Assembly (NCBI GenBank): GCA_011033025.1
Contig: WFMF01000077.1
Location: forward strand, 537,443-601,442
DNA: 64,000 nucleotides
Source of the DNA: Beroe forskalii
Lineage: Eukaryota > Ctenophora > Nuda > Beroida > Beroidae
Reading direction: 5' to 3'
The translations under genes and the position numbers were made by a program. The notes under the pieces are model-generated. The model was given only the letters and a program-made list of their open reading frames with translations. It was not told the DNA's origin and made no database searches. The stretch's first letter is position 1, and each line of letters begins with the position of its first letter. Below, one piece after another: positions 1 through 64,000 of this stretch.

Positions 1-1060
1 AAATGCTTATTCTGCTAACTGTCTTAAAGGGACAAAATGCCCTGAGGCTGACATTGAGGCCTCAATGTGCTTGAAATTCTGAGTTGTATGGACTTAGATG
101 CTCATATTTTAGAAGTTGCCAGGCATCATAGGGCACGCCCAACACCAGGCACCCCAATCCATCTACATACCCAATATGGCAAAAAAGACAAACCTTGGAC
201 TTGCAGTGTAATAATCCTTAATCCTTTCAGCTTTCGTCTTAAAAGTTGGTATAGGATTCTGACATAATCTTCACAACGTGGCCCTTAATTACACTTACAT
301 AAGCCATGAAAAGTCTCTTCTTCAGGTGACAAGGATAAATCGCCTGTGAGGCTGACATTTAAGGATTTAAGGCCTAAATGTGAGTTCATATTTAAGGTTG
401 CTTGAGCATCACAAGGCCACACGACTTAAATTTTTGCCCAAAATCCATCTTTCCTGCTAATGGTGTAAAAGATGAAGTGTGGACATGTTCAACCCAGTAA
501 ATCCTCAAATCATTTCTGTTTCTGATCTGTTAGTTGGTTACAGACATAACCATTCTGGCCAATAATACTTCAGATTCCACGCCCCATAAATGCAGCTAGG
601 TGGCAAGGGACAAAGTCGCCTACATTGATTCTAGACATCAAATGTATTTGATGTAAGTTGTTATGGTTTAGACTATCATGTTTAAGGTTATGATATCTAG
701 ACCACTTGACTTCATGGTACCCCAAATCCATCTACTTTTCATATCTTGAGGACAAATTGAAATGCATTTCAGCCTGACAATCCTCCAAATCATTTCGACA
801 AGTCAATTTTGCAGGTTTCACAGAACACAATCAATATTTCTAGCCATTATTTTATGATTCCCTTATAAGTAAAAAGAAAATTCCTTTAGCTGGGTGGCAA
901 GGACCAAAATAGCCTGAGGGCATGTGGGATTTTAAAGACCTCTCAATGTGTCTGAAAGGGGAGTAAGGCAAACTTTAACAGCTTTTGTAAATCGTCCCCT
1001 AATTTTAGGTTTGAAAAAGTGTTTGCCAAAGTTTGCCATAGTTTGCTTAAGTTTTCAAAG
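1..1060. repeat. Diverged copies of a ~330-bp foldback-type repeat
   Basis: This stretch holds about three degenerate tandem copies of the unit seen better preserved at 4560-5640. Shared landmarks are 'gttgccaggc..atca', 'cacgcccaa', 'atccatctttcctgc', 'gccccataaatg' and 'gctgggtggcaa', in the same order. It ends with a 'gtttgccaaagtttgcc' tract (about 960-1060) that recurs in reverse complement at 4440-4550. The two blocks therefore look like arms of one foldback-like structure around 1.06-4.44 kb. Short ORFs here have no coding character. Confidence 0.6.
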
Positions 1061-1429
1061 CCTTAGAATATTACCAAAATAAATAATCACTCAATTTGTT
1101 CAAATTGTTCAAGATAGGCTTAAATATTGAATCTGGTTAACAGATGAGGAAAAAATTGAGCGTCCATTCTGAGGCCAAGTATCTAACAGTGTCACAGGAA
1201 ACTACCATGACATCTGGGCCAGTACCACGCCCACATAATCATCAAAGCTACCTCGCCGTTATACTTAATTATCAATGTCGCGCCGGTAACTTTTGCCAAA
1301 ATAATAAGCGCGGTAGCCAGTATCACGCCGAAACTCCAGCAGTCAGGACTAACTTTCGCTTCAGGACGCAGTAACACGCTGGTATATGCGATCTGAAACG
1401 TTGTTGCTACAGCGTCACAAAGCTATAAA

Positions 1430-1660
1430 ATTCATTGACCCGCTGGCGTGATACTGGCGTACTACTGGCGGTACTGGCGTGATACTGGCGCGACTGCTGG
1501 CGTGCTACTGTACTGCTGGCGATAACAGCGTGGTAGACCTGATACTGGCGCGATGCCTAACGCTCTTTAACGTGGTAGGCCTGATACTGGCGCGATACTG
1601 GCTTTTGCGTGGTACTGGCCTGATGTACCCGACTCTTCATTAGTACTGGCCTCATTGATC
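1430..1660. repeat. TACTGGCG-motif minisatellite
   Basis: An irregular array of 'gatactggcg', 'gctactggcg' and 'gtactggcgt' with alternating YR spacers. The same motif family forms a second array at 29928-30225. It lies inside the region bracketed by the foldback-type arms and has no coding potential. Confidence 0.75.
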
Positions 1661-1759
1661 GCTCAATTTACCCAGTAGGCATCAAACCTGATAGGCATAC
1701 TTAGAACGATAGGCTAACTCACTGGAGCAGATAGAAACTTTAGAAGTAATAGTTAAAAT

Positions 1760-3780
1760 CCACTTGAGTATTATTGAAGCACTCAAGGTGTGATGAGCCC
1801 CTTAAGGTGTAAAGGCTTGCTGAATGTGATAGGGTGACTGAGGGTGTGATAAGGCTTACTACTTAGAGAGTGTGAAAGGCTCTCTTAGGAGTGTGGAGAT
1901 AGGCTTACTTATGCCATTGGTGTGTGATAAGGCTTACTTGGGAGGTGACAGGCTTACTACACAGGGGTGTGATAGGCTTGATTTGAATTTGAATATCATT
2001 TACAGCTAAATTATAATATCTTACTTAGGATGACTCAGGGTAGCAATGGAAGCACTAAAATTACTATGGAGTGCAGATTGGCTTACCAGGAGTTTGATAG
2101 GCTTACTCAGGGGTGTGATAGGCTAAAATAGCGAGTGCAATAAGCTTAATAATGGTATGATAGGCTTACTTAGGGGTGTGATAGGCTTATTCAGGAGTGC
2201 AATAGGCTTACTCCTAGGAGTGCGATAGGCTTACTTAGAGGTGTGATAGGCCAACCTAGGAGTGTGATAGTCTCCTTAGGAGTGTGATAGGCTTACCCAC
2301 TTAGGGGTGTCGATAGGCTAACTTAGGAGTGTGATTGGCTCACTTAGGAGTGTGATAGGCTCACTTAAGGGTGTGATAGGCTAACTAAGGCGTGTTATAA
2401 GCTTGATAAGTGGTGTGATAGGCTAACTCTGGAGTAAGATAGGCTTTCTTAGAAGTATGGTAGGCCCACTAAGGAGTGTGGTAGGCTTACTCAGGAGTGT
2501 GATAGGCCCACTTAAGAGTGTGATAGGCTTACTTATGCCATTAGGTGTGTGATAGGCTTACTTAGGAGAGTGATAGGCTTAATTACGCGTGTGTCAGGCT
2601 TGAATTTGAATATCATTTTACTGTACAATTACAATAGGAGTAGGATAGGCTGACTCAAGAGTGTGATAGGCTTACTAAGTTACTAATTACTATGGAGTGT
2701 GATTGGCTTACTCAGGAGTGTGATAAGCTTACTTGGGGGTGTGGTAGGCTTACTCAGGAGTGTGATAGGCTTATTTAGGGGTGATAGCCTGATAGGCATA
2801 CTTATGAGTGTGATAGGCTAACTCTGGAGTAAGATAGGCTTTCTTAGAAGTATGGTAGGCCCACTAAGGAGTGTGGATGGCTTACTCGGGAGTGTGATAG
2901 GCGTACTTAAGGGGTGTAAAAGGCTACTTCGGAGGGTGATAGGGTAACTGAGGAGTGTGATAGGCTCACTCACTACTTAGAAGTGTGATAGGCTTACTTA
3001 CGAGTGTGATAGGCTTGAATTTGAATTTGAATATCATTTTACAGTACAATTGCAATATACTTACTTAGAAGTAGTATAGGCTGACTCAGGAGTGTGATAG
3101 GCTTACTAGTTACTATGGAGTGATTGGCTTACTCAGGAGTGTGATAGGCTTGCCAGAGGAGGTGTGATAGGCTAAATAACAAGTGTAATAAGCTTAATAA
3201 TGGGTATAATAGGCTTACTTATGGGTGTCATAGGTCAACTTAGGAGTGTGATAGGCTCACTGAGGAGTGTGATGAACATACAGTGCAATAGAATTACTTC
3301 GGGGTATAATATGTTTACTTAGGAGAGTGATAGGCTTATTCAGGAGTGTGATAGGCTTACTCAGGAGTGTGATAGTCTTACTTAGAGGTGTGATAGGCCA
3401 ACTTAGGAGTGTGATGGTCTCACTTAGGAGTGTGATTGGCTCACTTAGGAGTGTGAGAGGCTCACTCAGGAGAGTGATAGGCTTACTCAGGAGTATGATA
3501 TGCTATCTTAGGATTTCAATTAACTTGATAAGGGCTTTAGGGGTGTGCTAGGCAATAAACTTTCTTAGGAGTGCGATAGGGTAACAAAGGAGTGTGATAG
3601 GCTTACTTAGGAGTGTGAAAGGCTTACTTAGGAGTGCGATAGGCTCACTTAGGAGTGTGATAGGCTTACTTAGGGGTGTGATAGACTAACTAAGGAGTGT
3701 GATAAGCTTAATTAGGGTGTGATAGGCTCACTTCTAGGAGTGTGATAGGCTTACTTAGGAGTATGTTAGGCTTACTTATA
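1760..3780. repeat. 21-bp minisatellite (gtgtgataggcttacttagga)
   Basis: About 2 kb of imperfect head-to-tail copies of a 21-bp unit. Because 21 is a multiple of 3, one frame stays open in places as a seven-residue repeat (IGLLRSV-like, 3327-3551), which is an artefact of the period. Blocks near 1990 and 3010 contain 'ttgaatttgaatatcatttta', suggesting larger segments were duplicated within the array. Confidence 0.9.
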
Positions 3781-4255
3781 ACCCATACCTTTCCACTGAT
3801 AATCCACCCCTATACACTTCTAACGCACCCCAATCAACTCATAACCCACCCCAAGCAACGCATTACCCACCCCGACCAACTTCTTACCCACCTCAATCAA
3901 CCCATAACCCATCGCTTTCCACTCATAACCCACCCCTTTCCACTCATAACCCACTCCTTTCCACTCATAACTCACCCCTTTTCACTCGTAACCTAGCCCA
4001 ATCAACACATATCCCACCCCTTTCCACTTATATCCCACTCCTTTCCACTCATTACAGCATTACCCACCCCTTCACACTCACAACCCATCGTTTTCCACTC
4101 ATAACCCACCCCTTTCCACTCATAACCCCTCCTTTTTCCACTTATGACCCACCCCTTTACACTCATAACCCATCTTTTTCCACTCATAACCCATCCTTTT
4201 CGACTCATGACTCACCCCTTTCCACCCATAACCCACCCCTATCAGCCTATATATT
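3781..4255. repeat. Second 21-bp minisatellite (cactcataacccacccctttc)
   Basis: About 23 copies of a different 21-bp unit directly abut the first array at 3780. The unit is neither the same sequence nor the reverse complement of its neighbour. Open frames here (3742-3996) translate to a repeated THPFPLI-like heptapeptide and are not considered a gene. Confidence 0.9.
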
Positions 4256-4439
4256 ACATTCTTGGTTTAAAATTAATCTTTTTATACCTATATAGATCAC
4301 CTCGATCCTTTACTCAATGACTAACTGATGCCTTTTTCGTTTCTCTGAATGTTGATAAGTCTATAGATAATACATTGGATTACCATCTGACACTTATTCA
4401 AGTGAAAAATTCTTACAAATGGTTTGAGAAGTCATGTAA

Positions 4440-5640
4440 TTTTGGCAAACTTTGGCAAATTTTGGCAAATTAATCCCTAAATTTAGGAGTTTGCCAAAAA
4501 AAGTGTTTGCCAAAGTTTGCCAAAGTTTGCCAAAGTTTGCCTTACCCCCGCCCCTATGAGTTGTTATGGTTAGATATCATGTTTAAGTGTTGCCAGGCCA
4601 TCATAGGAGCCACGCCCAACCTTGAGCCACGCCCAAAAATCCCATCTTTCCTGCCAATATAGTGGCAAAAAAGGGACTAGTGTGGACATGGAAATTTCAG
4701 CCGATAAATCACTCCAAATCATTTCATTTCGATCTTAAAAGTTAATTTAGGGTTCCTAGACACTAAATCAACCATTCACAGCCCGTGGCCACGCCCAGAT
4801 TCCACGCCCCATAAATGCGCGAAAAGTCGCTAGCTGGGTGGCAAAAAAGGGACAAAAGTCGCCTGAGGCGACGTGGGATTTTAAGGCCTCAAATGTGCTT
4901 GATATGAGTTGTTATGGTTAGATATCATGTTTAAGAGTTGCCAGGCCATCATAGGAGCCACGCCCAAAAATCCCATCTTTCCTGCCAATATGGTGGCAAA
5001 AAAGGGACAAGTGTGGACATGGAAATTTCAGCCGATAAATCACTCCAAATCATTTCATTTCGATCTTAAAAGTTAATTTAGGGTTCCTAGACACTAAATC
5101 AACCATTCACAGCCCTTGGCCACGCCCAGATTCCACGCCCCATAAATGCGCGAAAAGTCGCTAGCTGGGTGGCAGAAAAGGGACAAAAGCCACCATATTG
5201 GCAGGAAAGATGGGATTTTTGGGCGTGGCTCAAGGTTGGGCATGCCTCCTATGATGGCCTGGCAACTCTTAAACATGATATCTAACCATAACAACTCATA
5301 TCAAGCACATTTGAGGCCTTAAAATCCCACGTCGCCTCAGGCGACTTTTGTCCCTTTTTTGCCACCCAGCTAGCGACTTTTCGCGCATTTATGGGTCGTG
5401 GAATCTGGGCGTGGCCACGGGCTGTGGATGGTTGATTTAGTGTCTAGAAACCCTAAAATAACTTAAATGATCTGAATAAAATGATTTGGAGTGATTTATC
5501 GGCTGAAATTGCCATGTCCACACTTGTCCCTCTTTTGCCACCAGATTGGCAGGGAAGATGGGATTTTCGGGCGTGGCTCATATCAAGCATATTTGAGCCT
5601 CAAAATCCGATGTTGCCTCGGGCGACATTTGTCCCTAGTT
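4440..5640. repeat. Foldback-like repeat: two ~330-bp direct copies plus an inverted copy
   Basis: The unit runs from 'gttatggttagatatcatg' through 'gccacgccca', 'cctgccaatatggtggcaa' and 'gcgaaaagtcgctagctggg' to a 'gcctgaggcgac' segment. Two direct copies (4557-4900 and 4905-5190) are followed by an inverted copy (5190-5640), so most of 4860-5600 can fold on itself. The leading 'gccaaagtttgcc' tract is the mirror of the one near 1000. This is structural evidence for a foldback or MITE cluster; no transposase is visible. Confidence 0.75.
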
Positions 5641-6682
5641 GCCACCTGACTCAGATTAACTGAATTTGGATCAAAAGTTGCATATCGGCATACTTGGATT
5701 ATGAATATTGGATACTTGGATAAGTAAGATCAATATAGGGATTTGAGTTGCTTAGCAAGGTATGGTTTAGCAGCCATGGTGACCGACAAGGCAAAATATG
5801 TAGATACGATATCTTAAGAATGGATTTTAGACCTGGAAATTCTATTTCCCTCATGAAACATTTGCCTTCATCTTTGCCTCTCGACTGGGAGTGGTGCTTA
5901 TTCTCAATTATTGTCAAATTACTGTCATCGCACTACGATGACAGATCGTACATGATACTATGAGAATGTATCCCATCTTCAGGCTGAGCTGAAATTGTGG
6001 CTCTTTTCACCTTCAAATCGGACAGTTAAAGTTGATTCGATGTAAAGGCCAATTAACCATCTACCTACGCGATTACAAGATAATAGTTAAAACAAGAACG
6101 ACAACTTTATAAAAATTCGAGTTACTGGAAACGTCTAAATGACCGGTTATAATGGCTTGAAGATGAGAAGGCAATTTTAGACTTTGGTTGGATGAAAAAG
6201 GTCGGCTGAATTCAAAACATGTCAAAGACAATTGACAACTTAAGCAACTAACAATGAATATGAACTAGTCAAACTAATTGATGTATATCGCTTCAACAAG
6301 ATAGTAAATCATTCACGATTTTGTGTACGTTCATGGGAGGAAATTGCACATGTTCACGCGCGCGCGACGCGCGCATTTGGAGTGCCGAAATTTGCGGCGC
6401 GGCTTGTCCCACGTCGCGTAAAACATGTTCTGTAGTGCGTTAAGCGCTGACGTTACATGACATTCTGTTGATTATCTTCGCGCAATGTGGCACTTTTTAG
6501 CCGCGCCGCGCGCTTGACGTACGCGCTTGCGCGCACATACAATGATTTTCAGACATCCTCGGCGGGAAATCTGATAAGACATTGGATTGACGGGTCCCCG
6601 AAGAAATGACGATGAACATTGTAATAGGAAGTGCCCATCGTCGGGCTACAGACTAATGTTCGTCACCTAATGTATCGCCAGT
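5641..6682. other. No confident gene; CpG-rich inverted tract at 6355-6550
   Basis: This stretch precedes the first exon I can support. An open frame at 5748-5963 reads through an LPLDWEW motif that looks protein-like, but I cannot find matching splice sites, so it is only a possible further exon of the downstream gene. 6355-6550 is rich in CGCG (cgcgcgcgacgcgcgc near 6358, gccgcgccgcgcgc near 6500) and locally self-complementary. The rest is AT-rich and featureless. Confidence 0.4.
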
Positions 6683-6712
6683 GGCACCTGAAATTTCCAA
6701 ATTTCAGGTGCC
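6683..6712 (+). promoter_or_regulatory. Perfect hairpin covering a splice acceptor
   Basis: Two 14-base arms (GGCACCTGAAATTT and its exact complement) are separated by CC. The 3' arm contains the CAG acceptor of the exon starting at 6708 and the first bases of that exon. In pre-mRNA the stem would hide the acceptor. A regulatory effect is inference; the structure itself is seen directly. Confidence 0.5.
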
Positions 6713-6847
6713 ATTTCAACGCTGCTGAAACCGAAGCCTTTTTGGTGGAACAAACCGAACTTTGTGTACAAACCAACGAAAACTCCAAAACTCGAGGACA
6801 TATACACCAAAGAACCGTCTAAATATATGAAGTACCTTGTGATGCAG
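6708..6847 (+). CDS. Unrecognised gene, exon a
   Basis: Acceptor 'atttcag' at 6701-6707 and donor 'gtactt' after 6847. It enters in phase 1 and leaves in phase 0 after ...KYLVMQ. It encodes 46 residues rich in Trp, Pro and Lys. The frame is invisible as a long ORF because the exon is short; its phase match to the next exon supports it. The acceptor sits in a perfect hairpin. Confidence 0.65.
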
Positions 6848-8304
6848 GTACTTTAACTGTTTCTTATTTTACTGGTCGACGTTAATTATCAATGACACAC
6901 CGTTCAGAAATTACATTTAAGCATTTACTGAAATCGGCACGTTTTGAATTTTCTCAAATTTCTTTCTTCCTATTCGTATTACTCTATTACACCATGTACT
7001 TTAGGTTGTATTGGCACACATCAACGTGGAGTTGATACATTGTGCGGATTCGGACACCATGTCCGCCGGACACTGGACACTGTTCCATGAGTTATGGTGT
7101 CCGGGCGATCCCAATGTCTACAACACTCTGGGTGCCGTCTGTGTGGCTTTCTTCTCACGGGCACAAAAAGCAGGTACCTTGCTGTTGCGTGGTTTTAATT
7201 CAAATCACTGGACTTGTTAACTGCTATCACACATTTCCGTAAACTTAAACTTTTACACTTTTGCTGATCTGTCCCTGAGAGCCACTGGATTTGGTTTGTC
7301 CAATCTTTAAAACTGTGTATCCTATCATCGGGGGCTCATCAAGAAATTGCCTCATATATGGAAATAAGTATTTCGAGGATTTAGATTCTCTGACTGAAAT
7401 CTTCACAGGAGTAGAACAGCACGTCCCAATGATAAGCTTGTTGAAAAATGCCCTCCTCGTTTGCAAACTTGGACATTGTGCCCTCGAGAGGGTTTGCTGT
7501 GACGTTTTGAAGACCCTATCCAAAGCTAACAGAATATGCCCTGGTAGGTTTTGATTTTTGGTAAAAAATTAGAAATATAAGAGGCTATCAATTGAGGTTT
7601 GAATCGGAAATAAATTATATTTTTACGTCGACTGACTCCTTTGGCGACGGCTCCTGAAGCCCAAGCATGAAATGCATGTAGTAGTCGGTCATTTGGCCTA
7701 ACTGGGCATTTGGCCTAGCAAATACTCAACTCTTTCCTGCTTTACAGTCCCCAACTACACTTCCCTGAAACGGAAGTTGCAGTTCTACGCCGCGTGGTGT
7801 TTGTCGGATCACGGGATGGGAGCGATGCCCGATATCTGCTTACAGTTGGAACAGGAATTGGATCAGAGGAGGAGGGCAGAGAATGAATTCAGTGAGTAAT
7901 TCATAATTAAAGAATTAAACAAATCACAGCACTTCTGTACTGTGGTTTGTAGATTAAAATATATTCTAATATTGGAGGAATGTAGAAGGTGTATAAACCA
8001 TGTTGAGGCATGAAGACAGGGATTTAAGTTCCTTGTGATTTGAAGCATTCTAAGGGCTGTTAATTTTTATCTTTTCTCTGATGAGACGTAGGTATCATTA
8101 TCATCACCCACTTCATTAGATTTTATGGACTATTCCATACAATGATGAAAGCTGAATTTCCATTTCCTTGATTTTTTCTTCATAATTCAACATGAATCGT
8201 CGTTTTGGTGGAAGTGTTTTGAACTTAATTTCGCCTCAGGTACTCAACTACCAGTTAGACGTACACAAAGCGACTTGATACAGGAACTGGATGTTAACTC
8301 GTGA
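6708..8304 (+). CDS. 3' end of an unrecognised multi-exon gene (exons joined)
   Basis: Five exons join in frame: 6708-6847, 7005-7173, 7280-7543, 7748-7891 and 8240-8304. They give about 259 C-terminal residues and a TGA stop. Every intron has GT-AG ends and the phases match (1/0/1/1/1), which is strong internal evidence. The protein starts with a basic, aromatic stretch (KPFWWNKPNFVYKP, then KLEDIYTKEPSKYMKYL), continues through an alpha-helical, Cys-rich middle (VLAHINVELIHCAD, CKLGHCALERVCCDVLK) and ends in a charged helix (LQLEQELDQRRRAENEF) and RRTQSDLIQELD. No membrane segment is seen. I do not recognise the family. It looks cytosolic, possibly the helical C-terminus of a large scaffold protein. 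Upstream exons are missing or lie in the repeats before 6.7 kb. The first supported exon starts in phase 1. Confidence 0.7.
7005..7173 (+). CDS. Unrecognised gene, exon b
   Basis: Acceptor 'actttag' and donor 'gtacct'. Phase 0 to phase 1, 56 codons, VVLAHINVELIH through FFSRAQKA. An alternative frame is also open here (7042-7242), but only this frame joins both neighbours. Confidence 0.7.
7280..7543 (+). CDS. Unrecognised gene, exon c
   Basis: Acceptor 'gtccctgag' and donor 'gtaggt'. Phase 1 to 1, 88 codons, open throughout. Contains PIFKTVYPIIGG and the Cys-rich helix CKLGHCALERVCCDVLK. The acceptor's pyrimidine tract is mediocre. Confidence 0.7.
7748..7891 (+). CDS. Unrecognised gene, exon d
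   Basis: Acceptor 'ctttacag' and donor 'gtgagt' are both strong. Phase 1 to 1, 48 codons. Contains KRKLQFYAAWCLSDHG and the charged helix LQLEQELDQRRRAENEF, a likely short coiled coil. Confidence 0.75.
7915..7990 (+). repeat. Fragment of a dispersed repeat (ctgtactgtggtttgtaga)
   Basis: The segment 'cttctgtactgtggtttgtagattaaaata' style core matches 15490-15530 in the same orientation and 20680-20710 in reverse complement. It lies in the intron between exons d and the terminal exon. The family is unknown. Confidence 0.5.
8240..8304 (+). CDS. Unrecognised gene, terminal exon
   Basis: Acceptor 'cgcctcag'; 21 codons including TGA at 8302-8304, giving the C-terminal sequence STQLPVRRTQSDLIQELD plus VNS. 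Entry in phase 1 matches exon d. The untranslated region follows. Confidence 0.65.
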
Positions 8305-8562
8305 TCTGGTAGGAAATTCATCTTACAAAATCGTAGATAGAAATACTGTATTTGTTTCATAGAACTATCAAATTCATATTTTCCATTTTTTCAAATATTC
8401 AAATGTCACAGATGTGACTGTTCACATCATTTCCTTGCTACTGCTCGACGTTTGCCCTGCCTATGTTTGCCCTGCCTATGATTTCCCTGCCTCTCTTGCC
8501 TGACTCTGGTTACTTTGACTCTGGTTGCCATATCTCTGGTTGACTTTTTCTGGTTGCTAACC

Positions 8563-8702
8563 CATATGTGCACACATGGATCGATCGATCGAAAGATCTG
8601 TCGAAAGAATGCACAAATTCCAACAAAAGTTCAATGAAAAGCAAATTGCAGCATTGCGCGTTCTTTCGACGAAACTTTCGATCGATCCATGTGCACACAT
8701 AC
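8563..8702. mobile_element. Small inverted-repeat element (MITE-like) of ~140 bp
   Basis: Ends 'catatgtgcacacatggatc' and its complement enclose arms that also share 'gatcgatcgaaag' and 'cgaaagaatgc', so nearly the whole element folds into a hairpin with a short loop. A related, longer copy lies at 15884-16094. No target duplication could be fixed. Confidence 0.7.
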
Positions 8703-8914
8703 GCGTTATAGTTATACCCTGGATATCGTTGCAATTTTTGAGGAAAAGTCGGGGCCAGCTACAATTAAAAAGCACCTTCCCCGTTTAAGCGGTCCTGAAA
8801 ATGTTTATCACTCAGAAATATACTCAGAAACGGTCATTTTTTTGTCATTTTTCGGTAATCTACTTACAAACTTGGCTAAGCGATGGTCTCACTAGCATAA
8901 ATCAGTTAAATTTC

Positions 8915-8920
8915 AATAAA
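8915..8920 (+). terminator. Candidate poly(A) signal AATAAA
   Basis: First canonical hexamer after the stop codon at 8304, in AT-rich sequence (tttcaataaattc). Use is inferred from position only. Confidence 0.4.
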
Positions 8921-10264
8921 TTCATAAACCAAAACAATTAAAGAGTAAAATTAAGGAGTAAACTACAAATCTAGATTTACCCACTTATTTGGCAACAAGC
9001 CACCCCGAAATGGAATAGTATTGGACCTGCACAATACGGGCACCCAACCATGTCTCTATAGTTTAGTAGTTAACAGAATGATACTAAAGAAAGGAATAAT
9101 TGAATATCATATTATCATGCTCATAACATGCTCTTAGATTGATGCAGCTGTCAAAAATCGGATGTTCATCATTTCCTCGCGGAGCCTCCTTGTCAATATG
9201 AGAAAGGTCGATCAGCCTGGATATATTAGATCAGCCCGGATCAACATCACTTCGCAGAGTTGCTTCCAAACAATGATTCGTTGCTGTTGACTCATTGTTC
9301 ATGGTTTATAGTTGCAATATATGACGTGAGAATGGTCTATCATTATGATTGTATGATGGTTTCATCTGAATTCATTGTGAGATCTTTTCTATTATGTTTC
9401 TAGTACACTATTGATAAATGATAATAATAAATACAACAGTGAACACTAATTCATGTAATGTTGTAATCGCAGCTTGGTAGGTTAATATATCTTCGTTATT
9501 ATTGTATTAAAACTTGGTAACATGGTGTGACTGTTACTTTGTTATGTGCAGCCTTGGAGAGCTGGTTCACATTAACTACATTATTATGCAGTAGGCATGT
9601 ACTGACTATTAGATTTAATTAGGTTTAATTATCGTAACTATTTACTTAGTAACTTGTCTAACTGTTATAATGCGCTCTCATACGCAGCACCTAACTCTTG
9701 AGTATTTACTCACCCCTTCTACATTACATCTCATGTTTGCCCTTTTCTTCTTGCTAATGATATGTCGCTGTCATCATTATTATCATAGGAAATAATGTGG
9801 ATTAGGGAGCAGCTGGTGCCGGACCTTGGAGGGGATGAGAGCTTTATTCTTTTCTTCAATGCTTACCAATTCACCGCTTACCGTTAACTTTCCTCCGTCG
9901 GAGCATTGGACGATCCTATGGGTGACATAAAACTTACAGTTAGCATTTATGACTAAGGTCACTACAAATATGAATGGTGTTTTGAGAAATTTAGGGAGTT
10001 ACTCGTGAGTGATAAGACTGGTTGTTGGAATTCAAAAAAAAACTATGTTTTTCTTCAGTACTGCGATTTTTCAATCCCGAGATATGATCCGAGGTAGAAG
10101 TATAAACGTTTTACTGATACGACTACGAGATGTATCGGAAGCTTGTGATTATCGTCGTCAGCTGGTAGTATCGCTCTATCCTTTTGTGATGTACACCAAA
10201 ATCATAACTTACTTACATATATATAAATATTTTACATGTCCCCGAAGCCTCTCGGACTGCATTT
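8921..10264. other. No supported gene
   Basis: AT-rich intergenic sequence. Apart from the doubtful 33-codon exon at 9789, I see no splice-bounded coding segment, RNA gene or clear repeat. Confidence 0.5.
9789..9887 (+). CDS. Doubtful terminal exon candidate
   Basis: A 33-codon open stretch starts after a fair acceptor ('attatcatag') and ends at TAA. The translation (IMWIREQLVPDLGGDE, then FFNAYQFTAYR) has protein-like composition. No partner exon with a matching phase was found, so this may be chance. Confidence 0.2.
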   Translation, partial: EIMWIREQLVPDLGGDESFILFFNAYQFTAYR

Positions 10265-10294
10265 CATATCGCACGCGCATGCGCGTGCGATATG
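10265..10294. repeat. Perfect 30-bp GC-rich palindrome
   Basis: CATATCGCACGCGCA followed directly by its exact reverse complement with no loop. It is flanked by ordinary AT-rich DNA, and an open frame at 10009-10377 runs through it by chance. Confidence 0.85.
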
Positions 10295-13200
10295 AGGAAA
10301 AATCCCTCAAGGGCGCTAGCCCGAGTGGGATATTATACGAATATATCGACATGAAAATCATTTTCCGAAAATTTTAAGGTTTATTTACACAGACACATCC
10401 CCAGTATTGGGTGCTTCGCCGCTTCGGTAGATGATTATGTAATTGTGATGAGTGCATACTACAAATCATTTTTAGGTTTTCGCTGTAAAAGTAAAAAACC
10501 ATATTATGTCGAAGAAGCGGCACGTTTATCTATCTTATCAACCCATAAAATATAGGTAACTTTTGATTTTACAGTATGTAGCACAGGTGTCACGAATTCA
10601 AAAATTGAGAATGTTTCTAACAAATGCAAACATAGCCTTGGGAAGGTTCTTTGGGAAAATGTAACGTTACACATAATATGGACTACAAAAATGCATGATT
10701 TTCTGGTATTTTTGGTTTCATATAGAGTGTAGACACCTGGCATAATATCATTTCACATACTTGAATTGTTATTTGGTGTTGTGAACCTGAACATCCTTCT
10801 TATTTTGAAGTTTCCATATATCTCGTTTCCAATGAAATGCACTTGAATTATGATGTGCAATGAAGCACTCAATCCAGTTTTTTAAGTTCTGTGTTGGCGA
10901 TCGACCAACGTTGCCCGTCCATTTCCTCGAAGGTGACGTCGAAAATCCAAATGCGGAAAGTTGCGCAGCATGCGTGATGGTAGGGTAACATCCTTCGATC
11001 TAGGCGAACGTTACAAGGGGGGAGGGGTTAGTTATAGAATTTGTAACAGGTATACTGTTTATATTTTTATGTGTTTCCCTTCCTTTATATGCGTGTAAGT
11101 AAACAGTGCCATACTTTTGACACATAATGCTGTGTGAAGTATCGAGTGTAAAACGAACCATTGTCCATTGTATATACAAGACAATTTGTAGTCGTGTAGG
11201 AGCATCATTTTTGCTCCCGTTCCCTAGTCATTTGTTTAACGTGTAATTTTAAACCATTGTACGGTGTATGTATGCATTTTTGTGTCATATGTATTTAGCG
11301 TAGAATTTTAGCATTAAGTTTATTTAAATTTTGTTTATTTCAATTACCTTAGTGATTTGCATTTCATGATTTGAATAATTTATTAAATCTCAGTATTTTT
11401 ATTGTAAAATTTCAGCACTGAAGATCATGCCGAACATCGAATTTTAATTGAAGGCCATTAACCTTTCTTTTCCCTTATACGTCGCCATCAGAGGATAATT
11501 AGAATTTACTTTAATCACTAGAGTAATGACTTGAGAAAGATCCGCAAATTTCACCCTACCAAATTTGTAAACACAAAAATTTTACTCCACACCTCCTAAG
11601 GTATACCTTAGTACATGAAATTAATTAAGTAAGCAGAAAATTAAGCACTCAGGCCGAAAAATGCTTAATTTGGTGTAACGTCAAAAATTGATATGATAAA
11701 ATAAATAATAAGCAAAATAGCTATGAAAAATGCTTAATTTGATTTGCCTTATAATGTGCGTTCTTAATTTTCGGAGTTTTCAATTTCATAATATTTTCAT
11801 GTACTAAGGTAATAATTCGTAGATATTTTGTACATAGCCGAGTAAATAGTTTGTAAATATTCTTTTTATACGAATTTTGTAATTTGATGCAATATAAGGA
11901 GCTTTCTTTCATTAATCTTATTAAATTCATTGATTGAATATCTAATATTTGTAGCGTTGTTGATATTTTTTGTATTTTTATATATTTTCCGGTCTTATAA
12001 TTCAGCATAACTTCATCGGTCATCCCCCTACGGAAAAAGGGGGGGGGGTGAAGTTTTCGGGTCTGATAGGGAAGGTGGGGTTGCCCCAATTTCAATGATT
12101 CTGGGGGATTCGGAACAGAAGGGGGAGTGATAAAATTGAGGGGGGATTGGTATCTGGGAGCAGAATTTCAAAATTTGAGATGAAAAACCTATTTCCGTGA
12201 AAAATATTTTTCTCAGACCCTCTGGCTTCTGGGGCTGCGCCGGGGGGAGGTCAGCATTACCTCTCGCAGATTTCAGGATGTTCTTTATTTGAACTCACTT
12301 CTCAATTCAGGATACTTTGAAGTTTGGCATGAATTTAGTTACCACCCTGATGATAACTTTCTGCTACTAAATTTAGCCTTCGGTTTTCCAAGAAACCATT
12401 CACTTCTCTTCTATATCATTGGCACTCGAGTCTCGAGAGATCAGCTCTGCTACAGTTCGATTGATTCTATTATGTAGGGTGCCAGATGGACTTCACTATA
12501 GGAAGATAATCTGATTGTAGAGCACGAGCACACGATATTTTGTTATTTGTTCTGTTTGATGATCCTACACGGAATATCGTGCTAATTCAGTTATTTTGGC
12601 AGCATGTTATTGTGGAATGTGGTTTGTGTGTGGGTGTCTGGCGTTTCAAGATTACAAATCTTGTCACAAAGGTTTGGCAACTGTCGCTCTAGTTTGTGGC
12701 TCACATTTCCTAGTTTGATTATGTGACAGTATTAACCAATATATGTGATTGGACTAGCAGCTGCCGTGCTAAGAGATTCTTTGTATATGAACTATAATGC
12801 TCAGAATGCTCTGGTTATCTGTTCCGAAAGTATATCAGTCATTGAAACAGCAGTTTAATCTGATCATCCTTATACCAAAACCGTTCAAATTTAATGGGAG
12901 AACCATTGTAGATTAATGATCATGATTGTGCGCATAATGAGCTCGAATATGCTCATATTTCGGCATGCTATTGTTGGCACGAGTCCGGCCTAATTCCACG
13001 TGACTATTTGGCTGGTTAGTGTTTCCCACCTCCTGTCCCATTGGACAGTTCTCTCTTGAAGTTGACCATGAAGGATATGTCATAAGAGATTAAATACACG
13101 CTGGACATCGCATTACAAAAATTAACATGGCTATTAGCATAATGATTGCAAGCATTCATGAAAATGGATTGTTGCTGGCTTTTTCAGTTTACAGAATTTA

Positions 13201-13431
13201 ACGAGATTTCCCTTCAGTTTTTAATGAGCCTTAATTATGGTGTCAATATGTATTTTTGAGAATTTTTTAGTTGTTTAAGCAGATTCCACCTTAATTTAAA
13301 ATGTTCTTTGAAATCTCTTCTACGAACGATGGAGCACTTCTACGAAATATTTTTGAGTTCGTGTTGGATTGTGAAGTGTTCTCTGCACATCATACTCTAT
13401 TATGCTGTATTGCTCTTGATCTTCAGACCCC
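10295..13431. other. No supported gene; one MITE inside
   Basis: AT-rich DNA with a poly-G tract near 12042. The longest open frame (11721-12095, minus strand) is Lys/Ile/Asn-rich in the way expected of AT-rich non-coding DNA. The only structured part is the inverted-repeat element at 11603-11812. Confidence 0.5.
11603..11812. mobile_element. MITE with 'ttaccttagtacatgaaa' ends
   Basis: The left end 'taccttagtacatgaaatt' is mirrored by 'ttttcatgtactaaggtaa' at 11794-11812. 'aaaattaagcac' and 'tgcttaattt' motifs recur inside both halves. A second family member lies at 27510-27700. Confidence 0.65.
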
Positions 13432-13502
13432 AACTAATCGTGACATGACGCGACATGTCACGCGTCACGTCATGCGTGTCACGTGTCATGTCACGATTAG
13501 TT
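13432..13502. repeat. 71-bp imperfect palindrome
   Basis: Arms 'aactaatcgtgacatgac' and the exact complement enclose 'cgtgac/gtcacg' repeats, so the whole block can form one long stem. Its sharp borders with surrounding sequence suggest a tiny foldback insertion. Confidence 0.75.
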
Positions 13503-15111
13503 AGGTATAACAAGGGACGCGTATCCTGTTCGGAAGAAAATCCTAAGTAAGATCTTTTGAAAAGGTCTCCGTAATAGAACCCACTGTAAGGTTTTTTTTT
13601 GATTTTTTCCGACCCACGCCACGCGTGAGTGGGGCAACCCTCCATTGTTTAGCGTTCTACTGGGACCCACCTGGCTTACACTGCTAGTCTGACTAAAATC
13701 CCTTACCTGGAAGCCAGGTGGTGCTACTCTTACGAGTAACAAAAGAGCGGGGGCGCCCCTCCGAAGATTGACTACCTTGATCCCTTAGGTTAAGTGGCCA
13801 ATTGTCCTACTAACATCGGGTACTTGATTACTGTGTCAACGATGTAGAGTTGTGCTGACATGTGTTTGTTCGTGTGTATGAGAGTTATGTGCAAGTATTA
13901 TTTTTTGTGTTTGTTGGTTTAGTTCTGTTGTTTGAGCGCATGCATGCGCATGAATATGTAGTATCTTGGATGGTGTGCTTTTTATGGTATGATTCCGAAT
14001 GTGGGTTTGAATCCCCATTGAGGGTTTAATTTCGATTAAGGCCCCTTCGTGCGGGCACACCTTTGGGCACTGATTACAAATGCACAGTATGAAAGTTAGC
14101 TTCGCGTCTTTCTCCGGTAGGAGTTAGGACCAGAGCAGTAAAAGCCGGTATCGCCCCTGGGATTTTAGACCCGAAGTACTCCGCAGTAGCCCTGTCTGCA
14201 GTGGTATTCACCCCTCATGTATTGGAAAACACGAATTTGAGATATGAGCTGGCCAGGGCGTATACCAACATTTTGACTGTGGTCTTGTGTCCATAGGTCC
14301 AACATTGCCCATGTGAGGCCTCGGAGCAAAAATGGCGTTTAAAAAGCGAAATTTTATCGGAAGGAGATAGACCAGCTCTATCGACGAGCTGATCCTTTTA
14401 GTGTATTTGTTTGTCAAAATCTGATGGAAATGGCCACGTTATATGGCCTTGTGATGCGAGCGCGCCAAAGTGGCAGTTCGCCTATTTTGAGCCTAAAGAT
14501 AGTCATAATGTCCAAATTTTTAGAGATGTGAGCTTCAAATTTGTTTTCTCATCATTCAGGTCAAAATCGATGGGCAAACCAATTTATAAGTGAATTGGAC
14601 CTTATTTGGCCATTTTAGCCCATAAAAACTTTCAAAAATCCACTAAATCGCCCTAGTTAACTTTACAGTTTGCTCAAATTCTCAAACATTTTTTAAACTT
14701 TTTCCATGAAATTTTTAGGATCGCTTCGAAACTTAATTTCGCACTTATTTTATAAGCAGAATTTTGGGTAACTCGGTAATCTGCCGGTGTTTGCCCGAGA
14801 TGTGCTCCAAGTGTGCACTGTGCCCGAAATGGGCACTCAGTTGGTTGTGCCCAAGATATGTTTTATGCATTAATTGTGTCCGAGATGTGCCCTTAGGTAT
14901 GCCCCAAGTGAGCCCCAGAGTGCCCGAGGTGTGCCCCAGGTGGTTGTACCCAAATGTGCCCCAGGTGTGCCTTATGCCCGAAGTGTACCCGAGGTGTGCC
15001 CGAAATGTGCCCCAGGTGTGCCCAGGTTGTGCCCCAGATGTGCATCAGCAGATTACCGATTTGCCGAATTTTGAGTTAGGCCTCCAATAAATTTTAAGCC
15101 CATCGGAACCG
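13503..15111. other. No supported gene; contains a short GC-rich tandem repeat
   Basis: 13600-14200 is less AT-rich than its surroundings and contains a hairpin (ccacctggctt / aagccaggtgg, about 13668-13724), but no open frame continues. I cannot assign it; an old transposon fragment is possible. Confidence 0.4.
14785..15045. repeat. ~11-12-bp tandem repeat (gtgccccaggt / gtgcccgaggt)
   Basis: More than fifteen variants of 'gtgcccgaggt' and 'gtgccccaggt'. The open frame over it (14764-15090) encodes Cys-Pro-rich low-complexity peptide and is not taken as a gene. Confidence 0.75.
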
Positions 15112-15270
15112 AAATCCCCAGGGAATCAATTTAAATTCAAAAAGTTTTTAGTAGTTCGTAAAATACACTTGATTCACTTTCTCGACTTCATGCTCAGCCT
15201 TTCCACACTTCTCTACAAACTACGTTTAGTCGTTTACTGTATGTATAATGATTTACCTTAAACGAATGTA

Positions 15271-15346
15271 GAATATTATGAACAAAGCAATATTTTCTGT
15301 ACGCCATCGATGGCGTACAGAAAATATTGCTTTGTTCATAATATTC
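15271..15346. repeat. 76-bp perfect palindrome
   Basis: Centre ATCGAT at 15306-15311. Both arms, from 'gaatattatgaacaaagc' inward, match exactly. Weaker complementarity extends to about 15249 and 15370 (aatgatttacctta / taaggtaaatcatt). Confidence 0.9.
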
Positions 15347-15399
15347 TTTATTGTTTAAGGTAAATCATTAGACATTATTTTTAGTACTATTTATTCTTA

Positions 15400-15540
15400 C
15401 TTGTTCATTATAAGCTGATGATTTTTATAAGTGTAGCATGATCTCCTCTTTAACTTTTTACTAACCTAACTGACATGGACTGATCAGGGTACAACAATTC
15501 TGTACTGTGGTTAGTAGATAAAAATACATACAGTGATTAG
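15400..15540 (+). repeat. Dispersed repeat copy (matches 20655-20830 inverted)
   Basis: Landmarks 'aagtgtagcatgatc', 'tgacatggactgatcag' and 'tgtactgtggttagtaga' occur in the same order in reverse complement at 20655-20830, and part recurs at 7915. It lies inside the 15112-15657 foldback element, so either that element carries it or the element inserted around it. Confidence 0.6.
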
Positions 15541-15654
15541 GAACGTAGTATTTGTAGAGAAGTGTGGAAAGGCTGAGCATAAATTCGAGAAAGTGAATCA
15601 GGTGTATTTTACGAAATACTTAAAACTTTTTAATTTTAATTTAATCTCCGGGGA

Positions 15655-15708
15655 TTTTTTGAAATTATTTATTTCATGAGAGCTCATGAAATAAATTATT
15701 TCAAAAAA
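15655..15708. repeat. 54-bp near-perfect AT-rich palindrome
   Basis: Centre AGCT. Arms 'tttcatgag / ctcatgaaa' extend outward to T6/A6 with one mismatched pair position. It abuts the right end of the foldback element at 15657. Confidence 0.8.
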
Positions 15709-15883
15709 GCTACTTCGAGATTCTGCCGCATTATCCTTTGATTTTGTGTTAACTACATCTGAAGATCTGAATCATTAGAAAATTAAAACTATTTGATTCT
15801 CGTATTGGTTTTAAATCTTGTCAGATTGTTTCATTCATTCCATTTAGTCTTCGATTGAAGTTAGGGGAAGTGGAGTGTTAGCC

Positions 15884-16094
15884 CATATGTGTACACATGG
15901 ATCGATAGATAAAAACGCGTAAAATTTCTGTAATTTTTACAAAATTCGGTCGTATGAAATTATACCAAAGACCCCCTGGTCCCTACAGACCCCAAGCCGG
16001 GCCCTTCTGACCCCCTACCGACCCCCTTTAATGTTAAGTGAATTGCGCTGTAATCCCTTCATAGATCGATGCATGTGCACACATGTATACATGT
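15884..16094. mobile_element. MITE related to the one at 8563
   Basis: Left end 'catatgtgtacacatggatc' and right end 'atcgatgcatgtgcacaca' are inverted versions of each other and match the ends of the 8563 element. The interior differs (C-rich 'gaccccctaccgaccccc'). Confidence 0.65.
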
Positions 16095-18763
16095 GTTGGC
16101 GAATCAATGTTTTTAAACTGTATGCAATTCATAAGAACCGATAGACAAACCTCATGAACCTTCGAAATTAGTGAAGGTTGGAGAACCATCCTTCAAATAA
16201 CACATCCCTTATGCAGTGTTATGCAGCAATACGTGTATGCTTCTGATCACATGATTGTTTTCACAGCTGTTTCGTATATTAGTGCTTCTTCTACAAATTT
16301 ATTGATCTATCAGTTGGCTTCGAGGCTGTCAACACGACAAACTTCTGATTCTAGCATGTAGGATTTAAATTATTTCCCATGTTATCATCCACTTACCTTC
16401 GTCATCTGGTCATGAGATCTGTCAGTTTCTCTGGTATTACATCTTCCGCTGTTATTGACACTCCTTTATGACGACCTTTCAATTATTCAATATTTTCCAA
16501 ACATCCTCGCAGGACAGCTCGGTTTCCTGTGTGTGTTTTCATCAAATAAGAACATTCCAATGTTAAATGTTTTTCGTAAGAGTTGTCTTTCTCTGAGCCG
16601 CTATTGGCTGTATTTGGCTGACATCGGTCAGCATCATTAAAAGTTGCACCTAACTCAATATTACAGTAAGAATAATATGTGTCGCATAAATAGGTGACGA
16701 TGTTCATGTACAGTTGCCCTGCTTATAATAATGGTATGCTGAATCTTAACCAAAAAATGACATTTCATTTTAGAGGGTGTTAGCTGATATTGCTCTGAAA
16801 GTAGCCGTTTTGTGACTCATGTTATCCATTCAGCTAGAATTCTCCTTTCTACTACCCTGCTGGACAGTAGGAAATTTAACTGGTTCATACTATCATGATG
16901 TACCACCCATGGAATAACACCTGGCTCTTTGGTGTCAGAGTTATTGTCATACTCACTACTATTTCTTGCGCTTTTTGATAAATATTGGGTTACTAACAGT
17001 GCTCTTGAGTTGCCCCTTTAAGTAATAAGATCAGGGCATATTACCTTGTTAATTTAAATTTATTAATTCTTCGCTTCGGTTGCCTTGGTCAGTTTTTGGT
17101 TTTTATTTGCTGTCTCAAATACTGGAATCACTTGTAACTATAGTGTGGAGGCCCTATTGTGTTGCATTTGCCAACACCTTTTTTACCTTTATGAAAAGTT
17201 CGGCTATTAGCTGTATGTTTGAAAATCACTGCCCCTGTCTTTCTAAACGGTGACTTGCTCAAGTTGATGCACCTCGCAGCGGCGTTACTCCATCTAACCT
17301 ACACAAGTATTCATGAATAAATGATTACTACTTTTGATTGCTCTTCTGGCCAAGGTGCAATGTTCTCACCATTGTCTTGGTAAAGGACCAGTCTGCTCCA
17401 AGCCGTCCTTCCTGATTCATCATACTGGTACATAATACATATGGATTGTGTACTGTGCTTTGCAGCGCTACGAATTATGTGCATTGTTCAGCTCAACAGG
17501 CAACTTGTAAATGCTCCAAATTCTTAAATACCCCAAGAAATTACGACATACCTACATAAAAAGATAAAAGACTGCAATATGCTGCTTTTGTTACCAGCTT
17601 CGAATTGTTATGAATGATTCATTTTTTCCCTTGATAACTTACAGAAGCCCTTAAAATTTGTCTCATCTAGACGTCGCTCAAGAACGACTAATCTAAGCTT
17701 GATCCAGTTTAATTAACCTTGGTGTCTTGACCTTTTGATTCTTGACCTTTCGAGGCGCGGATACTTCTTTGTGGCGCGTGATTGCACGCAAATGTAATTT
17801 ACTATGAAAATTCACTATGAAATTTTGCTTCACTATGATTCATAGTGGAGCAAATTTTCAATCGTACACTATCATGAGCCACACAAAAATGCTCAAAAGC
17901 GGCGTAGAGCGCCGCACCTCAAAAGGTCTAGCCACCAACGTAACAGAGGTGTCACCACTTCTGGTGTCAGTGTCACCACTTCTGGAAATGAAATTCATTC
18001 GGAAATGTCTGATCGTGCGGCGCCATATACGTACATGAATATTCTGTTAAATCAGTATCACGCACGTACAAATGGCAGTTTTGTGAAATTTCAGACACCG
18101 ATGTCAGATGTGGCTGCTATTTCCTTCGAGGGACATTTATATAGACGTAGATATTAAATTTGGTAGGGTTGTGACAATGTTTATGTAGGGACTTTTTCTA
18201 AAATTCCCAAATTTTTGAAGCCTGAATTGAGGTAGATAATTATATTGGTTCTGCAAAAATTTGTTTTCAAATGGCCCCAAATTTCGCAGTTCGATAATAC
18301 GTATTTGGAAGGTTTTGGTTGTAAAGTTGCTTGGCACAGTACAATTGTTCCTTGCGCGTGTCTCCTGATCTGCAGCTTTAATTCACTATTGTTATCGCTT
18401 CATATATAACATTGCTTTATTATTACATCGCTTTATTATACATCGCTATTCATTGATGAATTCCCTATACAATTGCTACAATACAATATTCCCACCTCTC
18501 TTGTTTCATATCATAATGAACGACTTCCCTTGATCATTACTCAATGATGTATTTAATTTTAAATCACAGCTTCAATAAAAGATCTCGTGTTTTCTTAATT
18601 CTCAAACTTTAGAGACGTTTTCTATACACCATGTAATTTGAGGGAATGTAAAATCAAAAGATTTCATAAAGGATTCAAGAAAAGTTTATCAAAAGACCTG
18701 GGCTCCTTCTGAAACATAATGTAAAAGATATATACCAACTGGTTTTGCTCAAATTATCTGCCC
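16095..18763. other. No supported gene; GPCR upstream region at its end
   Basis: AT-rich intergenic DNA without splice-bounded coding segments. The last few hundred bases precede the single-exon GPCR and may hold its promoter and 5' UTR exons, but I see no clear TATA box or initiator. Confidence 0.45.
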
Positions 18764-19711
18764 ATGATGGAGTATGAAACGGACTTTGACGCCAACTCAG
18801 TGGCTCGAGGTTTTCTGGCGCTAATCTCGATCTTGGTGGTTGTGGTCGGAACTTCGGGAAATTTCCTGGTTTGGTACGGGTCCGTGTTTCACTCGGCCAT
18901 CAAGCTGGAATGCTGCTCCCGGGTGCTTATAACCAACCTTGCTCTCACTGACATCATCATGATTGCCTTCCTCTACATTCCGCTAGGGATCACAGCCATA
19001 TCAGGGAGATGGATCTTGGGACACAACTTCTGTGTGGCCCAGGGAACCGTTCTACTCGTTGCCATGCTGTTCGAGATCTTCATCATGATGTCACTTAACT
19101 GCTACCGGCTCTGGGCAGTCAAGAAAACGAAGGGCGACCGAGAACGGATCAAACCGGTTCATGTCCATGCGTACCTTCTGCTCGTCATGGTGGTCTGTCT
19201 GTCTTGCCTCGCTGTTTTCTACTTTCTGGCAGGACGCCAGCTAGTTGCTCAGTTCATGCCCGACATGGGTGTGTGCACTGTCATCACTGCCGGGACAGCT
19301 GGTGGAGATGACACCACCGTGAACCTCGTGGTCCTCGGCTACATGGTTCCCCCTCTCGTTATCTCCGTCACCACCAGTAAGATCCTGAAGTGCATTCTCT
19401 GCTACACGGCCCGCCGTGCGGGCACCACAAATTCCAAGTCTCAGAGTGCGATATCGCTGGTGTGCTGGGCCATGATCATCTCGTACCTTCCCACCTACGT
19501 TACCCTGATTTGGGAGGTTTTCTCCCCTGCAGTACCCCCTGCACTTTCCCTCGTGCTACCTATGATCCTGTGTATTAACCTCCTGGTGAACCCTGCTATT
19601 TACTTCTACTACAACTCAAACTTCCGCCGTTTTGTCTTGCGGTGTTTCCGTTTGGATAGTTCTGGGAGGATGGGTAAACCCAGAAACAATAGCACTGTCA
19701 GTAGCGAATGA
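18764..19711 (+). CDS. Orphan rhodopsin-family (class A) GPCR, single exon
   Basis: A complete intronless frame of 315 residues with seven hydrophobic helices, predicted to act at the plasma membrane in G-protein signalling. Class A landmarks: GN in TM1 (N33), NLALTD in TM2 (N58, D63), W83..C90 before TM3, a partner Cys in loop 2 (VCTVI), paired prolines in TM5 (MVPPLV), W and P in TM6 (WAMIISYLP), NPAIY in TM7 and a basic, Cys-containing start of helix 8 (FRRFVLRCF). The TM3 DRY motif reads N112-C113-Y114 followed by R115, so the conserved Arg3.50 is replaced or shifted by one residue. The tail is short. There is no signal peptide, and the N-terminus (15 residues) lacks an N-glycosylation site, which fits a small-molecule or orphan receptor. 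Codon use is clearly coding and unlike the flanks. The first of two adjacent ATGs is taken as the start. The ligand cannot be told. Confidence 0.92.
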   Translation: MMEYETDFDANSVARGFLALISILVVVVGTSGNFLVWYGSVFHSAIKLECCSRVLITNLALTDIIMIAFLYIPLGITAISGRWILGHNFCVAQGTVLLVAMLFEIFIMMSLNCYRLWAVKKTKGDRERIKPVHVHAYLLLVMVVCLSCLAVFYFLAGRQLVAQFMPDMGVCTVITAGTAGGDDTTVNLVVLGYMVPPLVISVTTSKILKCILCYTARRAGTTNSKSQSAISLVCWAMIISYLPTYVTLIWEVFSPAVPPALSLVLPMILCINLLVNPAIYFYYNSNFRRFVLRCFRLDSSGRMGKPRNNSTVSSE

Positions 19712-22695
19712 CAGAATTCTATATTTACTGATTTAATCGTGCAGGAGAGTTAATGCTGAAAATTGCTTGAAATGTTTTCACCTTTGGAACTGAAAGGTTT
19801 AAAATCCTAATTATTTTAGCAGTCGCTTTGATTTTTGATTTCAAAAAAAATTTCTGCTTTAATCTGCCGTAATAATTTTCATCTTGTGAGTGATGAGTGA
19901 TATCAATCGATTATTGTCCAATAATTTTTCTTTTTAAGCAGTGATATCGGCTTCTTCATTATGTTGGTACTGAATCACTGACAAATATGGCAACCTATCA
20001 ATTCGTCAACACTCTTCAAAATCTATCCATTCTGAAGTTTCCTTTCAAAAATCAATAATTGATAACCTCGCGGGATAAACACTTTAAGGGTTGAATGATA
20101 CCGAAGCCGAACTCATTTTTAATATCATTGGAAATCAAGCCCTGGGCACCATATCATTTCAGAGAAAAGAGATTGCGATATGGGTGTTCTACGGATGGGA
20201 TGAGGATATGGTAATTGCTAAGCTGTACCCCATAGTATACTCGTAAAGGTGAGTGTTGAAGTATTTTACTTGATATCGTGTAAAAATCACATGTTATCAA
20301 TACCATGTACAGTGAAATATTTTACTTTGTATATTATCAAAAGCAATGTTCATGTTGATAACATTTTAATCTTAATCTAGAAACCAAAACACAGAGTTGG
20401 TGCCACTGTGATTTGCCATTCCAATTCTTATTGTCATACCAATTGTCAGTAATATTAGTGATGAAAACAGCAAAAAATGCATTATGTTTAGATTGATTGA
20501 ATTTTTACTTGAGTATCAACAACGCACGTGTGCGTCGCACGTGCGCGTCGGTTACGGTATGCCTAGTGCCTACATATTTTCGATTTCAGAATTGTTGTGT
20601 GAGCACAGGTTTTGCATTTCAATCACGAAGCTTTGTCTCTCCCCATTTATAATCACTCAATGCACCCACGTACAGTATTTAATCTACAAACCACAGTAAA
20701 GAATTGCTGCGCTCCGATCAGTCCATGTCGGTTATGTTAGTGAAAAGTAGGCGAGAGGATCATGCTACACTTAAAAGAATCATTAGCTAATAATGAACTG
20801 GGGAAGAATGAATGGTACTACTTATAAATTAAACACTTAATTAATATAGGACATGAAAAATCGTTTATTTTATAACTTTTATTATATTATTGTTTTTCAT
20901 GGCAACGAATGATGTTTAATATCGATCAAAAACTACGCGTGCAGGAGCACCACTTAGCTTTCAATAATCGATATTGAAGTTGAACATGGTTTGTACAAAC
21001 TACAAGTCACTAGACACTCCTTTCTCTTGTGACGTGTAAATACTAACGTTATACGTAATCACCGAGGGGTTTCTAACTATAACACTTCATGTTATTGTAA
21101 CAGATACAAATAGGTACTGTAAACATGATTTCATAATCGGAGGATGGAAGGGGTTGTAATTTGGCCAAAAAAGACACTGTACCAGTTTATACTTAAAATT
21201 GAAATGTAAATTTCCATGGACCATTTCAATATAATAGCTCAAGCTGCTGTCTTTAGTATACAATTAAAACTCAGAATAAAGCCCTGCGCAGTGCGCAGTT
21301 TCCTTCAATTCTACCTCACTCTGTCTATATTTCATGAGATTACGATCTTACATCATTGTATACGTATTATACATTACAGTTGACAGTGATCTGTACCTTT
21401 TGTCAAATCTTGAGAATGATTCGTCCTATAGTCACCTCGTTTCTGGAATTGCCTTGATGAGGATGATGATATTGTGGTCCATTTAATGGTCATGTGAAAC
21501 CTTCAAGTCAGTGATTTCAAGGTGTCTGATGACATTTCAGTAAAACGCATGATATTTCCCGCTTGGCTTGCCCGCCTCATCACTCATTGCAGTCTCGCGC
21601 ACAACTTCCCAAGTTACACGAGTGAATAATATCTATACAATTATGGAGTGATTGACTCTGTGATGGCATTTGTCCTGCTCGTTGTTGACACATAACAACA
21701 GCCACCTTTTGTTATTTAATTTTAATCGCTCTACGTTTATGTGTCCATATTGCGATGATATGGATAACAGGCGTTCCGAAGACCGAATGGCTGGAAGCGA
21801 CATCCCGGCAACTCACCATCCTAAACCATGGTCATGATGTCATAAGTCATTCCAAAGCATCTCTTCCTTCCTGAAGGATCTGTAGCCCTCACTGAACACA
21901 AAGAACAATGCAAATGTTCGCCATAAATTACTGATTTATACAAGTTGCTAACTCCAGGATAATAATATAATAATATGTGCTATATTGAAGGTAATGGTAT
22001 TAGCGATTCCATGAGTTTGTCCCTTCCCTATAACATAAATCATTTCCATCTTCTGTATGTGGGCACACCACCCCAGCTCATCATTTGCCTGTTTGTAATG
22101 CAGCTATACTTCTGCAGTCACGCGGGAAGAGTATAACACTTCAAGGTTCCGTGGATCATCCAGGCGCTATCTCGATCCCTCATTCCTGTGAACATATACC
22201 AATGACTCTTCATGTTTATCGTAGTTTTGTCTACCACTATACCAGTAGCTACCACTTCATCTTCTACGGCTTTATGTAAACTATAATAACGAGATCCCGG
22301 CCGGTTACCATGACGACACCATGGGATGTATCTCAGTATATCTCAGTGCATCACGTGCACACACTGCAGTTCACGTGACATCTAGTCTCGTGGTGGGGTG
22401 ATGGGGCACATACAATACCATGGTCTCCTGAGATATTACAATACACTCTATAGGCTCTCGCTAACCAACAATGGTCCCGGCTGAGGTATATATATATACG
22501 CTGGAACGTGTTCGTGTACGTATTTATATGATCAGTTACATTATTACCTTGGAAGCCTGGAGTTTGTCCCAGTGGTGTAACTAGAAATTGATTGTTTTGT
22601 TTTGTGTAACTTTTTATTTTTATATGTACAGTGTGTTGGATGTGATCGAGGAGAGATGTTCAGATCTTCATTACACACAACATCTCAATATATGT
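19712..22695. other. No supported gene; one dispersed repeat
   Basis: This stretch starts with the GPCR 3' region. 20522-20550 is a self-complementary CG-rich patch (cgcacgtgtgcgtcgcacgtgcg). 20655-20830 is an inverted copy of the 15400 repeat. No canonical AATAAA is close to the GPCR stop codon. Confidence 0.5.
20655..20830 (-). repeat. Dispersed repeat, inverted copy of 15400-15540
   Basis: Contains 'tctacaaaccacagta', 'ctgatcagtcca'-like and 'catgctacactt' landmarks as the reverse complement of the 15.4-kb copy. No terminal structure could be resolved. Confidence 0.6.
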
Positions 22696-22731
22696 GACTG
22701 TGTGTGTGAGTGTGTGTGTGTGTATGTGTGG
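22696..22731. repeat. (TG)n microsatellite
   Basis: Short interrupted TG run (gactgtgtgtgtgagtgtgtgtgtgtgtatg). Confidence 0.85.
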
Positions 22732-24179
22732 CTTTGTTAACGTGGGGCTTTTCAAATGCAGCTTTGCTACGTTTGGCTTTTTGATTTGATTTCCGCTTTT
22801 CTTTTTGATTCAACGGTAGTCTTTTTGAAAGAGGCTATTTTAAATACGATGGTAGAAGGTTCTAATTTTGGTTTGGCAATTATAAATTCGCCACGAACAG
22901 CATTCCGTGATTCCGCTGTAAATTTTAGTTTGTTTAAAAATGAAGAAATCAAAATGCCTGCCACACATTGTGTCAAATTGAACTGCCCTCAATTTTCCGC
23001 GTTTTACTCTGAATGCCTCATTACACTGTTCGCCTCACTGTTTCTTACTCTGCTTCTTTTTTTAATTTTGTTTCTGGACTATTGGCATGTGCTGTGCCCT
23101 GCAAAGGGATTTTATGTTTCATATCATGTATTATATATAATTTTTCCTTTCAAAGTCCTCAATTTTCTTTACTTCTTTCCTATTGACCATTGTTTACGCA
23201 TTGATTGATGTGAATATTGCGAATTAAAAGTTCCTGCGATTTCCCACAAATAGAACCCTAAGTAATAGAACCCTAAGTAATAGAAATTTAAGTAATGATG
23301 ATGTCAGTGTAACGAAAGTACTCTACCTCTATGTAAAGATTAAGTTTGTTGACCTTACGAAATCATCGCTTGTCTTATCTCATGGGAAAAATATATCAAT
23401 ACATTAAATATCATATTTAGTTTACTATATTCTTAAACATTAATAAACATCTCTTATAAGTAGGAGGATTCTTATTGCTTGCTTGTTTTGGTGTCCAATA
23501 TGAGAATGATGATTCACAGCTGAGTGCATCGTATTCTTAGTTCTATGATGTTTTTCATTCACAGGGCTGAGTAGTGAGTTGTTTTTAAGTTGTGTTTCAA
23601 CCGGATTGTTGAGAATCGACGGTAAAAAAGAGTCTAGTTTAAGAAATCATGCCTTATAAATGTTCCATAACTGTAGGTGAGTACACTCAGTTTTTGTCAT
23701 AAAGAAATCATCTTTAAGAAACAAAGCCTTGGATTTTCAAAAATTTAAGGTTAAGAAACCTAGCCAAGAATTTCGGAAAAATTAAGAAACTTCTCTGATC
23801 TACATTTAAGCAATTAAGAAAGTTTTGGCCTAGAACTTTGAGATTTGTTTATAAAATCGTATTCAACAGAAATTCTTCTTTCATCAGTCTGATTCAGAAA
23901 TGCGAAACAAAAGAGAGTAGTGCAAATGGCAAGGAAGAAGTTTAATGAGCAGACCGACAGTATGTCTCTTATCTTGTGTTGTTATAAATATCCAATAACT
24001 GAACCAACTGCCCTGTTATAGCTATATTGCGAAATCACAAAGTGAGTAAGTAAACCTGAAAATCCTGGCACTTCTTTCCGTAGTTATGGAATGTCTCTAT
24101 ATCGTGAACTTGAATGACTAAAAGGGGTTTTGTTCGCTATTTCCTTGAATTACCGCATTATGGTCGTATAACTTCTAGT
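22732..24179. other. No supported gene
   Basis: An open frame of 150 codons (22756-23208) is Phe/Leu-rich with hydrophobic runs but lacks homologous motifs and lies in T-rich DNA. I treat it as chance. 'taatagaaccctaag' is repeated briefly near 23255-23285. Confidence 0.45.
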
Positions 24180-24699
24180 TTAAAGGGATGGTAAAGTTTT
24201 CATATGCAAATTTCTAATTTTCTCTTATTCCGGCAAAAATAGGGCCGAGGCCCCTGGATTTCTTCTTTGTTTGTAAAATTAACACCTGCAAATTTTAATT
24301 AAGGCTGCCATATTTGCTCTGAAAAGGCACATGGATGTTATAGAGGTTATCATGTGAAACTCATTGGTTTTGACATTAATTATGTATGGATTATGGTTCT
24401 CAATCAATTATGGACATGCCAAATATTATTTTGTTGCATACAGATTTGTGGTTCCGCCATAATGATGCAATTTATGAGCGCGATATCACCTTGGATTATA
24501 TCAAAGGTGGGACCCTATGCCTTCTATTTCGGTTTGTATTTGTATGAATAAATTTTCCGTTACAAATCTATTAATTAGTGGTCCACCACATTTTGTGGAA
24601 TGAAACACATCACATACTTGTTTATATGATATTTCGGTAACATTCAGGCTAAAATAAACAAAATCTATTTTTGAGCCCAAAACTATACCATCCCTTTAA
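24180..24699. mobile_element. piggyBac-like MITE with TTAA borders
   Basis: The ends read TTAA-AGGGATGGTA...(inverted)...TACCATCCCT-TTAA, with 'aaagtttt' and 'aaaact' continuing the arms. TTAA duplication is typical of piggyBac elements, so this looks like a ~510-bp non-autonomous member. An open frame at 24354-24551 inside it is not convincing. Confidence 0.6.
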
Positions 24700-24724
24700 G
24701 TGTCTCACTTGCACATGCCATTAC

Positions 24725-24975
24725 ACACTTTTTCCAGCTAGTGGGGGCCGAGGCCCCCTAGATTTTTTACTAGGGGGGGGGGCAAAATTTACAAGAGTAA
24801 ATATGCAACTAGAATCATGTTTTATTGATTGATTTAAATTATAAAGGTGAATTCCAAGAGAAATTTCTGTCTGAATAAAAAAAAATTTCAACTTTCTACT
24901 GATGTTCAAATATTTGAGAAAAGCCTATAGGCCCCCCTAAGATATCTCAAGAGGGGGTCTGCCCCCCTAAGGGGG
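24725..24975. repeat. G/C-run bounded inverted segment
   Basis: Starts 'gtgggggccgaggccccc' and ends 'cccccctaagggggccgtg' with AT-rich sequence between. Similar 'gggggccgaggcccc' text occurs just upstream near 24240. It looks like a degenerate MITE. Confidence 0.4.
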
Positions 24976-25019
24976 CCGTGTAGTCCCATGCACTTGCATT
25001 TTGCAAGTTGCACAGCAAG

Positions 25020-25640
25020 TTATTCAATAAGGGGTGTGCCCTTTGTCTCAAATGTCTCAAACTCGAGAGAGTCGATTGTGACAGGAAAAATTGGACAAAT
25101 GGGATTCAAAAAAGTTTATCAGGTCAGGGACATTTGGGAAAAATAAGACAGAGATACATGTGCCTAAAAATTGAATTGGGCACAGAGAAATTTGGGACAA
25201 AAAGGGCATGAGCCTAAAAAATTAAGACCGACAAGAAAAAATTGGATAAATGGACAAACCAGACAAACCAGACTTGCACTGGTTGCGTTTGAGGGCGGCA
25301 GTTTTAGCGTTCTTCACCTCACAACCTCAAATGACAGCTGCTATTTCACTTCATGTCTGTTTTAAAGCAAGGGTAAAATGTAGTGACATAACGGTAGATG
25401 TTGTGCTGAAACTGCCACGTTATTTTTCTCATCATAGGTTGTGAAGTTGAGAAAGCTTTGCTGCTGCAAACAAACGCAACCTTACGTACTTAGTATGGAT
25501 ATAGATTTCATGCAGAAATAGTCAAAATTCTTGGATCAATTCCAAAATTACTGATTTTTGGCTAATTGTCCCAAAAACCAGTCCCAAACTTAAGAAAATT
25601 AAACTGGGACAGTGACATCCCCAATTACAAAGTGACCCAA
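25020..25640. repeat. 'gggacaaatgggac'-type degenerate repeat
   Basis: Stretches such as 'ctcaaatgtctcaaactc', 'ttggacaaatgggattc' and 'aaaattaagacc' recur in the better preserved array at 29280-29705 and at 30340-30430. The middle (25270-25500) is unrelated. Confidence 0.5.
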
Positions 25641-27083
25641 ATATTGAATAACCCCGGCTATTATATCTATAGGAGTAAGCACGCGTTTGTGTATAATGTG
25701 TATAACTATAGATAGATGACCTGTATTCGCCACTTTGAGCTTGTAAAATAGACCTAGCCTCATCCTTGCCGTGTGGCTGTAAAGTCTCTAATTACACGTT
25801 AATTCATAATTACTTGATTACGAATGTTAATTGGTGGTGATTTTTGTGTTTGTGTCTACGTATGGGAAGCTCTGAGAAACTGATTTGAATACAGATGGTC
25901 GGACTATGATCTAGTCTTGTCTCCATAGTAACTAACTACTTATATACTAACCATATATACTAACCGTACAGTAATAACTATATTATGGTATAGATATATA
26001 CTTCCGAAACTTAAGTCCTCGTTTGAATCTATAGAAGTAGTAAGTACCATACGATCCGTGTTTTTCGTTGCTCGTATTCACCTATTTGCTGACCTATCGA
26101 ATCGTTAAATGGACATTTTGATTTTTCTGAATTCTGAATCCATGAGATGTGTTGTTATAATGTTACATAACTACGTGCGCTGAAAGGAGATCGAACTTCG
26201 AAATAAACTTCAGTATAGCGTTTTCTAACCGAAAAGCCCACATAATAATGGGTTAATTTGTTATAGTATTGACTTTGATATTCAATCACTATAGGAAGCA
26301 GGTCTGTCAAATTCAAGGACTTTTTTTATTGAAAAATCCTATGTCTACGCCCTCGCTTTCAGTTTGTGGCACCAAATGTAAGCCAATATGATAATATTAC
26401 GATTAAATTTCCCATACTACATACCGATAATATTCCTGCTGTGTTTACGGTCATTGTTTACGGTCATTGTTCGTTTTTATAATCACAACACACACGAACT
26501 GGATCTGGTAAAGGATCCGAACTGTAACCTCTTGTTAGTAGGAATATCGGTGAAATCAATAGTGATTACCTATTACTTAGTCATTATTTAATTAACTCAT
26601 TCGAGCCTTTAACTTCTGGGAAAATCATGAGAAATTACTGACGAGTATACCTGAACAAAACCTACATAATTAATCATTACCTGTAAAACAATAGTCAGTA
26701 TATAATAATATTGAGCCAATCAATATATAATAATCTAGAGGAAATATGTAAATGAAAAGACGTATGTATATATATATTTATATATACCACTTTTCATTCA
26801 CTAATTTACTCTTAAATTTGATAATTCTCCATGTAACGTGTTCATTGCTCAAAGTAATGATAGTATGTGGTCTCTTTCTCGAGTGCGGTTCATCAACAAC
26901 TTGAACATTTTTACTCTTACCTTTTACAACTCTTTACTTTTTTATTTTTTATACTCATCATTTAATTCATGATATTATTCTGAATCCTAAAAAATGGACG
27001 TGTGACAATTGGTCGTCGTTCCAGCTTTTCAAGAGGACTGAAAATGGTGAAAAGTATCAAGACCTGGATATATATCCGGGGAT
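25641..27083. other. No supported gene
   Basis: AT-rich intergenic DNA; nothing beyond simple (TA) runs near 26765-26790. Confidence 0.5.
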
Positions 27084-27467
27084 ACTCTTCAGTCTCAAAT
27101 ACACGGGGGGAGACGATTGCCTTTTTTGGATTTTTACTACGGTGGGGGACAGTTATTTAACACCCTCCCCGTTTAGAAATTTTGAAAATTTTGAAAAAAA
27201 TACAAACATAAATCAAAGAAAAATTCATATTTTTTGTTAGAATTGAGCGAAATCAAGCAGCAACCTGAAAGCTTTGCCAACTGTTTCTCAGAATTACGAT
27301 CTTTTTCTCGATCTGAGTCCATATCTTTGGGTACTTCAAACCATTCGATTGAAATTTACCTCCCGGCCCTCCCTCTTATTTGCAGCCCCCCCTTTTTACG
27401 ACATTTTTGAAAAAACTACACAGGGGACAGTTATTACAGCCCCCCCGTCTATTTGAGACTGAAGAGT
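27084..27467. mobile_element. MITE with ACTCTTCAGTCTCAAATA ends
   Basis: The 18-bp terminal inverted repeat is perfect and is followed by G-rich (left) and C-rich (right) blocks. 'ggggacagttatt' motifs recur inside both halves. Length is 384 bp. The target duplication is not clear. Confidence 0.8.
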
Positions 27468-27509
27468 AACGGCGCTTGGTTTCAAGAAAGTGGGTCTAGC
27501 TTACGCCTT

Positions 27510-27700
27510 ACCTTAGTACAGGAAATTAAAAACTCCGGAAATTAAGAAGGCACAAAATTACGCAGCACTAAGTTAAACATTTCTTGTGAACCAAGTGCTT
27601 AATTTTTTGAACATCAATTAGAAAATATAAACGAGTCATGGAACATCATGGAAGTGCTTAATTTTATGCTACTTAACCTAATACTTTCTTAATTTCCTGC
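27510..27700. mobile_element. Second member of the 'ttaccttagtaca' MITE family
   Basis: Shares 'ttaccttagtaca.gaaatt', 'aaaactccg.aaattaagaa' and 'gtgcttaattt' with the element at 11603-11812 (reverse complement of that copy's right half). The right end is decayed (aacctaatactttcttaatt). Confidence 0.55.
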
Positions 27701-28104
27701 ACCTAATTGATTTGAGTTAAATTTAGGCAGTAAGAATGAGATCATTTTCATTAAAGTAAAATAACAAAAGTAAATAACAAAAGTAAATATTAATGATCAA
27801 TTGGGCTTCTTAAGTTCTTAATTAATCTCAAATTTGAATGTTTGATTTTAGGACCAAGGTTACGAGAAAACAATAAAAGATACAGCCATGATCGAGCCCG
27901 GATTTTGTTCTGCTGAGATGGGAGAATGAAATAAGGAATAACTAAAAATTTCTGAATCGTCTTCATAAAGGTGTCTTATCACTTATGACGCATCTCAATT
28001 AAAGACGTCTTAATTTCCTCCAAAAATACGAAATAAGCCTTTTTTGGCCTTACCTTCTCCTAAAAGGAAAAGAGATGGCGGAAAACTAATAGCACAAATA
28101 CTAA

Positions 28105-28195
28105 ACCGATTAAAGTATGGATTATAACCGCCACTGGCTTGATTAGGTATCTTTGAATTCTTCGATTCCTGTCATTGGTTGTTGGAATAACTTGT
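28105..28195 (+). mobile_element. 5'-truncated SINE tail
   Basis: 'tatggattata', 'cgccactggcttgatta' and 'cttcgattcctgtcattgg' match the 3' part of the SINE at 43270-43480 in the same order. The tRNA-like head is missing, as expected for 5' truncation. Confidence 0.7.
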
Positions 28196-29279
28196 GAATA
28201 TATAAGACTCGGCTGCTTCTCGCCGGCATCTCATCGCTGGCTACCTTCAACCTATATCTGATACCTATCACCCTATATTCTACATTTATCTTCGGCCGAC
28301 AACCGACACGAATGTACAATATTTTCATTGCTGCTGACGTGTAAGCAAGAATACACGAGTAATTCATTTTGTAAGATATGTAAACGTATAATAATTTCTG
28401 TGGGGAAATGTAAACATTATCCATCCTTCCATTGGTCTCCTGCAGTCTTGAAATGCAATCTCCCGCCTGATATTTTATCCTCATTCAATTTTTAATGCCA
28501 ACAAATTCGATTGCGTGAGATTGGATCACATCAGGTTTTCTTGCTATCATAAACATAAACATTATAAATTGATGTGATTAGGGCTGGCGGTATGTATGAT
28601 CTGGTTAGAATGGGAGAGTGGCAAATTTGCAGCAGAGGAATGCCTTTTTGTTTGTTTAGCTAATTAGATAACACATCTCGCTTAGATCATCCTATGCGAC
28701 TGTGTGCGTTAATCAACTTCTACATTTCCTTTGTTATCATTGTGTGTTTGGCTGCGGTTTAGTACATATTATAAATCCCTCTGCTCGGATGTTTTACTCG
28801 AGGCAAGGAATGTTTCTGTGTCCTGTTATACATTCTTACATTATTATTGCATGCCAAATCGCCCATACACGTGTTCTCCACTGATTCTTTGAAACTCCCG
28901 TACTATTACGCTCCGTACGCATATTACTTTGGTCATATTATTTTCAGAAAAAATAATCGCTTATTTTTCTAACCTTCGTTTCTTGTATGAAGTACTAGAA
29001 AAATCTTAGGTATAGCCTTGGTCATACCTAATATTTAGCCAGGGATTCGATTCAACAATCCACTAAACATTGTCACTCTTTTGTCGTTTTAATTTTACTA
29101 TTTTGACCTATTTCTACAAGTGTAAGAATAGGAATACTGTAAGTAAATTAATAACTTTGATATTAGTAATTTGTTGTCTGTATGACCAATAAAGAAGGGC
29201 CAGGGGCATATGGACCCTGTGACATGATATACAAAAGGCTACCTACTCTAGAAAAAATGTAGGCAAGTCCCCGGCCAGT
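28196..29279. other. No supported gene
   Basis: Intergenic, AT-rich. No exon-like, RNA or repeat signal recognised. A 113-codon minus-strand frame at 28143-28484 overlaps the SINE tail and is rejected. Confidence 0.45.
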
Positions 29280-29705
29280 ACTAACGGGAGGGGGGGGGTG
29301 CCACTGTCCCAATTGTCCCTAACTCAAAAATAAGTGGATTGGGACAGGGACAATTAGGACAGAAAATGAGACAAATGGTACTCAGAAATTGATTTGCGAC
29401 TCGGACAAATGCGACAATCGGGAAACATGAAACTGAAAATAATGGGTCTCGGAAAGTGAATTGGGATAGGGACAAATGTGAAATTTGGGACAATTGGGAC
29501 AGAGAAAATGGGACTGAGAAATTTATTTGCGACTGGGAAAATGGGACAATTGGGACACATGAAACTGAAAATAATGGGTCTCGGAAAGGGAATCGGGATA
29601 TGGACAAATGGGAAATTTAGGACGAATGGGACAAATGTGACATTTTGGGCAAATGTGACATTTTGAACAAATGTGACATTTTGGACAAATGAGACATTAG
29701 GGACA
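29280..29705. repeat. ~130-bp tandem repeat of 'gggacaaatgggac' type
   Basis: About three copies of a unit running 'gaaactgaaaataatgggtc', 'tcggaaag.gaat.ggga', 'ggacaaatg.gaaattt', ending with four short copies of 'aaatgtgacattttg'. Two minus-strand frames stay open as PFSQSQI/PIVPF-like repeats and are period artefacts. Confidence 0.75.
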
Positions 29706-29927
29706 GCTATCAATGGAACTCAAATGCTTGTGTTTGTGAGCAGCATTTCAGGATAATTTTCCTCACAACATATGATATGAGAAAGATGGTGATTCCAATG
29801 CAACAAGATGGCTGCTTCAATGTTAAACATGCTAAATTACTTATTAGTAAATTAGTATAGTAGAGTAGCAACAAGCAGTATGGTTTAGGTAAATTGAGCG
29901 ATCTAGGCCAGTATCTTGCCTGAATCA

Positions 29928-30225
29928 TGCCAGCTCCACGCCAGTATCACGCCAGTAGCGTGCCAGTAGCACGCCAGTATTGCGCCAGTCGAATGCCAGT
30001 AGCATGCCAGTATCAGATCATATACTGGCGTGTTACTGGCTGGCGTCCTGGCTCTAGTTGTGATTGTCACAATACTGGCGTGCTACTGGTGCGCTGCTGG
30101 GGTGCTACTAGAGTAATACTGGAGTGATACTGATTGGATAAAGGCTTGAGGTAGGCCTGATATTGGCGCGATACTGGCCCGTACTGGCGCAATACTGGCG
30201 TAATACTAGCCTAGACGGATCACTC
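29928..30225. repeat. Second TACTGGCG minisatellite, in opposed halves
   Basis: 29928-30010 carries the motif as 'cgccagta', and 30020-30225 carries it as 'tactggcg', so the block is a head-to-head minisatellite that can fold back. It is the same motif family as at 1430-1660. Confidence 0.8.
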
Positions 30226-31081
30226 AATTTACCATGGTATAGTAGCAATTAGCATGGATATAACTTTCGGGCAGAAATAGTCAGAAATTATTTGAATGAT
30301 AAAAACAGGGACCAATTAAAAAATAACTTATTTTTTCCCACTTTTATATTTGTCCCAATTGTCTCAAGTGTCTCAAATGGCAGTCCCTAACTCAAAAAAA
30401 GTAAATTGAGACAGGGACATTTGGGACATGGCCTTCCCCCACTTACTCCAAAAACTGGCATAGGATCGATCCGTGTGGTTCTGTATTATTTGGCAACACA
30501 GACAACGGTATTAGTAGTTATATTGGTATAGTTGTAACAGTTGTGTACGTACAATTACTGCAATTGTTGCTGTCGCTGGCATTGTCCTCATTCACATTTG
30601 TCCTCGTACACTCTCCAGTCTGTTTATAGTTTTCAAACATTTATTTTTTATTGAGCTTGTTGGCTCCTAAAGGACCAAATGCACTTTAAATCTGATTCAG
30701 AGTGCCGGCTTAAAAAGGGGAACCTTCCACCTTGCCGTCACTAAATCTTCCAGTCCTGACCCTACCCATAAGCCTATACCCAAGGCCTTCACTCGAACTC
30801 AGACCCTAACCTTTGCCTAAAGATAAACATATTGTCCTGAGACCTGAAGTAAAAAGCCGTCGGTGTAAAGTCCATTTCCTGAAAAATGGCATGAATAAAT
30901 GGCTTTTTCATGATACCAGTCATGATTTTTCAGATTTTGGGTTAAGGGAGGTTAGGGCTAAGGGGCTATAAGAAGTAGGGGACTTCTTTCAGGCAATCTC
31001 AAAAATGATGGGGGCTGCAATAAGGGCGTAATGGCGAATGAATAATAATTATCAGTTGAATCACCCCATCAGGGAAAGCAA
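30226..31081 (+). other. Upstream region of the Ig/CCP gene
   Basis: Non-coding, with a short 'gtcccaattgtctcaagtg' repeat fragment (30340-30430). The promoter and 5' UTR of the downstream gene should lie here. I see no clear TATA box near the start codon. Confidence 0.4.
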
Positions 31082-31130
31082 ATGAACCCACTGTGGCCTG
31101 TAGTCCTTCTCCTACTTTGCTTGGGAAATG
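31082..31130 (+). CDS. Ig/CCP receptor exon 1: signal peptide
   Basis: ATG then MNPLWPVVLLLLCLGN, a short hydrophobic leader, ending in phase 1 at a strong donor (gtgagt). Placement just upstream of the first Ig exon and the phase match make it the likely start. Cleavage is expected shortly after Gly/Asn or within the start of exon 2. Confidence 0.75.
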
Positions 31131-34100
31131 GTGAGTTTTTGAACCAGTTTTAAATACTTAAAAAGAGTGCAAACCACGGAACACGTCAGTCTGCAAACTG
31201 CATAATGTCATGTTTGGACCGTGGCCGAACGTTGTTCAAGGTTTGCTCTTTTTTCGAGTTATCTTTCAAACGTATACACCAACTCAATGTCAATTTCGAA
31301 CGCAAGGAAATACCAATCGTTTCTTGGTATTGTTTACTGAGGCCCTGTGCCATAGAGTATTTTTATCTTCGAACAAAGGTACAAAGGTGCTGTTATCTGA
31401 CCAGTGACCAATCTGTTTCTTCATAGTTTGCCAGCAAGAAATAAATTCAGAAACCCAATAACCAATCCAATTTTTTTATTGAAATTTATTCATTCGTATG
31501 TGTTGCTGATGAATAATGAATATCCATTATCCATCTACATTTATTTGGCTGTAGAATCTCTCAAACCTCTACTCCTCCCAGTGACTGCACAGGCACCAAC
31601 GGTTAGTGGAACGCCCACAGTAGACAACATTTATACAAGGGATGAAACTATCGCACTTTCCTGCACTGTCGATTCCTCTGATTCCATGTATGCGTGGATA
31701 CGTAACGGCGAGTTTATCTACACTGATGCATCTAGCAAGGTGACAATGTATAGTACTAACACTTTGTCCTTACCGGCTCCAACGGAAACTGGGGTTGCTG
31801 ATTTGGTCTCTGCAAGCTACATTTGCGCAGTGAAAACTTCGACGAATGAAATTAAATTGTCCACTGTTGCCGAGATCAAAGTTGCAGGTTAGTTATGGTT
31901 ATGTTATTATCTACCACAGGAGACAAATTTGAGGTGACGAACTCAAAATTCAAAAATTTCCAATTGGAGGTTTACTTTTGAGGAGATTGAGGGGTCCCCC
32001 GAGATAATATTACAACTGTCACGAAGGGGTTTTTAGTTTGGAGGGAGTTTAAGGGGTTTATTTCCCCAGTTTGAAATGAGATGTGTTTAAAAAGCGGGTT
32101 TTATCCCATAAATGAACGTAAGCCAGTTTCGAATTATGATTCATATCTCATGAACAACTTATCATTTGTGTTAATATATTGTATAGGGGGGGGCAACGCT
32201 CTTTTAGGCCCCGAGGATATTGAAAATCCGAAAAGAGCCCTAGAAAGTGGGGCCTAAAAGAGCCTAAAAGGGCCTTTGGGGTAAAAATATTAGACTTGGT
32301 GGGCTCTGTTGCCTTAATAACGTCTTGAAACAATTATAATTTATTCAAATATCATTCAATCACTTAATTGTTGGGTTACTTGCATTTAAGAGGAAAAAAT
32401 TGATCAAATTTTTTTAGGGCTCTAGAGGATAACAGTGACCTGAAAGAGCCCTAGAAAATGGGGACCTTAAGAGCCCTTTAAACAGTTTCCCACAGTTTTC
32501 TAGGATCATTAGCCATAGTGTCCTCAAATTATACTGGATTGTTGAAATACTGTTGCTTCATTGAAGAAATCACTATATAAATGGCATTTTGACTGAATGG
32601 GGCTATGCTATCGATCATTAGAACAATTTTAGTCTAGGGCTCTTTTAGGCTCCAAAGGATATAAATAATCTGAAAAGAGCCCTAGAAAGTGGGGCCTAAA
32701 AGAGCCTAAAAGCGCGTTGCCCCCCCCCCCCCTGTATATATACATAGATAAATAATTCGTTCTTTACCTGACTTATCGCAGATGTCCGCATCACGGGATA
32801 CACTGGTCCTTACGGTGGCAGCAATACCGCCCCCAATACTCTCACCCTGACATGCAGTACTGATGTTTACGAGGGAGAAACTGTCGCCAATACCAAATGG
32901 TATAAAAATGGCGGTGAAACTTTTGATGACGTGGAACAACTTGATTCTTGCAGCAATTTAAAAGAGTCCACTATCGTCATTTCGGAGACCACTTACTCTG
33001 ATAATGCCAATTACGCGTGCGGAGGAGTGTCACTTGGAACAAGTGGAACGACTGTTTCTTCGGAAACTCTCGAATTTATCAGTCGTGATGTCTCAACTAC
33101 CGATAAGAGTACCAACTCATTGGGAGGTGAGGTAAAGCTGACTTGTGAGGTGTATGGTGATGAGGCACAAACCATTACGTGGACAAATGCGGATAATGAG
33201 GATGTAACTACCAAAGGGATGAGTGTCGCCAAAGGTACCTTCGCTGCACACTATCAAGACGCAGTATTGACTGTTACAAATGTTCGAGAAGCTGCGGATT
33301 TCACTTGCACTGCCGTCTGGAGTACCGGGTCACCTGCAACTCCCATTGCTTCTGTTGCAAGCGTGAAAATTTATAGTAAGTAAATCATCTGTGATTTTCA
33401 AATGATGTATGTTGTGGGTGGTTGAGTTGGGTCGGTGCTTTGAATGGGTGGAATATGTTTAAAAATTCAGTTTTGGATGTTTGAATGATTGGGGTTGGAA
33501 TGGATGGAATGATTGAATAATTGGGGTTTGTATATGGGTGAATGTTTGAATGATTGTCCTTCCGTCTATGTAACACTCTTGTCCCCGTATAACATGAATT
33601 GCAACTGACGGCACAATTCTTGCTTGTCCGTGTTTGCCGTATGTAGGCGCTTAATTTCCTTCCTCCGCTTTCCTTCCTCCGCTTTCCTTCCTCCGCTTTC
33701 CTTTCTCCGCTTTCCTTTCTCCGCTTTCCTTCCTCCGCTTTCCTTCCTCCGCTTTCCTTCCTCCGCTTTCCTTCCTCCGCTTTCCTTCCTCCGCTTTCCC
33801 TCCTCTGCTTTCCTTCCTCCGCTTTCCTTCCTCCGCTTTCCTTTCTCCGCTTTCCCTCCTCCGCTTTCCCTCCTCCGCTTTCCTTCCTCCGCTTTCCTTT
33901 CTCCGCTTTCCTTCCTCCGCGGTGCTTGATGTTATCTCAATTTCCCTCCTCCGCGGTGCTTGGTGTTGACTTTAAGCTTTAAAGGGCCGGATTACAAAAC
34001 CGACATTTGGCCCTTGGTGCTCTTTAGGGCTGTATGATACAATTGTAAGTTTGCCCTTAGGTGGATTTGGTAATACCGATTTTTGAGAAATTTTAAGGTC

Positions 34101-37100
34101 GACCTAACCCGCTCAGGAGCACCTTAAAAACGCCTTAAAGGAGCTCATTGGGTTATACGGAATTTTAAGGTGGACCTTAAACTGCAGTTTGGGCCGTTTT
34201 AAGGAGCACCTAGGGCTAAAAGGTCGATCTTAACCTGTTGTGTAATCCCATAAATATTGCTCCGACGCTGAGTGTGACCACCAGCAACACGCATTGACAC
34301 GTGCTATTTAAAGGTTCTTGGGTGCGCATTCTTTCCAAGTTGTTGGTCTCAGTTCGTCTGTTCCCGCAATTTTGCTGAATTTCCACGTTTCGCATCAGAT
34401 CGTCTTTTTCTTCAAGAATGTTTATACTTGACGATGAAGCTCCATTAAGCTTCATATCACTTATGCACGTTGCCACATTATCAGCTGTGCACTTTTCTTG
34501 TCATCCAGTTATAAGCTGAGTAATCATCAAGAATTTGAAAGGAGTGATCCATGCACTTTCCACATTCCAGAACTTACAGTACTTGTATTGTAAACCTAGA
34601 CTTGCAATACAGACATCCTATTTCTCACCCTCCCAAAACCACGATTTCTGCAAACCCTCTTCAATGCCTTATTGTAAGACAAAAAGTTGTTGGGGAGGGA
34701 ATGATACTCGTGAATTTGTGCAGCACTTGTGATGTGCGTCTGTGTTACCCCCTGTCTGTGTTACCCTCCTGTCTGTGTTACCAACCTGTCTGTGTTACCC
34801 TCCTGTCTGTGTTACCCCCTGTCTGTGTTACCCACCTGTCTGTGTTACCAACTTGTCTGTGTTACCCACCTGTCTGTGTTACCCCCTGTCTGTGTTACCC
34901 ACCTGTCTGTGTTACCAACCTGCCCGGTGGTAAAGTTGCTTGGGTGGTTGCCAATCCTGGTTTTGGGCAAAACAACTTGGTTGCATGGCTGTCATGAGCA
35001 AGTGAGCCCAATAACATAATGAATTTTAATGCTGGTATAACAGTACACCGTATCAGGGGCTATGTACTTGGCACTTGCAGTGTGTGGACTTGTGGATGAC
35101 AATTAAATTTTGCTTGTTTTTTACATTTTACCAAATATTTGTTAACAAATAACAATTAATTATCACGGTACAATTGGCACAGTGGTTAAACATTATCATG
35201 TCGTAAATTTTAAAAGTTTACGTCTGCCTGCCGCAATGTTTTGTAAATGCTTCAGCATCCAGCAATCCACGAATTATAATTCGATTTTCATAGTCCCTCT
35301 CTCCGGCTCTCCTCACTTTGAAACACGAATCGTGGCTAACGCGTGATCTAGCTTTCATTTCCTTTGATGTTGTACGAGGTGGTTGCCAATAACTCAATTT
35401 ACATCTCAGGATAGCTATCCTGCTCTAGGATACCTATCCTGAGTGGAAGTAGGAGGTTGTGCAACCTAACGTTAAAGTAACAAATAAATTCCATGCAACG
35501 TGAAGTGGGTCTGTAGTGGCAAGGAAGTTGATTGAGTCACGTATATTGAGTACACTGTACCAGTGAGGGTAATGATACGGATGATAAATAATTATGAGGG
35601 ATATTATGTGGTGTGTATTTTTGGGGAGAAAGGAATGCTGCTGGAGAGAGCCACTGCTCCCAGCTCCAGTGCTCAAATGACAAGTGATGTGTTATGAATG
35701 AATTCACGGAGCAAATTAGCACTAGATAAATAACAGATAAATTTGAACTTTTTGTGGAGATTTTTCGAATTTGTTGCATTGTTGACCAAAAGTTGTTGCC
35801 CAACTAGGATATCAGGATAGGTTACTTTTTACCACCGGGCCAACCTGTCTGTGTTACCAAAATGTCTGTGTTACCCTCCTGTCTGTGTTACCCTCCTGTC
35901 TGTGTTACCCCCTGTCTGTGTTACTCTCCTGTCTGTGTTACCCTCCTGTCTGTGTTACCCCCTGTCTGTGTTACCCTCCTGTCTGTGTTACCCTCCTGTC
36001 TGTGTTACCATACTGTCTGTGTTACCCACCTGTCTGTGTTACCCTCCTGTCTGTGCTAACCCCCTGTCTGTGTTACCCTACTGTCTGTGTTACCCTCCTG
36101 TCTGTGTTACCCTCCTGTCTGTGTTACCAACCTGCCTGTGTTACCCCTGCCTGCGTTACCCTCCTGTCTGTGTTACCCCCTGCCTGTGTTACCCTCCTGT
36201 CTGTGTTACCCTCCTGTCTGTGTTACCCTCCTGTCTGTGCTAACCCCTGTCTGTGCTAACCCCCTGTCTGTGTTACCCTCCTGTCTGTGCTAACCCCCTG
36301 TCTGTGTTACCCTCTTGTCTGTGTTACCCTCCTGTCTGTGCTAACCCCCTGTCTGTGTTACCATCATGTCTGTGTTACCATCCTGTCTGTGTTACCCCCT
36401 GCCGGCGTTACCCTCCTGTCTGTGTTACCCTCCTGTCTGTGTTACCCTCCTGTCTGTGTTACCCCCTGCCGGCGTTACCCTCCTGTCTGTGTTACCCTCC
36501 TGTCTGTGTTACCCTCCTGTCTGTGCTAACCCCCTGTCTGCGTTACCCTCCTGTCTGTGTTACCCTCCTGTCTGTGTTACCCTCCTGTCTGTGCTAACCC
36601 CCTGTCTGCGTTACCCTCCTGTCTGTGTTACCATCCTATTCGTGTTGCTATAACCCTTTTGTTACTTCAGGTGTATCTGGACTATCTTTAACAAATACAG
36701 TTGAAACTCCTGTGGATGATACTGCTTCCATTCCGCTTTCGTGTGTTTTCACCGCAGCTTCTGATGTGCAATCAGTCGATTTCTATGTGGATACTAGCAG
36801 TACCGCCGTTGCAAGTTCCACAGCAGACACGACCAGTATAACGAAGGAGGCTGATAAATCGGGGGTGTACTCCTGCGTAGTGACCTACACAGATAGTACA
36901 TCGCTAACAGGAACAGACACGAGAAAGCTGTATTTTCGTGAAACAGTCGCGCACGATGCTGCTGTGACAGCGGGGAGCACAGCGACTTTATCGTGCGAAT
37001 TCCACGGCGATGAAACAAATACTATCGACTGGAAAAAAAGTGGAGCTGTGCTGGATAATAGTGACGCAGGAGTTACCGTAGACGAAGGGTCGTATGCTTC

Positions 37101-40100
37101 CTTCGTCAGGACCACCACAATCGAGATAGACACATCTGCAAGACCTTCCCCAGGATCGTACACTTGTGAGGCGGAATACAGGGATACCGCCACCGCAGCT
37201 TCGGGGACTGCCAACCTTTATATCTATGAAATCAGTGAGTTTATTACGTCGGATTGCTAAAATCTCGTTATGTCCCTAAAATTTGTTCAATGCCTCGAAG
37301 TTCATGTAATTACAAGCCGAGTTGTATCAGGTAACGTACTTTGACGATTACATTACCACGGCTGAAAACTCTATTGACCCCATTTTCTTCTATTTAAACC
37401 ATTATCTTACTTATAAACATGTAAACAACTTATCTAATTTATCTTAGTTTCAACATAAAATAACATTCACCATGCCAGTAGAGATTAATGTTTTGGTTAC
37501 ACCGTGAAAGACATTGAGTTACTGATAAGATATAACATCTTTTCTTCATTTTCTCAAAAACACATGAGGAAAAGCCACATGACACAAATGATGGACAAAA
37601 CTGTACATTTAGTTTCTGGTCCATCATGAAATTAAATAAACTAGTAAAATCGTGCGTTACGTGTTCTTATCACATAGCAATTTAACTTGTAAAAATTGGT
37701 GCAATAGCATATTTAACGCATGAATTTCTCTCAGCATCGTTTGTAACTTCGAAAGAGACAGCTGTGGAATCAGACAGGCTTGTGATAACTTGTACAGTGA
37801 CCCAACTGCAGAGTGGAGTAACACTAAATGTAGGCATGTAAGTATTAAAATACCCACTGACATGTAAACTACTTATTTAATCCTAAACAACTATAGACCT
37901 TCAAGTATTAAAATAACTATTAAACTAACTAGTGGTCTGTAAGTATTAAACTAAATATTGGGTCAGGGTTATGGTCACCTAATCCGTTATCGTAAAGGTG
38001 ACCGGTTAAATAAATAAGGTCAAATGAAAATTTATGACTTATACAGTGTTATTGAACTAAATAGTGCCATCAGCCATGTACAATTCACCTTATCGGACCT
38101 TGTGAGCTGATACGCTTATAACTTATTAAGTAATGGTTGTTCACAAATTTCAGATACCAGGGTGACAACGACGAAGCAGTTTCGAGTACGACGTCCACTA
38201 GTACGACCAGTCCGGTGACACTCCAGTATGATATCAATTCTGCTTCTGCCACGGATAACGGAGTTTACACCTGCAAGGTATGGTGACTTGATGAGGGGAG
38301 GCAGCCACAGGATGATAAGCCTCCTACAATATCGTCTTTATGATATCATCAGCATGCATATTCTTAACTGCATACTTTGATATAGTCCCCATATAGTACT
38401 TTTGAGGCTCAAACTTGCCACAGAAATCATTCTGTGGATTCGGCTTAACTTCGCTTCCGCACTCTAAATTATTAAAATTTCTCCAGCTGCCACGCAGTCG
38501 ATGTTAAAGTGGTATATAGATCCCTGCTCTGATTGGCATTTATGATCTATTTAACCGGCCCTTAAGGAGTCAAAAACAGCTTTGAGATTTTTTTTCAAGC
38601 GTTCAGGCGGTGGGGGGGTTCAAGCCAAATTTTTTGAAAAACACGTTTCTGATATCATGGTTGACCCAAAAGGTACACCCCGTGGGCCAACTTTTTGGCC
38701 GGGTTTGGTACCCCCAGACCCCTGACCCACTGGCGCCGCCGTGGCGCCGGCGCCAAAATTTGGTGCATTTTTTTTCAAAAACGACTTGTGTGGGGTCCAA
38801 TAACTCGGCCATTTTTGAGATATCGACTTCAAATTTTTATGGTAACTCAGGGGACCATTATCTATCGATTGCACGCCTACCAAACCCGGCCAAAAAGTTG
38901 GCCCACGGGGTGTACCTTTTAGGTTGACCATTATCCCAGAAACGTTATTTCCAAAAAATTGGCTTGGAACTCCCCCCCTTAATCGGCTTATACAGTGTTA
39001 AATTCACTCGAACGTAATTACATAACACGTGATTATGACCTAAATGACTAAATCATCATATAAGACCAGGAGTTGGTCTGTTAGACCCAAAAACGTATCC
39101 CAAGTAATATGATAAGTTTTTTTATATTGGCCATTTCAGAGCATAAAATCCATAATATGACAATCAAAAGAAATTGTTTTTCAAGGGGGCCGGTTAAATG
39201 GTTCAAAATGATTCATTTTTTGTCCATAGGGCGGCTAAATAGAGGCCAATAAGGTACCTTATCGTAACATAATTATCACGGACGTTAATTTCACGCTGAG
39301 CACCTCAACGTGAATATTAATGTCCGTGAAAAACTTTTCCGTGATACTCATGTCCGTGATTTTCAGATCCGGGAAATTTAAGTCCGGTACTTTCTCTTAA
39401 AATTTCTAGGGTAGAGACGCTAAAATTTTGACTTCATGTCTTTGAAATTTAAATGCACAAATAATAAAAATTTTAAGGAAATTATACTTCTTTTTCATGC
39501 TTAATACGGATATTTATTATGAAAAAAAATATGAAAAAATCTTCAATTCAAGTATTATTATCGTGGAACAAAATGCTAGAATGGGAAAAATCGAGCCAAA
39601 AATTTCGAATTTTATGTTGAAATTTGAAGTGGCAGGATCAAGCGTGAATATCAATGTCCGTGAAATTTTAGGTCCGTGAAACTAAAGTCCGTGATAATTA
39701 GCCTCACACCTACACATATGAAATAGCATCAAAATGTTTCAATACATTCTCGGAATTTGACGATATCAGATATCTGTCACGAGGAGAAAACTATAATAGC
39801 AATATTTTCTTAGGCATCATTCACCCCAACGACAGCCGTATCGGGACCTGAGCTGTCAGAAGAAATCAACCAGTACGTGAGAATGGCCACGGTCCCAGCG
39901 AGCACCGTGTACGTTATAGCCGATCAGACTGCCGTAATCCAATGTACATTCTACGGCGACGATGTGTTCGATACTGTCACCTGGACCAAGGACGGATCTG
40001 CAGTCGGCGGTTCGGTAACACTCGCCTCTCAACCTTACTCCACGGACACGTTCAGCCGGACGCACACTGCCACCATTGCCGGGTTTACCGACTCTGACGA

Positions 40101-43100
40101 GGGCTCCTACACCTGCTCCTCCACTCCCAGCTCTGGTGGTAATCAACTCACTGTCTCACAGACTGTCACATCAACCGGTCAGTATCTTCCTCAGTGATGG
40201 GTCTAATTTTAATGGGTTTTATTGTGCTTACTGAGTAGTCTCATGAAAACTGACTATTGTAATTGTTAGAATAGGTTGTATATAACTTCCCCTTTATGCC
40301 ACGTTATAATGTGACCGATAGAAATTACTAATTTCCACCACATCATGCGTTTTATGACATGTTTTAAGCGATATAAATATTTATGGGCATGCAGTCATTG
40401 ATGTTTATAAACACTCATAATTACGTCATGATACATTCCCCAGGCATTACGAGTCTGACATCATCCAAGGCGGTGGCTGCTGGTGGAGACACCATAAACC
40501 TTTCATGTGTTTTTGGTGCTTATAGTGGCGAGGGACTCCGGGTGATGTGGACCAAGGATTTCGAGGCTGTAACGAGCACGGACGGAGTGACCATAACACC
40601 ACAAACGTCAGGCAGTACTCTGACCATCCAGTCAGCCCGGGGATCTGACAATGGCGTGTACCGGTGTACGGTTTACTTCGGTACCTTTGCTTCTCAGTAC
40701 AGGGAAATCCTGCAGCTCGTGCAGGTTCTGGAGGCCTCCCCCACCCAGTACACTGCCGTTGGCCAAGGTGCGGTGATAACCTGTACTTTCTACGGGAGCC
40801 AGGTTGCAAGTCAGTCATGGAACAAACCTTCAACTGCAACTGCGTCAACATCCTCGCGAAGTACTTCCGTGCAGACAAGACCGATTAACTATGACGCAGC
40901 TGGCTCGTATTACATAACTGAGTATGAGCTCGATTATAGTAAGTTGTATAGAAATGACGCTGGGGTTTACGAGTGCGTCGGTTCCTTTGTTGGGGATACA
41001 GCAACTCAGATGACCAGTCAGACAGACCTTGTTTTGTTAGGTTAGTTATGAAACTTCATGACATCACTTCTCCCTTATTCAAAATCAATTTATTGTGTAC
41101 TCCTTTTTGAGACCTGCCTATCATCCACCACTTTTAAATTCTAAAAATTGAGATTAGTCAATTTTGAGGGTACTTATAAGTGTGTATTATAATTTACATG
41201 AGCGTATTCCCAGCGTATATTATTTCATGGCAGGTGCCGCTTTGAATGAAAGACAAAGTAATATGTTACTTCTCAGGTTACCCAACAATCATGAGGGTCG
41301 GCCCGTCACTTCCCGTGAAAGTGGGAACCTCTGTCACTTTCAAATGTTCCTTCGAAGCATTCGCTGGAGATAAAAGGACCACAGTATTCAATGTTGATGG
41401 AGAAAGCTTTATCAACTCTGATAATGATATTGGGTATACAGAATGGGAATATGTGGAAACGACAACATCGGCTTCGAATGGCGAATGGGGTTGTACCATA
41501 CGTTACATGAATATTGATATTGAAATTACATCTGATGATCTAGTTGATTTGTACGTTAGAGACGTTACTGGCACTGTTGACGTTTATGGCATATTAGATA
41601 CTAACTTTGACATTCAATGTCACTTTTACGGAGACCCAACTGGGGTTACTTCATGGTACAAAGACTCGTCAGGAAGTGCTCTGGTGGCAGGGGATAAGTA
41701 TAAAATCGTCAAAGGTACCAGTGATGGTTGGATGCGAACGGACACTTTGACTATCGTAGGACTGGAAGCAGGAGATGCAGGCACTTACACCTGTAGTGGA
41801 ACTTATATCTCTGATAACATTCCCATGGAGTTCAGCTCAAACCTTCAAGTCTCTGCTCAGGCACTAGTCAAATCTTTAACAAGAACACCCTCCGATCAGT
41901 ACGTAACAGATTATTCAACGGTCACTTTCACTTGCATTGTAGTTGATGGTGCTGGAAACTCAGGTACTAGGAATTGGTATGATGCCGATGGTAATACCAT
42001 CCCGCCGGCAGCTGTCACCCAGCTTTCAGTATCGCCACCCCAAGAGTTCAAATTCACTCAAATGATACAAGGAGCAGTTACCTGTGGGGTGGAATACCCG
42101 AATTATGGTGAAGTCAAGATGACCTCAGCCATCATAGTCCGGGCTGTAGAACTTCCGGCGTATAACTATGTCCTGTTTGGTGAAACTACAACCCTAACAT
42201 GCAAAGTGCACGGTGATTCACCAAAATCGGTAGAATGGCTATCGCCAGATAGCAAATTTACTCCAGATCCCGCTTCTAGCACCAGTGTGAAAACCAGTGA
42301 TTACCTAACCACGGTGACGTATACCATCACTGCAACCACTGCTCTTGGTACTTCAGCACAGGTTGCCTGTAAAGCTACGTACGATGATGATACTGAAATA
42401 ACATCAGCTGGGACATCAGTAATAATGGTCGGAGGGTCCGCTGCAATAAGTGAGTAGTCAAATTTCAGAACTAAATCAAAGAAAATCACTTATTTACGAA
42501 TCTGTTGTGTTTTGTGCCACGCTGATGTTGCGATTTGTGAGAACGCCCTCTGAAATTTCCTCGCGACCGCCATATCACATTTTCACGTACGTGATACTGT
42601 TCGAACAGTTGAACATGTACATTCTACATGCACAGTGCCTTGTGGCTCGAAAATTTCAGATTGTTTTTCATTTCTGGAACTCACAACACGTGTGTTATTG
42701 TTTATTGTACGTAATAACATGACTTGACGTCCCATACAGTAGATTTATAGGTGATCTTTTTCGTGGCGTCTGACGGATGTCCGATATCTTATCATAACAA
42801 TGCATTTTGAATCTGTATCTTGGGTCTCGAATTCATGCTGAGTGTATGGGTACCTTTCCTCAGGTCCCGCCACAAGTCTTGTCACCTGTAGAACATCTTC
42901 TTTGTTTCACGTATTTCATGAAAATGCAAATAACTTCAAGGACATAAATAATGAATCCTTGTTTCAGTTACACCAACGCTGACGATTGACACCACCTACC
43001 CTTCAAAAGGGGACACGGTTTCCTTTACCTGTACATTCTCCGCTGGTGTCCCTGATGGAGCGACTATCACACTTTACGTGGGAGATATTGATTGTAATAT

Positions 43101-46100
43101 TTGCAAAGACGAAGTGGATAGTGAAACAGTTACAAATGCCGCTTCAACTGCTGACTTTGCTGTAACTCTTGACTTCTTTGGACCTAAAAGATATTTCTGT
43201 GGTGTAGTTTACTCGGATTATGGAACTAAAGAAAGCAGCAAACTGCAAGTTAATGACCATCCTAAGCTTGGCCAGGTAGCGCAGTGGTTAGGGTATCATA
43301 CTTTCAATCGAGAGGTTGGTGGTTCGAATCCCGCGGCCGTACCTATCGTGCTAAGGCTGAAAACTCTCACCTAAGCAGTGAATAAATTATGGATTATACT
43401 TCCTTACTCGCCACTGGCTTGATTACACTTGAATCCTTCGATTCCTGTCATTGGCTGTTAAAGCTGTTGGAATAGAAGTAAAATCTTCAAAAAAGAATCG
43501 TACGTACCACAGATTCTTTCGAGTCTTTTCAAAACTTTGGAATGGGAATATAATCGACACACTTCATCAGCTTGAAGTTGCAATGCGCGCTGCTCATTTC
43601 ATTATATGAATTACGAATACTATAGGCCTCTTGTTTCCCTATGAGATGTAACCTCGGATTCTTTTTTCAAGTCAACGTTCGAGGTATCGACGTTGTTTAT
43701 ACAACATCGCCTGTCAGTTACTTTGCCGGAGAGTCATTGACATTGACCTGTAAATTTTATGGTGATGCATCTACATTTGGAAGTTGGACATATAATGGCG
43801 CTGATTTGTCGACGGATGCTACGGGCGCCTATGCCATTGACACTCAGGCATATGACCCTTCATCTTACAACCTGAAGTCAACTCTGACAATATCCGTTGG
43901 CATGAGTCCTTCGTTTAGTAAGCCATTCATTTGCAGTGCTACATACGATGCAGATTCTAGTCCTGTGACCAAAGAACAAACTCTTGCCCTGAAAAGTAAG
44001 TAAAAAATGCAATTTTTAGCGAACTTAGGCACATAGAAGTAGCATTTATTGTTGTTGGCATTTTTCGTTGCCATTTTCGGGCATTGTAAGTTAAACTCTC
44101 AGTAGTACAATCAACAATGCCATTGCAGGTATTTCTATTCGATCCACTGCCAGTGCTAACAAGGTAAACTCTGGAGTTTCTTTCAAGCTGGTATGCACTT
44201 TCACCCGGAATGGCCCCGCCGGCGTCCCCGCCATCCGATGGCTGAAAGACGGAGTGGATCTGACTGATAACGCTGACTACAGCAAGACGAATTGTGGTTG
44301 GTTCGGAGTCCTCCGATGTCTGACAGTGGTGTCCAGTAAATCAACGGGCGATAAATCAGGATTGTACACATGTGAGGCAACGTACCCCGACAACCGTGTG
44401 GGTTCCGCGAGTTTGATTCAATACGTTCAGCAGTTGAAGACTAATCCTGAGTACGTGTATGCGGCTACCGGGAGTACCGCCACTCTGACCTGTGAGGTGT
44501 ATGGGACCTTGGAACAGACGGTAACTTGGACTCACGAGGATGATGGAGTAATCCTTGACACGAACACGGACTACGAGATTGTGACGGGAATTGGAAGCAA
44601 CTTCAGAAGAATTGATGAGCTGGTAGTTAAATCTGTTAACGTTAACACTGGTGTAGATTATACTGTTGCTCTTGGAGTTGGGGTCGAGCCGCTTGTCTCA
44701 CGTTAGTTCCATCAATAGTTTAATGATTTTAAATGCAGCCGGTAGTGATGTTTCAAGTTTTTCTAACATGATTTTAGGTATATCAATTGATAATAAGACA
44801 ATATTTACTATCCGAGCTGATACAATGAGCTTTTTTCTGCCTTCTAACACATGTTAAACTTTCTACCGTGTAGTTTTTCTCCAAATTATTTACAATAACT
44901 ATACCACAGCTGATATAGTTGGGCAGCCGAGTTCGGCCTACGCAAAGGCCGGTGAAGAAACTGCTACCATGACTTGTTCAAGCACTCTTACTAATGTCGA
45001 TCAATCATCGCCTAATTTCAAATGGTATTTCGACGTCTATGGTTATATACCCGATGGTGATGTGACCAGTTCACGCAGTGAGTATTTTTCCCTCTTCAAT
45101 CGCGTTTTTGTAAAACAAAATCACGGTGAAAACGGTTGATTTTGTATAGAACACGTTGATTACTTTATACTCCAGAGTTCAGACACCGCATTTAAAGGGT
45201 GGGGGTTCAGGCCTGGAAATTAGGAAACACTATTTTGGGATAAGAGTTGTACAGGTCAAGTACCAACATCTCTCTTAGTTTGATGTATTTATGTATGTTG
45301 TTCACTTTTTCAGGTCAATACAAGCTTCAAGCTGCAAATACAAACTCATGTGACGATTACTACTCTTCTATCGAATTAGCTCAAACGTGCAGTTTAGCCG
45401 CCACAGAATTCAACATTCCGTACTCAACTGCAATCAACGACGCTACTCTACCTTACGGATGCATTCTATACAATTCAGAACTAGTAATGAACACGGCGAC
45501 GGACAACGCTGCCTCGCCATCGGCTCAACTTGTTTGTCTCACGAAAGGTGACTAAATATTTGATCTTGTAAAATCCCATTCTCTAGATTGTGTTTTTACG
45601 TCGTAACGTCTTTCGTCCTTTATAAACACATTTTAGGGTTCCCACTAGCAGTATGGTGATCCGTAACTTTCAATCTTATTGGATTTGTTTGATGCGGTAA
45701 AAAGAATTCATTCAATTTGAATTGTAGTGTTCAACATTTGCAGACGAGGTGCTGCGTAGCAGTGCCGAGTGAGCTGTGTATTCGCAGGCCCAAGGGGCCT
45801 GCTAGTCACTTATAATCCCTGGTAAGACATTCATTCGAGCAGGCTATGTGTACACCAGCGTTCTTACCATCAAGTACATTGACGACTCAGTGGTGACATT
45901 GGACTACCACTGCGTGTTTGTGATGACTACTAGCGGTCTTGAGAACTTCGCGTCAAATAGTGCAATCTTCTATCGTCTAGGTAACTTGTTTTCTCTCTAT
46001 CTCTCAAGAGTTTCATTGCAAACTGCTCTTATAAACTTCCTTCGAGTACCTTATGATATAATATTATTGGCCTCGAGAAACCTTTACAATTGTAGGTGGC

Positions 46101-49100
46101 CACTTGGACGAAATTTTTTCAAGTGGTTGTCAGATCAAGGATTTTATGCTCTGAAATAACCAATGAAACCAAGTTTTAATACTTTTAGTAGAATTGAGAC
46201 CCAAATCCCGGTCTGAAATCACGATTTAGGTCATGAAGACGTTCAAGTAAATTAAACAATGAATAAGCCAAGTAATAGAAATTTCATTTACCTAAATAAA
46301 TTGGGCTTTAATTTGGGGATTTTTCAGAAAAATCCCCATTTTATCAACCACCATGAAATTTCGAAATGACGTCATTATCATATGTTAGCAAGAGTAATAA
46401 CTTTTAAAATCCCCATATTTTCAACTTACTTACCAAAATTTGAAACACCGAAATTTTATCCCACATAAATACACCTCCTAAGGTAGTCCAACTTTTACCC
46501 ACCCATTGGATAAAAGTCTCAAACTTGTTTTTTCCATTATTTCTTTCTTAAGAGAAGTTAAAAATGGTCCAATTTAAAAGCATATCAGATGACAGATCAA
46601 CATCGTGGCATCGGGCACTTCATTGAACAATGCAACGTTTCATTGTTTTAGCATCTTTCATCAAACGCTTTCAAAAATCATGTTCCGAAAAAAATTAAAG
46701 TTGTAAATCGAAATCTTATTTCGTCACAGGATTACTCAAAGACGGCATTGAAGTTCTTGGATACCCAGGAGAGTATGTCGAGAGCACACAAGGAATGTCT
46801 ATTAGTGGGAGTTCCGCCTTTTCAGAAGAGTACACCGTCCAATTTTCTGTAAGAATATATTTTTGGGATTTTATGCGTTCTCAGCGTTACGCACAAGATG
46901 AGTCGCGTGTTTCAGCAGTTATTTCACTTGTCCCTTTGTTAAACACGTGTTCCTGTGTTCCCCACAATTGTGCACAATCTCCGCAATGTAAAGTATTATA
47001 CCTTGAACCTAGCCTAAATTACTTTAGCCTTGACTCTAAAACATTGGCTCCCTCCCTAACCACCAACTTAAATAACTGTACCCTTTAACCATCCTCGTAC
47101 CCTTATTTCTACACTAACTGATACCCTTGCCTTTTCCTAGTTACCGGCAATTGTTCCAATTCTGTACCTTAATAACGCAGCTTGCAGGCAACTGAAAGGC
47201 GTGTCCCCAGGTGATAGTGGGTCCGGGTATAAGGAGCACGGAGCTGAAGTTCACTGACAAAGTTACTGGGAGCGAGGAAGTCGTCCCAACGGTGGCTGGA
47301 AACACAGTCGATAGCGTGAGAACGTACACTTACCAACCAACATATGATAACCGTAAAACTGGGACTTTTGACTTCAAGGTTATCTACGAAACAGCCAGTG
47401 CTGAGGAAGTTGAGGAGACTCTATTTGTACCGGTTTATGGTACGTTCTTTCGGTAACCTTTCCAACTTAAGCATTCTGACTGATTCTGAGAAAATGGATT
47501 TAATTCCAGCAAAAATTACGGGCGTGAATAGAAAGATAATTAATACTTGAATTGCATGATTTTACTGCATTCTTCTCTGTCATTCGAGGGTTAATTTTTC
47601 TTATCTTTGTAGAGTTCTGTGACAAGAGGCAGCTGCCGAGTTATTCAAATGGACGCATTGCTGACTTGGCTCAACCAGCTGTGAGCTTCCTCCAATACGC
47701 TATGCTCGAGTGTGACATGGGATACGTGGCCGTGGGGGTCAAGGTAACTCAGTGTGGCTTCGGAACCGACTTCATAGAGCCACCTACATCCGATAACGCT
47801 AAGTGTTTAGCTGAGTTCAAAAGTAAGTTTGGATCATGTTTGATGTTTCTAAGTTGTGTGGATCATGTGACATTTCACCATGTACTTATTTAGTGATGAT
47901 CATGTCACAAGGTAGTGTGGACCATGTCACTATATGTAGTGATGATCATGTCACAAGGTAGTGTGGACCATGTCACTATATGTAGTGATGATCATGTCAC
48001 TAGGTAGGTACATTTACCATTGTGATTGTGTCACAATCGCATGTAAGACGTTAGTTCAGTGAAAATCAGATCCGTGCTCTTGAATTCTTGAATCAACTTA
48101 TTCGAGTCTGTTTTTCAGAACATGAATTTATTAATCTATGAGGTTTAATAATTTCTACCGACAGAAAGTTAACCATTTCATTTAGTTATGCATGATATTG
48201 ATTTCACACACTTTCTAGCTGAGAGGGAGATGCCTTGTGGACGGCTACCTGACATTGTCGGTGGCTACCCCAAATATTCCCTGGACGGCATGTCTGCTTC
48301 CTACGTCTGTAACGACATCGGGCACCGCATCGTTGCTGTTGACGCGGTGAGTCGAGCGCACTGAAACTGTGAAAGATGCTTGGCAGTTTTAAACCTGCCA
48401 ATTGACATCGCTTAGAGAATTATATTTCATTATCAAATATAAATTGTTCTGTATATTTAATTTATACTAATTTATACTATTAATTTATACCAAACACAAC
48501 CAAAGTGACATCACTTTACTTTTGTAATGTTTATTTTGGCCCACTCAATATTATTGCTAGACGCCGACAAGGCTCACGTGTCACTTCATGATTGTAATGG
48601 CAGAATATTCACAGAACGACTACGGGTGTGACCCTGACACGTTGACTTGGAGCTTCTTCACTCCAACTAACGCTGCAGTTATACCCCCGTATTGTGCAGG
48701 TATGTACAGAACCGAATGAGATTCCTGATTTTGTCAGCATTCATTATAAGCCATTTGGGGTGTCACAACTGCCTTCACTTAAGTGATGTCTATCTGTACT
48801 ATTATCTATACGGTATCACTTTGCTCCTGCACTTCAGTTTTCATTACTGTTGCTTTCAAGGAGTGATCGATAGGGGTTGATGATTATAATTGATAGTTAA
48901 TGTTGAATGTTGATAGAAAATTTCTTCTACACTTGGAGGAAGGGCTGGATCTCTCGCAGGTCCATTCCTTTTACTGTTTTAGTAGTAGATAGAACAGTTG
49001 AAATCTTTCAAACAACGCGATAGTTTTATTGCTTAAATAAACTTTGTTGGTGACTATGCTGGTCGTGTTATTCGTCATCCTACAAAATGAATTTCTTAAT

Positions 49101-52100
49101 GAAATTCGTTTATTTATTGAGGCACCCTAATCAGTAAATAATAAATTATGAATAGTACTTTTATTTATAACAATGCCATCATTTAATGATTAATGAAGCT
49201 CAATTAGACTGATTTTCACTGAACTCTCTTACCTTAGTGAGTAAATTCCTTGATTTCAGCGAGGGGTGATTTCACTTCGCAACAGTTGATTGTCAACCTG
49301 ATATACCCATCAACGTTCGAGTACTGTAATAATCAAGCGAGCGAGGATGCGGATATGAAAAGGGCAGTAGAGTCCAGTCTGATCAGCAACAAGTTGTCCG
49401 AGTGCCTCTATATGGAGCAGTGTACCACCACCTCAGCCTGCTCGTGGGACTCCAGCGACAATACCATTCTCTTTACCCTGATACTCAGCAGATACTCGGC
49501 AGATTCTGACGGCGGTCTCCTCGCTCGTGATGCAAGTCGTATTGGAAGCAGCTCCGTACCGGTGGAAATAAATAACCCTAATAACAAGCGGGCAGTGGAG
49601 ACACTGTCAAACGTCGTGGGGGACACAACTACTACCGTCAATATCAACTGCCCCGCGACGGCACTGGCTGAAGACGGCACATGTACTACATGTGGGTTAG
49701 GGTTCGGGAAGAAGCCCCTGGAAAGTGTTTGCTCAGTGTGTCCTAAGGGAACATACAGTGATGTCGACGATGTGACTTCTGCTTGCAGTGCGTGTCCTGG
49801 GGGCAAAACAACTCCAGGTGTTGGGTCCAAGTCAAGCTCGGATTGCAGGTCTCTAGATCAGTTCTGCAAAGTCCCTGCTGCCACCCTTCAGACTCAGCTC
49901 ATACCCACATCGGGTTCTGATGTGTTTTATAACTCCAACATTCGCGTGGTTTGCAGTCCTGGGTACGCTTTGGAGGAAAATTCTCCTGACGTCTTCCCCT
50001 GCTCTGACGAGGCAGTCGCTCCTATTTGCTACCGTGAGTATTTGCCTATTTGCTACCTTGAGTTATTGCCTGTTTGCTAACAGGAGAAGAATAGAATATC
50101 AATAGAAAGAATTCTCTTTAATTTCCAATTCTTAAGATACCTATATCCCAGGAAAGTGCGACGTATCCATGTTTGATACTGACATGATGGATGAACTGAA
50201 CTACGCTCCTATCCTTACTATAGGTTTGACCTATTCGTCTTACCAGTATTTACGATAATATTTGATAATTTGGACTGAACTTTGAGCTGAAATTCGCAAA
50301 TCAGTGAGTAACTAGGCTCATTCTAAAAATGTACTTTTCAGTTTTTAGAATACTTAGGGATCGTTCACATATTACGTAATCAATTTTTTGGCATTTTTTA
50401 CCCCCCCTCCCCCCTCTCCGTAATCAAACGTAATCATGGCCAAACCCTCCCTCTTTTTCAGAAAATATTACGTAATCATGGCCCAACCCCCCCCCCTCCT
50501 TCAGTTTTTTTGACGTCACCAAAAAACTATATTAACTAACAAAAAATTAGAACAGTATCGTGTGTTTCAATTCAATCATCAACATCATCAACCTGAAGGT
50601 GACATTCAAAGCTTCTTTGAGTTTTTCCTACGGAAATCTCGCCTACGACAACTCCTCTGACAATGAGATGGACACCTCCTCCTCTTTCTCTCCTCCAACA
50701 AATCCTCATCTGCTCATCATCCTCCTTTACCTCCAACAGATCATCATCCTCCTCCTCTACACCTGAGGCCCCCAGTTCCACTAAAGAGCCAGGAATCAAC
50801 GTCTTGGTCCCACCTCAACCTCCTTCAAAACCGATAGAACCCAAGTTCAGTATCCATGTCTGGCTCATCTGCCACCAACGCTGACAGAACCCATGATCCA
50901 GATCAGCCCTAGACCCTAAGTGCCAGATCAGGGCTGTTAACTTCACAGACAACTGCAGCTTCCTACACCTTCATCAAAAAGATTTATTCCTGGATAATAG
51001 AGCTGCGGATGTACACCAAGACCTGCTCTGGCATCAACTCTATAGCTCTAGGGAAAGAATGGCCTCCGAACCTCTGATCAAGCACAGAGCAGCAAACCTT
51101 ATATACAAAGAGGCACTGAAGTGGTTCGGAACGAATGGAGTACATCCCTCCTATATGGGCAGCACTAAAGGAACTATACATTCTGAACCATATTGAGTTA
51201 GAGTAGATCATATCTTAATCATAATTATGAAATTTTGACAATTTTTTCTGCAAATGGTTAATTTTTGGTAATAAAAATTCGGAAATCCTTTAAATTTTCA
51301 TAAAAAATTCTTGAAATTTTCATGAAAATTCTTGAAATTTTCATGAAAATTCTTGAAATTTTTATGAAAATTCTTGAAATTTTCATGAAAATTCTTGAAA
51401 TTTTCATGAAAATCCTTGAAATTTTCATGAAAATTTAGATATTTTGATTACGTAATCATTGGCCAAACCCCCTCCCCCCTCGTAATCAAACGTTATCATT
51501 TGGAAACCCCCTCCCCCCTCGGTTGATTACGTAATATGTGAACGATCCCTTAACATTATTATGTATGATTGTACGTTAAATTTCGCATCTCAAATGAAGA
51601 TTGCAAGTCAGAAACTACATTTTATTTATTCAAAAGTACGTTTCTGTCTCTAATGTACATTTTACACCCAAATTTACATTTATAAATAATCTATAATTAC
51701 ATTATTACATTTATAATCTTCTAATGTACAATCTGCTACTTGCCAGGATCCTACTTGCGACATGACCAGCACATCAACTTGACGTGCAGTGAAGGATATG
51801 AGTCAGCTGATAAGCGAAGCTACGATGTGTTCCGATGCGTGGGTAACAAGGGTCCTGATGATGCTGTGATGGACATCAGCCCCTGTACTGGTCAGTATAC
51901 TGCTGAATGATAATCATATTCACAATAAAACACATACTATTGGCTTACCTAGTTTGCATTTCAGCAAGTTATATTTTGTAAGGTCAACTGATATTTTCCA
52001 CCGTTTGACACTTAAATTACAAAGGGGGATCACCGTCCGTTTTGTCTGCAAATTTACAAAAATATCAAAAACGGGCACGGATAAAACGAGAACCCCCCCC

Positions 52101-53207
52101 ATATGTACATGTGCTATATCAATTATACCATTCCAACGTGACATATCACAGATATTCCACCCAACGCGGCTCTGATTGTTGGTCTCGTACTGGGCTTCCT
52201 TATCATCATCTTGGTGCTGGTGCTCCTGTGGTGCATGCTGAAGGGCAACAGAAAGCAAGAACAACAGAGGTGAGCACTCGTACCTGTTGTTACGCAATGT
52301 TTATTTCTCCTTGTAAGGTAAAGCCTGAAGTATTTACTGAATATTGAGAAGCGTATGTCTGTGCAGCTGATTTAGTGATTTACACCCGGTTGGCGTTTTT
52401 TAATGACGTGATTGATAAAGACGCGCACATATATGTGCCTCAATATGAATTCTATTGAAATAACAGCAAAAAAGCGCGTCTTTATCAACCCAAATCTTGA
52501 TCAGCGACCTCGTCGGATTGCATTAAATTCCTCAATCATTCGACAAACTAACCAATTGAACCTGGTACGCGACATAGAGCAGTTCAACGTGATTAACTAA
52601 CTTCAAATACTTAGCGCCTCTAATGGCTCTGACGTCATTCGAGTTATCTAAATTTTAGTTGTATTTTTTTATGTTTAAAATTGGTCAATTCAACATAATA
52701 ACAGTGAGAATGCGCCCGAAGATGAATTGGGCTCTGGACTTGGCATGGACGGTAAAATTATTTCCTGCAATATTCTATCGATGATTGAAGCTTATTACCT
52801 ATCATCCAAATCATGAAAAGCGATGTTTTTCACCGCCCTTACACATTTCTCAGAAATTATATCTGGAAGCAATGAATCATGATGTCATGTTGAATAATCC
52901 TATCATGCAGTATTCTTTTTCCATATTGAAAATTCCGAGTACTTCGAAGCACTTTTTGGTTCCCTTGTTGTCAAGGTGTAGGTTTGATTCTTTACGAGCA
53001 ATGAATTTCGGACATATTTTGGTTCTTTGGTGATTAAAGTAATCAAAATTATGATACTCTCTTAATTTTGATTTGGTCATATTCATAAGTGTTTTGATGA
53101 TTATTTGATGTAACTCTGTAAAAATTTCAGGAGGGAAATCCGAACCGAGCAATCAGCCTCAACAAAGTTATAGTCTTCGAGATGTCATTAGAATTCCGTC
53201 CTTTTAG
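31082..53207 (+). CDS. Giant Ig/CCP/GCC2-GCC3 membrane receptor, 26 exons
   Basis: Joining 26 GT-AG exons gives a type I membrane protein of about 2,560 residues. Order: signal peptide (1-16); Ig1 (17-127); nine Ig dyads, Ig2-Ig19 (about 128-1989), each an A-type domain then a B-type domain with a C-x-F/V-Y/H-G-D-like motif; two CCP-like domains (about 1990-2148); a linker and a GCC2/GCC3 module (about 2149-2350); two CCP domains (about 2351-2478); one membrane helix (about 2485-2507); and a ~50-residue tail without a clear ITIM. Phases match at every junction except exon 10/11, where a SINE follows the donor. Ig and CCP domains are extracellular recognition modules in general, so a surface recognition, adhesion or immune role is inferred. 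I recognise no named orthologue. Oddities: a foreign Cys-rich exon inside Ig18; Ig17 lacks its second Cys; Ig19 lacks both. It could alternatively be a secreted or decoy form if the membrane exons are skipped. Confidence 0.85.
31555..31887 (+). CDS. Ig/CCP receptor exon 2: Ig1
   Basis: Acceptor 'ggctgtag', donor 'gttagt', phase 1-1, 111 codons. Cysteines in ALSCTV and YICAVK and the Trp in YAWIRNGE mark a compact Ig fold. It is the only Ig domain without a B-type partner. Confidence 0.8.
31888..32781. other. Intron 2, containing a MITE
   Basis: Mostly occupied by an inverted-repeat element (32186-32732); see the separate entry. Confidence 0.7.
32186..32732. mobile_element. MITE with GGGGGGCAACGC ends and TGTATA duplication
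   Basis: The left end (G8)CAACGC-CTTTTAGGC is mirrored by GCCTAAAAG-GCGTTG(C13). The flanks TGTATA at 32180-32185 and 32733-32738 look like a target duplication. Two copies of 'gaaaagagccctagaaagtg' lie inside, next to each end. Confidence 0.7.
32782..33375 (+). CDS. Ig/CCP receptor exon 3: dyad Ig2-Ig3
   Basis: Acceptor 'cttatcgcag', donor 'gtaagt', phase 1-1, 198 codons. Ig2 (A type): TLTCSTD, W in TKWYKNGG, NYACGG. Ig3 (B type): KLTCEVYGDEAQ, W in TITWTN, DFTCTAVW. The second Cys-containing strand of each domain is preserved. Confidence 0.88.
33654..33920. repeat. 14-bp polypyrimidine minisatellite (ctttccttcctccg)
   Basis: About 19 copies with C/T variants. The coding-like strand is almost pure pyrimidine apart from one G per unit. 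The long frame over it (33624-33929) is a 14-residue period artefact. Confidence 0.9.
34736..34922. repeat. 17-bp minisatellite (ctgtctgtgttaccctc), left part
   Basis: About 11 copies. It continues at 35840-36650 after the hAT-like insertion, so both parts were one array. Confidence 0.9.
34923..35839. mobile_element. Non-autonomous hAT-like element (917 bp)
   Basis: The ends CCCGGTGGTAAA and TTTACCACCGGG form a 12-bp terminal inverted repeat. They are flanked by identical 8-bp sequences CCAACCTG (34915-34922 and 35840-35847), the duplication length typical of hAT transposons. Inserted within the 17-bp minisatellite. No transposase frame; internal frames are short. Since CCAACC also occurs in normal array units, part of the flank match could be coincidental. 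Confidence 0.8.
35840..36650. repeat. 17-bp minisatellite (ctgtctgtgttaccctc), right part
   Basis: About 45 copies with variants 'tgtgctaacc', 'tgcctgtg' and 'gccggcg'. 17 is not a multiple of three, so all three frames stay open and produce spurious 80-130-codon ORFs. The 3' end reaches within about 20 bases of exon 4's acceptor. Confidence 0.9.
36671..37234 (+). CDS. Ig/CCP receptor exon 4: dyad Ig4-Ig5
   Basis: Acceptor 'gttacttcag', donor 'gtgagt', phase 1-1, 188 codons. Ig4: PLSCVFTA ... GVYSCVVTY. Ig5 (B): TLSCEFHGDETNTIDW ... GSYTCEAEY. Confidence 0.88.
37735..37837 (+). CDS. Ig/CCP receptor exon 5: Ig6, first half
   Basis: Acceptor 'tttctctcag', donor 'gtaagt', phase 1 to 2, 34 codons including VITCTVTQLQSG. 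Short, but it matches the next exon in phase and domain logic. The gene otherwise has one exon per dyad; this dyad is split over exons 5-7. Confidence 0.75.
38154..38277 (+). CDS. Ig/CCP receptor exon 6: Ig6, second half
   Basis: Acceptor 'aaatttcag', donor 'gtatgg', phase 2 to 0. Contains a Ser/Thr-rich loop (AVSSTTSTSTTS) and the F strand NGVYTCK. The second Cys lies one codon before the donor. Confidence 0.75.
38604..38984. mobile_element. MITE with ~75-bp inverted arms
   Basis: Left arm landmarks 'caagccaaattttttg', 'ggttgaccc' and 'ggtacaccccgtgggcc' are mirrored on the right ('ggcccacggggtgtacc', 'ggttgacc', 'ccaaaaaattggcttgg'). G/C runs close both ends. The four frames of 70-105 codons here arise from the inverted arms and are not genes. 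Confidence 0.8.
39268..39700. mobile_element. MITE with TAATTATCACGGAC ends and TCCGTGA subrepeats
   Basis: Terminal inverted repeats extend about 25 bp (taattatcacggac.tta.tttcacg). Subterminal 'gtccgtga' is repeated at least eight times in both halves, as in hAT or Harbinger elements whose transposase binds subterminal motifs. Confidence 0.75.
39814..40177 (+). CDS. Ig/CCP receptor exon 7: Ig7 (B type)
   Basis: Acceptor 'attttcttag', donor 'gtcagt', phase 0 to 1. VIQCTFYGDDVFDTVTW ... GSYTCSS. Completes the Ig6-Ig7 dyad begun in exon 5. Confidence 0.82.
40444..41040 (+). CDS. Ig/CCP receptor exon 8: dyad Ig8-Ig9
   Basis: Acceptor 'cattccccag', donor 'gttagt', phase 1-1, 199 codons. Ig8: NLSCVFGAYSG, W in RVMWTKD, GVYRCTVYF. 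Ig9 (B): VITCTFYGSQ, W in SQSWNK, GVYECVGSF. Confidence 0.88.
41277..42449 (+). CDS. Ig/CCP receptor exon 9: two dyads, Ig10-Ig13
   Basis: Acceptor 'acttctcag', donor 'gtgagt', phase 1-1, 391 codons, the largest exon. Ig10 TFKCSFEAF/EWGCTIR; Ig11 (B) DIQCHFYGDPTG/GTYTCSG; Ig12 TFTCIVVDG/AVTCGVEY; Ig13 (B) TLTCKVHGDSPKSVEW/QVACKATY. Two dyads without an intron suggest a lost intron or a duplication that missed it. Confidence 0.9.
42968..43248 (+). CDS. Ig/CCP receptor exon 10: Ig14, donor in doubt
   Basis: Acceptor 'ttgtttcag', entry phase 1. SFTCTFSAG ... RYFCGVVY is a good A-type Ig domain with extra Cys in DCNICKD. The expected end is at 43248 (CTGCAA|gttaat), which would be phase 0, whereas exon 11 needs phase 1; this is the only mismatch in the gene. 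A SINE begins at about 43270. A phase-1 donor (G|gtggtt after 43318) exists inside the SINE and would add about 23 SINE-derived residues. Otherwise a one-base error or mutation must be assumed. Confidence 0.65.
43270..43480 (+). mobile_element. tRNA-derived SINE in intron 10
   Basis: The head has a polymerase III A box (TAGCGCAGTGG, about 43277) and B box (GGTTCGAATCC, about 43321). The rest continues 'tatggattata', 'cgccactggcttgatta' and 'ttcgattcctgtcattgg', shared with 28105-28195. Acceptor and T stems do not pair well, so it is not a functional tRNA gene. It sits in the gene's sense direction directly downstream of exon 10. Confidence 0.82.
43672..43995 (+). CDS. Ig/CCP receptor exon 11: Ig15 (B type)
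   Basis: Acceptor 'cttttttcaag', donor 'gtaagt', phase 1-1, 108 codons. TLTCKFYGDASTFGSW ... PFICSATY. It is the B partner of Ig14, in a separate exon. Confidence 0.82.
44129..44701 (+). CDS. Ig/CCP receptor exon 12: dyad Ig16-Ig17
   Basis: Acceptor 'ccattgcag', donor 'gttagt', phase 1-1, 191 codons. Ig16: KLVCTFTRNG, W in IRWLKDG, GLYTCEATY. Ig17 (B): TLTCEVYGTLEQTVTW, but the F strand reads DYTVALG instead of YTC, so the second Cys is Val. The frame and the phase-1 donor remain intact, which argues against a plain frameshift. Confidence 0.8.
44910..45077 (+). CDS. Ig/CCP receptor exon 13: Ig18, first half
   Basis: Acceptor 'ataccacag', donor 'gtgagt', phase 1-1, 56 codons. TMTCSST and W in FKWYFDVYG give strands A to C of an A-type Ig domain. 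The rest of the fold is in exon 15, not exon 14. Confidence 0.78.
45314..45547 (+). CDS. Ig/CCP receptor exon 14: Cys-rich cassette inside Ig18
   Basis: Acceptor 'ctttttcag', donor 'gtgact', phase 1-1, 78 codons. Contains Cys at NSCDD, AQTCSLAA, PYGCILYN and LVCLTK, with the pattern C-x(n)-C-x2-A-x(n)-P-x-GC-x(n)-N-x(n)-S-x(n)-C. It resembles a small Cys-rich module common in algal and marine-invertebrate proteins, from memory only, and is not Ig. Skipping it leaves the frame intact and rejoins Ig18, so it may be alternatively spliced. Confidence 0.72.
45843..45980 (+). CDS. Ig/CCP receptor exon 15: Ig18, second half
   Basis: Acceptor 'cgagcag', donor 'gtaact', phase 1-1, 46 codons. YTSVLTIKYIDD and LDYHCVFVM are strands E and F with the second Cys that pairs with exon 13. 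Confidence 0.75.
46730..46848 (+). CDS. Ig/CCP receptor exon 16: degenerate Ig19, first part
   Basis: Acceptor 'cgtcacag', donor 'gtaaga', phase 1 to 0, 39 codons. LLKDGIEVLGYPG through EEYTVQFS. The B-strand Cys is replaced by Phe. This weak domain is supported mainly by matching phase. Confidence 0.6.
47211..47439 (+). CDS. Ig/CCP receptor exon 17: degenerate Ig19, second part
   Basis: Acceptor 'gtccccag', donor 'gtacgt', phase 0 to 1. VRTYTYQPTYDNRKTGTFDFKVIYE aligns with E-F-G strands but has Phe for the second Cys (TFDFK). A disulphide-free Ig-like spacer before the CCP domains. Confidence 0.65.
47613..47822 (+). CDS. Ig/CCP receptor exon 18: CCP-like domain 1
   Basis: Acceptor 'tctttgtag', donor 'gtaagt', phase 1-1, 70 codons. 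Four Cys (FCDKRQL, LECDMGY, TQCGFG, AKCLAE) in sushi spacing, with Tyr in the expected position. The usual Trp between Cys3 and Cys4 is missing. Confidence 0.78.
47903..48010. repeat. 46-bp tandem repeat in intron 18
   Basis: Two full copies and a part of a unit running 'atgtcacaaggtagtgtgga', 'ccatgtcactatatgtagtg', 'atgatc'. The first copy starts with more diverged text near 47840. Confidence 0.85.
48219..48346 (+). CDS. Ig/CCP receptor exon 19: CCP-like domain 2, first half
   Basis: Acceptor 'ctttctag', donor 'gtgagt', phase 1 to 0, 42 codons. MPCGRLPDIVGGYPKY and SYVCND. Confidence 0.75.
48561..48699 (+). CDS. Ig/CCP receptor exon 20: CCP-like domain 2, second half
   Basis: Acceptor 'attgctag', donor 'gtatgt', phase 0 to 1, 46 codons. 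RLTCHF, YGCDPDTLTW and PPYCA; the TW before the last Cys is sushi-like. One extra Cys compared with a standard CCP. Confidence 0.72.
49260..50033 (+). CDS. Ig/CCP receptor exon 21: linker, GCC2/GCC3 and CCP3
   Basis: Acceptor 'tgatttcag', donor 'gtgagt', phase 1-1, 258 codons. The first ~130 residues (FEYCNNQ, LSECLYMEQC) are an unassigned globular or stalk region. Then NCPATALAEDGTCTTC, CSVCPKGTYSDVDD and CSACPGGKTTPGVGS form a clear GCC2/GCC3 (ephrin-receptor-like) module. The exon ends with CCP3 (FCKVPAA, VVCSPGYAL, FPCSD, PICY). Confidence 0.88.
50152..50223 (+). CDS. Ig/CCP receptor exon 22: CCP4, first part
   Basis: Acceptor 'atatcccag', weak donor (ATAG|gtttga), phase 1-1, 24 codons, KCDVSMFDTDMMDELNYAP. 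The first Cys of CCP4; the remainder follows 1.5 kb later. Confidence 0.65.
50357..51549. mobile_element. Harbinger-like non-autonomous element, 1.2 kb
   Basis: Inverted ends GGGATCGTTCACATATTACG / complement, flanked by TTA on both sides (50354-50356 and 51550-51552), the duplication typical of PIF/Harbinger. Subterminal 'gattacgtaat' motifs recur near both ends. The interior (50537-51230) is less AT-rich, with codable Pro/Ser- and Leu-rich text, possibly captured sequence, then a 21-bp tandem repeat. A shorter relative lies at 53963-54413. Confidence 0.82.
51285..51435. repeat. 21-bp tandem repeat (aaattttcatgaaaattcttg)
   Basis: About seven copies inside the Harbinger-like element. Each unit contains the near-palindrome 'aattttcatgaaaatt'. 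Confidence 0.85.
51747..51890 (+). CDS. Ig/CCP receptor exon 23: CCP4, main part
   Basis: Acceptor 'cttgccag', donor 'gtcagt', phase 1-1, 48 codons. NLTCSEGYES, FRCVGNKG and ISPCT give Cys2-Cys4 of a CCP completed by exon 22. Confidence 0.82.
52152..52269 (+). CDS. Ig/CCP receptor exon 24: transmembrane helix
   Basis: Acceptor 'tatcacag', donor 'gtgagc', phase 1 to 2. ALIVGLVLGFLIIILVLVLL is a single membrane span followed by a basic stop-transfer (KGNRK), fixing the N-out orientation. Hidden in the ORF list because it is short. Confidence 0.88.
52705..52751 (+). CDS. Ig/CCP receptor exon 25: cytoplasmic tail
   Basis: Acceptor 'ataacag', donor 'gtaaaa', phase 2 to 1. SENAPEDELGSGLGMD, acidic. 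Small, but both phases match. Confidence 0.7.
53131..53207 (+). CDS. Ig/CCP receptor exon 26: tail end and stop
   Basis: Acceptor 'aatttcag', phase 1 entry, TAG at 53205-53207. GKSEPSNQPQQSYSLRDV followed by IRIPSF. One Tyr, but not in an ITIM, ITAM or YxxPhi pattern, so any signalling would need a partner. Confidence 0.78.
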
Positions 53208-53962
53208 CGCGACTGACTTCGTGCTCTGCATGTATCGCAACTGACACAGAAAATGGGAAATGGGACTTCATCCTGCTTTGTCTATCTTCGACAATCATCA
53301 TTCTCAACCGCACATTTTCTCTGAGTGTAGAGAAAGGAAAAGCAAGTCTTTAATTCGAAATTCCGTTGCCAAACATGACGGAACTGTCGGAAGTTCGAAA
53401 CGACCAGAGTTCGAACTATTCCGTAGTTTGGAACTTCTGTCGCTCGTTCGAACTTCCGTCAGATAAGTCATTACCCATCTTTTTTACAAAATGCAATCCA
53501 TGACCCAATGACCCAAAATCAGCAAATCTCGGGAAATTATTTCCTTGTTAACGGGGACAATTTGAAAAGGCGTACAACTACAAACTGCTGTTCAAACTGC
53601 CCCTATTATACGCCGTGCATAATATGCAGGTCGGGCATCCCATTTATCGGTTATTCATATTAATTAAGACAACAATTGACTAATTGAGTGATAATTACAA
53701 CTCTGAATTTGGTTTTAACTTTGAGTTTGAAATCTTTTTTGTCAATTTTCGTTGTGGATTTAGTTTTAAATTTTACTTTTAGCTGTATCACCTTTTATAA
53801 ATCTATAGTACATTTTGCTTTCTTGTAATTTTGAAGTGTAACTAATTTATACTTCTGAAGTATTATAACCTAAACTATTCTGTTAGTTTTGCAGTATTCA
53901 AGACCATTTTAACTTAAGTAGTTAAATGAAATTTTGACATACTGTATAATATGTTTTGTTTA
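53208..53962 (+). other. 3' flank of the receptor gene
   Basis: Probable 3' UTR, without an early canonical AATAAA. The first candidate I see is near 54630, beyond a MITE. 53340-53460 contains a short run of 'aacttcc' and 'gttcgaa' motifs. No coding signal. Confidence 0.4.
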
Positions 53963-54413
53963 GGGATTGTTTACATATTACGTAATCACCTAGGGGGAGG
54001 GGGTGTTTTCAAATGATTACGTTTGAGGGGGAGGGGGTTTTGGTGATTGATTACGTTATCAAAATATACAATTTTCGGCACAATTTTTGCCACAAATTCT
54101 CGTTTTTTTCAGCAAAATTTTCAGAAAACCAATTCAAACTCAAAGGCACCATTTTCAGCAACTTTTTCAGAATTTAACTCAATGTTTCCATAAATTTTTC
54201 CCAAATGTGAAAAAATGAATATTTAAGTATTTGCACAGTCCATTTTGTTCATTGTCTACTCAAGTAGGGGGGGGGGGTTAAGCCATGATTACGTAATTTT
54301 CTCCTCAAGAGAGGGGGAGTCGGGCTTTGATTACGTTTGATTACGATGGGGAGGGAGGGGGTTGAAGATGGTCAAAAATTGATTACGTAATCTTATATAA
54401 TGTGAACGATCCC
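53963..54413. mobile_element. Harbinger-like MITE, 451 bp
   Basis: Ends GGGATTGTTTACATATTACG and the mirrored GTGAACGATCCC are flanked by TTA at both sides (53960-53962 and 54414-54416). 'gattacgtaat/gattacgttt' subterminal repeats match the element at 50357. The two ends differ at several bases. Confidence 0.8.
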
Positions 54414-54485
54414 TTAGATTCTTCTCAAATCAAATATTGAATAATTCTGGATTTGCTGTTAGATATGATATTTGAAATTGTCAGA

Positions 54486-54590
54486 CGTTGTCTGACCCGC
54501 TGACGCCAGTAGCGAAGCGGCTGGCGTCAGATGACTATGAGAATCAGCGCTGAATTCTCACGAAGGTCTGTCAACCGCCGACAAATTTGA
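54486..54590. repeat. Inverted partner of 58000-58110
   Basis: 'gacccgctgacgcca', 'agcgaagcggctggcgtcag', 'gagaatcagcgctg' and 'ggtctgtcaac' occur here. In reverse complement the same order appears at 58000-58110. The pair brackets the 3.4-kb palindrome/minisatellite cluster. Confidence 0.7.
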
Positions 54591-55503
54591 AATAGCAAGG
54601 CTTCAAGGTCATTATTTTTAACGTTTTGTGAATAAAGTAAAACTGTCACCGTTAATTCGTGATCGTTTTAAAGTTACAAGTTCCTTTATGAGTATGTGTT
54701 ACTCATCTTGCACTTGTTCTGGATCATTCAAATTTAATTTGATTGTGATGTTCATCGATGTCACTTTACACTTTACTTCAAACTGTGGTATCCAAGCTTA
54801 TTACGCCACATGATATTTCAATTTGTGGCTTGACGAGTTAAAAATTCACGCAAATAACTAATTATTTACTCGACGTTCTGTGACGGGCCGTACAGTCGAA
54901 ATGCGCATCTTAATTGACCAGCGACATGGTAATGATATGTGGTCGACGATTTGACTAACAGGTCTGGTCACTCACACTTAGTGCCATTTCAAAGTCCTGT
55001 GACATATGTTAATGAATTTTTATTTCTAATTCTCAAAAAGCTGCGTTTTAAATTTAATGTTCACGTAATTTCACACTGTTATACTTATAACGAGTTCAGT
55101 CTTTTGACAGTATGCCGACATGCCGTACTTTTGACATGAGTATGCCCTACATGAACAACAATACGCCAATCTGTTGTCATGTCTCACAGTACGGCATACT
55201 GTTGACAAAGATACTGTAGACAACAGTATGGCCTACATTTGATAGCAGTATAGCGAAGTGTTGTTAACATTGCACCATACTGTTATTAACAGACAACAGT
55301 ACTGTTGAAATCAATATAAGGTAATGTATTATGTATTGTTAACGGTATGTTGTAAAATGCACAGTTGACAACAGTAAGATGGACTTTCCCATCGTTGGCA
55401 GGAAACACTCAGACATTTTGAGGGGAGTGTTGCAAATGCAATTACTCCCCGCGGGAAAACGTGCGCCGAATAGAGGATAAAATCTTTCAGAAAAAAGTAT
55501 GGC

Positions 55504-56040
55504 TTACTGCTGACAACAGTATTGAATACTGCTGACAACAGCATGGAAATGGAATACAGCTGACAACAGTTGGACATACTGATGACAACAGTTTGACCTA
55601 CTAATGACAACAGTATGGAATACTGCTGACAACAGTATCGAATACTGCTGACAACAGTATGGAATACTGCTGACAAAAGTATGGAATACTGCTGACAACA
55701 GTATGGAATACTGCTGACAACAGTATGGAATACTGCTGACTACAGTATGGAATACTGCTGACTACAGTATGGAATACTGCTGACAACAGTATGGAATAAT
55801 GCTGACAACAGTATGGAATACTGCTGACTACAGTATGGAATACTGCTGACAACAGTATGGAATACTGCTGACTACAGTATGGAATACTGCTGACAACAGT
55901 ATGGAATACTGCTGACAACAGTATGGCAATGGAATACTCCTGAGAACAGTATGGAATACTCCTGACAACAGTATGGAATACTCCTGACAACAGCATGGAA
56001 TACTCCTGACAACAGTATGGAATAGTGGAATACTCCTGAC
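55504..56040. repeat. 22-bp minisatellite, left block
   Basis: About 24 copies of 'ggaatactgctgacaacagt' plus 'at'. It is the reverse complement of the right block's unit except for two bases (tattcc against tatgtc). More diverged single motifs start near 55100. Confidence 0.9.
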
Positions 56041-56960
56041 ATCAGCTTGACATACTGTTGTCAAAAGTACGACATACTGTTGTTAGCAGTATGTCACAGT
56101 CATACTGTTGTCAGCAGTATGCCATACTGTTGTCAGCAGTATATCATACTGTTGTCAGCAGTATGCCATACTGTTGTCAGCAGTATGTCATACTGTTGTC
56201 AGCTTTATGCCATACTGTTGTCAGCAGTATGTCATACTGTTGTCAGCTGTATGCCATACTGTTGTCAGCAGTATGTCATACTGTTGTCAGCAGTATGTCA
56301 TACTGTTGTCAGCAGTATGTCATACTGTTGTCAGCAGTATGTCATACTGTTGTCAGCAGTATGTCATACTGTTGTCAGCAGTATGTCATACTGTTGTCAG
56401 CAGTATGTCATACTGTTGTCAGCAGTATGTCATACTGTTGTCAGCAGTATGTCATACTGTTGTCAGCAGTATGTCATACTGTTGTTAGCAGTATGTCATA
56501 CTGTTGTCAGCGGTATGTCATACTGTTGTCAGCAGTATGTCATACTGTTGTCAGCAGTATATCATACTGTTGTCAGCAGTATGTCATACTGTTGTCAGCA
56601 GTATATCATACTGTTGTCAGCAGTATGTCATACTGTTGTCAGCAGTATGTCATTGTCATGTCATGTCATACTGTTGTCAGCAGTATGTCATACTGTTGTC
56701 AGCAGTATATCATACTGTTGTCAGCAGTATGTCATACTGTTGTCAGCAGTATCGTAGGATGTTACCCTACCCTCGCGCGCGCGGCGCAACGTTCCACATT
56801 TGGACGTCACTTTGCGCCAACAACAAGTCACAAGAAAGGGACGGACATCGCCCGTCGATCAGCAGTATGTCATTGTCATGTCATGTCATACTGTTGTCAG
56901 CAGTATGACTATGTCAGAAGTATGTCATAGTCATACTGTTGTCAGAAGTGGGATTTCTAA
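56041..56960. repeat. 22-bp minisatellite, right block
   Basis: About 36 copies of a 22-bp unit (atactgttgtcagcagtat + gtc), interrupted at 56750-56870 by a GC-rich insert. ATACTG/CAGTAT make each unit a small hairpin. As 22 is not a multiple of three, all frames are open and give a 290-codon spurious ORF. Confidence 0.9.
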
Positions 56961-57480
56961 GCCCCGCGCATAGGTGTGCTTACGCGCGCGGCGCTTCCTT
57001 GAAATAATTGAGGAATTGCTGAAGCGCGCAACGCAAACAGGAAATGGAATATACGTTAAGCGAGAAGTGGGACATACTGTTGTCAGGAGTATGCCATACT
57101 GTTGTCAGATTTCAGAAGTATGCCATATACTGTTGTCTTCCTAAGCCTGCGCAGGTGTGTGGCATGTTGATGTACGCGCCGCGCGCTTTCCTTCTGACTC
57201 TGAGGAAGGGTTTGAAAAAATAGGTATCTCTCCCATATAAACGGCTCTGAGTGAGGTCACAGATCTAAACGTCAATTTTTCTGTATCCTAAACCTAACCA
57301 TTGCCCTAACCAAAACCCTAACCTTAATCCTAACCCTGAACCTAACAAATCCTGACCCTAATCAGAACCCTAACCCTAATTCTTAAAGCGCTAGGTGCGC
57401 TTAATTATAATTTTCTGAGTGACGTCATTGTCATAGATAATGAAGGCTCCCGTTTACTGTTATCGTCGCGCCGCGCGCGT
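56750..57480. other. CGCG-rich palindromic fragments between arrays
   Basis: 'aggatgttaccctaccctc' occurs at 56756 and again at 57748. CG-rich pieces (cgcgcgcggcgcaacg) alternate with short minisatellite remnants (57070-57135). No coding evidence. Confidence 0.5.
57290..57385. repeat. Degenerate telomere-like repeat (ccctaa)n
   Basis: About 15 imperfect 'cctaaccctaacc / ccctaatc' hexamers. Too degenerate and too internal to be a chromosome end; an old interstitial telomeric patch. Confidence 0.7.
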
Positions 57481-57491
57481 ACACCATACAC

Positions 57492-57656
57492 ACATCTATG
57501 CAGGCTTAGGAAAATCTCTTGCCAGACGTTGTCTACTCTGTCCCATATTTTTTGGTACGTCTCCCATGTAAACGGTTTACATGGGAGACGTACCAAAAAA
57601 TATGGGACAGAGTAGACAACGTCTGGCAAGAGATTTTCCTAAGCCTGCATAGATGT
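57492..57656. repeat. 165-bp near-perfect palindrome
   Basis: Centre 'gtaaaccggtttac'-like at about 57574. Arms contain 'ggcttaggaaaatctcttgc', 'gacgttgtctactctgtccc' and 'ggtacgtctcccatg', mirrored exactly. The stem has essentially no loop. Confidence 0.88.
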
Positions 57657-57676
57657 TCCTAAGCGGCGCGACGATA

Positions 57677-58242
57677 ACAGGGATATACGTGTTTAGCAAC
57701 AACAAACAAGGGATTCGAAGCGCGGTGCCTCCATATTAGCATTTGTAGGATGTTACCCTACCCTCCGCCGCGCACGCAAACCTCCGAGTGTTGCGCGCAG
57801 GGATGGGAGAAATCCATCAATATTAGCATCCAATATGGAGGCTAATTAGCCTTCATTAGCCTCCACACCGCCTTTACTAAGCTCCACACAGCCTCCACCA
57901 GGCTCCTCACAGCCTCCACTAGGCACCACTTAGCCTCCATTCTGATTCAGCCTCCACTAGGCATGGCACCCCACAGTGGAGCTTGCACTTGTTTGGCGTT
58001 GACAGACCCTCTCGAGAATCGAATCAGCGCGCCGCGCGCGCGGCGCTGATTCTCATCGCCGGCCGCTTCGCGGCTAGGGCTGGCGTCAGCTGCAGCGGGT
58101 CATACATAGTACGACAAAGTGGAGCCCAGTTGAGGCTGAGTGGAGCCCAGTGGAGGCTGGTGACTGTGAGTGGAGCCCAGTGGAGGCTGTGTGGAGCTTA
58201 GTGGACGCTGAGTGGAGCCTTGCTAAACACGTATATCCCTGT
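57677..58242. repeat. Nested inverted repeat with ggctcc/ggagcc arrays
   Basis: The outer arms 'acagggatatacgtgtttagc' (57677) and its complement (58222-58242) enclose a 'cctccactaggc' array (57840-57980) and a 'gtggagcccagtggaggctg' array (58115-58220) in opposite orientation, with a CG-rich palindrome near 58028-58055. The whole block can fold as one large foldback. Confidence 0.75.
58000..58110. repeat. Inverted partner of 54486-54590
   Basis: 'gttgacagacc', 'gagaatc', 'cagcgc', 'gctgattctca', 'ggccgcttcgcgg' and 'ggctggcgtcagc...gcgggtca' mirror the 54.5-kb copy, with a CGCG expansion in the middle. Confidence 0.7.
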
Positions 58243-58494
58243 CTGCGTTGCGCGGCGCGCTTCCTCAGAACAGGGCTATAAATTCAGGGGCAACGGAGCA
58301 AATTTGACCCCGGTATTTACGGGGTCAAATTTACCCCCTATTTTGAAGCGTTTATACGCCGCGCGCTCCGTTGATTTGTTCGTTTTTACATTTGACTGAT
58401 TTCTTCATTTTCAGGATTCGGGTTGGATCAAAGATTGAGTTTGACCAATCACTATCCAGTATTCACTCCTAATTATAAGAGAAAAAATGAAACC

Positions 58495-61400
58495 ATCTGT
58501 GCAAAAATTATTTACAAAGGTTTTATTGTTGGAATGTGATCTAATGGGTCCCATGAAGGTCTCCAAAGAGTGTTAAGGTGCTACCTTGAAGGGAAAAGTC
58601 AGGAGGGCCACGCCCTTTTTCGACCGTGGGAAATTTTGAGGGAAAAATGAAAATTCAGTTTTTATATGATATATGACATGTGGGTACCCTAAACCTATGT
58701 TTTTTGGGATGGGGAATGGATTCCAAACACTTTCAAAGTCGTATCTAACTTCCTTGACCCAAAACCGGCCACGCCCATTTTTGCGCAAGGCATTTTTGAG
58801 GTAGAAAAGCTATTTTTCAGATTAATGCAATATATGGCATGTAGGTACTCTAAATCCATGTTTTTTGGGACGAGAAATCGATTCCGCACATTATCAAAGT
58901 CGTATCTACCTTCCTTGCCCCAAAACCGGCCACGCCCACTTTTTGCGTATGGGATTTTTTGACCGCCACAAAGGTATTTTTCAGTGAAGTGCGATGTATG
59001 GCATGTAGGTACTCTAAATCCATGTTTTTTGGGACGAGAAATCGATTCCGCACATTATAAAAGTCGTATCTACATTCCTTGACTCAAAACCGGCCACGCC
59101 CATTTTTACGCAAGGCATTTTTGAGGTAGAAAAGCTATTTTTCAGATTAATGCGATATATGGCATGTAGGTACTCTAAACCCATGTTTTTTGGGACGAGA
59201 AATCGATTCCACACATTATCAAAGTCGTGTCGACCTTCCTTGACCCAATACCAGTCACGCCCACTTTTTGCGTATTTGTTGGGAGATAATCCTCTTATCT
59301 GTGGTCATTGGGGTCTATTACCCAATGGTCGATATTCTGATATTAATATACATTATACAATCACTATGTCTCTGAGCTATCTGTCCTCTGCTGCACAGGC
59401 TTTTGGATTTGCACTTGCTTTCGCCTAATGTGGTCGCCACCCCTCAGTCGATTGTGAAGGGTCTTGCCACGGCATCCAGCACCCACCAAGGTGCACACAT
59501 ACATAATGCATACATGGGGATAGACAGGACATGATGTGCAAGGGTGGAGGGTTCTTCTCCAGGGATAAACTGATAAAGCCAAAGATTGAGCAGTTTGCCT
59601 AGGAGTATTGGTTGTGCAGCAGAACCAGCAAACACTGAACCCACCCGAATTTGGCTCCATTCCAAGAAAGTGTTTTTACCAGATAAAATGTTTGATCACC
59701 TAACGTAAGCAAGCGGACGTCATATTTCCTTTCCCAGCGACCAAAAGTGATAAGTCACCCATTTAGGTAAGTATGTACTCTAAATCCAGGATAAATTGTA
59801 GAGATACATCCAATCTCTACCATCTTACCATTAAAAGATTTCCATGCCATCACGGCATCACTGTGATATCTTGATATGGATGGTTATTAGATTTGTACAT
59901 GTGGGGTACCAGAAAAGACCAATTGTGAGGAACTCACTTCTCGGCTGACCAGGTTTCTGGATGCTTTCGCACAGAATTTCAGAAATTCTACTACAACAGG
60001 AATTTTGCCAACGAAGCATTGAAAGTGATATTTCGCCGAGAAGATAGGGTTCCAGAGGTCGCTTGGCAATGGCTTCGTGATAGTGGGACACAACGAACCT
60101 GCTCCGGGTTAAAGAGATGGGCACGGCTGAAATGATAAGCAGGGAAAGAGAGAAAACCCGCTGTGCTCAGGTTAAGAGAATGACCGAACAGAAAACAAGA
60201 GGTTAGGTTTTAAGGTTTGGCATGTCGTGAAGAATGGGGATCAAGTTGGATGCCTACAGGGATAGCTGACAAGGAAGTATTCAGACAAATACACTGCCAT
60301 AGAAATCTTGAAGGGTAGCTGGGCATTGAATTGAATTTAACATAGGTGGGTGTCCATTTATCCTTTCTATCCAGGATGGAAAGGAGGAGTGAATGTCAGA
60401 CATTTTAATGAATTGATCGACCCCAGTGAAAGACTGAGAGAAAAATTCAAGGCCAGTGAGTGAGGATTGATAAACTCTTCACCTCAATAACAGCGGAGCC
60501 TCGATCTAGCAGAGCATACAACAAACAGAGAAGTGAAGAAAGTTATGACAGTAGCAGTCGGAAAGGAACTGGTCGGGCAGGAGCAGAAAAGCAGCTCAAT
60601 AAATTTCATTCCTTGTAATTCCCAAGGGAGGAATAGGGATGCATTGCCCGTTTTGATAGGTTAAACATTAGTTGACTGCCGCGCCTCCTTGATTTCTGGG
60701 TTGGTTTTTGTTTCCAGAATTTTGTCTATCACCAGTAGAGGACGACCATAGCAGACCAATGGACTTTTATGCGGGAAGACAATCAACAAGTGTTACCTCG
60801 AATGACTAACCTAAACTACTGCAGCTAGTTTGACCAGATTCTCAGATAATCAATAATCAATTCTGATAACATGTTTAAAGCTTTAAAGAGTACCAACATG
60901 CATCATATCTTATGTCACTGAGCAATATCTTTTAGACTGGTCGAAAATACCCTACACAAAAAGTGGCCGTGTGACCACAAACGGATCAATGAAGTTCAGT
61001 ACGACTTTGATAATGTGTGGAATCGATTCTATTTCTTTATTCAAACACATGGGTTAGGGTACCTACATCCTAAATGTCGTATTTAACTGAAAAATAACTT
61101 TATGGTGGGCCAAAAATCTCATACACAAAAAGTGGATGTGGCTAGTATCGGGTCAAGGGAGGTTGAGACGACTTTAATAATGTGTGGAATCGATTTCTCG
61201 TCCCAAAAAACATGGATTTAGAGTACCTACATGCCATACATCACACTTCACTGAAAAATACCTTTGTGGCGGTCAAAAAATCCCATACGCAAAAAGTGGG
61301 TGTGGCCGGTTTTGGGGCAAGGAAGGTAGATACGACTTTAATAATGTGCGGAATCGATTTCTCGTCCCAAAAAACATGGGTTTAGAGTACCTACATGCCA

Positions 61401-61742
61401 TATATCGCATTAATCTGAAAAATAGCTTTTAGACCTCAAAAATGCCTTGCGCAAAAATGGGCGTGGCCGGTTTTGGGTCAAGGAAGGTAGATACGACTTT
61501 GAAAGTGTTTGGAATCGATTCCCCGTCCCAAAAAACATAGGTTTAGGGTACCCACATGTCATATATCATATAAAAACTGAATTTTCATTTTTCCCTCAAA
61601 ATTTCCCACGGTCGAAAAAAAGGGCGTGGCCCTCCTGACTTTTCCCTTCAAGGTAGCACCTTAACACTCTTTGGAGACCTTCATGGGACCCATTAGAACA
61701 CATTCCAACAATAAAACCTTTGTAAATAATTTTTGCACAGAT
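58495..61742. mobile_element. 3.2-kb foldback element with ~780-bp subrepeated arms
   Basis: Left arm (58495-59275) and right arm (about 60960-61742) are inverted copies. The outer ends read ATCTGTGCAAAAATTATTTA and complement. Each arm is built of about four ~165-bp tandem subrepeats marked by 'aaaaccggccacgccca', 'ggcatgtaggtactctaaa' and 'ttttttgggacgagaaatcg'. Long subrepeated inverted arms are the hallmark of foldback elements (for example sea-urchin TU or Drosophila FB). A target duplication is unclear (at most AT). The ~65-codon frames in both arms are mirror artefacts. No transposase is recognisable. Confidence 0.82.
59276..60959. other. Loop of the foldback element, no recognised gene
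   Basis: 1.7 kb of single-copy-looking sequence between the arms. The frames at 59364-59665 and 59858-60124 (minus) are 70-100 codons with no recognised motif. It may be host DNA trapped between two elements or a decayed internal region. Confidence 0.45.
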
Positions 61743-64000
61743 CGTGGCATTTTTTGCCGTTTTTTACCTTATTATAACTGAACACCGAGCTGTGATGTGC
61801 TATCAATATCGTTCAAGTATTTTATGTGCCTTTTCTTGAGGTTGTTTTCAATTAAATCAATTTAGATCATTCATTTTATGCAGATATTTTATGCAGATAT
61901 CTGTTAGTTTATGCTTTCGTGACTATCTTAATTTACTCATGTTATTTATGTTGGATGGATTGTCATCAGTCATCGGTCCCAATTCCCATAAATCATTCAT
62001 TTTGGAAATTTATTTGCTGGTTCCGATGAGAGTGGGTATGATTCAATTCAAATTATTGGAAATTGACAATTCAATCAATATAGATGTAGATTGAATATTG
62101 ATTTGTAATTGTATTCTGTTTCTTAACTTGCTTGAAAGTAAATGGAGAAGTCAAATTAAACTGTCTCTTATACTCATTTTTTGTTTGTCTGGGTGTTGTG
62201 AAATTCGTCTGGACATGATATATACTACTCAACCTGGAATGTTTAAGTCATTTTTCACTTTAACCCTATATTTCATTTTTATGATACGAAAGGAGTTTGA
62301 ACCTTTGTCATTGTTTAGAAGTCTCTTCAATTCTGAGCTGCAAATGAAGTTATGACGTGATTTGGATTTCATATATCTTTCAGGATCAGGATCTAATCAA
62401 ATAATATTATGACCTGGCAAGCTATGATTTCAGGCTGCTAGAAGCTGCAATTGTTGGCATAATTATTTTCGAGTGAATTTCAATTCTTTGTAATTCCAAT
62501 TTTGGGTTTTTCATGTCGCTTTGGCCCAAATCATCTCGATAATTTATTGACAAGCTTTCATATAGGTACCCTGCATATAATTCTGGAATTGTCCGTTAAC
62601 TAATATGCCAAGAATTACAGCTTTATCGGTGATTTGGCAATTATTCTAAATTGAAAGGTATTGCATTTGCATGAACGGCATGTGCCCATTATAAGGGTCA
62701 CATTTTTTCAAGTAAGGAGCATATGCGATATTTCAGACTCATAAAGCAAGTTTTAACTTTTTAAGGCTTTAAGGGAATCTGATGAATAGGCGTAGAAACT
62801 TGAACCTATTCAGCTATTCGATTTCACCCTGATGATACCTTTTTTATTGCTCATTTAGCAAGGTGCTTTCGACTGATGAGCACACATACGTGTAAACCAA
62901 TTCTAATGCATTGTAGATTTTATAAAAGAATTGGGGTAATTGAATGATGATATCATCACTTAATAAGGTCCGGGAGTATTCTAACTTTAACCATCAATTC
63001 AATTAATTGCTACTCATACTTCGATGCTTTGATTACCATACAGACTGCAGCGTTTCCTGGTACATTCCCCCTGAAGATAATTCCCCTCATCCATTCCTTA
63101 TGATCTAATTCCTTATGATTCACCCTAGTGTTGTGGTCAACAGATTTATTTGTCAGATTAGCAGATTAGAGCAAAAAGATTACCTAGGTACCTAGTCCTA
63201 CATCATACATGACAAAAGTTGTTAGGATTTGTACCTACCGTTCTTTCAAGCGATTTGCTGGTGTCATTCTCGATTTTAATAGTTTTATAGGTTGGTACTT
63301 ATTCACTCTTGAGCAAGCTATAGGTTCTAATTATTTCTCAAAAAGTTATTATTATTATCAAATATTCACAAAGCATGTTAGATCAGGCTGGTGATCAAAA
63401 TCAGTCCAATCTTGATGTTTGGGAGCCTGTAAATTAATGAAAAACTCATTTTGTTGCACAAAAATAAGATTTCGACCCGTTTTGACCTACCATTTGCATT
63501 CACATCCTGAATAACTCCATTAATTTCATCAAGTTTCCTTTATGATTTGAGCCCATTTACCAATTGTCGACATAACTTGAAATAGCTGATATAGTGGCAT
63601 TTGGCTAATTTATTCTAAGGTCGCCTATCTCTTAGGTCTTCAGTCATAGGCAGTTTCGCAATAAAAAGCATTATAATTTCATTGATTTGAAATCTTTCTC
63701 CCATTGAGACTTTGAAACCACAAAATGCTGTTTTTTGTTGCATAAAGCTGGAATTGCCCATTTTGAATTTCAAGAATCGATGGCCACTGTGGGTTGTGTA
63801 TGATGGGGGGGGGCCAACCCCCTCAATTTTGGTGGATATAGAAAATCGCCAATAGATTTTTGGCGATTCTAGAAATTTGCATTTTTGTTCTGATTTTGGT
63901 ACCATTTTTTTTTCAAACTACATAGTACCATCTTTGTTTCAATTTTCCTTATTTTTCAAAATGATGCCATTTTTTGACACAATTTTAACATCCTTTCAAA
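61743..64000. other. No supported gene
   Basis: AT-rich. Frames of 60-96 codons lack splice context or motifs. 63830-63875 contains a small hairpin (agaaaatcgccaa / ttggcgattct). A poly-G run at 63805 resembles MITE ends elsewhere. Confidence 0.5.

Follow-up and report, generated by a model that had tools for sequence, protein, structure and literature searches.

Analysis of a 64,000-nucleotide stretch of the genome of the ctenophore Beroe forskalii (the window; contig WFMF01000077.1, positions 537,443 to 601,442 of the forward strand, assembly GCA_011033025.1) revealed what is, judged from its sequence, a real, very large gene. In the predicted protein a leader is followed by Ig dyads, CCP-like units, a domain that we call X, one GCC2/GCC3-like module, further CCP-like units, a membrane helix and a short tail. 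We consider it fairly probable that this is a type I receptor in which an Ig rod is carried on a stalk with a candidate convertase site, that it serves recognition or adhesion, and that its locus has been changed by duplication and conversion. As a mosaic Ig receptor of giant size that is duplicated in tandem and has a membrane-proximal module of its own, it offers a concrete candidate for cell recognition in such animals. Sequence features of the genome agree with a ctenophore origin. Mitochondrial COX1 lies on a contig of 13,339 bases; the 2,844 bases analysed have 20% GC and yielded no tRNA in a search under a bacterial-code setting, and TGA within the frame together with AGA at conserved Arg positions fits genetic code 4 but neither 5 nor 13. 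Two glutamate-receptor frames have as their first PDB matches entries of the Mnemiopsis iGluR ML032222a, followed by 4zdm, a kainate-like receptor of Pleurobrachia.

Gene structure

The gene was rebuilt as 26 phase-compatible exons at 31082-53207 of the plus strand, coding for 2,564 aa; GT-AG borders are present in 25 of 25 introns, 19 of which are in phase 1, four in phase 0 and two in phase 2. A preceding sequence-only reading had joined 26 exons by phase into about 2,560 residues, a structure borne out by the model, its splice borders and the paralog described below, with close agreement in length; it had overlooked that the gene has a tandem copy and belongs to a family, as well as exon 14, domain X, the Lys-Arg pair and the abrupt switches in identity to the paralog. 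The model was obtained by a small dynamic programming procedure with generic splice-site weights and with codon use taken from clear frames of the locus and the neighbouring GPCR. These training frames include the window gene itself, so the model is partly dependent on it and comparison with the paralog is the stronger test. The first pass picked the start at 31082 unaided from the ATGs within 1.5 kb; in the second pass this start and the stop at 53207 were fixed, and exons 25-26 were set by splice-site reading. Three exon borders were shifted after comparison with the paralog, the first version having had 2,585 aa. The features of the gene, with the evidence for each, are as follows.

31082..31130, plus strand: exon 1, ATG and hydrophobic leader (predicted signal peptide); leader and pre-ATG bases alike in paralog, hydropathy
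31582..31887, plus strand: exon 2, Ig 1; weak Ig_2/Ig_3 matches, paralog counterpart with dN/dS 0.39
32782..33375, plus strand: exon 3, Ig 2-3, dyad A+B; Pfam, paralog
36671..37234, plus strand: exon 4, Ig 4-5, dyad; Pfam, paralog
37735..37837, plus strand: exon 5, Ig 6 first part; with exon 6 and the start of exon 7 matches Ig_2 (1.7e-6), paralog
38154..38277, plus strand: exon 6, Ig 6 second part; same joint Ig_2 match (1.7e-6), paralog
39814..40177, plus strand: exon 7, Ig 7, B type; Pfam, paralog
40444..41040, plus strand: exon 8, Ig 8-9, dyad; Pfam, AlphaFold dyad model
41277..42449, plus strand: exon 9, Ig 10-13, two dyads in a single exon; Pfam, paralog 85% aa, database protein 39% over 97%
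42968..43248, plus strand: exon 10, Ig 14 (A); paralog, donor placed where conservation ends
43626..43995, plus strand: exon 11, Ig 15 (B); paralog, conservation from 43668-43672, start possibly 43672
44129..44701, plus strand: exon 12, Ig 16-17 dyad, B without second Cys; Pfam, paralog frameshifted in B
44910..45077, plus strand: exon 13, Ig 18 first half; paralog, Ig_3 match when joined to exon 15
45314..45547, plus strand: exon 14, 78-aa non-Ig cysteine domain, phase 1-1, candidate cassette; paralog, no Pfam match
45843..45980, plus strand: exon 15, Ig 18 second half; paralog, Ig_3 match when joined to exon 13
46730..46848, plus strand: exon 16, degenerate Ig-like 'Ig 19' first part; paralog, no Pfam Ig match
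47211..47439, plus strand: exon 17, 'Ig 19' second part; paralog, no Pfam Ig match
47613..47822, plus strand: exon 18, CCP-like 1; weak Sushi 17.2 bits, paralog 91% aa
48219..48346, plus strand: exon 19, CCP-like 2 first part; paralog 90.5% aa, no Pfam match
48561..48699, plus strand: exon 20, CCP-like 2 second part; paralog, in part
49260..50033, plus strand: exon 21, domain X, dibasic site, GCC2/GCC3-like module and CCP 3; Pfam Ephrin_rec_like and Sushi
49268..49579, plus strand: domain X (exon 21); similarity in paralog, C296, C374 and C669
49586..49591, plus strand: Lys-Arg, candidate proprotein-convertase site (exon 21); pair at 8/8 places reached by similarity
49649..49846, plus strand: GCC2/GCC3-like (Ephrin_rec_like) module (exon 21); Pfam
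49865..50029, plus strand: CCP 3 (exon 21); Sushi over cut-off
50152..50223, plus strand: exon 22, CCP-like 4 first part; paralog up to 50213
51747..51890, plus strand: exon 23, CCP-like 4 second part; paralog 97.9% aa, no Pfam match
52152..52269, plus strand: exon 24, membrane helix (52169-52240) and tail start; hydropathy, paralog dN/dS 0.08
52705..52751, plus strand: exon 25, tail; phase and splice sites only, no paralog similarity found
53131..53207, plus strand: exon 26, tail and stop; paralog similarity 53126-53176

At intron 10 (43249-43671) the conserved acceptor is one base out of phase with the conserved donor in both paralogs, and a short sequence is repeated at both ends of the intron (CAAGT in the window, CTGCAAGT in the paralog). 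Candidate readings of this pattern are a recently gained or non-canonical intron, or a microexon missed by the model. The same intron holds a repeat element (43375-43507) with ~82% resemblance to another stretch of the upstream paralog region.

Domain architecture

A Pfam search of the whole protein, run on the first model version (2,585 aa), recovered Ig, Sushi and Ephrin_rec_like domains, the types expected from the sequence-only reading. Ig_3 matched the two halves of the protein at 4.5e-66 and 2.2e-20, the single Ephrin_rec_like match (32.6 bits) fell where that reading had placed its one GCC2/GCC3 module, and the sole Sushi match over the cut-off was CCP 3 (24.4 bits). The type I topology, the alternating Ig dyads and the unusual order of modules that it had described are also supported, both by the paralog and by an intronless relative discussed below: the predicted signal peptide appears in the hydropathy profile as a hydrophobic leader with a similar start exon in the paralog, the membrane helix lies at 52169-52240 with the leader as the only other hydropathy peak above 1.6, and the tail is indeed short, at ~50 residues. 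The module counts held in part. Pfam gives many Ig matches, and about 18 Ig domains are retained of the 19 proposed: 'Ig 19' (exons 16-17) gives no Pfam Ig match, and Ig 18 gives one only in the absence of exon 14, with a score that stays under the curated cut-off. Among the four CCP units proposed, one is over the cut-off, one is weak (17.2 bits, exon 18) and two have no Pfam match; 'Ig 19' and these last two CCP-like units are assigned by cysteine pattern or position together with conservation in the paralog.

The Ig dyads consist of an A domain alternating with a B domain. In an alignment of ten dyads, of which the window supplies six and the paralog and C296 (a relative elsewhere in the genome) two each, five columns are invariant: both Cys in the A domain and, in the B domain, the Cys, Gly and Trp of its motif C-x2-[YHN]-G...W. 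An AlphaFold model derived from the six window dyads (pLDDT 71) is almost entirely composed of strands, and the 50 structure matches listed for it consist largely of IgSF receptors, titin, and antibodies or complexes containing them, with query TM-scores of 0.28-0.47.

One possibility, a narrower case of the receptor account given above and in our estimate a somewhat unlikely one, is that the protein is a developmental or neural adhesion molecule comparable to Dscam, Robo or DCC. Like those proteins it combines a long tandem Ig ectodomain with a single membrane helix, and its first 900 residues find their best PDB sequence matches in Dscam, titin, Robo and DCC; however, we would expect such matches from any long Ig protein, a judgement made without a control. 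Dscam carries FN3 domains after its Ig array, along with arrays of mutually exclusive Ig exons. FN3 would be expected in proteins of this kind, but neither half of the window protein has a Pfam fn3 match at E<=1; a further argument against this reading is the strong divergence of the outer Ig domains from one paralog to the other. No array of mutually exclusive Ig exons is seen in the gene model, in which the symmetric exon 14 is a single candidate cassette.

Exon 14 (phase 1-1) lies between the two halves of Ig 18, encoded by exons 13 and 15, and is 80.5% identical in protein between the window and the paralog. The domain that it encodes has no Pfam match, and a genome search at E<=0.01 returned two matches, both within this gene pair. 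Joining exons 13 and 15 without exon 14 yields an Ig_3 match of 2.5e-4 for the window and 2.4e-5 for the paralog, neither of which reaches the curated cut-off; when exon 14 is kept, the window copy gives no Ig match and the paralog gives Ig_3 at 0.022 and ig at 0.0062. Exon 14 would be either an insertion of a domain into Ig 18 or a cassette exon whose use controls the folding of Ig 18.

A membrane-proximal module shared by a gene family

Genome searches with the X-GCC exon of the window and with its C296 relative returned 11 and 10 matches respectively, the genes themselves included. Identity to the window exon is 71% in the upstream copy and 33% on C296. By eye, C296 encodes Ig dyads followed by CCP-like, X-GCC and further CCP-like units and a hydrophobic stretch; on C374 the X-GCC module is preceded by LamG-, EGF-, TSP1- and Ig-like frames that are perhaps separate genes. 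C783 (L045:2639-7456) holds one stop-to-stop frame of 1,606 codons, open without interruption, in which Pfam finds Ig, Sushi, Ephrin_rec_like and more Ig, with a C-terminal hydrophobic stretch visible by eye. Since an architecture of similar kind is present here in one frame, the Ig-CCP-GCC-membrane combination is independent of exon joining. It is possible that the C783 frame is a retrocopied or intron-poor relative.

These relatives also bear on whether at least two separate genes, an Ig gene and a CCP/GCC membrane gene, have been read as one. Such a boundary could be marked by an intron of 3.3 kb that contains tandem repeats and by the junctions of exons 10/11 and 12/13, which are weak, but the tandem paralog and C296 show the same order again, and C783 carries Ig, CCP, GCC and membrane helix in its uninterrupted frame, which makes a fusion of this kind very improbable.

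Domain X is matched in the window, the paralog, C296, C374 and C669, and doubtfully in C783. A SEA-like fold, considered for this domain, found no support (AlphaFold of exon 21 from a single sequence, pLDDT 33). Between X and the GCC module, a [K/R]-R pair occurs at the matching place in 8/8 places whose similarity reaches it: the window, the paralog, C296, C374, C669, C783 and two on C213, where the C296-based match starts at the pair. This count covers a set of loci from both X-GCC searches plus C783, leaving out L040 and L041, which are second copies of the window and the paralog; as homologs, the loci are not independent. A ninth place, at about 253 kb on C224, shows a comparable Lys-Lys-Arg within a match that is weak (E 0.002). 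At four other places (C224 near 282 kb, C669 near 167 kb, C310, C752) the match is confined to the GCC part or a repeat of it and is uninformative on the pair. In a pattern scan (ten rows) the pair stands 30-32 residues ahead of the GCC Cys pair, 40 in C783, and no pair is present in three other GCC rows of the scan (C847 twice, C752). Because the window protein has 7 such pairs in its 2,564 residues, one pair alone means little, and it is the shared place that counts. In the window and the paralog the site reads Asn-Lys-Arg, short of a full furin motif.

Two further loci deserve mention. C224:190000-283000 contains many Ig matches, a minimum count, some ~1.6 kb apart and followed by Ephrin_rec_like, and is perhaps another giant receptor locus. 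Frames on C847 (L046) show by eye a MAM domain, two Ig domains, several GCC2/GCC3-like repeats and a membrane helix.

Tandem copies and mosaic identity at the locus

The window ends at the contig end, and a tandem paralog lies upstream on the same contig at about 508.5-534.7 kb, ending 34 kb before the start of the window gene (568.5 kb). Similarity to it on the main diagonal covers 6,126/7,695 exon bases (80%) versus 575/14,431 intron bases (4%). Of the 34 similarity rows underlying these figures, 22 on the main diagonal were kept and merged to 21 intervals; the 12 dropped comprise three that lie upstream of the gene, four in which an exon matches the other copy of a repeated block, and five intronic rows matching elsewhere (repeat elements). 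Nucleotide similarity is found in 23/26 exons, being absent for exons 1, 2 and 25; counterparts of exons 1 and 2 are visible at the protein level.

Between the two genes dN/dS is 0.47 over 21 paired exons, exon 2 being paired over too short a stretch; the value of 0.47 with a bootstrap interval of 0.41-0.54 comes from 1,415 codons in 8 exons. Among the paired exons that have a value, all but exon 17 stay below 1; the 1.33 of exon 17 comes from 76 codons with very few changes (dS 0.029), and the highest whole-exon value with an interval is that of exon 3, 0.78 (0.55-1.14). Positive selection is not seen in this pairwise comparison. In the upstream copy a frameshift disrupts the second Ig of exon 12 and the acceptor of exon 13 is missing, and the gene family may therefore be partly decaying. 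That the window gene is itself a decaying pseudogene with intact-looking exons is extremely improbable: the B domain of its exon 12 has lost a Cys at the place where the upstream copy is frameshifted, as decay might produce, but the window model is open throughout, and constraint is apparent from the upper bound of 0.54 on dN/dS and from the value of 0.08 in the membrane exon.

Identity between the paralogs switches abruptly inside exons, from 62-75% to 92-100%. In exon 9 it is 67-75% over about 350 bases and then 92-100%, and in exon 21 it is 62-75% across X and 99-100% across GCC-CCP. Furthermore, the upstream copy contains the block of exons 4-7 twice; window exons 5 and 6 are nearer to block copy two and exon 7 to copy one, with exon 4 about equally near to both. 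This pattern fits conversion and unequal exchange, from which selection for diversity does not follow. The outer Ig domains are strongly divergent between the paralogs.

Functional considerations and comparison with known receptors

In light of the above, we propose that the signal peptide brings the protein into the secretory pathway, and that about 18 Ig domains, arranged mostly as A+B dyads in the sequence, would form an outer rod. The stalk predicted from the sequence (CCP-like units, X, one GCC2/GCC3-like module and further CCP-like units) would link this rod to the membrane helix and the short tail. A proprotein convertase may cleave at the Lys-Arg between X and GCC; the products would be an outer piece (Ig/CCP/X) and a piece left in the membrane (GCC/CCP), which could stay together or separate. 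The partner bound by the rod is most likely another protein of the cell surface or matrix, which would place the receptor in cell recognition or adhesion, and any signalling might be done by partners in the same membrane. The identity patterns suggest that tandem duplication, the copying of a block of four-Ig exons and patches of gene conversion have altered the locus.

A recognition or adhesion receptor is hence the most likely identity of the protein, with an immune role possible. The immune or recognition role advanced in the sequence-only reading had been drawn from domain type and stays putative; no ITIM/ITAM-like tyrosine motif was recognised by eye in the tail (the sole tail tyrosine lies in SYSLRD), and dN/dS values are mostly below 1. 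An immune or allorecognition receptor, again a narrower case of the receptor account, would use the rod to read non-self or microbial molecules and acquire new alleles by exchange between paralogs. The tandem copies, the copy-number difference in the four-Ig block, the mosaic identity and the Ig matches clustered at least at the places recovered elsewhere in the genome speak for it, as do the hundreds of I-set or V-set genes reported in ctenophores (PMC11797021). The tail and the prevailing constraint, exon 17 excepted, speak against it, and we regard it as rather unlikely.

A more specific scheme would see ctenophore-specific, two-part, convertase-processed receptors, built of X-Lys-Arg-GCC with exchangeable outer arrays, in which conversion and block copying create individual-specific variants and splicing of exon 14 switches one Ig domain on or off; this would make up a self/non-self system that arose independently on a possible sister branch of the other animals. 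We consider it decidedly improbable.

Domain shuffling is common in invertebrates, and the receptor appears to be an unusual combination of common modules, perhaps a lineage-specific one. Hydractinia Alr proteins are likewise type I membrane IgSF members encoded in a cluster that changes by duplication; unlike the window protein, they have few Ig-like domains and are not known to have a CCP/GCC stalk, and receptors of this type carry a tyrosine signalling motif in the tail. SVEP1 (Polydom) and SCUBE share CCP and/or GCC2/GCC3 (Ephrin_rec_like) modules with it, but they are secreted, are not known to have an Ig array and contain EGF, VWA, CUB or pentraxin modules, none of which gave a Pfam match at E<=1 in the window protein. 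Botryllus FuHC-tm is also a large invertebrate membrane protein with Ig domains that acts in self-recognition, and we know of no Ig dyad array with a CCP-X-GCC stalk in it. The length of FuHC-tm is given as 1,008 residues (PMC3691228). Ctenophore mosaic proteins are known in which C-type lectin domains are combined with Ig, EGF and CCP (PMC11797021); unlike the window protein, which has no Pfam match to a C-type lectin or SRCR domain at E<=1, these were picked by the presence of either domain, and the sections of that source considered here contain no description of an Ig-CCP-GCC receptor. In agreement with the sequence-only reading, no named family with this order was found in the titles and abstract openings of the literature searched.

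Searches of a protein database found no relatives of residues 2080-2500 of the joined protein among 5,334 candidates, nor of residues 300-720 of the C783 frame among 3,604. Exon 9 has at least one relative among 7,984 scored proteins (39% identity over 97%), which by eye diverges at the same exon border; the four-Ig unit is therefore not limited to the copies in the assembly.

Neighbourhood of the gene

Minisatellites with units mostly of 14-42 bases occur in the window at 2061-4244, 33655-33920, 34738-34922, 35844-36637 and 55496-56752, and the long open frames that some of them leave are probably not genes. Of six other reading frames of the window searched with Pfam, the only one matched was a single-exon rhodopsin-type GPCR at 18725-19711 (7tm_1, 1.9e-15), which lies between the two giant receptor genes.
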